A stretch of DNA of 64,000 bases, from positions 275,301 through 339,300 of the forward strand of contig JAGFNK010000007.1 of NCBI GenBank assembly GCA_025769875.1. The letters run 5' to 3'. The first letter of the stretch is position 1, and each line of letters opens with the position of its first letter. Positions 1 through 64,000 of this stretch are shown in pieces. Both the position numbers and the translations under genes were made by a program. The notes beneath the pieces are model-generated. The model made no database searches. It was not told the origin of the DNA and saw only the letters and a program-made list of their open reading frames with translations. This stretch comes from Russula earlei (lineage: Eukaryota > Basidiomycota > Agaricomycetes > Russulales > Russulaceae).

Positions 1-254
1 GACAGATCTTAACAGCTTGATTGTGAGCACACAAGAACAAGTAAGGGATCCCCTCAGTTGATACATATACCCAGCACCATTTAGCCACTTCAAGTGGAGT
101 TAATTATTTAGACAACTTTGTACCTAGGCTAATTAACTAGTCTAGATGTTCATTGGCTCAATCATTGTTCCATTCCTTGCATACCCTTTATTCATGGACT
201 TGTAGAATCTGCACCTGTTGCCTACTTATATGAGTAGACAGAATACCTACCTTC

Positions 255-407
255 CCTCAGTGATTGCTCACATGCACAAGTCACTGAGGTACATTCCTTT
301 TGTTACCTTTCCTTATGTTCTTTAAAGCTTATATCTGGATAGCACAGTTGTTACATTATTCAGGTAAATACATCATTCAGTGATCACTCATGTGCACAAG
401 TCACTGA
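255..407. repeat. Two related hairpin repeats, 118 bp apart
   Basis: CCTCAGTGA at 255-263 pairs exactly with TCACTGAGG at 281-289. A second, similar unit pairs TCAGTGA (377-383) with TCACTGA (401-407). The loops are alike too (both contain a CAYRTGCACAAG stretch). They look like two copies of one small element; the family is not recognised. Confidence 0.55.
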
Positions 408-529
408 GCACAGTTGTTAATTCAGCAACTCTCATGTGTGCAAACATGCAGGCCTTTCCTCAGATGCTGCACTCACTCATAAAAACTATTGTTTCCCACT
501 CTTGTTAAACTACCCAAGTCTCTACAAGC

Positions 530-710
530 AACCTACATCCTCAGGGATCATCATAAGAAGAAGCATGGGCTCACAATTGGTCAAGGGAGAGACAAGGTGG
601 TGCCACAGGGGATGCTTGGGTTGCCACTAGAATGGCAAGAACAACAATCATTAGGGGGGTAAACAGCTGTCCTCAAAGTGGTGTGTGGGCTTTGTGGTGG
701 GCATGCCAGC
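530..710. pseudogene. Decayed partial copy of the membrane-protein gene start
   Basis: This stretch aligns, in the same + orientation, with 5950-6170, the 5' end and upstream region of the membrane-protein gene whose start codon is at 6075 on the minus strand. Shared landmarks include CTACATCCTC, the AATTGGTC block and TGTCCTCAAAGTGGTG. Many differences are C-to-T or G-to-A changes at CpG sites of the intact copy, for example GCGCGGGCTCG against AGCATGGGCTCA. It is a fragment without coding capacity. Confidence 0.7.
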
Positions 711-1075
711 ATAATTGATTAATTTCTTTTCCCTCTGTACTGTTTCAGTAGCAAATGCTGACAATCTACTTGTTTTGGCCAATCTGCAAGTGTGGCTGTT
801 GGAGCTAAAAGGAATGTAGCTCAGTCTTGTGTATGAAAGACTGCATTAGTTGGTATGCTAAGCTAAAAGGAATGTAGCTATGTACAGTATTAGCTTTGGA
901 GGGAACGGTAAAAGAGTGTAGTACTGACCTGGGAAAACGAACGACAACTAATTCGAATATTTATTTACACGTACGATTCGGCTTTGTCCGTTCACACGCC
1001 ACCGGTGGCTGCACGTCCAAGAAGTGACTTCTGCCCGAAATCGCATTATGACTTGTATTTTCGCGGAGGCGTCCG

Positions 1076-1653
1076 ATGGATTCGATCTCTTCTCTCTTCT
1101 CTGGTTCACAACCGAGTCACGTCTTCATGTCGGCTCAACTGCCCGGACGAACCATCTGGTCCGGGCCACTGTGTACTAGTACCAATGACATTCTTGCGCT
1201 ACAGATTGATGCTGCTGGCACCCAGTATGCGGCCGATGCCACCTCTCAACGTGCCTTTGAGACTCTGATTGACGCTGATCAATGGATGATCTACCGCAAC
1301 GTGGAGATCGATGTACTTCATTGGGATTTCGTCAGGGTACTATCTTTCCTATCCACCGCATCAGCAAACCACAAAAAAAATTCCCGGGTTTTTGTTGGTT
1401 TCTGCTGGTTTCCCAGTTTCTGGAAACCAAAAACCCAGAAACTGGGAAACCTGGTAGACATCATGAAGCACACTGGAAAACAATTCAAGTTTTTTATGGT
1501 CACATCGACCATCTGAGTGAGCGACACTGGCACCTTGCACTGGAATGTGCAGACAACAATGGTGATGATGAATCCCTTCATCATGCTGATGCCTCGATGA
1601 TATCTGCATTCCATGCTGATCTGTATATACCTGAGAGTCCCCTCAAGGCTTAG
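1076..1653 (+). pseudogene. Unrecognised ORF split by a repeat
   Basis: An ORF from 1076 reads well as protein for about 90 residues (serine and acid rich start, then FETLIDADQWMIYRNVEID). It then runs into repeat sequence near 1361. After the repeat, another frame at about 1500-1653 again looks protein-like (HIDHLSERHWHLALECADN, ending in a stop at 1653). I infer one host gene interrupted by the GGTTTCC-rich repeat; I do not recognise the family. The start codon is only the first ATG. It could equally be two unrelated chance ORFs. Confidence 0.25.
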
Positions 1654-1905
1654 ATCCGTACCAGCTCAAATTGACTTCCAATTACAAGTAGAAACAACAT
1701 ATACCCTATTTCTGACCATTTTCAGTGATTTTTTTCCTACTATACTATAGTTCTACCAGTTTCCATACTTTTGACAGGTTTCTGTTAGTTTCTTAGGTTT
1801 CCATGAAAGATACTCTCAGGTTGTTTCCGGGAAACCAGACATGGGTTTCCCAGTCTCCCAGTTTCCCAGTTTCCGCTGGTTTTTTTCGGTTTCCTGAGGT
1901 GAGAA
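1361..1905. repeat. GGTTTCC-rich palindromic repeat region
   Basis: A perfect 17 bp inverted repeat (1407-1423 and 1435-1451) surrounds an 11 nt loop; the arm reads GGTTTCCCAGTTTCTGG. The same words (GGTTTCC, GTTTCCCAG, GGAAACC) recur densely again at about 1777-1900. I interpret this as one non-autonomous element or the two ends of one, about 0.5 kb, inserted in the surrounding ORF. No target duplication was identified, so the exact borders are uncertain. Confidence 0.5.
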
Positions 1906-2029
1906 TCCATCTTTACTGATGCGTGGAAACTGAATCGGCGTCAGAGCACTCTGCCCCGCTTCATCTCTTTCCCTGTCATCGACTCTCAGTGCGTGACTTG
2001 CTCAAAACTGGCAGGAGCTTTCTTGACAC

Positions 2030-3421
2030 TTGCTTCAGAGCTACCAGCAGCCTTCTTTCGGAAATTCTGCAGAAAGCAATGGGCCATGCATCGTTCAAGT
2101 CTACAACAACCTTGTCGAGCCCACGAGCGACGCGAATGCGGGGAGGCTTATCGGGAATAGGAATTTCTACAGCAATGATTACATGGTGAGCTACTGGGGG
2201 AGCAAAACAACCTCCCAATCTATGACGCATTTTCAGGTTCAGCGCGGTCCCGGCTACGTCGTGACGTTGAAGATGTACTCGACGCGGACGAGGAACACAG
2301 AATGCGTCAACTCGCGGAATGTTCGTGTCCCTAGCCTGTCTATTCCAGTCTATAGAGTGACATCTCGCACTAGCCATTCGGCTTCCACCTCGCTGATGGC
2401 ACCCTCTACACATACTTGAAGAGGAGATGAGTACGAGGACATCGCCGCAGCATGGGATTGGAACCTCATCCCCGGCCATACGGTAGACTACGGTGCCACG
2501 CCGCTCGACTGCGCTCGGAGCGCAGTCATGCCCGGTGGAATGGACTCGAGTCGTTCGTCGGCGGCGTGTCGAACGGCCAAACCGGTGCCGCGGCCATGCG
2601 ATATCTCAACCCGCTCACCAGTGCATTCAGCTGGGTGAAGCCAGGCCTCAAGGACGATACCGAATCCGTCATGGTCGCTAACGTCGCTTCGCACACCTCC
2701 GCGCCCGTTTATTCCGTCTTGGATCAGAGACGGCATTCAGGTGACAACTACGTTAACGGTGAAGTCTTCAACGGGGCTGACAACCAGACGTTTGCCGGTA
2801 CCACGTCGCTCTGGCACGGAGGCGTCGGCTACCTCTTTGGCCCAGGGTCGACGGTGCTTTCCTTGTCCGTCGGCGGGCGCAGAGGCGATTGGTCTGTGAT
2901 CGGCACGTCCACACAGCCGCCCGAGACGGTCGATCTTTTCGCAGCGTGGATTGAACATCAGGACCATGACGCAGCCGATCTCATATGCCATCTTCCCTGA
3001 TACCACGTTTGACGGCTTCCAGAACAAGAAGGATAGCCGTAATATCGTCTGTGTCCAGAATGACGCGCATATTTCCGCAATTCTCGACTTGGATTACGAC
3101 ACTGTCTCTGCAGTTTTCTGGGATGTGTTCGGCGGGTATATTCCTCTACATGACCTAGCTTCCAGCTACGGACCCCCGAGTATCACCTTCAGCGGGAACG
3201 TGGGGCTCATGCACAATTTCAACACTGGGGAGCTCACAGTTTCGGAACCCTCGCAAACACTGACCAGCGTAGACATCGTGGAAGTAGGGATAAGGGAGAC
3301 ACCTTTGCCATTTACTGTGCAATTCCCTCCTGGTCCAGGGGGATCAGCGGGGAGTAGCGTTACACAGCAGTTCTTTTGTCATCCTTTCACATCACCTTGT
3401 CTGGAACTGAGGAGACAATAA
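2030..3421 (+). pseudogene. Polysaccharide lyase family 8 (3' part, frame-broken)
   Basis: The frame pieces together resemble the C-terminal half of the PL8 lyases (hyaluronate, chondroitin AC and xanthan lyases), extracellular enzymes that cleave acidic polysaccharides by beta-elimination. Landmarks in order: NRNFYSNDYMV, RGPGYVVTLKMYSTRT, DGTLYTYL, DEYEDIAAAWDWNLIPG, GLESFVGGVSNGQTG, SAPVYSVLDQRR, SLWHGGVGYLFG, ISYAIFPDTTFD and the terminal beta domain. Introns 2186-2236 and 2321-2373 join these in frame. Apparent frameshifts lie near 2418, between 2505 and 2530, and near 2960. The last two disappear if the A or T inside CTG/CAG at 2509-2511, 2523-2525 and 2959-2961 is ignored (see findings). 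The N-terminal alpha barrel with the catalytic residues was not found upstream, so the gene is also truncated or displaced. Confidence 0.75.
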
Positions 3422-4696
3422 GTATGGGGGCAAAGATTTTGCGAGACCTTCGAAGGCATCTTAATTTTTCCGACGAGGGGGAAACAATGCAATGCATAGT
3501 ACAGCCCAAAAACCCATCTGCTGTGCTCATAACCAAGCTGGTCATACGATGCCTGGTGGCTGGTAGGCGGCTTCATCCGGTATCGGCGCTGCCTGAGGGA
3601 TAGCAGACTCGCGTTGTTCCGACGTGTGTGTTCGGCGATGATTTTGTCCACTGGGGCCTTGGGGATTGTCACAGAGTCAGGAAAAGGCTTTCGAGGACCG
3701 AGTTGACCTTCAGGATCATGCCGAAACAACAATTAGTCGAGTTGTCCACCCAAAGTACGGGATGAACCACATACATACATTTAGACCTTGATGCCGAGGA
3801 CAATTGAACCTGATTGAGACGAAACCGAGTGCTCGACGCGACCCAGGCCGCATCCCTTCATAGTTTGTCCCCGGCGATCGTATGGCCGGCGCAGATGCCG
3901 CAACCGTGTGCATGATCTCCGTCGGAGCTGGGTCGTGCTTGGAGAGAGGAAATCGCTAGCTAGGCGGTCTTCCGCCGCGATCTACGTGGTCGCGCATCGG
4001 ATCATTTGAACGGCAGGGCCGCATTTGATCTTTTGCGTCTGCATCCATCTTCGCGTACGACCGCGTCCCGCATCTGCGCTATTATCGGGAGTTCTGGTGC
4101 GAGAAGAAGCTCTGTTGAGAGACGGTCGCCAGGGTTGCCCAGCGGGAGTTCGGCGGGGGGATGGCGTCGCACTGGCGAGCGCGGGCGGGACTGGTAGAGG
4201 CGAGAGGTGTCGCGCGGTGAGCGTGTCTGCGACTTGAGGATGCCGTCTGGGGGTGAGTGTGATGCAATATGTACAGTGTTCTTTGATGGAACCGAGGAAG
4301 AAGGGCATCGATGTTAATAAGGGTGGCAGGGCCAGGGAGGAGTGATTGTGAAAGGGAGATCCATTCGGCCAGGCGAAGACGACTGTGACGTGGCGTGGTC
4401 CATCACCGGAACGTAGCGTAGGTCACTTCGCCCTCGTGCCTCCTCATCGTGAACGTTGTGTTGCAGCGCATCAAGTTGGCTGCCATTGTCGTGGTCGTGG
4501 TTATGGGACACATCGAGGAAGGAGGGAGGAACTCCCCAGATCTGGGGGAAGATCGAGAGTCTCTGCCAGTAACCTCCTGGTTTTTGATTCTCTACGCCAC
4601 ATGCTCTCTTCATTAGAACCGGTCACCACAGTAGTCGGTTTGAAACATCCGAGTTTGGATCGTGGTAAGCATGACGAGGTGTTGTAAGTGTATGCA
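3422..4696. other. Intergenic, no supported gene
   Basis: Several short minus-strand ORFs (for example 3379-3732 and 3982-4308) overlap each other and show no recognisable domain, signal peptide or consistent intron structure. The part around 4000-4250 is GC-rich. I would not annotate a gene here. Confidence 0.5.
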
Positions 4697-6075
4697 CTAT
4701 ATATGTGGAATAAACGAAGTCCAGTGTACAACATGATAGGCTGCAGGAGAAAGCGATCTAAGATACAGGAAGGGGAGTACAAGCAACACCAATCGACTGA
4801 GCATATAAAAGTATGTTGACACCACTATAACCAGAGCGAGGAAACCGGAAACGTATACATAACCGGAATCGTGTAGACGTGTTATCAAAGGCATTATCGA
4901 ACACAGAATTGGCACAGCAGATATAGTGACCGAAGCAACGCGCCACAGGGTTTGCTCTGCGCTAGAGGGAAAACTGAATGACCATCCGATGCAGTGAATC
5001 CCGCCGAAAGCCAACGTGACACCGACCACTGCTACCAATGCGAAAGCTAAACGGGTGGTGGCCCATGCGTGAGGATAAAATGTGCCAACCCTCATCGTGT
5101 GCTTCTCCTCTTCGCCAAAAAGAATATCAAAAGGCTTCGTGAATGGCCAAACAAGGACACGAGTTAGCCACGGCATCTGATGTTCTTTGGATGGTCCACG
5201 GACAATCGCAGCTCCAAGGTCAGAAAGTGCATCTCCAAGTGCGTCCCGAAATCCACCCAAACTCGTGGCCTCCATATTCCCATCATCAATGGGCTCATCC
5301 GTATCTCGCTTCTTGTATACTCGTACCCCACGTTGCACGTTCAGAGGCTTGTGCCACCACAGAATGAACATCACGAAATTTAATGTTGCGAACGCAACCG
5401 TGACGAGCTCCAGTTCAGTGACGGGGAGGCCTTTGATTCCTCGTGCGATGCATTGGACCACGAACCAGCCAGTTTGTAGAACAGCAAGCGTTTTGGAGAT
5501 GACGTCTCCCTTGCTCTTGTCCTCGATCTCCTCCTTTGCGATCCTTGGGAAATCGCCATTGCCCGTCAAAGAATACGAGTTTAGCTCTCCAGGCAACAGG
5601 ACCAGGATGGGACGGTTTCCTTCATATTTCATGAATCCTCCCATAATCGCGAAGAATCCATGAGTCGTTGTCCATCCCTCTCCTTAATCTGATTATCAAT
5701 ATCGATGATTACTCTCGGTTTTCAGGGCGTACCTTTGTGATTCTTAGCTAGCTCAACAGCAGCAAATCGTTGTCTCAACGCCCACGCAATCATTGCCTCT
5801 GGCACGAAAAGGGCAGCAAGCATGAGTCCCACGCGTCGCACTGCGACCCTCGCCCGGCTCTCGAAAGGACTTGGGATATTGGGGTGCACGGACACCCAGA
5901 TGCACAACAGAATGGTGACTGCACAACTCCACATAATGTCCCAGAGCGACCTACATCCTCTTGGATCATCGCAAGAGGCGCGGGCTCGAAATTGGTCGAG
6001 AGAGAGATGAGGTGGTGAGGATTGTGGAACGGGGGATGCTCGGGTTGCGGCTAGAATTGCAAGAATGAGGATCAT
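4697..6075 (-). CDS. Fungal multi-pass membrane protein, 442 aa
   Basis: Two exons, 6075-5733 and 5682-4697, flank a 50 nt intron (5683-5732). The junction keeps the frame and gives a GEGWTTTHGFF stretch, as expected for this family. The protein opens with a signal-like hydrophobic segment (MILILAILAATRAS) and a CDDPRGCRSLWDIMWSC motif. It then has a hydrophobic stretch near residues 45-65, another near 80-95, a conserved QTGWFVVQCIARG..LPVTELELVT core and four to five C-terminal hydrophobic helices. This matches a large uncharacterised family of fungal integral membrane proteins; its function is unknown to me. No frame damage is seen. It is probably a plasma or internal membrane protein. Confidence 0.85.
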
Positions 6076-6689
6076 AATGGAGGGGGGTGATGGCGCAGGA
6101 CAACAACAGGCCTGGGGGTAATGGCTGTCCTCAAAGTGGTGCTGTGAGCCCCGTGGTGGGCATGCGGCATGAAATGAGCGCCTAGAGAGGACTACAACGG
6201 TTGATTACCTTTCGACGCAAGTAAGAGGACTTTCTTGACCTGTGCTTGTTTCATCTGCTATACATGTCCCTCATTCACGGGCCATGTCTCTTTCGATCAT
6301 GGAGGGCCGCGATGGGGGCAAAGCCGACTATTTCAGGTGTTGATTTTGTGTACAACACTTTTCTTGCGCATAGATATCCCATTGCGGAATCCACAGCCAT
6401 TCTTGGAGTTCAATTGTTTGTTGGCTATGCAAACCACGCTTTATGGGGTGATGGAGATGTGTGATTTCCATAAACGCCGTGTCTCGACCGGATCCATCAT
6501 ACCTCTTGGATCTCACGGAACTCGCCGAGCTTTTTTTTTTTACCAATGGGGTCAACCAGTGAGAAGACCACTCCCGACCATCACAAGACGCGTGGGCTAT
6601 GTGCCAAACATGTGTGCCTTGAAGAGCGAAGACTCGGAGCACACCGTGATTGAGCATTTGTTCATTGTGGTCTGTCAAGAGTGCAAGGG
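6076..6689. other. Region upstream of the OYE remnant
   Basis: It holds the upstream region of the divergent membrane-protein gene, part of which recurs at 530-710, and then sequence in which I find no Old Yellow Enzyme N-terminus. The ORF at 6235-6720 has no recognisable content. I see no other gene. Confidence 0.5.
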
Positions 6690-7882
6690 CATCTCAAATT
6701 CTGGTCCGAGGAGCAGATAGTCGCATGGAAGAGGGTACGTGCATCGCTGGGTCCCCTCCACCCACACGTGTCGGCTGATCATGCGCGATCTCCTCGCATT
6801 GAACGCCTCCGCAGGTGACGGACGCCGTGCACGCAAAGGGATCGTTCATGTTCTTGCAGCTCTGGGCGCTCGGACGGGCCGCGTCGCCGGATCAGCTCAA
6901 GCGGGAGGACCCGTCGTTCGAGTGGGTCGGCGCGGGGACCGTCCCGTCCCCCGCGCGTCGCCCGGCGTCGGCGAGGGCGGGCCCGCGCCCGCTGACCAAG
7001 GCCGAGATCGCGGAGTACGTGCAGCTGTACGCGACCGCCGCGCGCAATGCCGTCTTCCGGGCGGGCTTCGACGGCGTCGAGATCCACGGCGCGAACGGGT
7101 ACCTCGTCGACCAGTTCCTCAAGGAGGGTTCGAACGACCGCGTGGACGAGTACGGCGGCTCCGTCGAGAACAGGGCGAGGTTCGCCCTCGAGGTCGTGGC
7201 GGCGGTCGGCGCGGCGGTCGGCGAGGAGCGCGTCGGACTCCGTTTGTCCCCGTGGCTCACGTATCATGGTGCGTTTGGCGTTTGTTTTTCCCCCTTTCCT
7301 CGCCGTCGGCAGGCGTATCTTTCCGGCTCGGGTAACTGACGCTTTGTCCCCCCGCCGACCCACCATCCCTCTCGAACGTACGTACGTACGCGCCGACAGA
7401 GACGCCTGAGAGTGACCCCATCCCTACCTTCTCGTATCTCGTCACGGAGCTTCGCAGACGCCATCCCAACTTTGCATACCTGCATGTTATCGAACCGCGC
7501 GTCTCCGTTGTGGACGATCGCGTCTTGGACCCAGAATCGAAAGAGTCGAACGACTTTTTGCGGGACATCTGGGCGGGAAAGCTCTGGATATCCGCGGGCG
7601 GATTCGCGCGCGAGAGTGCAATCAAGCAGGCCGACGAGCGAGGGGAGCTGATTGCTTTTGGATGGTACTACACGTCGAATGTGCGTTGAGCTTCCTGAGT
7701 TTCCTATGCGGCTCGGACCACTCAGTTTATCGCTCTCATCCTGACAGCCCGATCTCCCTATCCGTCTTGAGAAGAACATCCCACTGACGCCCTATAACCG
7801 CGAGGTGTTCTATACTGTTGAGTCGCCAATTGGGTACATAGACTTCCTTCCAGCAGATAAATCGCTTGTATCTGCCTCCTGA
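6690..7882 (+). pseudogene. Old Yellow Enzyme (NADH:flavin oxidoreductase), 5'-truncated
   Basis: Four exon pieces join in frame: (6690)-6734, 6815-7268, 7400-7680 and 7748-7882, with introns of 80, 131 and 67 nt. The product matches the FMN-binding TIM barrel of Old Yellow Enzymes, which reduce activated C=C bonds with NAD(P)H. Seen are FWSEEQIVAWKR, VHAKGSFMFLQLWALGR, GFDGVEIHGANGYLVDQFL (substrate-binding His and Asn), NDRVDEYGGSVENRARF, ISAGGF and FGWYY. About 100 N-terminal residues (the first strands with the usual MAPMTR-like region) are missing: upstream of 6690 no such sequence appears. The remaining part is undamaged and GC-rich, so truncation may be recent, or the first exons may have been displaced. 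Confidence 0.8.
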
Positions 7883-8074
7883 CAGTTTGATATATCGATG
7901 CGATATGCTCTAGATGAGCTCGATTATGACTAGCTTTATTCATTAGGAAGCCCAGAACTGTCGTAATCGCAAACTTAAGGAGCGCACACGATTGAGATTG
8001 ATTGTGCGTGAGTGATGCCAATTGCCTGCGATGGCAGGTGACTGACGGATCGCCATGATGCGATGTATTTATTA

Positions 8075-8128
8075 ATCATGATGCGAGGTTCAATCAAGAT
8101 GCGAGGTTTAATCATAATACGAGGATGA
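8075..8128. repeat. Three tandem 18 bp repeats upstream of the secreted-protein gene
   Basis: Units at 8075-8092, 8093-8110 and 8111-8128 follow ATCAWGATGCGAGGTTYA, the third more diverged. A related half unit precedes them (8063-8074). They lie about 65-120 bp upstream of a TATAAA box and about 220-275 bp upstream of the start codon, so they could be activator binding sites. Confidence 0.6.
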
Positions 8129-8191
8129 TAGCCCAGCCCATCCTGGTCCGGAATTCGCGGACGGGGACAGAGGAAGGGGAACTGACGATAG

Positions 8192-8197
8192 TATAAA
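8192..8197 (+). promoter_or_regulatory. TATA box of the small secreted-protein gene
   Basis: TATAAA lies about 150 bp upstream of the ATG at 8349, followed by CCAATGG at 8199-8205. Position and sequence fit a fungal core promoter; there is no experimental support. Confidence 0.45.
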
Positions 8198-8348
8198 GCC
8201 AATGGCTTCGGTTACAATTCTCTCCATCTGGTGCTCCCATCCACTCCATACTCGCCGGTGCTGGTTACCGACGATCTTTCTACATCTTATACGCCACCGT
8301 CTTGTACGACTTACATCCAAAACTCCACAATCCCACTCCTAAGTGACT

Positions 8349-8698
8349 ATGCGCACGTCTCCCGTTTTTGTCATATTCTGCCTCGCCGTTGGCATTGCTC
8401 CATCGTTTGCGCTTCCTTTAGGTACGCCCACCACTTCGAGTTCTTTTCCTTCCAATGAAGTTGACTTGACCTCGCAGAAGTAAGAAGCCCGGATCCAGTG
8501 CTGCACACAAGAGGGCTTTTGTATTCATCCCTGAAGAAGGACCAAACAGAGTCTCCATCACCGAAGAAGGGCCAAACAGCCACAGTTGGGCGGGATGATT
8601 CGGGCCAGCTCCCTCTTTCAAAGAAACAAGAGAAGAAATATCATGGTTCAGGCATTAGGGACACGAATGTACGCTTTGCTGAAATTGGGTTTCGCTGA
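8349..8698 (+). CDS. Small secreted protein, 97 aa, unknown function
   Basis: Exon 1 (8349-8421) encodes a clear signal peptide, MRTSPVFVIFCLAVGIAPSF, then ALPL. A 56 nt intron (8422-8477) ends in CGCAG, and exon 2 (8478-8698) completes 97 residues with a TGA stop. The mature part (about 75 residues) has no cysteine, is rich in Lys, Ser and Gln, and holds two similar segments, SSLKKDQTESPSP and SPKKGQTATVG. The frame works only with the intron, and each part alone would be missed as a short ORF. The gene has a TATA box and tandem upstream repeats. It resembles the small secreted proteins common in basidiomycetes; no family is recognised, and an effector or signalling role would be a guess. 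Confidence 0.6.
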
Positions 8699-9900
8699 TC
8701 AAAACTATAAATAATAAATAATATTTGTGTATGAGTCAGTTAATCAGTAAGCAAGAGAGTAAGTAAGCATAGGTAAGCAGTCAGTCCAGAACATGACACG
8801 ACGGACAGGAATGGATAAGTCCAGTCCACTAAAACTCAACTCAGTGGTCAATAAAGGTGAAATATATTGACCACTGAATTGACTCAGCTCAGATTACAAA
8901 TTATTTTAAAACAATTGATTGATTTGTTGCCCTCTCCTCATGCATCACATTATTGTAAATATGTCAACCCAAACAATTAGAACTTAGTCAAATGCTTAAG
9001 AGAGGGCAGCTCAGTGCCCAAGTTATGTAACCTAAGATGCAACATGAGTTGCCCCGAATCACCAGGGGGATCATATACACTTAATTTGCCCAATCAATTT
9101 AGCCTTAGCAGACTCGGATAAACTTAACACAATGGCGTATGTTAATACATGGATTTATATTGAATAAATTGAGACATAAAGTGCATCCACAAATATGACA
9201 CCAAATTTTAAATAGGAACGGTCTACTCATTACATGGTGATAATCAGCCGATGGGGATCAATCGCCTCGATGACAGAGACTGACCACACAGATTAAACTC
9301 AACGTGAAGATCTGGGCTTTACATTTTGTTACAATTTTACTCGAGCCAAATAATATAGTTAGCATTCTTATAATTGAATCTTGTTTGTATTTTCCCACTA
9401 AGAACCAAGTCTGTGTTGAAGGCAGCAGGCAGCAGCTTGCTGAGTTCGCGAAAACACACACAAAAGAAGGGACAAAACAGGTCTCTTGTTCTGAGGCGTA
9501 ACTAGAGTTTCTACATACAAGATGCGATCTATGAGAGAGGGGGATATTGGGGGATTGGGGAGACAGAAAGACGCGAGTTGGGAGTGCGATACATGGATGT
9601 GGAACAAGATGAGCCAGAGCGATGAGCTGCGATGAAAGAGGGTTGAGAGCTGGCTGGGCAGCGGAGGTGGAACCGGTATGTGATGAAAGAGAGTCGAGAG
9701 CAATGATGCAGGGCTAGAATGGGATGCCGCCTTACAGCAGGACACTGTGTGACAACGTACTAAAGAATTACCCTGGACATGGACAGCCTTGCGAGACAGC
9801 CGATGAGCTATACCTGGAAAGTGAAGATCCTTTTGGTGGATATCGTCCTCTACACCTTTTGTTGAATGATAGACCCATTTCTACAGGACTATCATCATCT
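8699..9900. other. AT-rich intergenic stretch with decayed repeats
   Basis: No gene is supported. It contains a 13 bp perfect hairpin (8841-8877) and, at about 9236-9283, a degenerate piece of the dispersed repeat also seen at 31590-31890 and 57780-58010 (shared block ATGGGGATCAATC). The rest looks like old, CpG-poor repeat debris. Confidence 0.5.
8841..8877. repeat. Perfect 13 bp inverted repeat
   Basis: TCAGTGGTCAATA at 8841-8853 pairs without mismatch with 8865-8877 across an 11 nt loop. It resembles the CAGTGA..TCACTG hairpins at 255-407 in stem sequence and may be a remnant of the same kind of element. Confidence 0.6.
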
Positions 9901-10281
9901 TTAGCCTTGCTGCTTGCGGCAGCCCCTGCTGAACATTGGATCATGACCAACGATGTTCTTTGATAGGCTGCCATCATCGTCGGACCAATTTTTGGATTCC
10001 AGGTTCCATGTTATGAGATTCAAGACCCATTCAGAAGAACAAAGCTTCTTGTGAGCATCCTTGACCTCCGTCCTGGACATTCCTCTCCGCTTGAGGTTTG
10101 GGCATAATTGATTTTGGGTTAATATCATCATAGAAGGTTTTAAGAAGGGTGTGCAACTCTTCAATGATCTGGTGGCATGGTTCCAGGACAAAACCAAACA
10201 AATCTGGGTGAAGTATTAGTTTGTGTAGGAAAGATAGCTTTCCGTCACCACCCTGGATAACACCATCTTCATCCATGTCTC
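9901..10281 (-). pseudogene. FunK1 kinase, 3' part
   Basis: On the minus strand 10281-10040 continues the kinase C-lobe that is interrupted by gypsy 1. The last codons before the insertion (GYRDMDEDG..GGDGKLSFLHK) follow the segment ending QDMQHVFD on the far side (about 29640). After about 10050 a second frame (HKKLCSSEWVLNLI..NWSDDDGS) looks like the family's C-terminal tail to about 9901, so an indel or an unseen intron separates them. The first five bases (10277-10281, GTCTC) are the target duplication. Confidence 0.7.
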
Positions 10282-11112
10282 TGTTACGAACCAAGGCCAA
10301 GTCCTGGCCGAAGATTGTCTTATTTTACTCAAGAAAAACCTCTCTCACTTTGCATTACCGACTCCCTTCCATTTTCTGGGCTATCCCTCCTGCGGTACAA
10401 GATATTGCTATTGCAAAGGCACTATAACACGACCAGGCACCAGTTTCCTAATCGGGTAATCATCGCGTGGCAACCACATGGCCACTCAGCCACCATGGAC
10501 CCGAAACAGCGGCACAAACTCTTAGAAACTGTTGCATAAATCATCTGACATCATCAAGGCTCCAATGACATCATGGCTGACTGAGCAACTCCACAGTGAC
10601 CTCATAGGCTCACTAAGCGCTCCACTAGTGACATCATAATGATGTCATCGCTCCACAATGATCAGTAATGCGCTCAGTAAGCCTGAAACTTGACACAAGC
10701 AAGTTTATGCCTCTGTAGTCCTATTGGATGGTACCAAAGAGTCTAGAATAGTCCCAGTGCTTTGTAATCGACCCTGTACACTGTATATAAGCCCCAATGA
10801 AGCATGGCAGTCGTCAGACTGTCCATTTGTGATACTCTCATCTTCCTGGGTACTCCCCTGCGAACCGCTCAGTTTAAAGATTCCCCTCGCCTCCAAGGTA
10901 CTCTTCAACGACCGCCTTGTTTAAAGCCTTCTCGCTGCACTGGCCTCTGCTCTTCGCCTCTGCCTCCTGCAACACCTACCAGTCCCCATCTGGTACCTCC
11001 TCGTCGTTTGGCTCGTCCTCCTGTTCAACGCCGCCTTCGCCGCGTACCATCTGTTCCGACCCTTGCCCACCTGCTCCTGAGTCCTTAGTGATCAGCAGTA
11101 CATGTCTTGACA
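10282..11112 (+). repeat. Gypsy 1 5' LTR (831 bp)
   Basis: It matches 28789-29618 with about ten differences over 831 bp, mostly transitions plus single-base indels. It contains TATATAAG at about 10784 as a possible TATA box, and begins TG and ends CA. Confidence 0.93.
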
Positions 11113-11157
11113 TCTGGACAGTCTCTATCATCCCTGTATTGACCAGCCAACGCTCAA

Positions 11158-12060
11158 GTGTCCACTCCCAACTCCCCCACTATTGTCAACACTTCCCTGC
11201 GTCTCCCTTCTCCTCTGCAACCTACCCCACGCACTGCCCTTCGCATCCTCACTGAAGACATCGACCCAATCGACACATCCTCGCCTCTCAGCCTCCTGTA
11301 CTCCCCAACAGCTTCCCCATCGTCTCCCAGCATTCCTCAGCCCGTTCCTGACCAATTTGTCCCTGTTGGCACTCCCCCTCCAGCACAGAACGAGCAGCAG
11401 CAAGCGGACCGTCCTCCCTTGCCTGAAGGCTTCCTTGACCGCCCTCCTTGCACCGCGTTTCGCTTTCACCCTCACCAGTACTTCGTCCTTCCCACCTCCA
11501 ATCGTTCCCGTGAGCAGTGGCGTCCCCTCCACGACTTGAATCATCAAGATTATCTGGGACGCATCCCTACCTCAGACCAGTTGAGTCGTCGCGGCTTCAC
11601 AGACACTTACACGACCACCTTTCATGCACGCATCATCCACACTTTTGCTGTGGAACCATCCAACACTGCCCTTGCCACCCAGTACAACCTAACCCCCTTC
11701 GGCATCTGTTCCAACGTCGGGATATACGCCCCGGACGCTGACTTCCCCCTCGGACGTATCGCTTACATTTTTAATACGTCGTTATTTAGGAAGCTCCTTA
11801 CCCTACCTGCCATTTACTGTCCTGCTTATGAAGGGTCCTTTTGCCTGTCTATTGTACACGATTTCCTGGACGGACGCCTAGCTTTCGCGTACGGTTACTT
11901 ACACTTCGAAGAGAACAGTAACCGTGTCTCCTTGCGTCACTACTCGACTTATACCGTCGATACTATCTGTTTTAACCTGCAGCTACTTCGCTTCTGCTTC
12001 ACGCCTCGTATTCCCCCTAACCCCCTCGAAATAATCGGAGGTACCGTCTCGAAACCATAG
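11158..12060 (+). CDS. Gypsy 1 ORF1, 300 aa, unknown
   Basis: An uninterrupted ATG-started ORF lies between the 5' LTR and gag, where Ty3/gypsy elements normally have only a leader. Residues 1-105 are rich in Pro, Ser and Thr (low complexity, e.g. PTASPSSPSIPQPVPDQFVP). Residues 110-295 look globular, with aromatic-rich stretches (FRFHPHQYFVLPTSNRSREQ, FCLSIVHDFLDGRLAFAYGY). No CCHC knuckle, protease or membrane segment is seen and I recognise no family. AATAAA words follow at about 12109-12124 and a GTAAGA donor-like site at 12084, so it could be expressed from its own transcript. It is intact even though pol is damaged. Confidence 0.6.
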   Translation: MSTPNSPTIVNTSLRLPSPLQPTPRTALRILTEDIDPIDTSSPLSLLYSPTASPSSPSIPQPVPDQFVPVGTPPPAQNEQQQADRPPLPEGFLDRPPCTAFRFHPHQYFVLPTSNRSREQWRPLHDLNHQDYLGRIPTSDQLSRRGFTDTYTTTFHARIIHTFAVEPSNTALATQYNLTPFGICSNVGIYAPDADFPLGRIAYIFNTSLFRKLLTLPAIYCPAYEGSFCLSIVHDFLDGRLAFAYGYLHFEENSNRVSLRHYSTYTVDTICFNLQLLRFCFTPRIPPNPLEIIGGTVSKP

Positions 12061-12113
12061 ATCTTGCGCACGGTTCTTAAAAAGTAAGAACCACCCTTGT
12101 AACGCTTCAATAA

Positions 12114-15100
12114 AGATCAAATAAAGATCCTTTTCTTGTTTTAACTAAAGTGCCACGAGAATACGCCTTAGAAGAAGTCGAAGAAGAAGACGCTATTACT
12201 CGACACATCTTAAACTTAAATCATTATCGAACTTGGACCTCCGTTGCATTCCCTGTCACCACTTTAACCAACTTACACGACGTACCAGGAGTTGAACCAC
12301 CTCAGGAAGATTTCCCCCATCTTATTGTTAAAGAGTTCCTTGAAGTCTTGCCCTTTGGACAACTCTTAAGCCACGACGAACACGCACTATATCTTGAAAC
12401 CCTTAGTCGACTTCTACCTCCAGCACGACAACAACTATTATATTGGCACCTTGCTCAAGCAAAGAACATCCAAGGACAACCAGTTGACTACCAATCCTTA
12501 CGTGCCAGTGAATTAAACCTCTGGACCAGAGTCATTCAACCACGCCACCACATTATTATCCACTCCTTGAGAACAGGATACTGCTTGTTCTACTTAGGTT
12601 GGACATACATCAGCTACTATCGTCTCACTGTCCAGTTCTACCACCTACGCCTCAACAGAATACAAAGGGAAAACCAATCTTACGTCCAACTTGCGGTTGT
12701 ACCAGGAATACACAACACCTTCGATTGGGAAACTAACTTGTGGTTGTACGACGCAGACTATAATCAACCTTGGGCAATTACCAGCCCAGACACCTCATAT
12801 ACTGGTCCCCCTGCATACTATTCTGTCCCAGCAATCCTAGAAGCCTCAAGTCTTGCCCCTCGACCCCTCACACCAATTCAGACCACTGTTCCAACTAGTC
12901 AAGAACGTTGGTCTGCCAGCACAGAAAATGTTGAGATTACCACTGCTTTGGGCAGTCTGATGTAATCACAGCCCAGTCGCGTTAACACGTTGGCTCCCAC
13001 GGACCGGGCGCTCTCGGCTCACGCGCGTCGCTCACGCGTCGGATCGGCCCGGACCGGCTCAGCTCAGATGCTGCAGCCTGCGTATGTTGCAATGATAAGT
13101 TAATTGATGACAATCGGTAGCTACTAACAACTGATCCTTTATGATACAAGTTGGTAGTTATGATTACTTTGCTTAGAGACGCTTTCGCGTATTTAAGAGG
13201 CACTCAATTAGCTAGATCGCTTCAGTCTTGTCTTACACAATACTGAAGTGAGTACTTACTGTTTCCTATCTTATCTCTCGCATCTAATCACGCGTTGTAG
13301 ATATCTTTTGATAGGTATTACTGAATTATAGTCTTGTCTTACACAATACTGAAATATCTTTTGATAGATCTTAAGGATCTTATTGCTCTTATCATAACCT
13401 GCGCCCATCTGCTTCAACAGGTTATGGGCCCTGACCGTATCTAAAGTCCAAAGTCGAAGATTCACACACAAGCTTATCATTTTTCCCTCTTCACAAGCCT
13501 CTGTTATCAGACGACACCCTACTCCCTCGGTCCCTGGAGCCGAAGGATTGACGCGCGCGTTATCTATCACGCGTCAGGGGTACTGATTTGATCTTCAATA
13601 ATCCGGCAACAACTGCTCTGTTAGCCCGGGTTGGCAATTCGCAATTACCTAAAGTTCACTCACGGCACCCTCGCCTAATGTTTACGTTCCCTCCTCGATC
13701 TCGATCACTCGCTTGGTCATCTCGCTTACTGGCCATTACCCCACATCCTGAATAATTATCGCGCGTCGCATTACAGTTACAGATGATAGCCCCTCCAGCA
13801 ATACTTCTTAGGATGCTGAGGGAGAACACTTTTAGACGCACGCGCTCTTGAAATATACATTCAGAAGGTCACATTGGCAGTAACAAAAATGACATCAAAT
13901 TGTATACTTGCAAGCTCAAGTGGGAGGAACTCAAACGCGCATACGGCGGCGTCAGATCAATGTCAAGCGTTCTACACATGGGCATCCCTTACATGCACAT
14001 TCCTAGACGTTAGACGACACACATCAGACGTTCCCGCGATTGCAACAAACGATGCATGGATCACTCTCCAATATAACCATTTATTCATATCGAATCTCCA
14101 TTTCACCTCCTTATCTATCTAAACGTTACCCGACGCTTACTCGGCTGTCGCGTCGACAAATTCTAGCCTCCGGCGCTCCGATGGACCTTTCCACACATGA
14201 TCTAGTACGGATCAGTAATGAAGATGGTCGTCGGGCCGGCCTCTCCGCCTCACAAAATACAGTCATTCCGGTAAAGACACACAACACTACGTCCGAAATA
14301 CAATGCTGCTATTGCAATCAACTTGGGCACGCAGTCTGGACTACTGGAAGGAGAAGGCAACAAATACAAAAGTGACAGGCACTGACAGGAACGTCAGCGC
14401 GTACATAGTGGGCAATACTGCTCCTATCACTGAGGTATCGGACTGTCCGATGAATATGAGATTCTGGGTTTCCCTTTACGCGGCGGCTAGATCTTGATCG
14501 ACTACGGAGCTCCTCATCATATTAGTCCAGTTCCGGACCCCCGACTTCATTATTTGCGCTCCGGCCTCCAGATCTATTACTCTGGGAGGTTACACAGTCA
14601 TCAGACAGATTGGGACTGGATCTGCGTCCGTCCTGCCGGCCGGAAGGCCTTGGAGATATCCTTATTAACCCTCATAGACATTCTACATGTACCGAAGGCC
14701 GATGCATGCGACTACACAGTGCGCGCGCTACTTCGGAATGGGGGATGCATCACTTACACTCAAGAGGGGTGTTCAAACTTACACATCAAAGATCAGAAGA
14801 TCGCGCACAGCTGGCTGGAGAACAATCTATTGTGTATTAACTTCATAACTCCAGCTCTACACGCGCAAAGAAGTGTCCTATCATTTCACATCCAGCATCA
14901 GCGCATGGGACATATGTTTCCACCGCGCGTTAATCTATCACAGTGATTCCGATACTCGGATCTCGCTTGGCTTTACGGATCGCGATCAGTTATCTTGTCC
15001 GGGGTATGCACTCGGCTAGCAAGCTCGGCTAGCGAACGCGTCTTCTTTTTTTGGTTGCCCCTTAGCGATTGGATCCTCGGCTACAGATTATCTACAGCAC

Positions 15101-17873
15101 CTTAGCTGATCTGCTGCACGCGAGATCAATTCGAGGCGCTAGCTATTGAGGCAACGCGCGCTCACATACTTATCAGTTCATGGAGGGATCAAACATAGAT
15201 TAACAATGCTAGATTCACCACAGGAGAATGGAGTGCCGGATAGATGGAATCGGACCCTTGAAGACAACACGCGCTCAAAGTTGCACGGCGCTGGTCTTAG
15301 CCTCGGGTTCTGGAGCATAATACTAACGCTGCCATCCATACTAATGATCGGACTCCATCACGCATTCTCTGTGCACACACACTTCATACACTGTGAACGG
15401 ACGGACAGACTCCGGTCGTCTCACAATTCCGCCTTCTTTAGATGTAGGGCGTATGTCTACACGCCTGACCATCGTAATCTTATCGCGCGACAAGCGCATA
15501 CTGCATAGCCAGGGGACATGTTACAGACACTGCTCCGCCTGCACAACTCTTGGTCCCTACAGGACCGGTGACATTCTCTGCCTTACTTTCACATAAACCG
15601 GATCGTCGGCACTTCGTTCCGCACCTCCGGAAACCCCATTAGATTCCCTCACACCACACTCACTCGACCTTACCCCACCTATACAGCCAGTTCCACACAC
15701 TCCGCCATACCGTTTATGCCATCATCACTTAGCATTATTGGGACAATTCATTGGTCCACCGCGTCTGCTCTCAGTTACACATCTTGGGTCTTATTCGCGT
15801 CCGCGTTCCGAATGTTTCGGAGGGACTGCATACACAGATCCGAGAGGGCGCTTATCACATACGGCTCGGCTACGCGGAAGCAATCACTAGGCTACATATC
15901 GGGAAGGCACTTTATCGGATTCTGCCGATGAGTGGCAAGTCGTGTGTCAAATATGTGATCGACGCGCTTGCGAAAATTGGTACCTGGGATCAATTGATCT
16001 TATAGATCTTATCGGAATGGGTGTGCAGCACGCAAATCTTGGAGATTTCACGCGCGTTTCAGTTGCACAGGGGTTCACCCAATTTACAAGGCATTGACAT
16101 TGATGAAACCTTCTCACCAGTAGCCAGGTCCGAGTCTTAGCGACTCTTGTTCAGCGTTGGCCGCGCGAACACATTGGGAAATCAACGGACGTCTTGTCGG
16201 CGTTCCTCTTTGGCTCACTGGGTGACAAGATTTAGTTTTATTGGAGCAACCGCAAGGCTTCATCACACCGGACGGACAAGAAAGCTTTTCTTTGGTCTTA
16301 CACAGGCCTATCGTACATGGGACTTACGTTCTCATGGAGTCCTTAGTGACTCGCGTTTACATGCACGCATTCTCATGCGGGCATCGACTTAGCACGCACG
16401 CATTCCCATGCGGGCACTTATCTCGGCTTCGCGCTCACGCATTCTCATGCGGACATATGTCATCGCCAAGACGCGGGGGGATCCATTGCCATTTCCTTAT
16501 CAGTTCACATCCTCTCTGCCGATGACATCATTATCTTAGGCGACCCTTGCGGTCTCGACGCTCACATCTACGGGCAGCGCTCACATCTACGGGCAGCGCT
16601 CACATCTACGGGCACATATACATCCTTGTCTATATGCTACGAGTTGACAGATCTAGGCGAGATCGCGTCATATCTCGGGATCCGCGTTACACGCGATCGC
16701 TCGGCTAACACAGACATCGATCAATCAAGGTACATCTCGGATCGCTTCGGGATGGCGGTTCCACTCCGCTCCACTCCTGTAATCTCGGAGGTCTCACCTC
16801 GGGATGGCGGACTTCCGTTCCGCTTCCGCATTCCGCTCCGTTCCGACGCGGAAGTTCAGTTGATCAAGCACTCTGGAGACGCAACGCCTATGGCGATTAG
16901 GCAATATATTAATGTTTTAATGGCAGCCTCCCCTATGTGCAGATCTGAACACTTCACTGGACACTTTCCTGGCAGTCTCTCGACTGTGCGTTTACACGCG
17001 TTCACACGCGTCCACACTTTCCTTTGTAGTCTCTCGCCTGCATACACATTTCCTTTTGGAGTCTTTCGACTCGCAGTCTCTGGACTCACCCGCTTTTCAT
17101 TCATTTGCAGTCCTATCTTATCAGGATGTCTACGCACTGATGGTCCACTTCGCTGCACGCCCACACGCGACCCAGTCTTTTGTGTCACTGGATCAGATCT
17201 TATCTCGCATCGACCGACTGTATCAATCACGGGGGGATGTTGAGATTACCACTGCTTTGGGCAGTCTGATGTAATCACAGCCCAGTCGCGTTAACACGTC
17301 GGCTCCCACGGACCGGGCGCTCTCGGCTCACGTGCGTCGCTCACGCGTCGGATCGGCCCGGACCGGCTCAGCTCAGATGCTGCAGCCTGCGTATGTTGCA
17401 ATGATAAGTTAATTGATGACAATCGGTAGCTACTAACAACTGATCCTTTATGATACAAGTTGGTAGTTATGATTACTTTGCTTAGAGACTGCTTTCGCGT
17501 ATTTAAGAGGCACTCAATTAGCTAGATCGCTTCAGTCTTGTCTTACACAATACTGAAGTGAGTACTTACTGTTTCCTATCTTATCTCTCGCATCTAATCA
17601 CGCGTTGTAGATATCTTTTGATAGGTATTACTGAATTATAGTCTTGTCTTACACAATACTGAAATATCTTTTGATAGATCTTAAGGATCTTATTGCTCTT
17701 ATCATAACCTGCGCCCATCTGCTTCAACAGAAAATACTGAGTCAAATCCGTGGACAGCAAGGTGTAACTGCAAAACAGAGTATTGCACGTGCAACTTTCG
17801 ACCAGACACACCTCCTACTCCTGACGGAATTACCTTGTGGACACCAGGCGATTACCACCTCCCCATTCGATAA
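12114..17873 (+). CDS. Gypsy 1 ORF2, split by copia 1
   Basis: The frame is open from 12114. The first common alternative start is GTG at 12150, and no ATG is near. It runs to 12928, where copia 1 is inserted, and resumes in the same frame at 17735, ending at TAA 17871-17873. From the GTG this makes 305 residues. It is rich in aromatic and charged residues (EEVEEEDAITRHILNLN, YCLFYLGWTYISYYRL, FDWETNLWLYDADYNQP), with no known domain seen. The lack of an ATG and a splice-acceptor-like end (TTTTAACTAAAG, ending 12150) suggest it may be a second exon. Its end overlaps the start of ORF3 in another frame, so ORF2 and ORF3 may be joined by splicing or frameshifting. Confidence 0.5.
12929..13419 (+). 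repeat. Copia 1 5' LTR
   Basis: 491 bp, nearly identical to 17238-17729; one of the few differences is CG (13180-13181) against CTG (17489-17491). Two copies of GTCTTGTCTTACACAATACT lie about 100 bp apart within the LTR, the first forming a hairpin CTTCAGT..ACTGAAG. Confidence 0.93.
13420..13431 (+). promoter_or_regulatory. Copia primer-binding site, initiator tRNA-Met half
   Basis: GGTTATGGGCCC directly follows the 5' LTR. Its complement, GGGCCCATAACC, matches the anticodon arm of eukaryotic initiator tRNA-Met (around CAU-AAC), as in Drosophila copia, which primes with a 5' half tRNA. The same word follows the 5' LTRs of copia 2 (as complement, before 23277) and copia 3 (after 34981). Confidence 0.7.
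16367..16454 (+). repeat. Hairpin minisatellite in copia 1, 3 units
   Basis: Three units of GCATTCTCATGCGGGC-like sequence, about 33 bp apart, lie just upstream of the ADDIIILGD part of reverse transcriptase. Each unit can fold as GCAT-TCTC-ATGC. Copia 2 and copia 3 have six units at the same place. Confidence 0.75.
17238..17729 (+). repeat. Copia 1 3' LTR
   Basis: 492 bp, preceded by GGGGGGA and followed by the duplicated GAAAA. Confidence 0.93.
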
Positions 17874-18457
17874 ATCTGGCTCCTCGACACAGGAGACGCG
17901 CGTCATCCCAACAACCCCCTGAGAGAGAAACAGTTCCCAACGCAAGAGGATTTCTTGTTGAAAGACCATTACCTCCTACCCCTCCTGACGCCTACTTACC
18001 CTTGTTTACCAATCGTATTCCTACCCCTATTGTACCTACCCAACCCTTCACATCACCCCTTGTTGAATCCCCTGATAGTGCCGATCTAAGGAGTACTGAT
18101 TTACACTGTTATCTACCAGAACAATCCTTCTTAGCATTAAACCTACCTACACGTTCAAGGAGAGAGTTAATTGAATTCAAGAATTATTGTACCCAAGCTT
18201 GGCATCAACGACTGACACACTTTATAGTTTACAAGCACCCCACCAAGGAAATAAGTGACTTTGCCATCTCTCCAGCAGAATTTGAAGGATATCTGTGGAA
18301 AACCCGAGTAGTTCTAACACAAAGCAGCATTACTGAAGAATACTCCCGAATCCAATTAAGAAAACATCAAGGAAGACCTGATACCATTCGACTAAAGCCA
18401 GCCTACACCATTGCATATCCTTGGAACAACGGCCATTGGACTATAACAGTCGTCTAG
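17837..18457 (+). CDS. Gypsy 1 ORF3, about 206 codons, unknown
   Basis: The open frame runs from GTG 17837 (no ATG) to TAG 18455-18457, overlapping the end of ORF2 in another frame and stopping 4 bp before the gag ATG at 18462. The first 75 codons are rich in Pro and Arg (RLPPPHSINLAPRHRRRAS); the rest looks globular (AWHQRLTHFIVYKHPTKE, AYTIAYPWNNGHWTITVV). No known domain is seen. The absence of an ATG points to translation as part of a fusion with ORF2, or after splicing. The exact gene structure cannot be fixed from sequence alone. Confidence 0.4.
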   Translation: MDTRRLPPPHSINLAPRHRRRASSQQPPERETVPNARGFLVERPLPPTPPDAYLPLFTNRIPTPIVPTQPFTSPLVESPDSADLRSTDLHCYLPEQSFLALNLPTRSRRELIEFKNYCTQAWHQRLTHFIVYKHPTKEISDFAISPAEFEGYLWKTRVVLTQSSITEEYSRIQLRKHQGRPDTIRLKPAYTIAYPWNNGHWTITVV

Positions 18458-18461
18458 ATCT

Positions 18462-21400
18462 ATGAGCACTAGGAGAGACATCACTGACGAAGAAGAAAAT
18501 CTAATCCCACTCCTATTTGAAAACCTCAGTTATGACACCCAAGATCACTGTTACCGAGGAAAATTTGCAGGCACACCTATTATCAACCACGGAAATCTTT
18601 CTGACACTTGGTTATACGAAGACGATAACGACGAGGTTACCACTGAACAACTTAAAGCGGCAGCCCCAGGAGCAGAAAACGTTCAAGACTTCAACCCCTA
18701 TAACTATTCAGGCCTCTTCCTAGACAGACCAGTCAAGTGGAGTCGCTCTAGAAGACATTGGGTTTACTATAACAATCGAGAAGTCGATTTCTCAGCCAGA
18801 ACACCTCAAGAAGTTACCGCTATCCTAGGAACTGCTCAGAGCACTCGAAGCACCACTCCAGGACCTTCTACTCAGCGTAATACCCAACAACCTACTCCTC
18901 ATACAACTAGCAACGTACCACATGTTGAAGCAGATGGGCGCAGGTTATGATAAGAGCGATAAGATCCTTAAGATCTATCAAAAGATATTTCAGTATTGTG
19001 TAAGACAAGACTATAATTCAGTAATACCTATCAAAAGATATCTACAACGCGTGATTAGATGCGAGAGATAAGATAGGAAACAGTAAGTACTCACTTCAGT
19101 ATTGTGTAAGACAAGACTGAAGCGATCTAGCTAATTGAGTGCCTCTTAAATACGCGAAAGCGTCTCTAAGCAAAGTAATCATAACTACCAACTTGTATCA
19201 TAAAGGATCAGTTGTTAGTAGCTACCGATTGTCATCAATTAACTTATCATTGCAACATACGCAGGCTGCAGCATCTGAGCTGAGCCGGTCCGGGCCGATC
19301 CGACGCGTGAGCGACGCGCGTGAGCCGAGAGCGCCCGGTCCGTGGGAGCCGACGTGTTAACGCGACTGGGCTGTGATTACATCAGACTGCCCAAAGCAGT
19401 GGTAATCTCAACATCCCCCCGTGATTGATACAGTCGGTCGATGCGAGATAAGATCTGATCCAGTGACACAAAAGACTGGGTCGCGTGTGGGCGTGCAGCG
19501 AAGTGGACCATCAGTGCGTAGACGTCCTGATAAGATAGGACTGCAAATGAATGAAAAGCGGGTGAGTCCAGAGACTGCGAGTCGAAAGACTCCAAAAGGA
19601 AATGTGTATGCAGGCGAGAGACTACAAAGGAAAGTGTGGACGCAGTCGAGAGACTGCCAGGAAAGTGTCCAGTGAAGTGTTCAGATCTGCACATAGGGGA
19701 GGCTGCCGTTAAAACATTAATATATTGCCTAATCGCCATAGGCGTTGCGTCTCCGGAGTGCTTGATCAACTGGACTTCCGCGTCGGAACGGAGCGGAATG
19801 CGGAAGCGGAACGGAAGTCCGCCATCCCGAGGTAAGACCTCCGAAGATTACAGGAGTGGAGCGGAGTTGTGGAATCCGCCATCCCGAAGAGATCCGAGAT
19901 GTACCTTGAATGATCAATGTCTGTGTTAGCCGGGCGATCGCGTGTAACGCAGATCCCGAGATATGACGCGATCTCGCCTAGATCTGTCAACTCGTAGCAT
20001 ATAGACAAGGATGTATATGTGCCCGTAGATGTGAGCGCTGCCCGTAGATGTGAGCGTCGAGACCATGAGGGTCGCCTAAGATAATGATGTCATCGGCAGA
20101 GAGGATGTGAACTGATAAGGAAAATGGCAATGGATCCCCCCGCGTCTTGGCGATGACATATGTCCGCATGAGAATGCGTGAGCGCGAAGCCGAGATAAGT
20201 GCCCGCATGGGAATGCGTGCATGTGAAACCGATGCCCGCATGAGAATGCATGCGCATGAACGTGAAGCCCGCATGAGAATGCGTGCGTATGACTTGTGAA
20301 GCCCGCATGAGAATGCGTGCGTGCTAAGTCGATGCCCGCATGAGAATGCGTGCATGTAAACGCGAAGCCCTAAGGACTCCATGAGAACGTAAGTCCCATG
20401 TACGATAGGCCTGTGTAAGACCAAAGAAGAGCTTTCTTGTCCGTCCGGTGTGATGAAGCCTTGCGGTTGCTCCAATAAAACTAAATCTTGTCACCCAGTG
20501 AGCCAAATAGGAACGTCGACAAGACGTCCGTTGATTTCCCAATGTGTTCGCGCGGCCAACGCTGAACAAGAGTCGCTAAGACTCGGACCTGGCTACTGGT
20601 GAGAAGGTTTCATCAATGTCAATGCCTTGTAAATTGGGTGAACCCCTGTGCAACTTGAAACGCGCGCGAAATCTCCAAGATTTGCGTGCTGCACACCCAT
20701 TCCGATAAGATCTATAAGATCAATTGATCCCAGGTACCAATTTTCGCAAGCGCGTCGATCACATATTTGACACGCGACTTGCCACTCATCGGCAGAATCC
20801 GATAAAGTGCCTTCCCGATATGTAGCCTAGTGATCGCTTCCGCGTAGCCGAGCCGTATGTGATAAGCGCCCTCTCGGATCTGTGTATCAGTCCCTCCGAG
20901 ACATTCGGAACGCGGACGCGAATAAGACCCAAGATGTGTAACTGAGAGCGGATGCGGTGGACCAATGAATTGTCCCAAAATGCTAAGTGATGATGGCGTA
21001 AACGGTATGGCGGAGTGTGTGGAACTGGCTGTATAGGTGGGGTAAGGTCGAGTGAGTGTGGTGTGAGGGAATCTAATGGGGTTTCCGGAGGCGCGGAACG
21101 AAGTGCCGACGATCCGGTTCATGTGAAAGTAAGGCAGAGAATGTCACTGGTCCTGTAGGGACCAAGAGTTGTGCAGGCGGAGCAGTGTCTGTAACATGTC
21201 CCCTGGCTATGCAGTATGCGCTTGTCGCGCGATAAGATTACGATGGTCAGGCGTGTAGACATACGCCCTACATCTAAAGAAGGCGGAATTGTGAGACGAC
21301 TGGAGTCAGTCCGTCCGTTCACAGTGTATGAAGTGTGTGTGCACAGAGAATGCGTGATGGAGTCCGATCAGTAGTATGGACGGCAGCGTTAGTACTAAGC

Positions 21401-24400
21401 TCCAGAACCCGAGGCTAAGACCAGCGCCGTGCAACTTTGAGCGCGTGTTGTCTTCAAGGGTCCGATTCCATCTATCCGGCACTCCATTCTCCTGTGGTGA
21501 ATCTAGCATTGTTAATCTATGTTTGATCCCTCCATGAACTGATAAGTATGTGAGCGCGCGTTGCCTCAATAGCTAGCGCCTCGAATTGATCTCGCGTGCA
21601 GCAGATCGGCTAAGGTGCTGTAGATAATCTGTAGCCGAGGATCCAATCGCTAAGGGGAAGCCCAGAAAAGAAGCGTTCGGTTGCCGAGTCTATACTCCGG
21701 ACAGGATAACTGATCGCGATCCGTAAAGCCAAGCGAGATCCGAGTACCGGAATCACTGTGATAGATTAACGCGCGGTGGAAACATATGTCCCATGCGCTG
21801 ATGCTGGATGTGGAATGATAGGACACTTCTTTGCGCGTGTAGAGCTGGAGTTATAAAGTTAATACACAATAGATTGTTCTCCAGCCAGCTGTGCGCGATC
21901 TTCCGATCTTTGATGTGTAAATTTGAACACCCCTCTTGAGTGTAAGTGATGCATCCCCCGTTCCGAAGTAGCGCGCGCACTGTGTAGTCGCATGCATCGG
22001 CCTTCGGTACATGTAAAATGTCTATGAGGGTTAATAAGGATATCTCCAAGGCCTTCCGGCCGGCAGGACGGATATCAATCCAGTCCAGATCTGTCTGATG
22101 ACTGCAAGACCTCCCAGAGTAACGCATGGAGGCCGGAGCGCAAATAATGAAGTCGGGGGTCCGGAACAGACTAATATGATGAGGAGCTCCGTAGTCGATC
22201 AAGATCTAGCCGCCGCGTAAAGGGAAACCCAGAATCTCATATTCATCGGACATCCGATACCTCGGTGATAGGAGCAGTATTGCCCACTATGTACGCGCTG
22301 ACGTTCCTGTCAGTGCCTGTCACTTTTGTATTCGTTGCCTTCTCCTTCCGGTAGTCCAGACTGCGTGCCCAAGTTGATTGCAATAGCAGCATTGTATTTC
22401 GGACGTAGTGTTGTGTGTCTTTACCGGAATGACTGTATTTTGTGAGGCGGAGAGGCCGGCCCGACAACCATCTTCATTACTGATCCGTACTGGATCGTGT
22501 GTGGAAAGGTCCATCGGAGTGCCGGAGGCTAGAATTTGTCGACGCGACAGCCGAGTAAGCGTCGGGTAATGTTTAGATAGATAAGGAGGTGAAATGGAGA
22601 TTCGATATGAATAAATGGTTATATTGGAGAGTGATCCATGCATCGTTTGTTGCAATCGCGGGAACGTCTGATGTGTGTCGTCTAACGTCTAGGAATGTGC
22701 GTGTAAGGGATGCCCATGTGTAGAACGCTTGACATTGATCTGACGCCGCCGTATGCGCGTTTGAGTTCCTCCCACTTGAGCTTGCAAGTATACAATTTGA
22801 TGTCATTTTTGTTACTGCCAATGTGACCTTCTGAATGTATATTTCAAGAGCGCGTGCATCTAAAAGTGTTCTCCCTCAGCGTCCTAAGAAGTATTGCTGG
22901 AGGGGCTATCATCTGTAACTGTAATGCGACACGCGATAATTATTCAGGAGGTGGGGTAATGGCCAGTAAGCGAGATGACCAAGTGAGTGATCGAGATCGA
23001 GGAGGGAACGTAAACATTAGGCGAGGGTGCCGTGAGTGAACTTTAGGTAATTGCGAATTGCCAACCCGGGCTAACGGAGCAGTTGTTGCCGGATTATTGA
23101 AGATCAAATCAGTACCCCTGACGCGTGATAGATAACGCGCGCGTCAATCCTTCGGCTCCAGGGACCGAGGGAGTAGGGTGTCGTCTGATAACAGAGGCTT
23201 GTGAAGAGGGAAAAAATGGTAAGCTTGTGTGTGAATCTTCGACTTTGGAATTTAGACACGGTCAGGGCCCATAACCTGTTGAAGCAGATGGGCGCAGGTT
23301 ATGATAAGAGCGATAAGATCCTTAAGATCTATCAAAAGATATTTCAGTATTGTGTAAGACAAGACTATAATTCAGTAATACCTATCAAAAGATATCTACA
23401 ACTGCGTGATTAGATGCGAGAGATAAGATAGGAAACAGTAAGTACTCACTTCAGTATTGTGTAAGACAAGACTGAAGCGATCTAGCTAATTGAGTGCCTC
23501 TTAAATACGCGAAAGCGTCTCTAAGCAAAGTAATCATAACTACCAACTTGTATCATAAAGGATCAGTTGTTAGTAGCTACCGATTGTCATCAATTAACTT
23601 ATCATTGCAACATACGCAGGCTGCAGCATCTGAGCTGAGCCGGTCCAGGCCGATCCGACGCGTGAGCGACGCGCGTGAGCCGAGAGCGCCCGGTCCGTGG
23701 GAGCCGACGTGTTAACGCGACTGGGCTGTGATTACATCAGACTGCCCAAAGCAGTGGTAATCTCAACACCACAAGCAGTCCCTCGAACGCTCACTCCAAC
23801 TAGAATCCAACTACAAGGTTCAGCCCCACCTATTGTTACAGCTACAACAACTCAGAATCCCACCATGTCAAGCAATCCGCGCCTCGTTGGAACAGCACCA
23901 GAACCCTTTGACGGAAAAGCTGATAACGCAGAAGCCTTTTGGGCAGCTTTGGCCAATTATTATTACATCAATGGCGACTCCTTTACAGATGAAAGCAAGA
24001 AAGTTGCCGCTGCACTAACCCACTTTAAAGTAGGAACACCCGCTGGAGCATGGGCTAGAGAACAAACCACCAAGGCTATGGCTCGTACCGTAGCAGACTA
24101 TGGGTCATGGGACGACTTCAAGAAAGCCTTTGCCGATCATTTTATTCCTGCAGAAGCAGAATTGGCCTCCGCTAATACCATGCACACCTATTATCAAGGA
24201 AGACTACCGTTTAATGAATGGTATCAGAAATGGTCGCACCACGCATCACGAGCTACCACCGATGAAAGAACAAAGATGTACGCATTTAGGAAGAACATCA
24301 ACCCGGCCTTACATCAGAAAATACTGGGAATCACACCAACACCAACTACGCTTGCAGCCCTTGTCAAAGCAGCAAGAGAGTTCGACAACCTTTTCCACCT

Positions 24401-24821
24401 ATACAACTCCACTGCTTTTCGAGGAGGACACTCTGTGCGTGCCCGAGGATTGAACACTCAAGGATCAGATAATCCATTGGAAATTAACTTGTACCAAGGA
24501 GAGCCCAATGAATGACCCTGGGAATCCAGAAGTGAAAGGAAACCCCTCACAGATGCAGAGAAAGAATTTCGACGCAAGAACAATCTCTGTTATTATTGTG
24601 GAAAGAAGAATCATATGGCAAATCAATGTAGAGCAAAGAAAGCAGCTCAAGGACGCCAACGACAAGGATCTCGCCCCCAAACAGTCAGAGCCACAACCAT
24701 CCAAGATGAAAACATCGAACCTGCGCAAGAAGAACCCATTCCTGTTGCTTCACTAACGACTTGGAGAGAAACACTCGCAGACTCGATCCTCCGCCCACAA
24801 TCTGCTCCTATGGATTTTTAA
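18462..24821 (+). CDS. gag: Gypsy 1 gag, split by copia 2
   Basis: ATG at 18462; the frame runs to 18922, is interrupted by copia 2, and resumes at 23774 exactly in frame, giving 400 codons to a TGA at 24513-24515. The middle (FDGKADNAEAFWAALANYY, then GSWDDFKKAFADHF, LPFNEWYQKWSHHAS) is a typical retrotransposon gag/capsid domain. The same frame continues past the TGA to 24821 and there encodes the nucleocapsid zinc knuckle CYYCGKKNHMANQC (CX2CX4HX4C). So either the TGA is a nonsense mutation (CGA to TGA is the simplest origin) or it is read through. Gag forms the particle and binds RNA. Pol starts in another frame, overlapping the end. Confidence 0.88.
18923..19413 (-). repeat. Copia 2 3' LTR
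   Basis: 491 bp, followed inward by the complement of the polypurine tract (TCCCCCC). Confidence 0.92.
20162..20349 (-). repeat. Hairpin minisatellite in copia 2, 6 units
   Basis: Six units related to GCCCGCATGAGAATGC (complement of the copia 1 unit), 30-36 bp apart, with diverged spacers. Confidence 0.75.
23277..23768 (-). repeat. Copia 2 5' LTR
   Basis: 492 bp. It differs from 18923-19413 at few positions, one being CTG (23402-23404) against CG (19048-19049). Confidence 0.92.
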
Positions 24822-26963
24822 TTGGACCCCCTTCTGCACCGAGGAGGGACGCGGTCCAAATCAGTACGATACAAAGAGAAATCAATTACCCCAAAGTTTT
24901 TACCAAGAATATTCGCTCCCCTTCCATTGCCTTGAACGTTACCTTGGTAGGGAAGACAAGCGGCAAAGAAATCGGTGCAAGAGCCCTGCTCGACAGTGGA
25001 GCAGAAGGAATGATAATCCATGAACGATTTGCACAAAGACACCACCTACACCTTCGAACTATGATCAAACCCTTGCCAGCACAAAATGTAGACGGAACAC
25101 AAAATGCCAATGGACTAATACGCTTTAGCACCATCCAAAGACTTCGCATTCAAGCGCACACAGGCGCCACTCATGACGAACAAGCAGAATTCCTTGTCAC
25201 TAACATTGGAGATCACGACATTATCTTAGGAACAGATTGGCTACGACATCACAACCCAGATATTGATTGGGCAAATGATACAATCACACTGAGGAACTGC
25301 CCCCGAACCTGCCTTACCACACACCCAAGCATAACCATTGCATCTGCATCTGGAACACGGAATTACCAAATACAAGCGCTTACTTTCCCTGAAGAAGAAG
25401 AACCCGAGTTTACAGACATTGCTGCACTAATCTTCCCAGATACTGAAGGACCATTGAACCCATGTGTTGACGAACAAATCCACGATGCGTTTAGCCCAAT
25501 AACAATCAGCATAAGAGCCAAATCAACCACAGCTACCAAGCTAGCCAATGCAGAAACACCCCCTAAGACATTAGACGAACTTATCCCTGCCCAATTCTTG
25601 AAATGGCGAAAGGTTTTCGATGAACAAGCTTCTCAACGCCTTCCTGCTCACCAACCATGGGACCATGCAATCAATCTAAAACCAGGGATTGCCCGACGTG
25701 ATTCTGGCATTTATCGACTTACTCCTAAGGAACTACAAGCCCTAAAAGAATACTTAGACGAACATTTGAAAAGAGGCACAATCCGACCATCAAAAGCAGC
25801 TATTGCCAGCCCATTCTTCTTCGTAGAAAAGAAAGGAGGAAATCTACGACCCGTGCAAGACTACAGAGCCCTGAATACAGCAACTGTCAAAGGACGCGTA
25901 TCCACTACCCTTGATTCCTGAATTAATTGACAAACTCCAAGGAGCCCAATACTTTACCAAATTTGACGTACGATGGGGATACAACAATATTCGCCTCAGA
26001 GAGGGCGATGAACACCTTGCAGCATTCAAGACACCATTAGGGCTCTTCGAACCATTGATAATGACATTTGGTCTCTGCAACGCCCCAGCCACTTTCCAAC
26101 GCTTTATGAACACCATCCTAGCGAAATACATTGCCACTGAACGAGTGGTTGTTTATCTAGATGATATACTAATCATGGCGCAAACCTTGAACGAACTAGA
26201 CGACTGGACACATAAGGTCCTAAAAACACTCCAAGACCACGACTTATACTTGAAACCAGAGAAATGTGCTTTCCGACAAACCTCTATTAGTTACCTAGGC
26301 ATCAATATCTCCCAAGGACGAATATCCATGGACCAAGACAAGTTAATAGGCATTACAAAGTGGCCTACTCCGACCAATGTTACGGAAGTACAAGCATTTC
26401 TAGGATTCTGCAACTTCTATCGACGATTTATCCACCAATACTCTCGAATAGCACGGCCCTTGTTTAACTTAACAAAGAAAGAAAACCCCTTCAAGTGGGA
26501 AGACGATGAAGAACAAGCATTTCAGAAACTAATCCAAGCATTCACAACGGCCCCAATCCTCATGTTACCTAACCACACAAAACCCTTTCGACTCATCTGC
26601 GATGCAAGTGACTTTGCAGTCGGTGCAATCTTGGAACAACCCGATGAATTTAACAGATATCACCCAGTAGCCTATTTCTCGAAATCCTTGGACCCCGCAC
26701 AACGAAATTACATGATCTACGATAAAGAACTCCTTGCTATTGTTTTATCCCTCTGGCACTTCCGACACTACCTTGAAGGCGCTACACACCCCATTGATCT
26801 ATGGACAGACCACAATAACTTGACATACTTCATGACAAAACAGAAACTCACGAGACGGCAAGCCCGATGGGCACTCCTCCTCAGCAATTTTCGACTTCAC
26901 CATCACCCATCACCCAGGAACTATGAACAAAGCAGACGGTCTGTCCAGGCGGCCAGACTTTAA
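24761..26963 (+). pseudogene. pol: Gypsy 1 pol: protease, reverse transcriptase, RNase H
   Basis: In order: aspartic protease with LLDSGAEGMII (about 24985) and LVTNIGDHDIILGTDWL; reverse transcriptase with TPKELQALKEYLDEHLKRG, DYRALN, FTKFDVRWGYNNIRL and the YLDDI active site (about 26150); then RNase H with DASDFAVGAIL and TDHNNLTYF. It reads in one frame from 24761 to about 25895. A single extra base there moves it to the next frame (KGR to YPLPLIPEL expected), and another near 26888 shifts the RNase H end. Protease matures gag-pol, and RT and RNase H copy the RNA. Pol starts inside the end of gag in another frame, as usual for frameshift-expressed pol. Two frame breaks make it defective as read. 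Confidence 0.9.
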
Positions 26964-28534
26964 AGAGGGGATACAAAACGAAAATGATGGAAAGGTGCTC
27001 CTAGATGACAAATTTTTTAAAATTAGAGCAACACGCACCTCTGCTACAGAACCAATCGGTGACCAGGAACTTCGACAACAACTACGATCTAGCAAAGACT
27101 ACGACCCAGAAGTATCTAACGCGTTAGCAATCATTATAAAGAATGGACCAAGGCGACTATCCAAAGGCTTACAGGACTGGAACCTTGAAGATGGACTAAT
27201 ACTATTCAAAGGAAAAGTCTATATCCCAAACAACTGACACCCTAAGAAAGAAAATTCTAAAACTACACCACGACTCCCTTGCCACTGGGCATCCTGGCCA
27301 ATGGAAGACTTATGAACTAATCAGCCGAAACTATTGGTGGCCAGGAATGCTAACCTATGTCAAAAGTTATGTAGATGGTTGCGCAATTTGCCAAAGTACA
27401 AAGAACCGTCCAAAGACAGAAACACCCCTTGTACCGATTACACCAGCTGGAGAAGTATGGAAAAGCATTACCATGGACTTTATCACGGACCTACCGATTT
27501 CACAAGGCTTTGACAGCCTCCTAGTCGTGGTAGATCGATTCAGTAAAGCAATAATCATTACCCCTTGCCACAAGACAATCACAGCAGACGAAACAGCGAC
27601 ACTAATCATGAACAATGTCTGGAGAAGAATAGGGCTCCCAACACAAATAATATCGGACAGAGGCCCTCAGTTCGCAGCAAAAGTCACTCAAGAACTATGG
27701 AAGAAGTTAAATGTCAAAGTATCATTAAGCACAGCATATCACCCACAGACAGATGGAGAAACAGAACGAGTTAACCAAGAACTAGAACAATACCTACGAA
27801 TATTTTGCAATCATCAAGCAGACAATTGGGCAGAACTAGTTCCCTTTATGGAGTTCGCACATAATGCCAGACAACACAGTGCTACGAACAAACCCCCGTT
27901 TGAAGTCTGGTATGGCTTTAACCCAACATTTGCTCCACCCCTTGCCTTTACATCAAAATTCCCTTCGATCCAAGAAAGACTATCAAGACTAAACCAACTC
28001 AGAGAAGAAGTAGCTGCCTCCCTGAACCGAGCAACAGAAATCATGAAGCAATCAGGACCTCAATCCTCCACATTTCGTTTTAAAGAAGGGGATCAAGTAT
28101 GGCTGGAAGCCACGAATCTACGAACCACTCACCCAAAAGCAAAACTAGCCCCTCGACGCTATGGGCCATTCAAAGTCACCACTGCCTATCCAGTAAACGT
28201 TCGCCTCGAGCTACCAAAGTCTTGGAAGATACACCCGGTTTTTCACCACTCCCTGATTAAACCTTACAAAGAAACCATTGCCCATGGTCCTAACTTTTCA
28301 AACCCGCCACCAATATTAGTCGAAGGTGAAGAACAATATGAAGTAGAACAGATCCTAAACTCTCGGCTCTCCCCAAACCGCAAAGGAATCCAATACCTAG
28401 TTAAATGGAAAGGGTATACGGTTGCAGAAAATACTTGGGAGCCAGCATCTAACCTATCAAGAGCGCAATCACTTGTTAAAGACTTCCATCGGAAATATCC
28501 GAAGGCGCTTAGAACAGGTTCCCACCAGGAGTAA
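26923..28534 (+). pseudogene. Gypsy 1 integrase with chromodomain
   Basis: A 26923-27240 frame carries the RNase H/integrase linker; from about 27237 the next frame continues without stop to 28534. Seen are the zinc-binding region (LHHDSLATGHP..CAICQSTK), the catalytic core with ITMDFITDLP (Asp), IISDRGPQF (Asp) and HPQTDGETERVNQ (Glu), a GPFKV/HPVFHHSL module, and a C-terminal chromodomain (YEVEQILNSR..YLVKWKGY..NTWEP). Integrase inserts the cDNA; the chromodomain directs it to heterochromatin in chromoviruses. The frame change at 27234-27236 is exactly CTG where CG (AACGAC) restores the frame, so it belongs to the CpG-insertion class. Confidence 0.92.
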
Positions 28535-28788
28535 CCCCTAAACCAACAACTCTCATCATGACCTCTGTCGATGACTACCTTTATCCTTGTTACCAACGAA
28601 CTTTTCAGAGAACTCCTGCGACCACATGCACCCAATCGACCACAGCCATCCCCAAAGCAAATCATAGAACAAGGGAGAACTCCCCACGAACGAACAGACT
28701 TCGACTTTTCATATGCAAACTACTCCACCTTCCAAAGAAACAAATCCCTACTGTTGCAGGAGCAACAAGTCTATAAAGAGGGGATGAA

Positions 28789-29618
28789 TGTTACTGAACC
28801 AAGGCCAAGTCCTGGCCGAAGATTGTCCTATTTTACTCAAGAAAAACCTCTCTCACTTTGCATTGCCGACTCCCTTCCATTTTCTGGGCTATCCCTCCTG
28901 CGGTACAAGATATTGCTATTGCAAAGGCACTATAACACGACCAGGCACCAGTTTCCTAATCGGGTAATCATCGCGTGGCAGCCACATGGCCACTCAGCCA
29001 CCATGGACCCGAAACAGCGGCACAAACTCTTAGAAACTGTTGCATAAATCATCTGACGTCATCAAGGCTCCAATGACATCATGGCTGACTGAGCGACTCC
29101 ACAGTGACCTCATAGGCTCACTAAGCGCTCCACAGTGACATCATAATGATGTCATCGCTCCACAATGATCAGTAATGCGCTCAGTAAGCCTGAAACTTGA
29201 CACAAGCAAGTTTATGCCTCTGTAGTCCTATTGGATGGTACCAAAGAGTCTAGAATAGTCCCAGTGCTTTGTAATCGACCCTGTACACTGTATATAAGCC
29301 CCAATGAAGCATGGCAGTCGTCAGACTGTCCATTTGTGATACTCTCATCTTCCTGGGTACTCCCCTGCGACCGCTCAGTTTAAAGATTCCCCTCGCCTCC
29401 AAGGTACTCTTCAACGACCGCCTTGTTTAAAGCCTCTCGCTGCACTGGCCTCTAGCTCTTCGCCTCTGCCTCCTGCAACACCTACCAGTCCCCATCTGGT
29501 ACCTCCTCGTCGTTTGGCTCGTCCTCCTGTTCAACGCCGCCTTCGCCGCGTACCATCTGTTCCGACCCTTGCCCACCTGCTCCTGAGTCCTTAGTGATCA
29601 GCAGTACATGTCTTGACA
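28789..29618 (+). repeat. Gypsy 1 3' LTR (830 bp)
   Basis: Preceded by the purine run AGAGGGGATGAA and followed by the duplicated GTCTC. At its start it has CTG (28794-28796) where the 5' LTR has CG (10287-10288). Confidence 0.93.
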
Positions 29619-29623
29619 GTCTC

Positions 29624-31472
29624 TGTATCCATCAAATACGTGTTGCATATCTTGTGATTGGCCCTCGATCGCAGAATGTCAGCATTTCATGACAATATAA
29701 ATAAGAACCCAGTAAAAGGATTCAATATCATCTGAAATTTGATGAGATCGAGCGTGAGGGTGTAATAAAAGTCCTGTTGATATGAACTGCCATGTACCCT
29801 GAACACGAAGTCAATTTGCCACGCATAGGGGATAAACAGATCATACCATGCAGGAGTGTTGTCTCTGCCGGGTCACATCCATCCTCTTGGACATGTCCCA
29901 GTCAATCAATAAACCTGATTGATCTGGGGCGATCAGAATGTTTCCTGTGCTCACATCCTGATGTAAAATTTTTGCTTTGTCGTATGTGTCTGTATGAGCT
30001 GTTCCAAATTGTCAAACAACAAACTTAAACATAATGCCAATCCTCACTGATCATAGCATCCCGAATGACCTGGCATAGCTCCCAAGTTGATCCGAACGTA
30101 CTCAGCGGCTGTCCGAGCATGTTCAAGACAAGTTGGTAGTGGACATATCGTTTGACGCGCAGTGTACCGGGACACCAAATACGTTTGCGTTCGCCATCTT
30201 TCACATAGTCTTGCGTCCTTGTGCATTGTATGTTGAGTGAATGCTCCGGTGTCGACAGCACATTGCCAGCTGGACCCAACTCCGGAATGAAACGCACTTT
30301 TGCTTCTAGTAAATTGCGATAAATATCCCCTTCTTTCTCGATACCTGGGAAATTGGTACGCCAGTAATCTTTGAGGTAAACCAGTTTATTCTGTTCAATG
30401 TCATGGCACACAAATCCAAACGTCGACCGACCAAAAAGGGTTTTCGTCTCCCATATTGGTTTCCATATGATATAGGGCTTCGGCTGTCCGTCCATGGCAT
30501 GATCGTCATTGATGAGAATCTGGCAAAGGTCTTCAACTTCAATTTTCTCGACGTCCATGTATACCGCCAGCGTGGACTGTGCATCACCAACCCCCTTATC
30601 GTTCTTCGAGACTGAGGTGACAGTGGTGTCGTATCCACGCTGGGCAAAAGTGAGAGAGTTGAGCCTCCAGATGAATTTGGAAAGGGTGTTGGGATCTTTG
30701 GCCCAATCGAATATCTCGGTATAGATAGCACCACTGCGATCCCATCGCAGTAGTCGCCCTTCTGCCTTTCCAAAGAGGATGATCGAGTAAGAGAAGACCC
30801 AAAACTGTGAACGATGGATAGAAGTGGCATAATGTGTGAGTTGACCACACACACAATATGCGCGCTCAGTCCACCTAACGTGACACTCGACCCCAACCTC
30901 TTGCCTCATATGTGTAAGGTTGCGAAAAATGTCCTCTTTTCCCTTCTTGTTTTCGATCCACACATCGACCGCTCTCCAGTCCAGTGAGGTCAGCCGCTCG
31001 TTTTCCTGATGACCTTCCCTTTTCTGATAGATAACGATGTCTGGTCTCCCTAGGATTGCCTTATCTTGCTTAACAGTGGTGTTGACAAATGTGAGATTAT
31101 CAGCGAGGCTGGACGTTTTGATTGCCTGTATCTGTCATGTACATGAGCGTGGATCCCCCCTTGAATGTGGGGACTGACAAAGTGATCCTCATTGTGTGAG
31201 ACGGAGCGCTTGTCGAAGCTGATGATGCGCTCCGTCTTTCGAGCTTGGCTTGCTTCTGGCACGAATTCCGAGAGGAATTCGGCTATTGGCATAGGCCCGA
31301 CGAATTTGTCACATACGTCCCAGGTCATGTCCTTATATCTCTCTGAAGCTAGCTTTTGAGGTGTGGATGTGTGTGTGTGACTTCCTGATAGGTCGTATTT
31401 TAGAGGTGAAGTAGTTATAGTTAGACTACTTTGCTCGGTTTGAGGCGGCGTGCTGGGACGGATGATGGCCAT
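29624..31472 (-). pseudogene. FunK1 fungal-type protein kinase, 5' and catalytic part
   Basis: Reading down from ATG 31472: an N-terminal segment with CDKFVGPMPIAEFLSEFVP; after an apparent frame change near 31110, SLADNLTFVNTTVKQDKA, GRPDIVIYQ and DVWIENKKGK; then the kinase N-lobe (QFWVFSYSIILFGKAEGRLL, FGRSTFGFVCHD, LVYLKDYWR). An intron (about 30053-30000) leads to the catalytic loop ILHQDVSTGNILIAPDQ and the metal site LLIDWDMSKR, and another intron (about 29836-29790) to GTWQFISTGLL. These are hallmarks of FunK1, a kinase family expanded in basidiomycetes. A TGA at 29681-29679 interrupts the C-lobe just before the gypsy 1 insertion; the rest is at 9901-10281. The gene is therefore disrupted, by the insertion and probably also by point damage. 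Confidence 0.88.
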
Positions 31473-31589
31473 GTTGTGAGATGAGACAAAGAAAAGGTGA
31501 GAATCACCTACTGCAATCAGTACGTGGTCCCACAGTCAATGATTCTCTCTTAACTCTAATCTTAAAACAGGTTGTGTGTGGCAGCAATT

Positions 31590-31890
31590 ACATGTACAAT
31601 ATGAACAATCACTTTGACGTACATACTCGAGCGAAACCAGGGTGGTTCAGGGTGTGTGAGCTCGCTCGCTTAAGTATCTGCCTACTACACGGCCATGGCC
31701 AGTGAAACCCGGAGAACCACGGGCCGTAAGTGCCTTATCGGCAATAATTGGCCCATGGGGATCAATCTCCCCAATGACGGAGATACGCACATATGCACTT
31801 TCATGCAAATTCTCACACACAGAATAAAACCGAGGAAAGTATTGACATTGACATGAACGACCTGCCAAGTTGTCATCACATATGCATGCA
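31590..31890 (+). repeat. Dispersed repeat R, copy 1, with a CACTA-like end motif
   Basis: About 300 bp align with the complement of 57780-58010: shared blocks include TATGAACRATCACT, TTAAGTATCTG, ACTACACGGCC, GGGCCGTAAGTGCC and TTTCATGCAAA. The core TACTACACGGCC is at 31683-31694. Cores also occur at 49446-49457, and reversed at 57911-57922 and 59504-59515. Confidence 0.6.
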
Positions 31891-31899
31891 CACATTCAT

Positions 31900-32881
31900 C
31901 TAAGAGAGACCATGCAATTCGGTAATGACAGTATGAAGCATGGGCTTTGCTGCCCTACATAGTGCATCAAGGACATCCGTCCCCAACTTACCGCCCACAT
32001 CTTCCCAATAAACCCTTTCTACCATCGGAAAGGATTGTACATAGGCACACATGATGTCCTGTTATATGGGTAAGACATGGAAGACGAAAATGTGGTAAGG
32101 TCATACCATATCTCTATGTGATAAGCAAGCCTGGTTCAGGAACCAACTCAGAGTGTGGATCTGTCTTAGCTCACAAGTTGGGTAACCATCACTATCATAG
32201 TGGCTCAGGTTTGTATGCGGTGAGGCAGATGGCAAAGTCGGCAAAATTCGAAGCCCAAGATGGTCAAGGTTCTGGAAATGGCTCACAATTTGCAAGAGAC
32301 GAAGAAAGGTAGGATCATGCAGTTGGAATTGGCTCATTTCCACTTCTAGGTTGTAAAGGCTTGTCGAGTTACCCAGTCGCTCTCCAATGTCACAGCAAAT
32401 CCCCAATGGCGCACAAAGGGTCAGAAGATTGGGTAGGAAAGGCTGACGGCTAGGTCGAATGCGGTCCAATGGCACATTGCATTGGATACGGATGCTCTTA
32501 AGGCCCTTGTGCTTGGTTAGAAAATGAATGAGCGCTGGCCCTGGGATATCCCCTTTGAGAACAAGTTTCTCGAGAGATGTCATATTGAGCTCGCCAAGTA
32601 AAGCAGTCCAGTGGGAGGGTTTCAAAGATACTATGCAAAGGAACAGGGACTCGATAGGTGAGTGCTTGAGAATCCCCATTGTGGTTTCCGCGATTCTGGG
32701 AGCAAAGGCGTAATCAGATGAAATATCAAGTAAATTAATTGTGTGAGAGCTGCATGCTCCGCTTTGTAAGGCGATGGAGGAAGGAAGACAATCCACAGAA
32801 CTGAATCCTGCAAAGTGCAGTCATGTGAGTGGTAGGGTGTTAAACAGTTGGTGCATTTTGATGAACCCAGAGGCCAGCAGA
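31900..32881 (-). pseudogene. F-box-like gene, left copy, 3' part
   Basis: The complement of 32881-31900 matches 63118-64000 of the intact right copy and shows the end of the gene, which the right copy loses at the window edge. After the intron, the last exon encodes DIMCAYVQSFPMVERVYWED and continues to TAG at 31902-31900. The 5' part is at 45849-46224, separated by gypsy 2. The leucine-rich C-terminal part (GELNMTSLEKLVLKGDIPGP) is otherwise readable. Confidence 0.85.
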
Positions 32882-33373
32882 TGTCACCGACTGGGGGCGG
32901 TGTTGCTGACAAATCATTTCACGCGCGAGGCGTGCGCACTGAGTCGAGCGAGACAACAAGTTCTCGCGAGAATCGGGGATCTCGGTGACAACACAGCAAA
33001 GGCTAGTGTGTACCGTGGAGTGGAAAGACAATGAATAAGTCTTCGTGTTCAAAGACTTAGAGAGTGGAAGAAGTTTCTGAGTTGATTGCTTGATTCCCTG
33101 CAAGCCTACAGTCCCGAAGCTCGAATCCAGTGATATTCACAAGAGAACAAGCTTAGGGCTTGTTCTCTGCTACTGACAGGTTTATATAGACAATTATGCC
33201 CTATATCAAATAGTAGACATGAGGTAGCAATGAGACAATCGAGACTGGAACATGCTGGAAAGTAATGGTACATGCGAGGCTAGGTGAGTCATATGAACGC
33301 GCGGGAATCATGAGGCTGTCTGGGTAGGCTTGTCCGGTTGCCGGTTCGGTCCGAGGGACTGGTATCTGTGACA
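32882..33373 (-). repeat. Gypsy 2 3' LTR
   Basis: 492 bp; its complement begins TGTCACAGATACC and ends CGGTGACA. Confidence 0.93.
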
Positions 33374-33487
33374 TCACCCCCTTGTTAATGTCTAAGCAAC
33401 ATAGGGGATAATGGTAGAACGACAGTGGTGGGTATGGAAGTGGATCTGGTTGCGAGGGACTTGACATATTTTCTCGGGTCTGCATCG

Positions 33488-36400
33488 TCAGTGGGGGCTT
33501 CTGCAGTAGTCGGCTATGTGTCCTTGGTGATTGCAGAGAATGCAGACGGCGATCTTGGAGCATTCAAAGGTGTCATGTCCTCCGTCTTTGCACCAAGCAC
33601 ATCTGTCAGAGAGTCGGGGGGAAAATTGATACCACGAATCAAGGAGAGCTTGTTTGGTGTCCTGATGCTCTTGTTCGGTGAGTTGAGGCATGGTTCCAAA
33701 CAAGACTCGTGGTTCAAGGCGAGCCTTGGCGTTAGCTTTAGCCAGTTTGACTTCCGAATCCCTTAGGCCCCTTTTACCAACCGAGAATTCTTGAATCTTG
33801 AACTTGAACTTGGATTTTGGGATTTTCCGGGAGTGACAGGAATGACAGGTGTGATGTAAGTGACATAATAAACTAATATGAGTCTATTTCAAATATGAGT
33901 TATTTTCCGGTGTGATTTGCTGGGTTTACATGTGATATGTAAAATATTTTTTCTAACCCTTCCTTCCACTCCTTCCAAGTGGGGTATTGCAAGCATGTCA
34001 TAAGGCAGAATATGTGTCACCAATGTGTGGGTGCACATCTTTGTGCAAAATTTGTATGTGCAGCTCTGGTGAAAATGGGGCTGCAAGCACCCAGATGTTG
34101 AGCTCGAGTTGGACTGCTCGACCCCGAGTTTGACACTGACACATCATGTGTAACCCCAAATATGTGAGTATGCAAATGACAACAAAAACAAATGCATATT
34201 AATTTATTATATACATCATATCACTTAGATCACTCCTGTCACTCCTGTCACTCCTGGAAAATCCCGAAATCCAAGTTCAAGTTCAAGATTCAAGAATTCT
34301 CGGTTGGTAAAAGGGGACTTACTTCCCACATCATGTCGTGGTATCTCTCTCGAGCGGTGACAAGGGAGTTTGCCATTTGTCGTGTTTTCTTTATGGCAAA
34401 TCGATAGCAACGTACCTCGGCCTCTAGTGACAGGTCCTGTTCGAACCTGAGTGCCTCATCTGTTGAGATTATCATTGATTTGGTGTGTTACCACTACCCT
34501 GGGATGTTGTGATGTAATCACAGCTCAGACGCGTTGACGCGTCGGTTACATGGACCGGGCATCACCGGCTTAGCTCAGGCGCATGATGTGTCGGATCACG
34601 CGGTCCGGCTCAGCTCACATGCTGAGATCTGCGTTACTTACAATGATAAGTTAATTGATGACAATCGGTAGCTACTAACGACTGATCCTTGTATGATCTT
34701 TGTTTCTTATTGATGGTAGCTACCTGCAGTGTACTTAGAGACGCTCTGGAGTACTTAAGAGCGTCGTATTTCGATAGATCACTTCAGTCTTGTCTTACAC
34801 AATACTGAAGTGAGTACTTACTGTTTCCTATCTTATCTCTCGCATCTAATCACGTGTTGTAGATATCTTTTGATAGGTATTACTGAATTATAGTCTTGTC
34901 TTACACAATACTGAAATATCTTGTGATAGATCTTAAGGATCTTATCGCTCTTATCATAACCTGCGCCCATCTGCTTCTACAGGTTATGGGCCCTGACCGT
35001 GTCTAAATTCCAAAGTCGAAGATTCACACACAAGCTTACCATTTTTTCCCTCTTCACAAGCCTCTGTTATCAGACGACACCCTACTCCCTCGGTCCCTGG
35101 AGCCGAAGGATTGACGCGCGCGTTATCTATCACGCGTCAGGGGTACTGATTTGATCTTCAATAATCTGGCAACAACTGCTCTGTTAGCCCGGGTTGGCAA
35201 TTTGCAATTACCTAAAGTTCACTCACGGCACCCTCGCCTAATGTTTACGTTCCCTCCTCGATTTCGATCACTCGCTTGGTCATCTCGCTTACTGGCCATT
35301 ACCCCACATCCTGAATAATTATCGCGCGTCGCATTACAGTTACAGATGATAGCCCCTCCAGCAATACTTCTTAGGACGCTGAGGGAGAACACTTTTAGAC
35401 GCACGCGCTCTTGAAATATACATTCAGAAGGTCACATTGGCAGTAACAAAAATGACATCAAATTGTATACTTGCAAGCTCAAGTGGGAGGAACTCAAACG
35501 CGCATACGGCGGCGTCAGATCAATGTCAAGCGTTCTACACATGGGCATCCCTTACACGCACATTCCTAGACGTTAGACGACACACATCAGACGTTCCCGC
35601 GATTGCAACAAACGATGCATGGATCACTCTCCAATATAACCATTTATTCATATCGAATCTCCATTTCACCTCCTTATCTATCTAAACGTTACCCGACGCT
35701 TACTCGGCTGTCGCGTCGACAAATTCTAGCCTCCGGCGCTCCGATGGACCTTTCCACACACGATCCAGGTACGGATCAGTAATGAAGGTGGTCGTCGGGC
35801 CGGCCTCTCCGCCTCACAAAATACAGTCATTCCGGTAAAGACACACAACACTACGTCCGAAATACAATGCTGCTATTGCAATCAACTTGGGCACGCAGTC
35901 TGGACTACCGGAAGGAGAAGGCAACGAATACAAAAGTGACAGGCACTGACAGGAACGTCAGCGCGTACATAGTGGGCAATACTGCTCCTATCACCGAGGT
36001 ATCGGACGTCCGATGAATATGAGATTCTGGGTTTCCCTTTACGCTGGCGGCTAGATCTTGATCGACTACGGAGCTCCTCATCATATTAGTCCGTTCCGGA
36101 CCCCCGACTTCATTATTTGCGCTCCGGCCTCCAGATCTATTACTCTGGGAGGTTATACAGTCATCAGACAGATTGGGACTGGATCTGCGTCTGTCCTGCC
36201 GGCCGGAAGGCCTTGGAGATATCCTTATTAACCCTCATAGACATTCTACATGTACCGAAGGCCGATGCATGCGACTACACAGTGCGCGCGCTACTTCGGA
36301 ACGGGGGATGCATCACCTACACTCAAGAGGGGTGTTCAAATTTACACATCAAAGATCGGAAGATCGCGCACAGCTGGCTGGAGAACAATCTATTGTGTAT

Positions 36401-39400
36401 TAACTTCATAACTCCAGCTCTACACGCGCAAAGAAGTGTCCTATCATTTCACATCCAGCATCAGCGCATGGGACATATGTTTCCACCGCGCGTTAATCTA
36501 TCACAGTGATTCCGGTACTCGGATCTCGCTTGGCTTTACAGGATCGCGATCAGTTATCCTGTCCGGAGTATACACTCGGCAACCGAACACTTCTTTTCTG
36601 GGCTTCCCCTTAGCGATCGGATCCTCGGCTACAGATTATCTACAGCACCTTAGCCGATCTGCTGCACGCGAGATCAATTCGAGGCGCTAGCTATTGAGGC
36701 AACGCTGCGCTCACATACTTATCAGTTCATGGAGGGATCAAACATAGATTAACAATGCTAGATTCACCACAGGAGAATGGAGTGCCGGATAGATGGAATC
36801 GGACCCTTGAAGACAACACGCGCTCAAAGTTGCACGGCGCTGGTCTTAGCCTCGGGTTCTGGAGCATAATACTAACGCTGCCGTCCATACTAATGATCGG
36901 ACTCCATCACGCATTCTCTGTGCACACACACTTCATACACTGTGAACGGACGGACTGACTCCAGGTCGTCTCACAATTCCGCCTTCTTTAGATGTAGGGC
37001 GTATGTCTACACGCCTGACCATCGTAATCTTATCGCGCGACAAGCGCATACTGCATAGCCAGGGGACATGTTACAGACACTGCTCCGCCTGCACAACTCT
37101 TGGTCCCTACAGGACCGGTGACATTCTCTGCCTTACTTTCACATGAACCGGATCGTCGGCACTTCGTTCCGCACCTCCGGAAACCCCATTAGATTCCCTC
37201 ACACCACACTCACTCGACCTTACCCCACCTATACAGCCAGTTCCACACACTCCGCCACACCGTTTATGCCATCATCACTTAGCATTATTGGGACAATTCA
37301 TTGGTCCACCGCGTCCGCTCTCAGTTACACATCTTGGGTCTTATTCGCGTCCGCGTTCCGAATGTTTCGGAGGGACTGCATACACAGATCCGAGAGGGCG
37401 CTTATCACATACGGCTCGGCTATGCGGAAGCGATCACTAGGCTACATATCGGGAAGGCACTTTATCGGATTCTGCCGATGAGTGGCAAGTCGCGTGTCAA
37501 ATATGTGATCGACGCGCTTGCGAAAATTGGTACCTGGGATCAATTGATCTTATAGATCTTATCGGAATGGGTGTGCAGCACGCAAATCTTGGAGATTTCG
37601 CGCGCGTTTCAATTGCACAGGGGTTCACCCAATTTACAAGGCATTGACATTGATGAAACCTTCTCACCAGTAGCCAGGTCCGAGTCTTAGCGACTCTTGT
37701 TCAGCGTTGGCCGCGCGAACACATTGGGAAATCAACGGACGTCTTGTCGGCGTTCCTATTTGGCTCACTGGGTGACAAGATTTAGTTTTATTGGAGCAAC
37801 CGCAAGGCTTCATCACACCGGACGGACAAGAAAGCTTTTCTCTTGGTCTTACACAGGCCTATCGTACATGGGACTTACGTTCTCATGGAGTCCTTAGTGA
37901 CTCGCGTTTACATGCACAGCATTCTCATGCGGGCATCGACTTAGCACGCACGCATTCTCATGCGGGCTTCACAAGTCATACGCACGCATTCTCATGCGGG
38001 CTTCACGTTCATATGCACGCATTCTCATGCGGGCATCAGTTTCACGTGCACGCATTCCCATGCGGGCACTTATCTCGGCTTCGCGCTCACGCATTCTCAT
38101 GCGGACATATGTCATCGCCAAAGACGCAGGGGGATCCATTGCCATTTCCTTATCAGTTCACATCCTCTCTGCCGATGACATCATTATCTTAGGCGACCCT
38201 CGCAGGTCTCGACGCTCACATCTACGGGCAGCGCTCACATCTACGGGCACATATACATCCTTGTCTATACGCTACGAGTTGACAGATCTAGGCGAGATCG
38301 CGTCATATCTCGGGATCCGCGTTACACGCGATCGCTCGGCTAACACAGACATCGATCATTCAAGGTACATCTCGGATCTCTTCGGGATGGCGGATTCCAC
38401 TCCGCTCCACTCCTGTAATCTCGGAGGTCTTACCTCGGGATGGCGGACTTCCGTTCCGCTTCCGCATTCCGCTCCGTTCTGACGCGGAAGTCCAGTTGAT
38501 CAAGCACTCCGGAGACGCAACGCCTATGGCGATTAGGCAATATATTAATGTTTTAACGGCAGCCTCCCTTATGTGCAGATCTGAACACTTCACTGGACAC
38601 TTTCCTGGCAGTCTCTCGACTGCGTCTACACTTTCCTGGCAGTCTCTCGACTGTGCGTTTACACGCGTTCACACGCGTTCACACTTTCCTTTGCAGTCTC
38701 TCGCCTGCATACACATATTCATTTGGAGTCTTTCGACTCATTTCCTTTGGAGTCTTTCAACTCGCAGTCTCTCGACTCACCCACTCTTTAATCACTTGCA
38801 TTTCACTGCAATACCTACCTCATCAAGACGTCCACCTGCTGATGGTCTTACCACGCCTGCACGCCCACGCGCGACACCAGTCCTTTCGTTACTGGGTTAG
38901 ATCTCTCTTGATCTAATCTACCGACTGTCTCAATCACGGGGGGATGTTGAGATTATCATTGATTTGGTGTGTTACCACTACCCTGGGACTGTTGTGATGT
39001 AATCACAGCTCAGACGCGTTGACTGCGTCGGTTACATGGACCGGGCATCACCGGCTTAGCTCAGGCGCATGACGCGTCGGATCACGCGGTCCGGCTCAGC
39101 TCACATGCTGAGATCTGCGTTACTTACAATGATAAGTTAATTGATGACAATCGGTAGCTACTAACGACTGATCCTTGTATGATCTTTGTTTCTTATTGAT
39201 GGTAGCTACCTGCAGTGTACTTAGAGACGCTCTGGAGTACTTAAGAGCATCGTATTTCGATAGATCACTTCAGTCTTGTCTTACACAATACTGAAGTGAG
39301 TACTTACTGTTTCCTATCTTATCTCTCGCATCTAATCACGCGTTGTAGATATCTTTTGATAGGTATTACTGAATTATAGTCTTGTCTTACACAATACTGA

Positions 39401-40207
39401 AATATCTTTTGATAGATCTTAAGGATCTTATCGCTCTTATCATAACCTGCGCCCATCTGCTTCAACATCATCTATCGCTTTAGTGTGTCTGAGACCTTCT
39501 TTGAATAAGAAGGCATCCTTTTGCATAAGGAGAGGGCGAGGGTAAGGATCAGCTCGAGCTTGAATGGGAATGCGGTGAGTGGGACATCCAGGGCCATAGG
39601 TGGCTAGGAGAGAGGGAAAGCTGTGTGTGAGATCAGGGAGGATGAAGCGAGGAGGGAGTGTATCTTCTTCATTTCCTGGGTCTGGGATTAGTAACTCTAG
39701 TCCTAGGTCTCCTTCTTCCCATCCTTCTCCAAGTTCTTCTAGCTCTGAACGTTGTGCATGGTTGATGGTTGGTTCGTAGACAGGAGGTGGTGTTCTTTCG
39801 AGGTTCATTGGAGCGAAGTTCTCGTCGAGTACAATCACGCTTTCAACTTGTTGGATGGTGGGTGTAGTGGTGCGTGGGGGAATTGGAATAGGGTCAGGTG
39901 AAGGGGTGCGAACGTGATAGGATGGACTGCGAGTTCTTATGGGTGTGTTGGTTCCTCGAGTGGGGGATTGATTGCCGAAGGCATGTAGTATCATGGTGAG
40001 GGAGTCGTCTTCCCACAGTTCACGTGCTTGGACAATCATGGCGGCATGTTGTGCGGCACGTCGGATAAGTAGTCTAGTGTTGATAGTGGCTGCTGTTGAG
40101 GGGGATGGCTCTCTAGACAGCAGCAAGTGGATGAGCATAGGAGAATATGGAGGGGTTGGTACTAGGGTGGCAGAGGAAGTGGTGGGAGAGTTCTGGGTAG
40201 ACGACAT
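33488..40207 (-). CDS. Gypsy 2 extra ORF with two zinc knuckles, 383 aa
   Basis: The frame starts at ATG 40207, 58 bp after the pol stop. It reads to 39468, resumes at 34455 after copia 3, reads to 34319, resumes at 33762 after the MITE and ends at 33488. Each junction is in frame when one copy of the target duplication is removed, which also confirms those element borders. Residues 1-180 are Ser/Thr/Pro-rich; a charged helix-like region follows (DEALRFEQDLSLEAEVRCYR, DSEVKLAKANAKARLE). The C-terminus has CAWCKDGGHDTFEC and CILCNHQGHIADYC, both CX2CX4HX4C. Its position after integrase is unusual. A second nucleic-acid-binding (gag-like or chaperone) protein is the likely role; the family is not recognised. 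Confidence 0.75.
33766..34318. mobile_element. MITE, PIF/Harbinger-like, 553 bp
   Basis: Terminal inverted repeats of about 105-115 bp (33766-33872 and 34205-34318) begin GGCCCCTTTTACC and GTCCCCTTTTACC. The flanking duplication is TTA (33763-33765 and 34319-34321), the type used by PIF/Harbinger. Removing the element plus one TTA restores the frame of the gypsy 2 extra ORF. There is no coding capacity. Confidence 0.85.
34461..34981 (+). repeat. Copia 3 5' LTR
   Basis: 521 bp, two bases shorter than the 3' LTR. Both length differences are at CpG-type sites: GACGCG against GACTGCG, and GGATG against GGACTG. Confidence 0.92.
37919..38106 (+). repeat. Hairpin minisatellite in copia 3, 6 units
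   Basis: Six units of GCATTCTCATGCGGGC or close variants, about 33 bp apart. Confidence 0.75.
38609..38775 (+). repeat. Second hairpin series in copia 3
   Basis: CAGTCTCTCGACTG at 38609-38622 and 38640-38653, GAGTCTTTCGACTC at 38726-38739, then GAGTCTTTCAACTC and CAGTCTCTCGACTC. Each is a 5 bp stem around TCTC or TTTC, the same loop as in the first series. Confidence 0.65.
38945..39467 (+). repeat. Copia 3 3' LTR
   Basis: 523 bp; followed by the duplicated TCATC and the continuing gypsy 2 ORF. Confidence 0.92.
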
Positions 40208-40264
40208 GTTTGTTGTATTTGGGGGATGGAGTGGTAGGGAATAGTCGTTTGTGAGTGGTGTTTT

Positions 40265-43200
40265 TTATACTTGGGGTCGTCCAGCTGAGGCGGAATAGTA
40301 TTCTTTTAGAAGTTCCGGGGCGTTGAGATTGTAGTGGTTCACCCATGAGTCATCTGGCGTAGGGTACCCTTTCCAATGTACAAGGTATTGCAGTTTACGT
40401 GTTCGTCCAAATCTTCTTGTGTCTAGAATTGCTTCAATTTCGTATTCTTCCTCATTTTTGATGGTTGGTGGAGGTCGTGTTAATGGCGTGCCATATTCCT
40501 CTGTCTCCTTATAAGGGAGAAGTAGGTTGACGTGAAAGACGTCATGTATCTTCATTGACGGCGGGAGTTGTAATTGATATGCAACTTTGGAAATTCTTTT
40601 CGTGATGGGAAATGGGCCGTATCTTTTGGGCATTAGTTTGCGTGTTCCTCATGTTTTGAGGTTTTTTGCTTCTAGCCAAACAAGGGTCCCTTCTTCCATT
40701 TCTTTGATGTTGGGTCTTAGGGGTTGTTGTTTACGTTCAAGAAGTTGTTGGGCATCTTGTCTTGCTTCTTCTAGTTGTTTTAGGCGATCGGTGGATGAAG
40801 GTACGTTATTGTCTTCTAGACTGATGTTGATTTGGGGTCTGAATCCCATGAGGAGTTCGTGTGGTGATCTTCGTGACGTTTCATGTTTCCATGAGTTGTG
40901 TGCGTATTCTGCCAAAGGGAGCATTTTCACCCAGGAATGCGGGTGAGTCATGGTCCAGGGTCTTAGGTATTGTTCTAGCCATGCGTTCATGCGTTCTGTC
41001 TGTCCATCGGTTTGGGGGTGGAACGCGGTGGACATGTTTTGTTTGATGCCTAGATTTTTGCATATGGCTTTAGAGAAGTTTGATGCAAATCGAGGGTCTC
41101 TGTCGGAGATGATTCTTTTGGGAATGCCAAACCAAGGCATGAGGTGTTTCAGATACTCGTGTGCAACGCCTGTTCCATCAATCATTTTGTTGCATGGGAT
41201 GAATTTTGTTGCTTTAGAGCATCCTTGATCAACTATGGTAAGGACACTGTCAAACCCTTCTGATTTTGGTAGGTCAGTGATAAGGTCCATTGATACGTAT
41301 TGAAAGGGGCCTTGTTCAACGTGTGTGTTGAGTGGAAAGGTCGTGGCTTTCTTTCTGGGTATATTGGTTTTGGACTCCTGACATTTGGCGCAACCTTTGA
41401 CGTATTGTTCTACAAATTGTCATAGTCTGGGCCCTTCGTAATGCTGTTTGACTAAGTCCCAGGTGTTAGCTATTCCTGGGTGTCCTGCGAAGGGAGTGTT
41501 GTGGAATTGTCTTAGAATTTCTCGTCATTTGTCAGGCTTGTCTGGTAGGTAGGTTTTTTTTGCGAATATTTCGGGTGGTAGTAGAGTGGTTTTTTGTTCT
41601 TCTACCCCCTTGTTAAGGTCTTTGCGACGAGAAAGTGCATCGGCGATAGTGTGTGTATGTCCAGGGACATGTTCCAGGGTAATGTTAAAGTCTTGCATGT
41701 ATTGCATCCATCTGGCTTGTCGTCCTGTTAATTTCTGTGGTTCTTTAAAATGAGTGAGATTTTTGTGGTCTGTTCTTATTCTGACTGGTTTGTCGGCTCC
41801 TAGGAAAAATGGTCGTCTGCTTTTTAATCCAAAAATCACTGCTGCTAGTTCCTTATCATGAGTGTCGTAATTTCTCTCTGCATCCAATAGTGTCCTAGAA
41901 TAGTATGCGATTGGGTGAAAACCATCTTCGTATTCTTGGGATATAACTGCTCCTATGGCGAATCCTGACGCATCAGTGTCTAAAATGAATTGTTTCGTCC
42001 AATTTGGGGTGCGGAGTACTGGATAAGATACACAAGTTTCCTTTAGGATTTGAAAGGCTTGGTCTTCTTTTGTCGTCCATTCCCACTGTCTGTTCTTCTT
42101 TGTTAAGTCATTCAGTGGTCTCGCTTTGATGGAAAAGTTGGGTATAAAATTTCGATAAAAGTTACAGAATCCCAGGAAACTTCTGACTTCTTTTAGCGTA
42201 GATGGAGTTGGCCAATCTTTAATTCCTTTGACTTTGACGGGGTCCATAGTTATTTTTCCTTCTCCTATGATCACTCCGAGGTATTCTACCTTCTTTTTGT
42301 GAAATTGACATTTTTCCGGTTTAAGATAGAGATCATGTTGTTTCAGCTTAGACAGTATGTGATTGACTTTGAGTGCGTGTTCAGTTTCATCATTTTGTGT
42401 GGCAATGATGATGTCGTCCATGTAGATCTTCAACCATCCTTGTGCGAGCTCTTCTTGGAAAATGTCGTCCATCATAGTTTGAAAGGTAGCTGGAGAATTC
42501 ATTAGTCCAAAGAACATTACTGTAGGTTCAAATAGCCCGTCGCTGGTTTTGAAGGCTGCTTTCCATTCATCTCCTTCTTTGATTCGAATATTGTTGTAGC
42601 CCCATCTGATGTCGAATTTAGTGAAAAGTTCTTTTCCTGCTAAGGCGTGAATAAGTTCTGGGATTAAAGGTAACGGATATACGTTGGGTATTGTCCATTT
42701 GTTCAGATTTCTATAATCTTGTACCGGTCGAAATTTTCCGTCCTTTTTTTTTATAAGGAAGAATCCACTGGCGTACGGCGAGTTGGATCTTCTTATTCGC
42801 TTAAGCCATAGGTTTTGTTCAAGGAATTTTCCTTGTTCTTCTTTTTCTTTCGGCGAAAGGGGATATACTCTGCAGTTGATCGTTGTAGGGGCATCGGACT
42901 TTAGGTCAATGGCATGATCCCATTTTCTTGGTCCGGGAAATCTTTCCGATTCTTGTTCCATGAATACTTGTCCATATTGATGGTATTGAAGGGGAACTAT
43001 TTCTTGCCAAGTTTGTGCTTTGCCTTGGATCTGTGATTCTGCCAGTTGTTGCGCTATGGTAGTTTTACGTATCTGGGTTTGTAGCCATAGTTCGTCGCCT
43101 TCTTCCCAGTCTGTTAACACTTTGATCCATGCCGGAATTTCTTGGTTTCCTTTAAGGGTGACTCTTCCCATGATGGTCCCCTTGGACCAATTTATTCTTG

Positions 43201-43576
43201 GGTTTGTTGATTCTAGGAATGGATATCCCAGGATGATATCGTCTTGTCCTATGTCTGTAACCAAGAATTGGTGCGTGTGTTTTTGTCCCAATAACTTCAA
43301 CTCTAATTGGACGGTCTGGGTAACTTTCCCTCAGCAGTTTAACGTTCCATCGACGTTTTTGACGTTTCTGGTCGGAATTAACTTTTTGGTTTGTAGGTGT
43401 AATTCCTTCGTCAATCGAGGGGATATGAAGCATTCAGTAGCCCCACTATCTATCAGGGCTTTTCTTTCGGCTTTGTTCGATCCAATGTAAATAGTAGTCA
43501 TCACTGATATTGACTTTCTTTGAGACTTGTACATGGGATCAATACCTAAAGCTTGAGCAATCACCGTTATGCTCAA
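40265..43576 (-). pseudogene. pol: Gypsy 2 pol: protease, RT, RNase H, integrase, chromodomain
   Basis: One frame runs the whole length from 43576 to 40265. Protease: ALIDSGATECFISPRL and TDIGQDDIILGYPFL. RT: DYRNLN, FTKFDIRWGYNNIRI, YMDDIIIA. RNase H: DTDASGFAIGAV and RTDHKNLTHF. Integrase: VKGCAKCQESK, SMDLITDLP, IISDRDPRFAS, HPQTDGQTERMN. Chromodomain: YEIEAILDTR..YLVHWKGYPTPDDSW. In-frame TGA stops stand at 43333-43331, 41527-41525, 41422-41420 and 40651-40649. Arginine CGA fits all four places, and no frameshift was found, so the damage looks purely like C-to-T change at CpG. The pol start overlaps the gag end by four bases. Confidence 0.93.
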
Positions 43577-45281
43577 GCGTCCGAAAAATCCTCCTGATTC
43601 TCTTCGCCATCTCCTGTCAGGGCTTTAATAAAAGCTTCCCTTTCCTCCATTGATAGTGCTTTCGCTGCTTTTGCTGCCTTGGCGACATTGTTGGTAATGC
43701 TTTCTTCGATTATCTCCACAGTGGGAGATTCAGATGTGATGTTGGTCGTGTCGGCGGCGCGTGCGCGAGTCATTTCGCATTTCGGCTTCGAGGGACAGTC
43801 ACAGGCTAGGTGTCCTCGAAGGGCGCAGTGGAAGCATCTTCCTTCTTCTCTGTGTTTCTGTTTTTCGGTTTCGGTGACTGCTTTGCGAGCGGCGCCTGCA
43901 CTGGTGTCCATCGCGTTCGGGTCGCATGGCAAAGTCGTGGGCGCGCGGGTGTGGCGTTGCCTTGATTGTTCCCGCGGTTGGCCCATGCCGAGTTGACTAG
44001 TCGTCCCCAGGGCCTGTTGTTCTGAGGTTGATTGGGGTTGCGTCCGCGCATGCTGGAATGGTCGGACAGGATTGCGCGTTTGCGCATCCAGACCCTGTGA
44101 TGCTTCTGTGCTGCTGCAACCCAGTCCACGAAGGAAGTAGGATCCTCAAGGTCAAGGCACGATTCGACCAAGCTTCGTGGGAGTCCCCAGGTGAAAAGTC
44201 GCATTACTGTGGGCTTGTCTACATCGAGCCCTGCGCGTCTTGCCAACAATTGGAATTCTGAGATGTAGTCATCGAGTAGGCCATCTTTCATTTTTAGTTC
44301 TTTAAGTTGGTCCTGGGCCTTCTCGCATTCCGCGTAGTCGGTGAACATGCGGCGGAATTGTTGTCGCATGGCTTCCCATGCTGTCAGTCCGAGTGGAATG
44401 TTGGTGGGATCACTTTGCACATCTTCGAGCCACTGATCCATGGCTTCGAGCCATCCTTCGACTTTGGGTCCTTTCATCAGTGAGAGAAAATATGCACACT
44501 TTTTGATGGGGTCCCTGGCAATCTTACTGTTGTGGTTCATGGACATAAACCTGTTGAACGCGACCAAAAACACATGTGTACGCGCGCGGTCGCCGTTGAA
44601 AAAGTCGGGGGGAATTCCCTTGAGTTTTCCGTTGTTGGGACCGCGTGCGTTGCGGTCGTGGTCTGCGCGTGTGTCGTAGTCGTCGGGGTCGGGGTCAGGG
44701 CTTGGGGGTCGTATTCCGCAGCCTCCCATTCCGGGGAATGAGGCGCGAGTGGGGGGTTGTGCTGTCCCGGATGATGCGGGTTGTGGTTGGACAGGGTCGG
44801 GGTCAACGGCGGCGACGAAGACGTTCATCGTTGTCGTTGGTTTGAGCTCCATCGGAGCGTGGGTGGTGGGGGCCGGTCCTGGCATCAGGGCGTGGCTTGG
44901 AGCTCTGGACCTAGGGAGGGGTGTTCCTGAGGCTGTCAGTGTGGCGATGTTAATGCCTCGAAGAGGACTTTGTTGAAGCCTGAAGGCCGGTCGAGCGACA
45001 CGTGTCGCTTCCCATGAGTCTCCGTGTCTTTCGATTTCGAACCAAAGGCCGTAAAGGTGGCCTAGGGCTACTTTGGCACCCTTCCAGTTGGCATAATAGC
45101 CAGTCCATGGTATGCTGTCTTTCTGTATCATATAGAATTTGACACCATTGTTGAACATAGTTATGCTAGGGACATTCTTCTCTTGATCAGGTAGCAGCTC
45201 GAAGGGACACTTGAGGGCAGCCAGTCCTTCAATGGTTGGGACTTGGTACCCTTTGGTCTTCCAGTCTCGAGTTGTAGTCAT
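43573..45281 (-). pseudogene. gag: Gypsy 2 gag with zinc knuckle
   Basis: ATG at 45281. An N-terminal region of about 200 residues (MTTTRDWKTKGYQVPTIEGL.., then a Pro-rich linker) precedes a capsid-like domain (FNGDRARTHVFLVAFNRFM, AWEAMRQQFRRMF, LLDDYISEFQLLARRAGL). Near 43930 the reading moves to the next frame, which holds the knuckle CFHCALRGHLACDC (CX2CX4HX4C) and ends at 43573, overlapping the pol frame. The switch between WANRGNNQGNATP and TTLPCDPNAMD means one frameshift, by mutation or sequence error; I could not pin it to one base. Confidence 0.88.
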
Positions 45282-45356
45282 GTTGGAAGAAATCGATATA
45301 TTTCCTGGCGAGCGTGTGGTTTGGGGTCAAGGGTTCGAGTGCTAAGCTTGTTCTAA

Positions 45357-45848
45357 TGTCACCGACTGGGGGCGGTGTCACTGACAAATCGTTTCACAAG
45401 TGAGGCGTGCGCACTGAGTCGAGCGAGACAACAAGTTCTCATGAGAATCGGGGATCTCGGTGACAACACAGCAAAGGCTAGTGTGTACCGCGGAGTGGAA
45501 AGACAATGAATAAGTCTTCGCGTTCAAAGACTTAGAGAGTGGAAGAAGTTTCTGAGTCGATTGCTTGATTCCCTGCAAGCCTACAGTCCCGAAGCTCGAA
45601 TCCAGTGATATTCACAAGAGAACAAGCTTAGGGCTTGTTCTCTGCTACTGACAGGTTTATATAGACAATTATGCCCTATATCAAATAGTAGACATGAGGT
45701 AGCAATGAGACGATCGAGACTGGAACACGCTGGAAAGTAATGGTACATGCAAGGCTAGGTGAGTCATATGAACGCGCGGGAATCGTGAGGCTGTCCGGGT
45801 AGGCTTGTCCGGTTGCTGGTTCGGTCCGAGGGACCAGTATCTGTGACA
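45357..45848 (-). repeat. Gypsy 2 5' LTR
   Basis: 492 bp, flanked outside by GCAGA. Confidence 0.93.
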
Positions 45849-46224
45849 GCAGAAGCGGATCGGACCCATGGAGAAGAAGGTGGAAATCCTGAAGATTGCG
45901 CATATTTGAAGGCTCGATAAGGAAATGGGTAAGGAATCTCATCGCAGTTCGGGCCTCCAGTGGGGAGCAAGGGATGGAACAGAACATCTTTTCGGGGGGG
46001 TTGAAGGTGTGAATAGCAGACCACAGTCCAAGAGACGCATATCTGCTCGGTTCATGTAGTGTCACTTCTGAGCCCCCTTCACTTGTGTCATTCGCCTCAA
46101 GCCCACAGCAGTGCAAGTACTCTGGTAAGAGCGATCGACCTATGGATTGTGAAGCAAGTACCAATGTTCAAAGATCGTCATTGTCCAGATGGGTGGAAAT
46201 CATAAGAAGTAGTTCGACAGGCAT
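45849..46224 (-). pseudogene. F-box-like gene, left copy, 5' part
   Basis: The complement of 46224-45849 matches 62742-63117 of the right copy. The start codon is kept, but codon 19 (CGA in the right copy, in NDDLRTL) is TGA here, a C-to-T change at a CpG. Gypsy 2 then interrupts the gene after HGSDPLL. Two independent lesions make this copy dead. Confidence 0.88.
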
Positions 46225-47074
46225 GTCCTGGATCCCTGTGCACTACAAAAGTTGTTACGGAATGGAAATTTGCATGAACAGTCAGTGTACAAGGTGTGTT
46301 TGATGCTGCTGTACTTGGCATCTCTTAACTGCCTTCCAATGATTATAATCGGTTGATGAGCAAAAGCGCCGTTTCTGCTCATTTCCGTCTGGTGGGCGCT
46401 CCAACTGTTGGGTTTATGAGCGGAGGACAGTCAGACATATGCATTGGCACAGAGGCTCACCCAGTGACATTTGCAATTGCGTGGTGGTGATGGTGGTGGT
46501 GACACAGTATTCCCTCGTCGTTTGACTGCAGTCAAATGGTGAAGGGGATTAAGCAATGAAGGGTTCAATACCATGCTTGCGATCGGGTTGTTGTGATACA
46601 GAGGCGATTGTCACCGTCATGGTCTCCATGGGTTTAAATACCTTGAGAAGGTGCAGGTACTATTGTGGGCTCAAACTGTATATTCAGGAGATCGAGACGC
46701 ATATGCGTATACATTGGCAGCTCGTCGTAATTGGTTAGGGAGAAACGAGTCATTATCACATGACGAGGATAATTGTTATCGCCAACAAGCACGATGATGA
46801 GCGACCAACAGTTAGTGCGTTTTGGAAGAGATAGAAGACATTCTTATGTGTACTTCTCAAAAGCATAGAACACAGTGCCCTTTTGCAGCACTGTCGAGGA
46901 GAGAAGGGTATCACCCAGCACACATGTTCATGAGAGCGGCACTAACTTTGGGGATAATTGTTCTTGCCGTGGGTGCCTATAGGGCGGTCCCTTACGCTTA
47001 GAGGTGAGATCATTAGTGGGTCTGAGCATCAGACTGCGTAATAAAAGGTCCATACTTACCATGAGGTTTTATCA
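46225..47074. other. Spacer between left F-box-like and SAP-like copies
   Basis: It mirrors 61882-62741. No ORF with recognisable content was seen; both divergent genes probably have their promoters here. Confidence 0.5.
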
Positions 47075-47888
47075 ATGTATACGATCGACCACGCCGAGCG
47101 TGCTCTTCGGCAACACGATCCGACTGAGAAGACCCTCAAACGATACAGTATTCCTGTACTACAGGAGTTATGTGTCAAGCGCAGGCATTGATGTGGGTGG
47201 CTCAAGTCACCCGCTGAAGAAGCCATATATCGATGCACTATTGATCCACATGAGATGAACTCACCGTCGCTTGTCCTTTATTCACCATGGAAGCCTAGCA
47301 GTGGGCAGCATAGTCGCAGGGACAGGGATCAATTAAGATTGAAGATTCGACTTCCGAATTTCTTGCCTCAACGCGTGATTACTCTCCCAAGACCTGACGG
47401 CACCTCTGAGCAGAGCATCGCCGATGAAAACCGAGGCCATCAACAGCAAGAACACAGCGATGAACCAGCAAGCACTTTCTGATTTACACAGCCCACAGCA
47501 GCGGAGCATTCACACAGCGAGGTCGACACATTCTATGTCCAGCATGCATTGACTCCAGCACCGACAGACGATCAAGAGAAGATGCCTGACTGGAAATACT
47601 GATTGTACGTCTGCTCCTGGGTGTCAGTCAAACACAATTGCAATTCCAAGCAAACGATCCTACCCTTTTGGGAAGGATGCGCCGAGGAAAAAAAGAAAAG
47701 TGGAAAGTTACATCCTTGTGAGGATTTACGAACAACGAAAGGACCTGGAACATATGAATGAGATCGAATATCCCTTGATGCCAGACGGTGGACTTGATCT
47801 TGTGGGGTTATCTCAAAAATTAAACAGTCAGACAGTGCCAGGCAAGTCGGTTCAATATCATACCGATCTGTGGCATTGGCTATGCTGA
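47075..47888 (+). pseudogene. SAP-domain nuclear protein, left copy
   Basis: ATG 47075 opens MYTIDHAERALRQHDPTEKT, then a SAP motif, LKRYSIPVLQELCVKR / GIDVGG..LKKPYIDALLIH, a helix-extended-helix fold that binds scaffold or AT-rich DNA. The two halves are in different frames because of the A in CAG at 47182-47184; without it the reading is KRGIDVGG. An intron (GTGAG to GCAG in the right copy) probably follows. The C-terminal part has a basic GKKRKVESYILV segment and ends LWHWLC at 47888. The middle cannot be read in a single frame. CAG/CTG insertions relative to the right copy also occur at 47299-47301, 47590-47592, 47825-47827 and, downstream, 47957-47959. Confidence 0.5.
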
Positions 47889-48344
47889 CTGTCTCCTAAG
47901 GTGCTGGATGCCCGCTCTTCACGACCGTGGTTTAGCAAGCGCCTTGTTTTGGAAAGCAGGTGCCATTAGGCTGTTGAAAGCAAAAGAAGGGTATTTATGG
48001 GTGGTAGTTCAATCATCCTCGTAGCTGCTCAGTGATCGGAGGGTATAAACCACTACTGCAAGATCCCTGTTTCAGCCAACCCCATGCCTCTGTCTGTCCA
48101 GATATAACGACCCCTCGTCGTCATCCCAAATTTACAGGCTTCTTTCATGCCAGCATTAAGTATCCACTGTACAAGAAACTGTGCATACAACCAATGCGTT
48201 TGTCCGACGGGATAGGACCTCAAATTATAGGAGTGTTACGATAGACTGGCAAATGATGGGGGGAGACGGAAAAACGAACATGATTGTTGTGGAAGGTAGC
48301 GGCTGTCTCGTTGCAACGGTCCATGTTATGAGGAGACATAACAT

Positions 48345-49316
48345 CTATCGAGAATGTAACATAACAAGGCAGGCGAAATGGATTTCTTTGACATGGGGTG
48401 CCATTATAGACCATTTGCTTTGACACTGCTTTGGTGTCCGGGTCGCTCCCATGGCCTTTGAAATGGAAACCCAAAATCCTTGAGCGGACATGTCCGATTT
48501 ACCTTCCCGGGCCAACTCCTCAATTGCGTGATGAAGTTGGCCTTCCTCCTCCGAAGACCAGGCTCCTTTTCCATACAGATGCAGCGTCAGAAGGTCTTGA
48601 TAGAACACATATCAGGAGACATACCTCTCCGTCTGATGCCCTGATATTGTGTGTGTTGGCGAAACCGGTCGCTACAGTCGGCCGGTGAGCGCTGCACTAA
48701 TTCTGCGACTGGCAACCCAGTCATTTCCTTTCTTCTGGACAGCTCTGTTGGGAGGAGGGAGATAAGAAAGGAAACATGTGGAGACTGACAGACGTCTCAC
48801 CTGCGCAGCTGCTCATCCTCCGCAGCCCCCCACTTCCCTGCTTTAGCAAGGGGATCACGCGCACGCCGAACGTGGTAAAAGACGGACTTGACCCCCCTCT
48901 GGGGCACAGGCACGAGCTAAAGCACACATATAACACATATATCGGCATTACTTGAGTATACACCGACCGATGCGGCTCCAAAACCCATTAGTAGGCTGGG
49001 AAGAGTATATGAGATCATCCAACTGCTCGTCATCCAGGTCATTTTCCTAAACGGCAGTGCGTTAGCAAAACAAATGATGATTCCAATGCATTGTGCACCT
49101 TCTTGTATGTCCCTAATGTGGCATGAACTTGTCCTACCTCCTCCCTAGTGAACGGACCCTTACGACATGATATGCCTGAGCAAGTTGAAAATCACGTCTG
49201 AGGCTAGAAACTTCAAAAGCTCACTCACCAGCGTCCCCGAATTGCTTGACACTCATCCATTGTGTTGCTAGGAACTCGGGTATGTCCTCTGGAGATACAG
49301 TACAATGCTGATTCAT
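48345..49316 (-). pseudogene. Myb/SANT three-repeat protein, left copy
   Basis: A mirror copy of the right-arm gene at 59645-60614, with the same start, introns and stop. One insertion (complement CTG; CAG on + at 48907-48909, where the right copy has CG) shifts the frame at the start of exon 4, in the second Myb-like repeat, so this copy would be truncated as read. Another difference changes SARGF to SAQGF near the end. See the right copy for domain details. Confidence 0.75.
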
Positions 49317-49890
49317 ATGCTATATTTCCTGGAGGACATTAGTGAATGCGGAGGGACATACTTCGTTCCGACATATGCAATTGAGTATAACCAGGTGGAA
49401 CGCAAAAAGGGGAAATGTTCATAGGTGGCGAGTTAAGTATCTGTCTACTACACGGCCGCTACGAGCCGGAGTCGCAGGCCGAAGTGGCCACAGGAAGGAA
49501 TTATTGCAGCAAGTCCCAAGTCTAATATAATAAGATTATTTCAGTGTCTCACTGTGGGGCACGAACACTGAGGATCCAAGGCGAACTATCTGAGTGTACA
49601 AGTAAGGCCGCTACGAGGTACGCGCATGCACGCATACACACTGGTAACTATCCCCGCTCGATTTTTTTTGTGGATGGCGAGCGAGATCCGCCCCCTTTTG
49701 TCCCATTGAGTGAGTCATCCACAGCGCGATTGTGCATTCAAATTGCCGCCTTTTGATCTAATTTAATAGACCGTCATGTGTTTTGCCGAGTGGATTATTG
49801 TCAGCGCATATGCATATATTAGGGGCCAATCGACCGAGTTCACATAGTGCCAAAACCCCAACTCCATATCCAACCGTCCTTTATCACCTC

Positions 49891-51425
49891 ATGTCCCAAC
49901 ACGCCGGCATCCCAGTTGAGTCATTTCTCTCATTGCGTCTTCTCTGCTGAGTAAAATTGTAGAACCAGGGGGCTCCTCGTTTCACTGTTGCCACTCGATC
50001 AGCCCATCCCTTTGACTTTGAAGACGACGAGATGCAGTCCGATGACCCGGACATCCCCTATGATGACGACCTGAATATGGACACTGACATGGAGCATACA
50101 ATTGGCACAGGTCAGTGCACGGGCGTTGACCGACTTGTGCTCAATTGTCTGCAGGCAGCCTTGGCCTTAGTATGAGCGCATTCAATCAGCTCGTTAATGC
50201 TGCTTCTGAGACAGCAGCCGTGGCGGTCATGAGAGCCATGAGAGCTGGGGACATGAATCCACCTAATAATGTTCCTGCTCCTCCTGAAGATCCAGGTACC
50301 ACCGGAAACGAATTGGACACGGGTGTTCCCAAGCCTTTCCAATGTATGTGTTTCCTGGCTCTATGACCTTTTGTTGTCATCACTTTTGCAGCCCCACACG
50401 GTAAGAAGAAGACTCCTCGTGCAAACCAGAACAAACTTGTGGATGTATGTTGTTCTACCTCCCATTCATTGTTGCTACTGACGTCTCTCTCCTAGGAGGC
50501 AATGCGCAAGTTCCTGGATAACAAAGGTGCTCTTGCAAGAAGGGATTTCTTCCCTGACGAACCCGACAAGCGAATGGTTGATGCGTTCGAACAGTATGGT
50601 GTTGGTGGCCCGAATCCCGATGCTCCTCGTGTTTCCTTGACACAGACCTTCAAGGGAAAATGGAACAAGGAGGTGGTTGACCTGCTCACGACAGCTTTTA
50701 TCACAGATGTCAAAAAGGGAGCATATCAGCCCATCCAGCACAATTGGACGCAGATGACCAAGGATAATGTAAGGAAGAGGTGCCAGAGCAAGCTATATCG
50801 CACACAGTACATTTGCCGGACAGGAAAGCGCCCATATACAGATAAGGTTGCCCGGATGTATCAAAGGCGGCAGGAGGTTTGTCTTCTCATCGGCGCGTCA
50901 CACCTTTCACTGACCTTTCCATAGACGTACTACAGAAGGAGGAAGATATGTGAGTTTAACAGCCATAGAGACTCAGAAACATGGAAGCGTGTGGGCATAT
51001 TGCTGGACGTCCTTGGCCCTCAGGGTACAAGTGATGATGAGACCGACGACAATTCAAACCATTCGAATCGAGACTCACGCTTTAAGACCCTCCGGCGTCT
51101 TGATATGGGTTTTCTGAATCCTGCCATGGCCGACATATGGGCAGCGGTGGAATCATATCCATTGTCTCTCTGCCCCTCACGTGGAAACCGGTCTTTCAAA
51201 CACATTGCGAAGGCCAAAAGTGTCAGCAAGCGTGCGCCACTGCCAGGTCTTCCATTGAACTTTTACAACCCACAGTGGTTGCCGAAAAGTCCTCCCCACT
51301 TTCAGAAGCTTGTAAAGGCAGAGTTCCCTCTTCCCATCCTGGTGAGTTATCATTTCATTTATTATCAGAAGCTTCACATCTGTACTTAGGCCCCCTACGA
51401 AAGCAACTACATGGGGCAGATATAG
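49891..51425 (+). CDS. Conserved-looking basidiomycete protein, 415 aa, unknown
   Basis: Seven exons join in frame: 49891-49914, 49963-50110, 50155-50343, 50392-50444, 50496-50876, 50925-51341 and 51390-51425. The introns are 44-51 nt, all GT..AG. The protein has an acidic N-terminal region (DDPDIPYDDDLNMDTDMEH), a basic patch (GKKKTPRANQNK), a central domain with FLDNKGALARRDFFPDEP, GKWNKEVVDLLTTAFITDV and VARMYQRRQETYYRRRKICE, and a Trp/Pro-rich end (FYNPQWLPKSPPHF..APYESNYMGQI). I recognise no named domain. Genes of this look often lie beside Tnp2-type transposases in basidiomycetes, and here the divergently placed Tnp2 ends 353 bp away, so an accessory or DNA-binding role is possible. No damage is seen. 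Confidence 0.72.
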
Positions 51426-51777
51426 GACAAAATTTCTGGTCCAAGCATGGTTAGATTGCGATTTTCCCTCTTGTGTCTTCCATTACTTACCATACCTTAC
51501 AGGTTCTATGTGATGCGGGCAATGTATGTGTGGCATAGATATGGGTAATGAAGGATTCGCATCGTATCATCATTGTCGGGTGACTTGATATGAAATGATA
51601 TACTACATCCGAGTTACATCCGAGTGTCAAGAACTAGAGGGATCTGCAGCGCTTGTCTCGATGGCGCTGAGGCCCGTCAAAAGTCCTGAAAACTAATGGT
51701 CAGTTGTGATTTCCAATCAAGATGACATGACTGACTCAGGTCAGCGGTTTCATCACCAGGATCTGGTGGTCCCAGTC

Positions 51778-54700
51778 TCAGTAAATAGCACGGTAGATGT
51801 CGCAATTTCCTGGCACTATCGTTACTTCTTTCTGTGTCTCCGATGACCACAGATTTGCACTGAAATCTGGGTAACGTGCGAAAGGGTTCGGAAGAGATGT
51901 CAGAGGCGCAAGATAGCAGTGAACAGCTAGGAATAGCTTTTCTTCGCTATCCTGTATAAGGAATATTGCGCGGACGATTCCTGGAACCAGGGAATTAGCA
52001 CTACCCGTGTCTTGGAAGAAAATGACACCATGTCTCTTTGATGTGCGATAAGTCGTAAATTCACGGCCGTAAATTGTCACCCTGTCCTGGAAGTTGACTC
52101 CATCCTGAAAATTCCCCAATTCACATTGCAGATTGCTCTTGTACTTGTTCATTGCATCGTTAATAACGTCACTTAGTGGCCTTAATCTCGGTGTAGCCAC
52201 CTTCGAGGATTCATCTATGCGGCTGTCATCTCCCTGTCCCAAAGTATCTTAGTCAAGTGCGTACCTGTTTTCTTACTGCCGAATGGACGTTCCCTGATTG
52301 CGATGCTATCTTTCCATGCATCCAGACAGCGTAAACGTTGAATAGTTGCCTGCATGGTCAACTTGGCAGAGAAGGCCACAAACATACCCTTCTCCATTTC
52401 GCCTTTGTTTCTCGTAAGTGTGTTGCAACCGGAGGAAAGGAGTCTCACGTACCTGGCTTATTGTTCGTGTTTGAGCGCTGCAAATCACCTATGACCCTTT
52501 CAAACAGAAACATCCACCAGCCCTGAACAGGGCCATATAAACGAAGGTAATTGCCGACAAGGAGGGCATTGAGATGGTTGGGGCGGAAACGCTGGGTGGG
52601 TCGGAGCTCCCTCAGCATTTTAAGGTAATTTTTCATGGTCTTCTTATATTCTTTGATGTGCTTGGCTGATATATGTTGAGACGTTGCCCATCTGATCGCA
52701 GTGGCGAGTAGGAAAGTACTCTGCACCAGTTTCGCCCTGTATTTGTCCACCTGCGCCCCTGATGCATGTCGCAGTGTCTCGATTTGAAGCAGCAACACTG
52801 GTATGTTGAACTCGAAGCACGATCTCCATTCATCAGCCTTCAGCTTACCATGTGATACCTGCCCTAAATTAGTAGGAGGGGCCGCGTGCCAGCGAGGGCG
52901 TGTAGTAGCCACTATGTCATCCCGAATAACCTTCAAGTCGTTTGGAGAAATCCCCACTCCTTGCAATGTCTTCAAACCCCTCTGTCCTTTAGCGATCTCC
53001 TTTACTATGCCTTCGCCAACGATGTCTGAGACAGAAGAGCTCACCCAATTTGAGAGGGATTCCTAAATCACTCCCCCATATGAGCATATGTAGTGAGATA
53101 CGAGTATGTCTCATACCTTAATGCACTTGATTAGATCTTCTTTACAGGGCTCACCAGACTGCTTCATGCCAACGCCCCTTTCATCACAAAGGACCTTCAG
53201 CACGTCAACCGATAATGTCGTCAGATCAACAGACTTGGGCCTGGTATGCAGTAGCATCTTTCTTGTGGCTTCTAAGTCTGATGTTGCCTTCGCGAGTTTT
53301 GGCTTGCACGTTCCTGCCAAAACCATCCCGAGCACTGTTCGTGCATGGTATTGCAATAAGCCGATGAAGAAGAGGTGCATGCAGTCCACAGGGACCATGG
53401 TGGTAGGGTCCCAGTATTCTAGTTCCATCAGGACTGAGTGACGCACGCCAGTTTTGCTGTATAGCTGCTTCTGTTCCTTCTGTGACGTTGCATTCCACCA
53501 TTTCTGGGCATCGTCTTGAACCTCCTGAATAGTGCGCACACTCCATGAGTCCGGATCCTCCTCTTTTGTGGTATTCCTATCAATGAAGTTTGAAATACCC
53601 ATGATCTTCCGAGCCATTGGCAGGTCATTTACTGAGAGGGCGATTGCTGAGCAGGACAAGTCGGCCATAAGGATAATCGTGCGTCTTGTATATTTCTCCA
53701 TGTGCCCAGGATTCCTTCATGACTTCAACGAGGGGACATAAGAACTGGTCGATTTCCTCACCTGAAGGCTCGCGAGGCCCAGGGATGATGCCAACAAGGC
53801 AGAGGTTTTCGTGTTTATGCCGCATGTCTGGTGGCAATAGGAGGCAGGACAGGACTATGGAACCCACAGACGCGACCTTCCCAGCGATCTTATTATGATA
53901 TGGGTTGAAGAAATCCACGGAGAGACACCACAATAGGCAAAGTTCATCATGTTGTCCACCAGAGAGGAAAGGTATGCCGTCTGGCCCTTTGAGTGCCCTG
54001 ACGCCATCTGCGATGACGATATCATCGACAGTCCCAGTGCACACGCGCTCTCGAGATCGTTTAAGCGCAGCCTCTACCCCCGGTCTGGACAACAGGCGTG
54101 CTACAAAGTCATGGAAGTCTTGCATAATGAAGGGACGCTTAGGTACGCCAATGCTCTTCCCATCCAGTGTTGACCCCACTCTGAGGAGGTCAAATCTACC
54201 TCGAACTTGACATGGCTCGCTGGTGCAATCATATGGATAAACTGCGATTCCATCTTCATCTTGTGAAGGATACGTGGAGCTACATGCTGGGCAGCATGCG
54301 TACGTGATAGTCTTCGGGACTCCAAGCAATTTCCGAGCAACCCTGATGTCGCCTGGAAAGGTTCGGAGGATCTGCTCGTCGGTATTTGACAAGCTGGCCC
54401 TTGACTTTCTGAAGACCTCCTTAAGTGATTTGAGTCTGATGTTGCTCAACTTTCGAGTTGAGTGGTCCAGAGTGTCCTGGACAAGCAGTTCAAACAGACT
54501 TCGCAGTAGGAGTGAGTCACATTCTGCCAAGCTGCGAATGAATTCATCTGTTGCTAATGTCAGTGTGTGCGTATGTCCACAGCTGAGATCCTCACTCGGC
54601 GGTTCTGCACCAATTATCCTCCGTGTTGAGACCAACTTGCCTGTTTCAGCAAGGAGTGCTCCTTTCAAGTCGTTCACATCCTCAATATTCTTCTGTAAGT

Positions 54701-55109
54701 ACATCTTCAGGCCTTCCTTCATGGTCATTCCTAGTGAACCGACTGGAAACCAGAGCGTATTGATGGCCGCCAACGTTGTCTCCATGTTTGTTTGGTGCGT
54801 TTTGATCATGTTAAGCAATGCTCTGGTAGGTGGTGATGCCAGGGCTTGACTTTTCAATGACAGCGTGGCCTGGCTTTGAGAAATGGCCCTCTTCTCCAGC
54901 TCAACCAAGGAATTCAGTGTTTTGGGGTCAGAAGTCATAAGTGATATTCGTCCTGGGGTGCTAATTTGACGGCATCTCGCATGCCCCTGGCGTGATCCCA
55001 CATTGCAGTGTGGTCCCCGACTCGTCAATGTGTGGCGATGATCCAGAAATTGTTTTGGATTGTTCAAACGGGTCATTCTGGACGCATATGCGATGATCTG
55101 TGTTCGCAT
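51778..55109 (-). pseudogene. Tnp2 (CACTA/CMC) transposase
   Basis: Reads from 55109 down to 51778. Exon 1 has a Cys-rich segment (CCPACSSTY), then FIMQDFHDFVARLL, LWCLSVDFFNPYHNKIAGK and VGIIPGPREPSGEEIDQFL. After about 53650 the next frame carries VNDLPMARKIMGISN, LEYWDPTTMVPVDCMHLFF and a SAP-like LTTLSVDVLKVLCDERG. An intron (about 53109-53067) leads to IRDDIVATTRPRWHAAPPTN, HGKLKADEWRSCFEF, LVGNYLRLYGPVQGWWMFLF and ERVIGDLQRSNTNN; later exons end at 51778. This is the standard Tnp2 architecture. The frame change at 53652-53654 is CAG on + (CTG on the coding strand); with CG instead it reads GRLVRSAIALSVNDLP, as the family expects. It may be intact if that base is an artefact. Confidence 0.85.
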
Positions 55110-55680
55110 TGGGCTGTCACAAGTTTAATCAGACATGCTACATAAGGAATATCAAAGTTGACGGCATGCCTTATTAAGATTGTGATAAGATTGTGAGGCA
55201 TCAAATTCCCCATGACTGCTTTTTGGTCTTATTGTCGACAAGTTTGCCGTTGCAGCCAAAGTAAGCACAGTAGCAGACAGGCATGATGGCAATTCTATGG
55301 TGTAATGCACCTCCATATGGTGGGTTTTAACTGCCAAATATGAAGCCATTCCTCAGCGCTATCCCTTCTTGAACGAATTGACGCCTTGTACATCAATTTT
55401 CGTGGTGATCTTGTTTCATGGGTCTCAGTTCTGCATGTCATGTACCCTAATGGGCTTCGTTGTTTCCTCTTTATCCTCTTGACGCTCATTTTCTTTTCTT
55501 ATTCTCTCTAACAAATGACCAGTAACCAGGGATCATCGCAGCCCTACAACACTTCTATTGCATTACGTTTTGTCCCTTGTTCTTCGTGAGTGGTTGTATT
55601 TCTGAGCTTCAACAACAAACCAGGTAGGCGACTGCTATTTAAAATATCAGTACTTCTCACATTAATTACTATCTTTCCCC

Positions 55681-56375
55681 ATGCCTTGCATATGTCCTCG
55701 CTGCCATCATCGCCGCTTCCTCCCTCACTTCTCACCAGGAACAATGAGATGCCGATTCAGTCCAGAGTTGGTTCCTCCACTGCCTCATGCCATGATGCAT
55801 GTGTTCCCGACATCGGAAAATAGTCACGCCAGTGGAATGTCCATCTCCGCACCTCCATCGCCACTGACGCCAACAACGCCATCTTCACCACTCATACCCA
55901 AGCCCTCAGGAGAGGTCGGTCGCGTCGGACGTGGGGGATACGCACTCAAGAATGTCCTTGAGCAAGAGCACAGATGGGAAAGTGGACTCTACCCTAAAAT
56001 TAGAGTATAACCAACTTGTGCAGGGCGCAATTATCATGCTCAAATCTTTTCAGGAGAGAGTATGCACTCTGGCAGACACATATTTGGACACATCAGTTCC
56101 ATATTCCCTTCAAATCAAGGACAAACTTATGCTTCTCTGTGAACTGGTGCGATATTTTGTCAATTGTTCAATGTAAAATTGATCATGTCAGGCAGGCTTC
56201 CACAGAATTTCCAATACTCCTCAAGTTTGAGAACAACTGGGTAGTACATGACTATCTACGTGTCTATTTGAAGAACAGCACCCAGAAAGCCAGAAAGAAT
56301 CAGCAGGATAAGGATAAGGAGCTTGCAGCTGCTGCCAAGGGCAAAGGTAGAGGTGTGTACGCTGGCAACTCCTAG
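55681..56375 (+). CDS. Small ORF beside Tnp2, about 198 aa
   Basis: Exons 55681-56004, 56054-56146 and 56196-56375 with two 49 nt introns (56005-56053, 56147-56195). The first in-frame ATG is 55681, but 55743 is also possible. A Ser/Thr/Pro-rich N-terminal third is followed by PSGEVGRVGRGGYALKNVLE, HRWESGLYPKIRERV, LDTSVPYSLQIKDKL, EFPILLKFENNWVVHDYLR and a Lys/Gln-rich tail (TQKARKNQQDKDKELAAAAK). I recognise the overall look from basidiomycete genes found near transposases but not a named family. It stands 570 bp from the Tnp2 start, divergent, so a shared control region is possible. Confidence 0.6.
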
Positions 56376-56612
56376 AGTCCATGATTCTAATCACCCGCTC
56401 AATCAGCCAATTGACTGGCAAGAGCTTTGCTGTATTGCAACAGACTTATTAGTCTGGAAGTCATCGCACACCTACCTTTGGCCTATGTCAGATCGACCAA
56501 TGCGAATTTTATTATCTGGCAGCTCGTTTCGATTATCTTGCTTAGATCTTATCATACGCAGGGAAGACTGCCCCGTTGCGACGACTGCCCCTGCCTGATT
56601 TGGATCTGAGCC

Positions 56613-56658
56613 CGTGGCTCGAGCGGGCTCGAGCGGCTAACTAGCCCACTTAGCCACG
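56613..56658. repeat. Nested GC-rich hairpin
   Basis: CGTGGCT (56613-56619) pairs with AGCCACG (56652-56658), enclosing a tandem CGAGCGGGCTCGAGCGG and an inner GGCTA/TAGCC pairing. It lies between two genes; it could be a terminator-like or element-end structure. Confidence 0.4.
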
Positions 56659-56826
56659 AGCCAATCAGTAGCTCGACTCACTCAATTCTATTCAGCTCGA
56701 GTGCATAACTCAGAAAGCGTGGCAGGAACATATGAGCGGGCGGGAGCTCAATATGTAAATCCCGCCCCCACCATTTTTCGTTCACATCTCCTCGCAGCTC
56801 TCCATTTCGAGGGTCCCTTCTCAGAC

Positions 56827-57513
56827 ATGTCCGAAGCCAAAGAAATTCTTGTTCACAGACGCGGTGGTTTTATGTCCGCGTCATGGTCCCCGTTTGGCAG
56901 AAGCGGCCAAAAGACTTATCATCATAAGCCTTTGACTTGGACTTGGAGATACAACGAAAGGCTGCGCGTCATCACACATCCGTCCCACTGCATTCCTTGC
57001 CGGAGGTGGCAGGAGCATCACCTCGCAGCTACAATGGATGACGAAGAAAAGTCTGAAGAAGAAAAGTCGCTGGACTCTGCATATCAAGCCCGTGACCATG
57101 CCGCTTCTCGTCCTTTCCAGGGAAGGATTGATCGTCTTGAACAGGAGCGGGACAACTTCCTCGAAGAGCTTGCAGCGCTGCGTCAGGAACTTGGAAATGC
57201 ACGAACGAAGCTGAAGGAGAGCCTCAACGCGCGCAATGACCTACAGCGCGCCCTTGTGGATCGTGCCGTCGATCAGCCACGCAAGACTGTGGGCTGCACT
57301 CCTGCCTCCCCATCATGCTCATCCGGACAGCATAAACACCTGCGCCTCACGACCATCGCTCATCAAGACTCCTCAACCCCACTATGTCATGCAGAGCGGG
57401 ACGTCATTGCCATTGACTGCGAATCTGAGCAGGATGTACCGTATGTCCCCCCTCCACTCCCACCTATTGCTATGACTCATCGCTGCTCTGACTCCAGGAC
57501 TTCACAGGATTGA
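56827..57513 (+). CDS. Coiled-coil protein A (paralog of the 58608 gene)
   Basis: ATG 56827 (MSEAKEILVH) is the best start; an upstream in-frame ATG at 56701 is less likely. It shows LTWTWRYNERLRVITHPSHC followed by PC (a CxxC-like pair), an acidic stretch (MDDEEKSEEEKSLD), a coiled coil (RIDRLEQERDNFLEELAALR.., about residues 105-150), a Ser/His-rich linker and a short acidic motif VIAIDCESEQDVP. A 57 nt GTATGT..CAG intron (57441-57497) is likely near the end because the donor is conserved in the paralog; skipping it leaves the frame unchanged. Order and wording match the paralog 1.8 kb downstream. Function unknown. Confidence 0.65.
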   Translation: MSEAKEILVHRRGGFMSASWSPFGRSGQKTYHHKPLTWTWRYNERLRVITHPSHCIPCRRWQEHHLAATMDDEEKSEEEKSLDSAYQARDHAASRPFQGRIDRLEQERDNFLEELAALRQELGNARTKLKESLNARNDLQRALVDRAVDQPRKTVGCTPASPSCSSGQHKHLRLTTIAHQDSSTPLCHAERDVIAIDCESEQDVPYVPPPLPPIAMTHRCSDSRTSQD

Positions 57514-57779
57514 TATATGATATAGCATGTACCATAGCAGGTTGTTCATGACAATGTCAATATGTTCCATGGTTTGATACAGTCCTCGTAGATTTACTAC
57601 GATATGACGCTTCAAACTTAATACATGCCATTGATATGAACTCCGTGCACTTGGCACTATGGCCGGCAAAAGCGTACGACGTCACTGGGATCATAGATCT
57701 GCCTCAGGGCTGGCCGAACGACAAGCATTCCTGACCAGATTCACAAAACACTTTACATACGTGAGCACGCCAGATCCAG

Positions 57780-58010
57780 CATTTTGCCAGGAGAATTTTG
57801 CATGAAAGCGCATATCTCCATCATCGGGGCAATTATCGCCAGCATGTGATAGGGCAATTATGCCGCATGGTGATAGGGCACTTACGGCCCGTCGTTCTCC
57901 GGTTTGCACAGGCCGTGTAGTGGACAGATACTTAACCTTGCGCTCACGAATCAGGTCTCCCCTTTGTTCCACCACGAGTCAGTGATCGTTCATATTTTGT
58001 TTGGAATCCG
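57780..58010 (-). repeat. Dispersed repeat R, reversed copy
   Basis: The complement aligns with 31590-31890 (about 230 bp). It contains GGCCGTGTAGTG at 57911-57922 and an internal near-repeat around GGGCAATTAT. Confidence 0.6.
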
Positions 58011-58607
58011 AATTTGTATCTCACAGCGTGTACATCAGTGTTTCAGAGGCGGTCACTGGCTAAATAGCGACGTAATGTGCTCAGGCTTCTGAGGACGGTA
58101 GTCTGCTGGGGTGGTATGTAGTGGTCATCGCTGTGGCTAAGTGGATGTCTCATGTTTCCCAGTTCTCCCCTTCTCCTGGGTCCATATAATTGCGGCCTCA
58201 CAACCCCGTGTTATTTATTTATTTGCTTGCCATTTCATACCTTAATGAGCAGGATGTTGTAAACTTACGTCTCATTGCTGATATCAATATGTGTTTTACG
58301 TATATGTGCATATGTGTTGCGTTGCACATGTGAATGGGGGGGGTATATTGGTTGACCCCGCAAGAATGTACATACCTCCTCATGCTGGCACTCTGATCTT
58401 CCCTGGACTCACTCTCCTCTCTCTCTCCCACAGTCGCTCGCTTGCATCTTCCCTCTCCCTCCATGCGTGCAGATCATACCTATTTCCTAAAAAGGAGGCC
58501 CCTGCATTTCAATAAGCATATTCCCGACGGGCGGAGAGTCGAGCAGGCACAACGTAATTCCGCGATTCCCTTTTTCTTTTGTCTTGTCTTTCACTCAGCT
58601 CTTATAC

Positions 58608-59178
58608 ATGGCCAGAACCAAACAGACTGGTCGTCCTCCCCCTCCAGTCCTACGTTGGACTTACAACCAGACTCGTCGCATCATCACACATGGCCAACAA
58701 TGTCATGTGTGCCGCCACTTGCAGTTCCATCTCGACGATCACAAGGACGACGAGTCAATGGCCCGCGCATGGGAAGCCCGTGACCGCGCGGAGGCTCAGC
58801 CTTTCCAGCAACGGATTGATCGTCTCGGAGAGGAGCGCGATGAAGCTTTCAAAGAGCTCACCACTCTCCGCCAGGAGTTCGATGGTGTGCTGAGGGAACT
58901 CCAAGGTGTGCAGCAGGATCTCGACCAGCTGCGTGAGGCTGTGGACCCCGCTCCCACATCAGCATCAAGCTCATCCCTGGCAGCGTAAACGCGCGCGCCT
59001 CCAGACCATCGCCTCTCCTCAAGGCCCTGCTGAGCAGGACATTATCTACATCGACTGCGAAACCCAACTAGGATGTCCTGTATGTCCCCATTCCTCTTAT
59101 TGTCGCTGTGACACATTACCCCTAGTTATCATTTTTCGTCCTTACCACCCATCGCGCGCTTGCGCACAGACCGTATGA
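58608..59178 (+). CDS. Coiled-coil protein B with histone-H3-like N-terminus
   Basis: The first ATG in frame (58608) begins MARTKQTGRPPPP; residues 2-7, ARTKQT, equal the first six of mature histone H3. Then LRWTYNQTRRIITHGQQCHVC (shortened here: RWTYNQTRRII..CHVC), an acidic DDHKDDES, and a coiled coil (RIDRLGEERDEAFKELTTLR) as in protein A. As read, a TAA at 58986-58988 ends it after SSSLAA at 126 residues. If the T of CTG at 58977-58979 is ignored, the frame continues SSRQRKRARLQTIAS and DIIYIDCETQLGCP up to a GTATGT donor, just like protein A. So either it is truncated or the extra T is one of the CpG-site insertions. The basic RQRKRAR could act as a nuclear signal. Nuclear function is inference. 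Confidence 0.62.
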
Positions 59179-59644
59179 CGTGTCGAAGTCGCGCGCGCCT
59201 GTATGCACACGCATGCCGAGGCTGCACCTAGCGAACGGAAAGGGACTTGATTCGCTCACATGGACATTTGCTTTACCTGTCATTAAAGAACACCGTCCAT
59301 AGTTGAAATGTAGTTACCAGTGTGTACGCGTGCATGCGCGTACCTCGTAGCGGCCTTACTTGTACACTCAGATAGTTCGCCTTGGATCCTCAGTGTTCGT
59401 GCCCCACAGTGAGACACTGAAATAATCTTATTATATTAGACTTGGGACTTGCTGCAATAATTCCTTCCTGTGGCCACTTCGGCCCGCGACTCCGGCTCGT
59501 AGCGGCCGTGTAGTAGACAGATACTTAACTCGCCACCTATGAACATTTCCCCTTTTTGCGTTCCACCTGGTTATACTCAATTGCGTATGTCGGAACGAAG
59601 TATGTCCCTCCGCATTCACTAATGTCCTCCAGGAAATATAGCAT

Positions 59645-60614
59645 ATGAATCAGCATTGTACTGTATCTCCAGAGGACATACCCGAGTTCCTAGCAACACA
59701 ATGGATGAGTGTCAAGCAATTCGGGGACGCTGGTGAGTGAGCTTTTGAAGTTTCTAGCCTCAGACGTGATTTTCAACTTGCTCAGGCATATCATGTCGTA
59801 AGGGTCCGTTCACTAGGGAGGAGGTAGGACAAGTTCATGCCACATTAGGGACGTACAAGAAGGTGCGCAATGCATTGGAATCATCATTTGTTTTGCTAAC
59901 GCACTGCCGTTTAGGAAAATGACCTGGATGACGAGCAGTTGGATGATCTCATATACTCTTCCCAGCCTACTAATGGGTTTTGGAGCCGCATCGGTCGGTG
60001 TATACTCAAGTAATGCCGATATATGTGTTATATGTGTGCTTTAGCTCGTGCCGTGCCCCAGAGGGGGGTCAAGTCCGTCTTTTACCACGTTCGGCGTGCG
60101 CGTGATCCCCTTGCTAAAGCAGGGAAGTGGGGGGCTGCGGAGGATGAGCAGCTGCGCAGGTGAGACGTCTGTCAGTCTCCACATGTTTCCTTTCTTATCT
60201 CCCTCCTCCCAACAGAGCTGTCCAGAAGAAAGGAAATGACTGGGTTGCCGTCGCAGAATTAGTGCAGCGCTCACCGGCCGACTGTAGCGACCGGTTTCGC
60301 CAACACACACAATATCAGGGCATCAGACGGAGAGGTATGTCTCCTGATATGTGTTCTATCAAGACCTTCTGACGCTGCATCTGTATGGAAAAGGAGCCTG
60401 GTCTTCGGAGGAGGAAGGCCAACTTCATCACGCAATTGAGGAGTTGGCCCGGGAAGGTAAATCGGACATGTCCGCTCGAGGATTTTGGGTTTCCATTTCA
60501 AAGGCCATGGGAGCGACCCGGACACCAAAGCAGTGTCAAAGCAAATGGTCTATAATGGCACCCCATGTCAAAGAAATCCATTTCGCCTGCCTTGTTATGT
60601 TACATTCTCGATAG
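59645..60614 (+). CDS. Myb/SANT-repeat DNA-binding protein, 232 aa
   Basis: Six exons join in frame: 59645-59732, 59786-59862, 59915-59993, 60045-60159, 60216-60334 and 60394-60614 (introns 51-59 nt; the intron at 59994 uses the donor GTCGGT). Three Myb-like units can be seen: GPFTREEVGQVHATLGTYKK..FWSRIARAVPQRGVKSVFYH; KWGAAEDEQLRRAVQKKGND..WVAVAELVQRSPADCSDRFR; and AWSSEEEGQLHHAIEEL..FWVSISKAMGATRTPKQCQSKW. Spaced tryptophans and the RTP.QC..(K/R)W pattern resemble Reb1/Dmp1-type fungal DNA-binding proteins, so binding to a specific DNA site in the nucleus is likely. It is short for that family and lacks a long N-terminus. The copy in the left arm is frame-broken. Confidence 0.78.
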
Positions 60615-61023
60615 ATGTTATGTCTCCTCATAACATGGACCGTTGCAACGAGACAGCCGCTACCTTCCACAACAATCATGTTCGTTTTTTCCGTCTCCCC
60701 CCATCATTTGCCAGTCTATCGTAACACTCCTATAATTTGAGGTCCTATCCCGTCGGACAAACGCATTGGTTGTATGCACAGTTTCTTGTACAGTGGATAC
60801 TTAATGCTGGCATGAAAGAAGCCTGTAAATTTGGGATGACGACGAGGGGTCGTTATATCTGGACAGACAGAGGCATGGGGTTGGCTGAAACAGGGATCTT
60901 GCAGTAGTGGTTTATACCCTCCGATCACTGAGCAGCTACGAGGATGATTGAACTACCACCCGTAAATACCCTTCTTTTGCTTTCAACAGCCTAATGGCAC
61001 CGCTTTCCAAAACAAGGCGCTTG
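60615..61023. other. Spacer between Myb and SAP-like genes
   Basis: Convergent 3' ends. I see no gene; it mirrors 47889-48344. Confidence 0.5.
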
Positions 61024-61881
61024 CTAACCACGGTCGTGAAGAGCGGGCATCCAGCACCTTAGGAGACAGTCAGCATAGCCAACGCCACAGATCGGTATGA
61101 TATTGAACCGACTTGCCTGGCACTGTCTGACGTTTAATTTTTGAGATAACCCCACAAGATCAAGTCCACCGTCTGGCGTCAAGGGATATTCGATCTCATT
61201 CATATGTTCCAGGTCCTTTCGTTGTTCGTAAATCCTCACAAGGATGTAACTTTCCACTTTTCTTTTTTTCCTCGGCTGCATCCTTCCCAAAAGGGTAGGA
61301 TCGTTTGCTTGGAATTGCAATTGTGTTTGACTGACACCCAGGAGCAGACGTACAATCAGTATTTCCGTCAGGCATCTTCTCTTGATCGTCTGTCGGTGCT
61401 GGAGTCAATGCATGCCGGACGTAGAATGTGTCGACCCTCGCTGTGTGAATGCTCCGCTGCTGTGGGCTGTGTAAATCGGAAAGTGCTTGCTGGTTCATCG
61501 CTGTGTTCTTGCTGTTGATGGCCTCGGTTTTCATCGGCGATGCTCTGCTCAGAGGTGCCGTCAGGTCTTGGGAGAGTAATCACGCGTTGAGGCAAGAAAT
61601 TCGGAAGTCGAATCTTCAATCTTAATTGATCCCTGTCCCTGCGACTATGCTGCCCACGCTAGCTTCCATGGTGAATAAAGGACAAGCGACGGTGAGTTCA
61701 TCTCACGTGGATCAATAGTGCATCGATATATGGCTTCTTCAGCGGGCGACTCGAGCACCCACATCGATGCCAGCGCTTGACACATAACTCCTGTAGTACA
61801 GGAATACTGTATCGTTTGAGGGTCTTCTCGGTCGGATCGTGTTGCCAAAGAGCATGCTCAGGCGTGGTCGATCGTATACAT
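61024..61881 (-). pseudogene. SAP-domain nuclear protein, right copy
   Basis: The ATG homologous to the left copy is at 61881, but the T of CTG (CAG on + at 61859-61861) breaks that frame after a few codons; an upstream in-frame ATG (61895) restores a continuous reading. The SAP part, LKRYSIPVLQELCVKR, is followed by WHRCGCSSRPLKKPYIDALL because of a second CTG (CAG on + at 61771-61773) and a compensating one-base loss. A splice pair, GTGAG..GCAG (about 61708 to 61640), fits between exons. The C-terminal part includes PRKKRKVESYILV, a classic nuclear localisation sequence. As with the left copy, the middle needs frame changes. Confidence 0.5.
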
Positions 61882-62741
61882 TGATAAAACCTCATGGTAA
61901 GTATGGACCTTTTATTACGCAGTCTGACGCCTCAGACCCACTAATGATCTCACCTCTAAGCATAAGGGACCGCCCTATAGGCGCCCACGGCGAGAACAAT
62001 TATCCCCAAAGTTTAGTGCCTGCTCTCATGAACATGCGTGCTGGGTGATACCCTTCTCTCCTCGACAGTGCTGCAAAAGGGCACTGTGTTCTATGCTTTT
62101 GAGAAGTACACGTAAGAATGTCTTCTATCTCTTCCCAAACGCGCTAACTGTTGGTCGCTCGTCATCGTGCTTGTTGGCAGATAACAATTATCCTCGTCAG
62201 TGTGATAATGACTTCGTTTCTCTCCTAACCAATTACGACTAGCTGCCGATGTTACGCATATGCGTCTCCATCTCCCGAATATACAGTTTGAGCCCACAAT
62301 AGTACCTGCACCTTCTCAGGTATTTAAACCCATGGAGACCATGACGTGACAATTGCCTCTGTATCCACAACCAACCTGATCGCAAGCATGGTATTGAACC
62401 CTTCATTGCTTAATCCCCTTCGCCATTCGACTGCAGTCAAACGACGAGGGAATACTGTGTCACCACCACCATCACCACCACGCAATTGCAAACGTCACCG
62501 GGTGAGCCTCTGTGCCAATGCTGTATGGTCTGACTGTCCTCGCTCATAAAACCCCACAGTTGGAGCGCCCACCATGATGGAAATGAGCGGAAATGGCGCT
62601 TTTGCTCATCAACCGATTGTAATCGTTGGAAGGCAGTTAAGAGACGCCGAAGTACGCAGCATCAAACACAACCTTGTACGCTGACCTTTCATTGCAAATT
62701 TCCATTCCGTAACAACTTTGTAGTGCACAGGGATCCAGGAC
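61882..62741. other. Divergent promoter region of SAP-like and F-box-like genes
   Basis: No ORF has recognisable content. It mirrors 46225-47074. A run of ATCACCACCACCATCACC-like trinucleotides lies near 62460. Confidence 0.5.
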
Positions 62742-64000
62742 ATGCCTGTTGAACTACTTCTTATGATTTCCACCCATCTGGACAATGACGATCTTCGAAC
62801 ATTGGTACTTGCTTCACGATCCATAGGTCGATCGCTCTTACCAGAGTACTTGCACCGCTGTGGGCTTGAGGCGAACGACACAAGTGAAGGGGGCTCAGAA
62901 GTGACACTACATGAACCGAGCGGATATGCGTCTCTTGGACTGTGGTCTGCTATTCACACCTTCAAACCCCCCGAAAAGATGTTCTGTTCCATCCCTTGCT
63001 CCCCACTGGAGGCCCGAACTGCGATGAGATTCCTTACCCGTTTCCTTATCGAGCCTTCAAATACGCGCAATCTTCGGGATTTCCACCTTCTTCTCCATGG
63101 GTCCGATCCGCTTCTGCTGGCCTCTGGGTTCATCAAAATGCACCAACTGTTTAACACCCTACCACTCACACGACTGCACTTCGCAGGATTCGGTTCTGTG
63201 GATTGTCTTCCTTCCTCCATCGCCTTACGAAGCGGAGCATGCAGCTCTCACACAATTAATTTACTTGATATTTCATCTGATTACGCCTTCGCTCCCGGAA
63301 TCGCGGAAACCACGATGGGGATTCTCAAGCACTCACCTATCGAGTCCCTGTTCCTTTGCATAGTATCTTTGAAACCCTCCCACTGGACCGCTTTACTTGG
63401 CGAGCTCAACATGACATCTCTCGAGAAACTCGTTCTCGAAGGGGATATCCCAGGGCCAGCGCTCATTCGTTTTCTAACCAAGCACAAGGGCCTTAAGAGC
63501 ATCCGTATCCAATGCAACGTGCCATTGGACCGCATTCGACCTAGCCGTCAGCCTTTCCTACCCAATCTTCTGACCCTTTGTGCTCCATTGGGGATTTGCT
63601 GTGACATTGGAGAGCGACTGGGTAACTCGACAAGCCTTTACAACCTAGAAGTGGAAATGAGCCAATTCCAACCGCATGATCCTACCTTTCTTCGTCTCTT
63701 GCAAATCGTGAGCCATTTCCAGAACCTCGACCATCTTGGGCTTCGAATTTTGCCGACTTTGCCATCTGCCTCACCGCATACAAACCTGAGCCACTATGAT
63801 AGTGATGGTTACCCAACTCGTGAGCTAAGACAGATCCGCACTCTGAGTTGGTTCCTGAACCAGGCTTGCTTATCACATAGAGATATGGTATGACCTTACC
63901 ACATTTTCGTCTTCCATGTCTTACCCATATAACAGGACATCATGTGTGCCTATGTACGATCCTTTCCGATGGTAGAAAGGGTTTATTGGGAAGATGCGGG
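62742..64000 (+). CDS. F-box-like, leucine-rich protein (continues past the window)
   Basis: ATG 62742; exon 1 to 63887, a 48 nt intron (63888-63935), then an exon running out of the window (DIMCAYVRSFPMVERVYWED). The left-arm copy shows that about 30 more codons follow, giving about 435 residues. The N-terminus MPVELLLMISTHLDNDDLRT and the following LVLASRSIGRSLLPEYLH fit an F-box (Skp1-binding, substrate adaptor of SCF ubiquitin ligases). The rest has leucine-rich-like spacing (MTSLEKLVLEGDIPGPALIR, LKSIRIQCNVPLDRI, LYNLEVEMSQF, LDHLGLRILPTL), typical of fungal F-box proteins of unknown target. The frame is intact, unlike the left copy, which has TGA at codon 19 and the gypsy 2 insertion. 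Confidence 0.75.

Follow-up and report, generated by a model that had tools for sequence, protein, structure and literature searches.

The extra A or T found inside CpG dinucleotides in repeats of Russula earlei, an ectomycorrhizal basidiomycete, is very probably a consensus artefact arising from the merging of near-identical sequences, and not a biological feature. It was observed in the final 64 kb of contig C7 (339,300 b) of an assembly of 66.6 Mb in 1374 contigs; this stretch of 64,000 nucleotides is called the window below. At the sites concerned one repeat copy reads CG and another CTG or CAG. Among the explanations offered by the first-pass annotation, the one in which both variants are written out by the consensus is supported by three observations: a link between extra bases outside CpG and segregating SNPs in one LTR family, a disproportion between insertions and CpG mutation load, and a placement of the extra base that depends on neighbouring runs.

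Nine repeat pairs of the window differ by 69 one-base indels, of which 24 have the form CG versus CTG or CAG, 27 are of the homopolymer type, and 18 are of other kinds; longer gaps number 11. The chance level for this form is 2.5%, and the observed level is about 14 times higher (p about 3e-21, a value to be read with the fact that the nine pairs have copies in common and the indel events are not all independent; one of the 24, at 13027, sits in a badly aligned stretch). It is the largest non-homopolymer class in the window, not the majority, and the earlier description of it as the dominant indel goes too far for the window, although the enrichment over chance is strong. The individual cases listed earlier are present, at most about 10 bases from the coordinates given; they were located, for one member per pair, at 10288, 13181, 19049, 34539, 14444, 14529, 15414, 47300, 47591, 47681 (earlier given as 47690), 47826, 47958, and 48908. 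The same kind of difference also occurs at 46310, 46781, 46938, 47096, 48710, 14482, 14977, 15158, and 16367; at 46310 the CTG is also found in identical copies elsewhere, and therefore it was the partner that lost a T there. Two repeat pairs in the window, with 41 SNPs combined, have no indels at all: 31994–32881 versus 63113–64000 (reverse strand), with 21 SNPs of which 19 are CpG transitions, and 32881–33376 versus 45356–45851 (forward strand), with 20 SNPs.

The LTR at 10282–11112 (forward strand), a member of family LTR2, of which 40 copies were compared, has CG at 10287–10288, while its partner at 28789–29618 (forward strand) has CTG at 28794–28796. Similarly, the CG at 13180–13181 in an LTR1 copy corresponds to CTG near 17489, that at 19048–19049, also in an LTR1 copy, to CTG at a site earlier placed at 23402, and that at 34538–34539 in an LTR to CTG at a site earlier placed at 39023 (all on the forward strand); beside the last of these, at 34505, there is a difference outside CpG, ATG versus ACTG. 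The CTG at 14443–14445 (forward strand) is matched by CG in the copy at 34488–37999 and in the short contig C1194, and by TG in the copy at 20269–23768, so that both variants and their union are present at one site in different copies. The CAG at 14528–14530 (forward strand) is likewise CG in the copy at 34488–37999 and in C1194, and the copy at 20269–23768 has TG there, not CA. The arm repeat is represented in the window by a copy at 45847–49650 (forward strand), which, compared with the identical copies in other places, has 7 additional A or T bases inside CpG, including those at 47300, 47591, 47826, 47958, 48710, and 48908, and by a copy near the contig end at 59311–63119 (reverse strand), also with 7 such bases and with totals of 21 one-base insertions and 8 deletions versus 17 SNPs. 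The end of the arm is overlapped by a 383-codon reading frame at 62742–63893, whose protein looks F-box-like; its relative at 32101–32796 reads 231 codons only.

Three repeat families were compared across the same assembly, with real copies serving as references: the arm repeat (45847–49650), with 30 copies used among the 44 matches listed and at least 44 in the assembly, LTR2, with 40 copies used among 42 matches listed, and LTR1, with 23 used among 42 matches listed. The left and right flanks of the arm were compared in 20 and 22 of the 30 copies, respectively, the poorly aligning ones being left out. With one of the seven identical copies described below as the reference, 58 of the 100 one-base insertions in the 30 arm copies lie inside CpG (31 C[T]G and 27 C[A]G, the inserted base in brackets), so that in this family the CpG insertion is indeed the majority class. 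In the five sets pooled (arm, two flanks, LTR1, and LTR2), from which one-base indels common to five or more copies were omitted as true family indels, 111 of 226 private one-base insertions are inside CpG, the remaining ones comprising 78 in homopolymers and 37 others; one-base deletions number 78. CpG transitions make up 1977 of the 3493 substitutions in these sets. Across the sets, the proportion of isolated (non-run) insertions that fall in CpG roughly parallels the CpG proportion among SNPs: 58/67 versus 1071/1247 in the arm, 29/34 versus 127/199 in the left flank, 11/15 versus 337/402 in the right flank, 6/11 versus 305/809 in LTR1 (where the 23 copies hold just 6 private CpG insertions), and 7/21 versus 137/836 in LTR2.

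Seven of the 30 arm copies used (L011–L016 and L019), located on different contigs, are identical letter for letter over 3796 b, and in many copies the similarity extends at least 1.2 kb to both sides; the repeated unit therefore appears to be of recent origin and to exceed 3.8 kb. In three arm copies compared together with their flanks, L022, L025, and L027, the divergence from the identical copies shifts sharply along a single copy, L022 having 12 SNPs in 3.8 kb and then 52 in the next 1.5 kb, as if reads from other copies had replaced part of the contig, or gene conversion had taken place.

The most direct evidence for the writing out of both variants comes from LTR2, a family poor in CpG (31 in the reference copy) and rich in non-CpG SNPs. 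In the SNP-match tests, from which insertions common to more than five copies were omitted, 17 of the 25 distinct non-CpG insertions in the 40 LTR2 copies add the base that another copy has as a SNP at a neighbouring position, compared with 5.2 in a context-matched null (maximum 12 in 2000 draws), and 9 of the 25 match a SNP present in at least four copies (null 1.7, maximum 7). Among the matches are TT[C]CCC, in which the second T is C in 22 copies (T600>C), TAT[C]C (T764>C in 28 copies), and CT[C]T (T648>C in 18 copies). One copy, L057, is 837 b long versus the standard 829 and has the bases of two subfamilies together at several sites. It had been argued earlier that extra bases outside CpG favour a consensus artefact, and these 17 matches bear the argument out, but the example then cited, near 10626 in the LTR2 copy at 10282–11112 (CTA versus CA), is not a case of it, having no matching SNP in the family; near 10863 in the same copy another extra base outside CpG (GAA versus GA) matches a SNP carried by 2 copies.

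The LTR2 family thus points to repeat copies as the source of the mixture. A merging of the two nuclei of a dikaryon at one locus, instead of repeat copies, is a sub-form of the same explanation, and both may occur; as the general source it is possible, though doubtful. The LTR2 insertions match SNPs common to up to 28 of the 40 copies, and this counts against it, because such positions are expected to differ only rarely between alleles of a single locus. In the arms, the extra bases match no variant of the other sampled copies preferentially, as a mixture of nuclei would lead one to expect. The SNP match of the non-CpG insertions is weak there (6 in 40, null 3.2, p 0.08), which counts against the preferred explanation, and in the CpG class the matches equal the null in the arm (44/50, null 44.6) as in LTR2 (3/4, null 3.1), a comparison that carries no information, since almost every CpG is variable. 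If the arm insertions stemmed from pooling with the other sampled copies, TG would be expected elsewhere at CTG sites and CA at CAG sites; against this expectation, a directional test on the arms did not find CTG sites to be clearly TG, or CAG sites to be clearly CA, in the sampled copies (TG in other sampled copies 2.39 at CTG sites versus 2.65 at CpGs at large; CA 2.67 at CAG sites versus 2.26). The variant at an arm site would therefore be one that only the copy in question, or its allele, carries, and it may have been a private variant of this kind that met CG reads from the abundant identical young copies.

Also in keeping with a second haplotype is the contig C1194, of 13,280 b, which is nearly identical to 4943–18232 of the window (forward strand; 81 SNPs and 57 gap openings) and is probably an unpurged second haplotype of that stretch. 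CpG transitions account for 45 of these 81 SNPs, and in 42 of the 45 the window has T or A and C1194 has C or G. The comparison also shows many run-type deletions in C1194, and it is not decisive alone because this contig carries many deletion-type errors of its own. Against mixing of nuclei speak, in addition, the most mutated right flanks, with 2 insertions and 315 CpG transitions, since alleles should differ there at least as much. Nuclear mixing may nevertheless add to the merging of repeat copies in the arms, or be its main form there.

The number of CpG insertions is not proportional to that of CpG transitions. The right flanks just mentioned belong to eight copies with at least 28 CpG transitions each, and the other fourteen copies have 9 insertions and 22 transitions. 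In the arm body, the copies with at least 22 SNPs per kb have 7 insertions and 761 CpG transitions, and the remaining ones 51 insertions and 310 transitions; in six old arm copies (L030, L032, L033, L035, L037, and L038) there is no CpG insertion beside 502 transitions. When the arm and its flanks are divided into 500-b bins, with insertions included in the distance, the ratio of insertions to transitions is 12:46, 33:142, 20:389, and 23:779 at 1–3, 4–8, 9–13, and 14 or more differences, respectively, which corresponds to about 1 insertion in 5 events where bins are little mutated and 1 in 35 where mutation is heaviest. The share of insertions among insertions plus transitions also drops with the divergence of the whole copy (Spearman −0.57, p 0.006), while the density of insertions does not follow it (Spearman −0.26, p 0.24). 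Per 1000 CpG, there are 0, 8.4, 36.2, 16.7, and 13.5 insertions in bins of 0, 1–3, 4–8, 9–13, and 14 or more differences when insertions are included in the distance, and 1.8, 10.3, 45.9, 16.7, and 1.3 when SNPs alone are counted; the peak of density over the distance bins comes partly from how distance was counted. Similarly, a contrast within copies, with 27 insertions in near bins and 2 in far bins of eight copies by the SNP-only distance, vanishes when insertions are included (26 in 40 near and 21 in 26 far bins of ten copies), and the argument therefore does not rest on the contrast between near and far bins.

A methyl-CpG process should scale with CpG transitions, and the fact that the insertions do not counts against the reading of the extra bases as real mutations. 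Such a mutation can be envisaged as deamination of 5mC, giving a T:G mismatch which is cut 5' of the T, whereupon C is filled in and T kept, with CTG as the product, or CAG on the other strand. Both the location within CpG on either strand (111 bases inside, 3 outside without a run, and 17 outside in runs) and a degree of recurrence at particular sites would follow from it, while it leaves the doubled SNPs outside CpG unaccounted for, and its sequence context should be that of CpG transitions. This is not the case: insertions inside TCG/CGA are 3 of 111, compared with 504 of the 1977 CpG transitions (p 2e-10), and those at CCG/CGG are 45 of 111, compared with 332 of 1977 (p 1e-8). No paper describing a mutation of this type surfaced in a literature search. 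The methyl-CpG-linked mutation suggested by the first-pass annotation is thus opposed by load, by context, and by the doubled SNPs outside CpG, and is very unlikely; hardly more can be said for its restricted version, in which a part of the insertions, inside CpGs preceded by A or G, would be real +1 products of faulty 5mC repair hidden among artefacts.

The distribution of the extra bases among copies bears on a further suggestion made earlier, a systematic base-calling error at methylated CpG. Repeats are often methylated in basidiomycetes, and the affected sites are CpGs in repeats, as such an error would have it. It should, however, affect a given CpG in every copy, and in the 30 arm copies, where there are 58 insertions and 5047 CpG cells without change, 37 of the 46 sites were hit once. 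Repeated hits at the same CpG are somewhat commoner than under even spreading (15 pairs versus about 7.6 expected, an expectation computed by hand), which counts to some degree against the consensus artefact. Moreover, none of the seven identical arm copies has an insertion at any of the 218 CpGs of its 3.8-kb body, although two of them (L013 and L015) have one CpG insertion each in the right flank. These insertion-free bodies, together with the doubled SNPs outside CpG, for which it offers no account, speak against base-calling error, which is very unlikely.

The preferred explanation, merging by the consensus, would operate as follows. Reads of two near-identical sequences would be pooled under one contig, with further copies of the repeat in question as the probable partner sequence and the dikaryon's second nucleus as a possible additional one. 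At a SNP the consensus would keep both bases, so that CG and TG would give CTG, and CG and CA would give CAG. With reads rich in indels and low in miscalls, a two-base template would require a single deletion in each read, a price that may be no higher than that of a miscall in half of them. CpG dominates because CpG transitions are most of the SNPs among the copies of the arm repeat.

The placement of the extra base was compared with the output of a toy likelihood model in which reads often carry indels and seldom miscalls, at error rates that were assumed. In the assembly, an extra base beside a run of T or A joins the run instead of splitting the CpG (17 cases), while it lies inside where A or G precedes the CpG (63 of the 111 insertions); just outside a CpG and without an adjacent run it is found in only 3 cases over all contexts, one of which, CG[A]C at reference position 540 in the left flank of L022, lies in an error-rich stretch. 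When CG and TG reads are mixed 50:50, the model yields CTG after C in 29 of 60 trials, TTCG after T in 28 of 60, and a doubled base after A and G in 10 and 4 of 60, respectively; with a one-third mixture doubling occurs after T only (6/60), with low-indel reads there is no doubled base in 48 trials, and at a miscall rate of 3% the base is doubled in 1 of 48. As modelled, doubling would therefore need a mixture near 50:50. Both run effects, the enrichment at CCG/CGG and the joining of T or A runs, agree with the model. At CpGs preceded by A or G, however, the model seldom doubles the base and produces no clear order, whereas in the assembly the order is near-fixed (CT and AG). Outside CpG, C[T]A (5 cases) and T[A]G (4) follow the same order as CT and AG, and G[T]C (4) and A[T]C (3) the reverse one; five of these seven reverse-order cases were inspected, and they adjoin C runs (LTR2 606 and 643, LTR1 1102, and left flank 222). 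The near-fixed order would result if the software broke ties in favour of CT and AG.

There is no N in 290,057 bases of the loci examined, which fits long reads. A literature search found no account of the sequencing method used for R. earlei. For a JGI set that includes other Russula species, the sequencing platforms are reported as Illumina, PacBio, or both, and the assemblers of the PacBio-only genomes as Falcon or Celera Assembler (PMC7550596).

If read as proposed, CTG or CAG at a CG, and doubled SNPs generally, would flag places where a consensus has merged two sequences, and the signature could serve as a cheap, read-free test for collapsed or cross-polished repeats. Doubled bases can also create false frameshifts in genes of repeats, make indels seem more numerous than they are, and distort studies of mutation that draw on draft fungal genomes.

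Noisy long-read assemblies are known to contain consensus errors caused by mixed alleles or collapsed repeats, and the extra bases described here resemble such errors in being one-base errors in repeats with close relatives and in their run-dependent placement. They differ from the known errors in that both bases of a SNP are kept in a near-fixed order, a signature for which no paper surfaced in a literature search, and in that CpG transitions come to mimic an insertion of CTG/CAG type. Deamination of methyl-CpG gives CpG transitions in fungal repeats, and, methylation being presumed here, it would supply the SNPs, 1977 of the 3493 substitutions being of this kind. Its own products are substitutions, while the feature in R. 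earlei consists of insertions.
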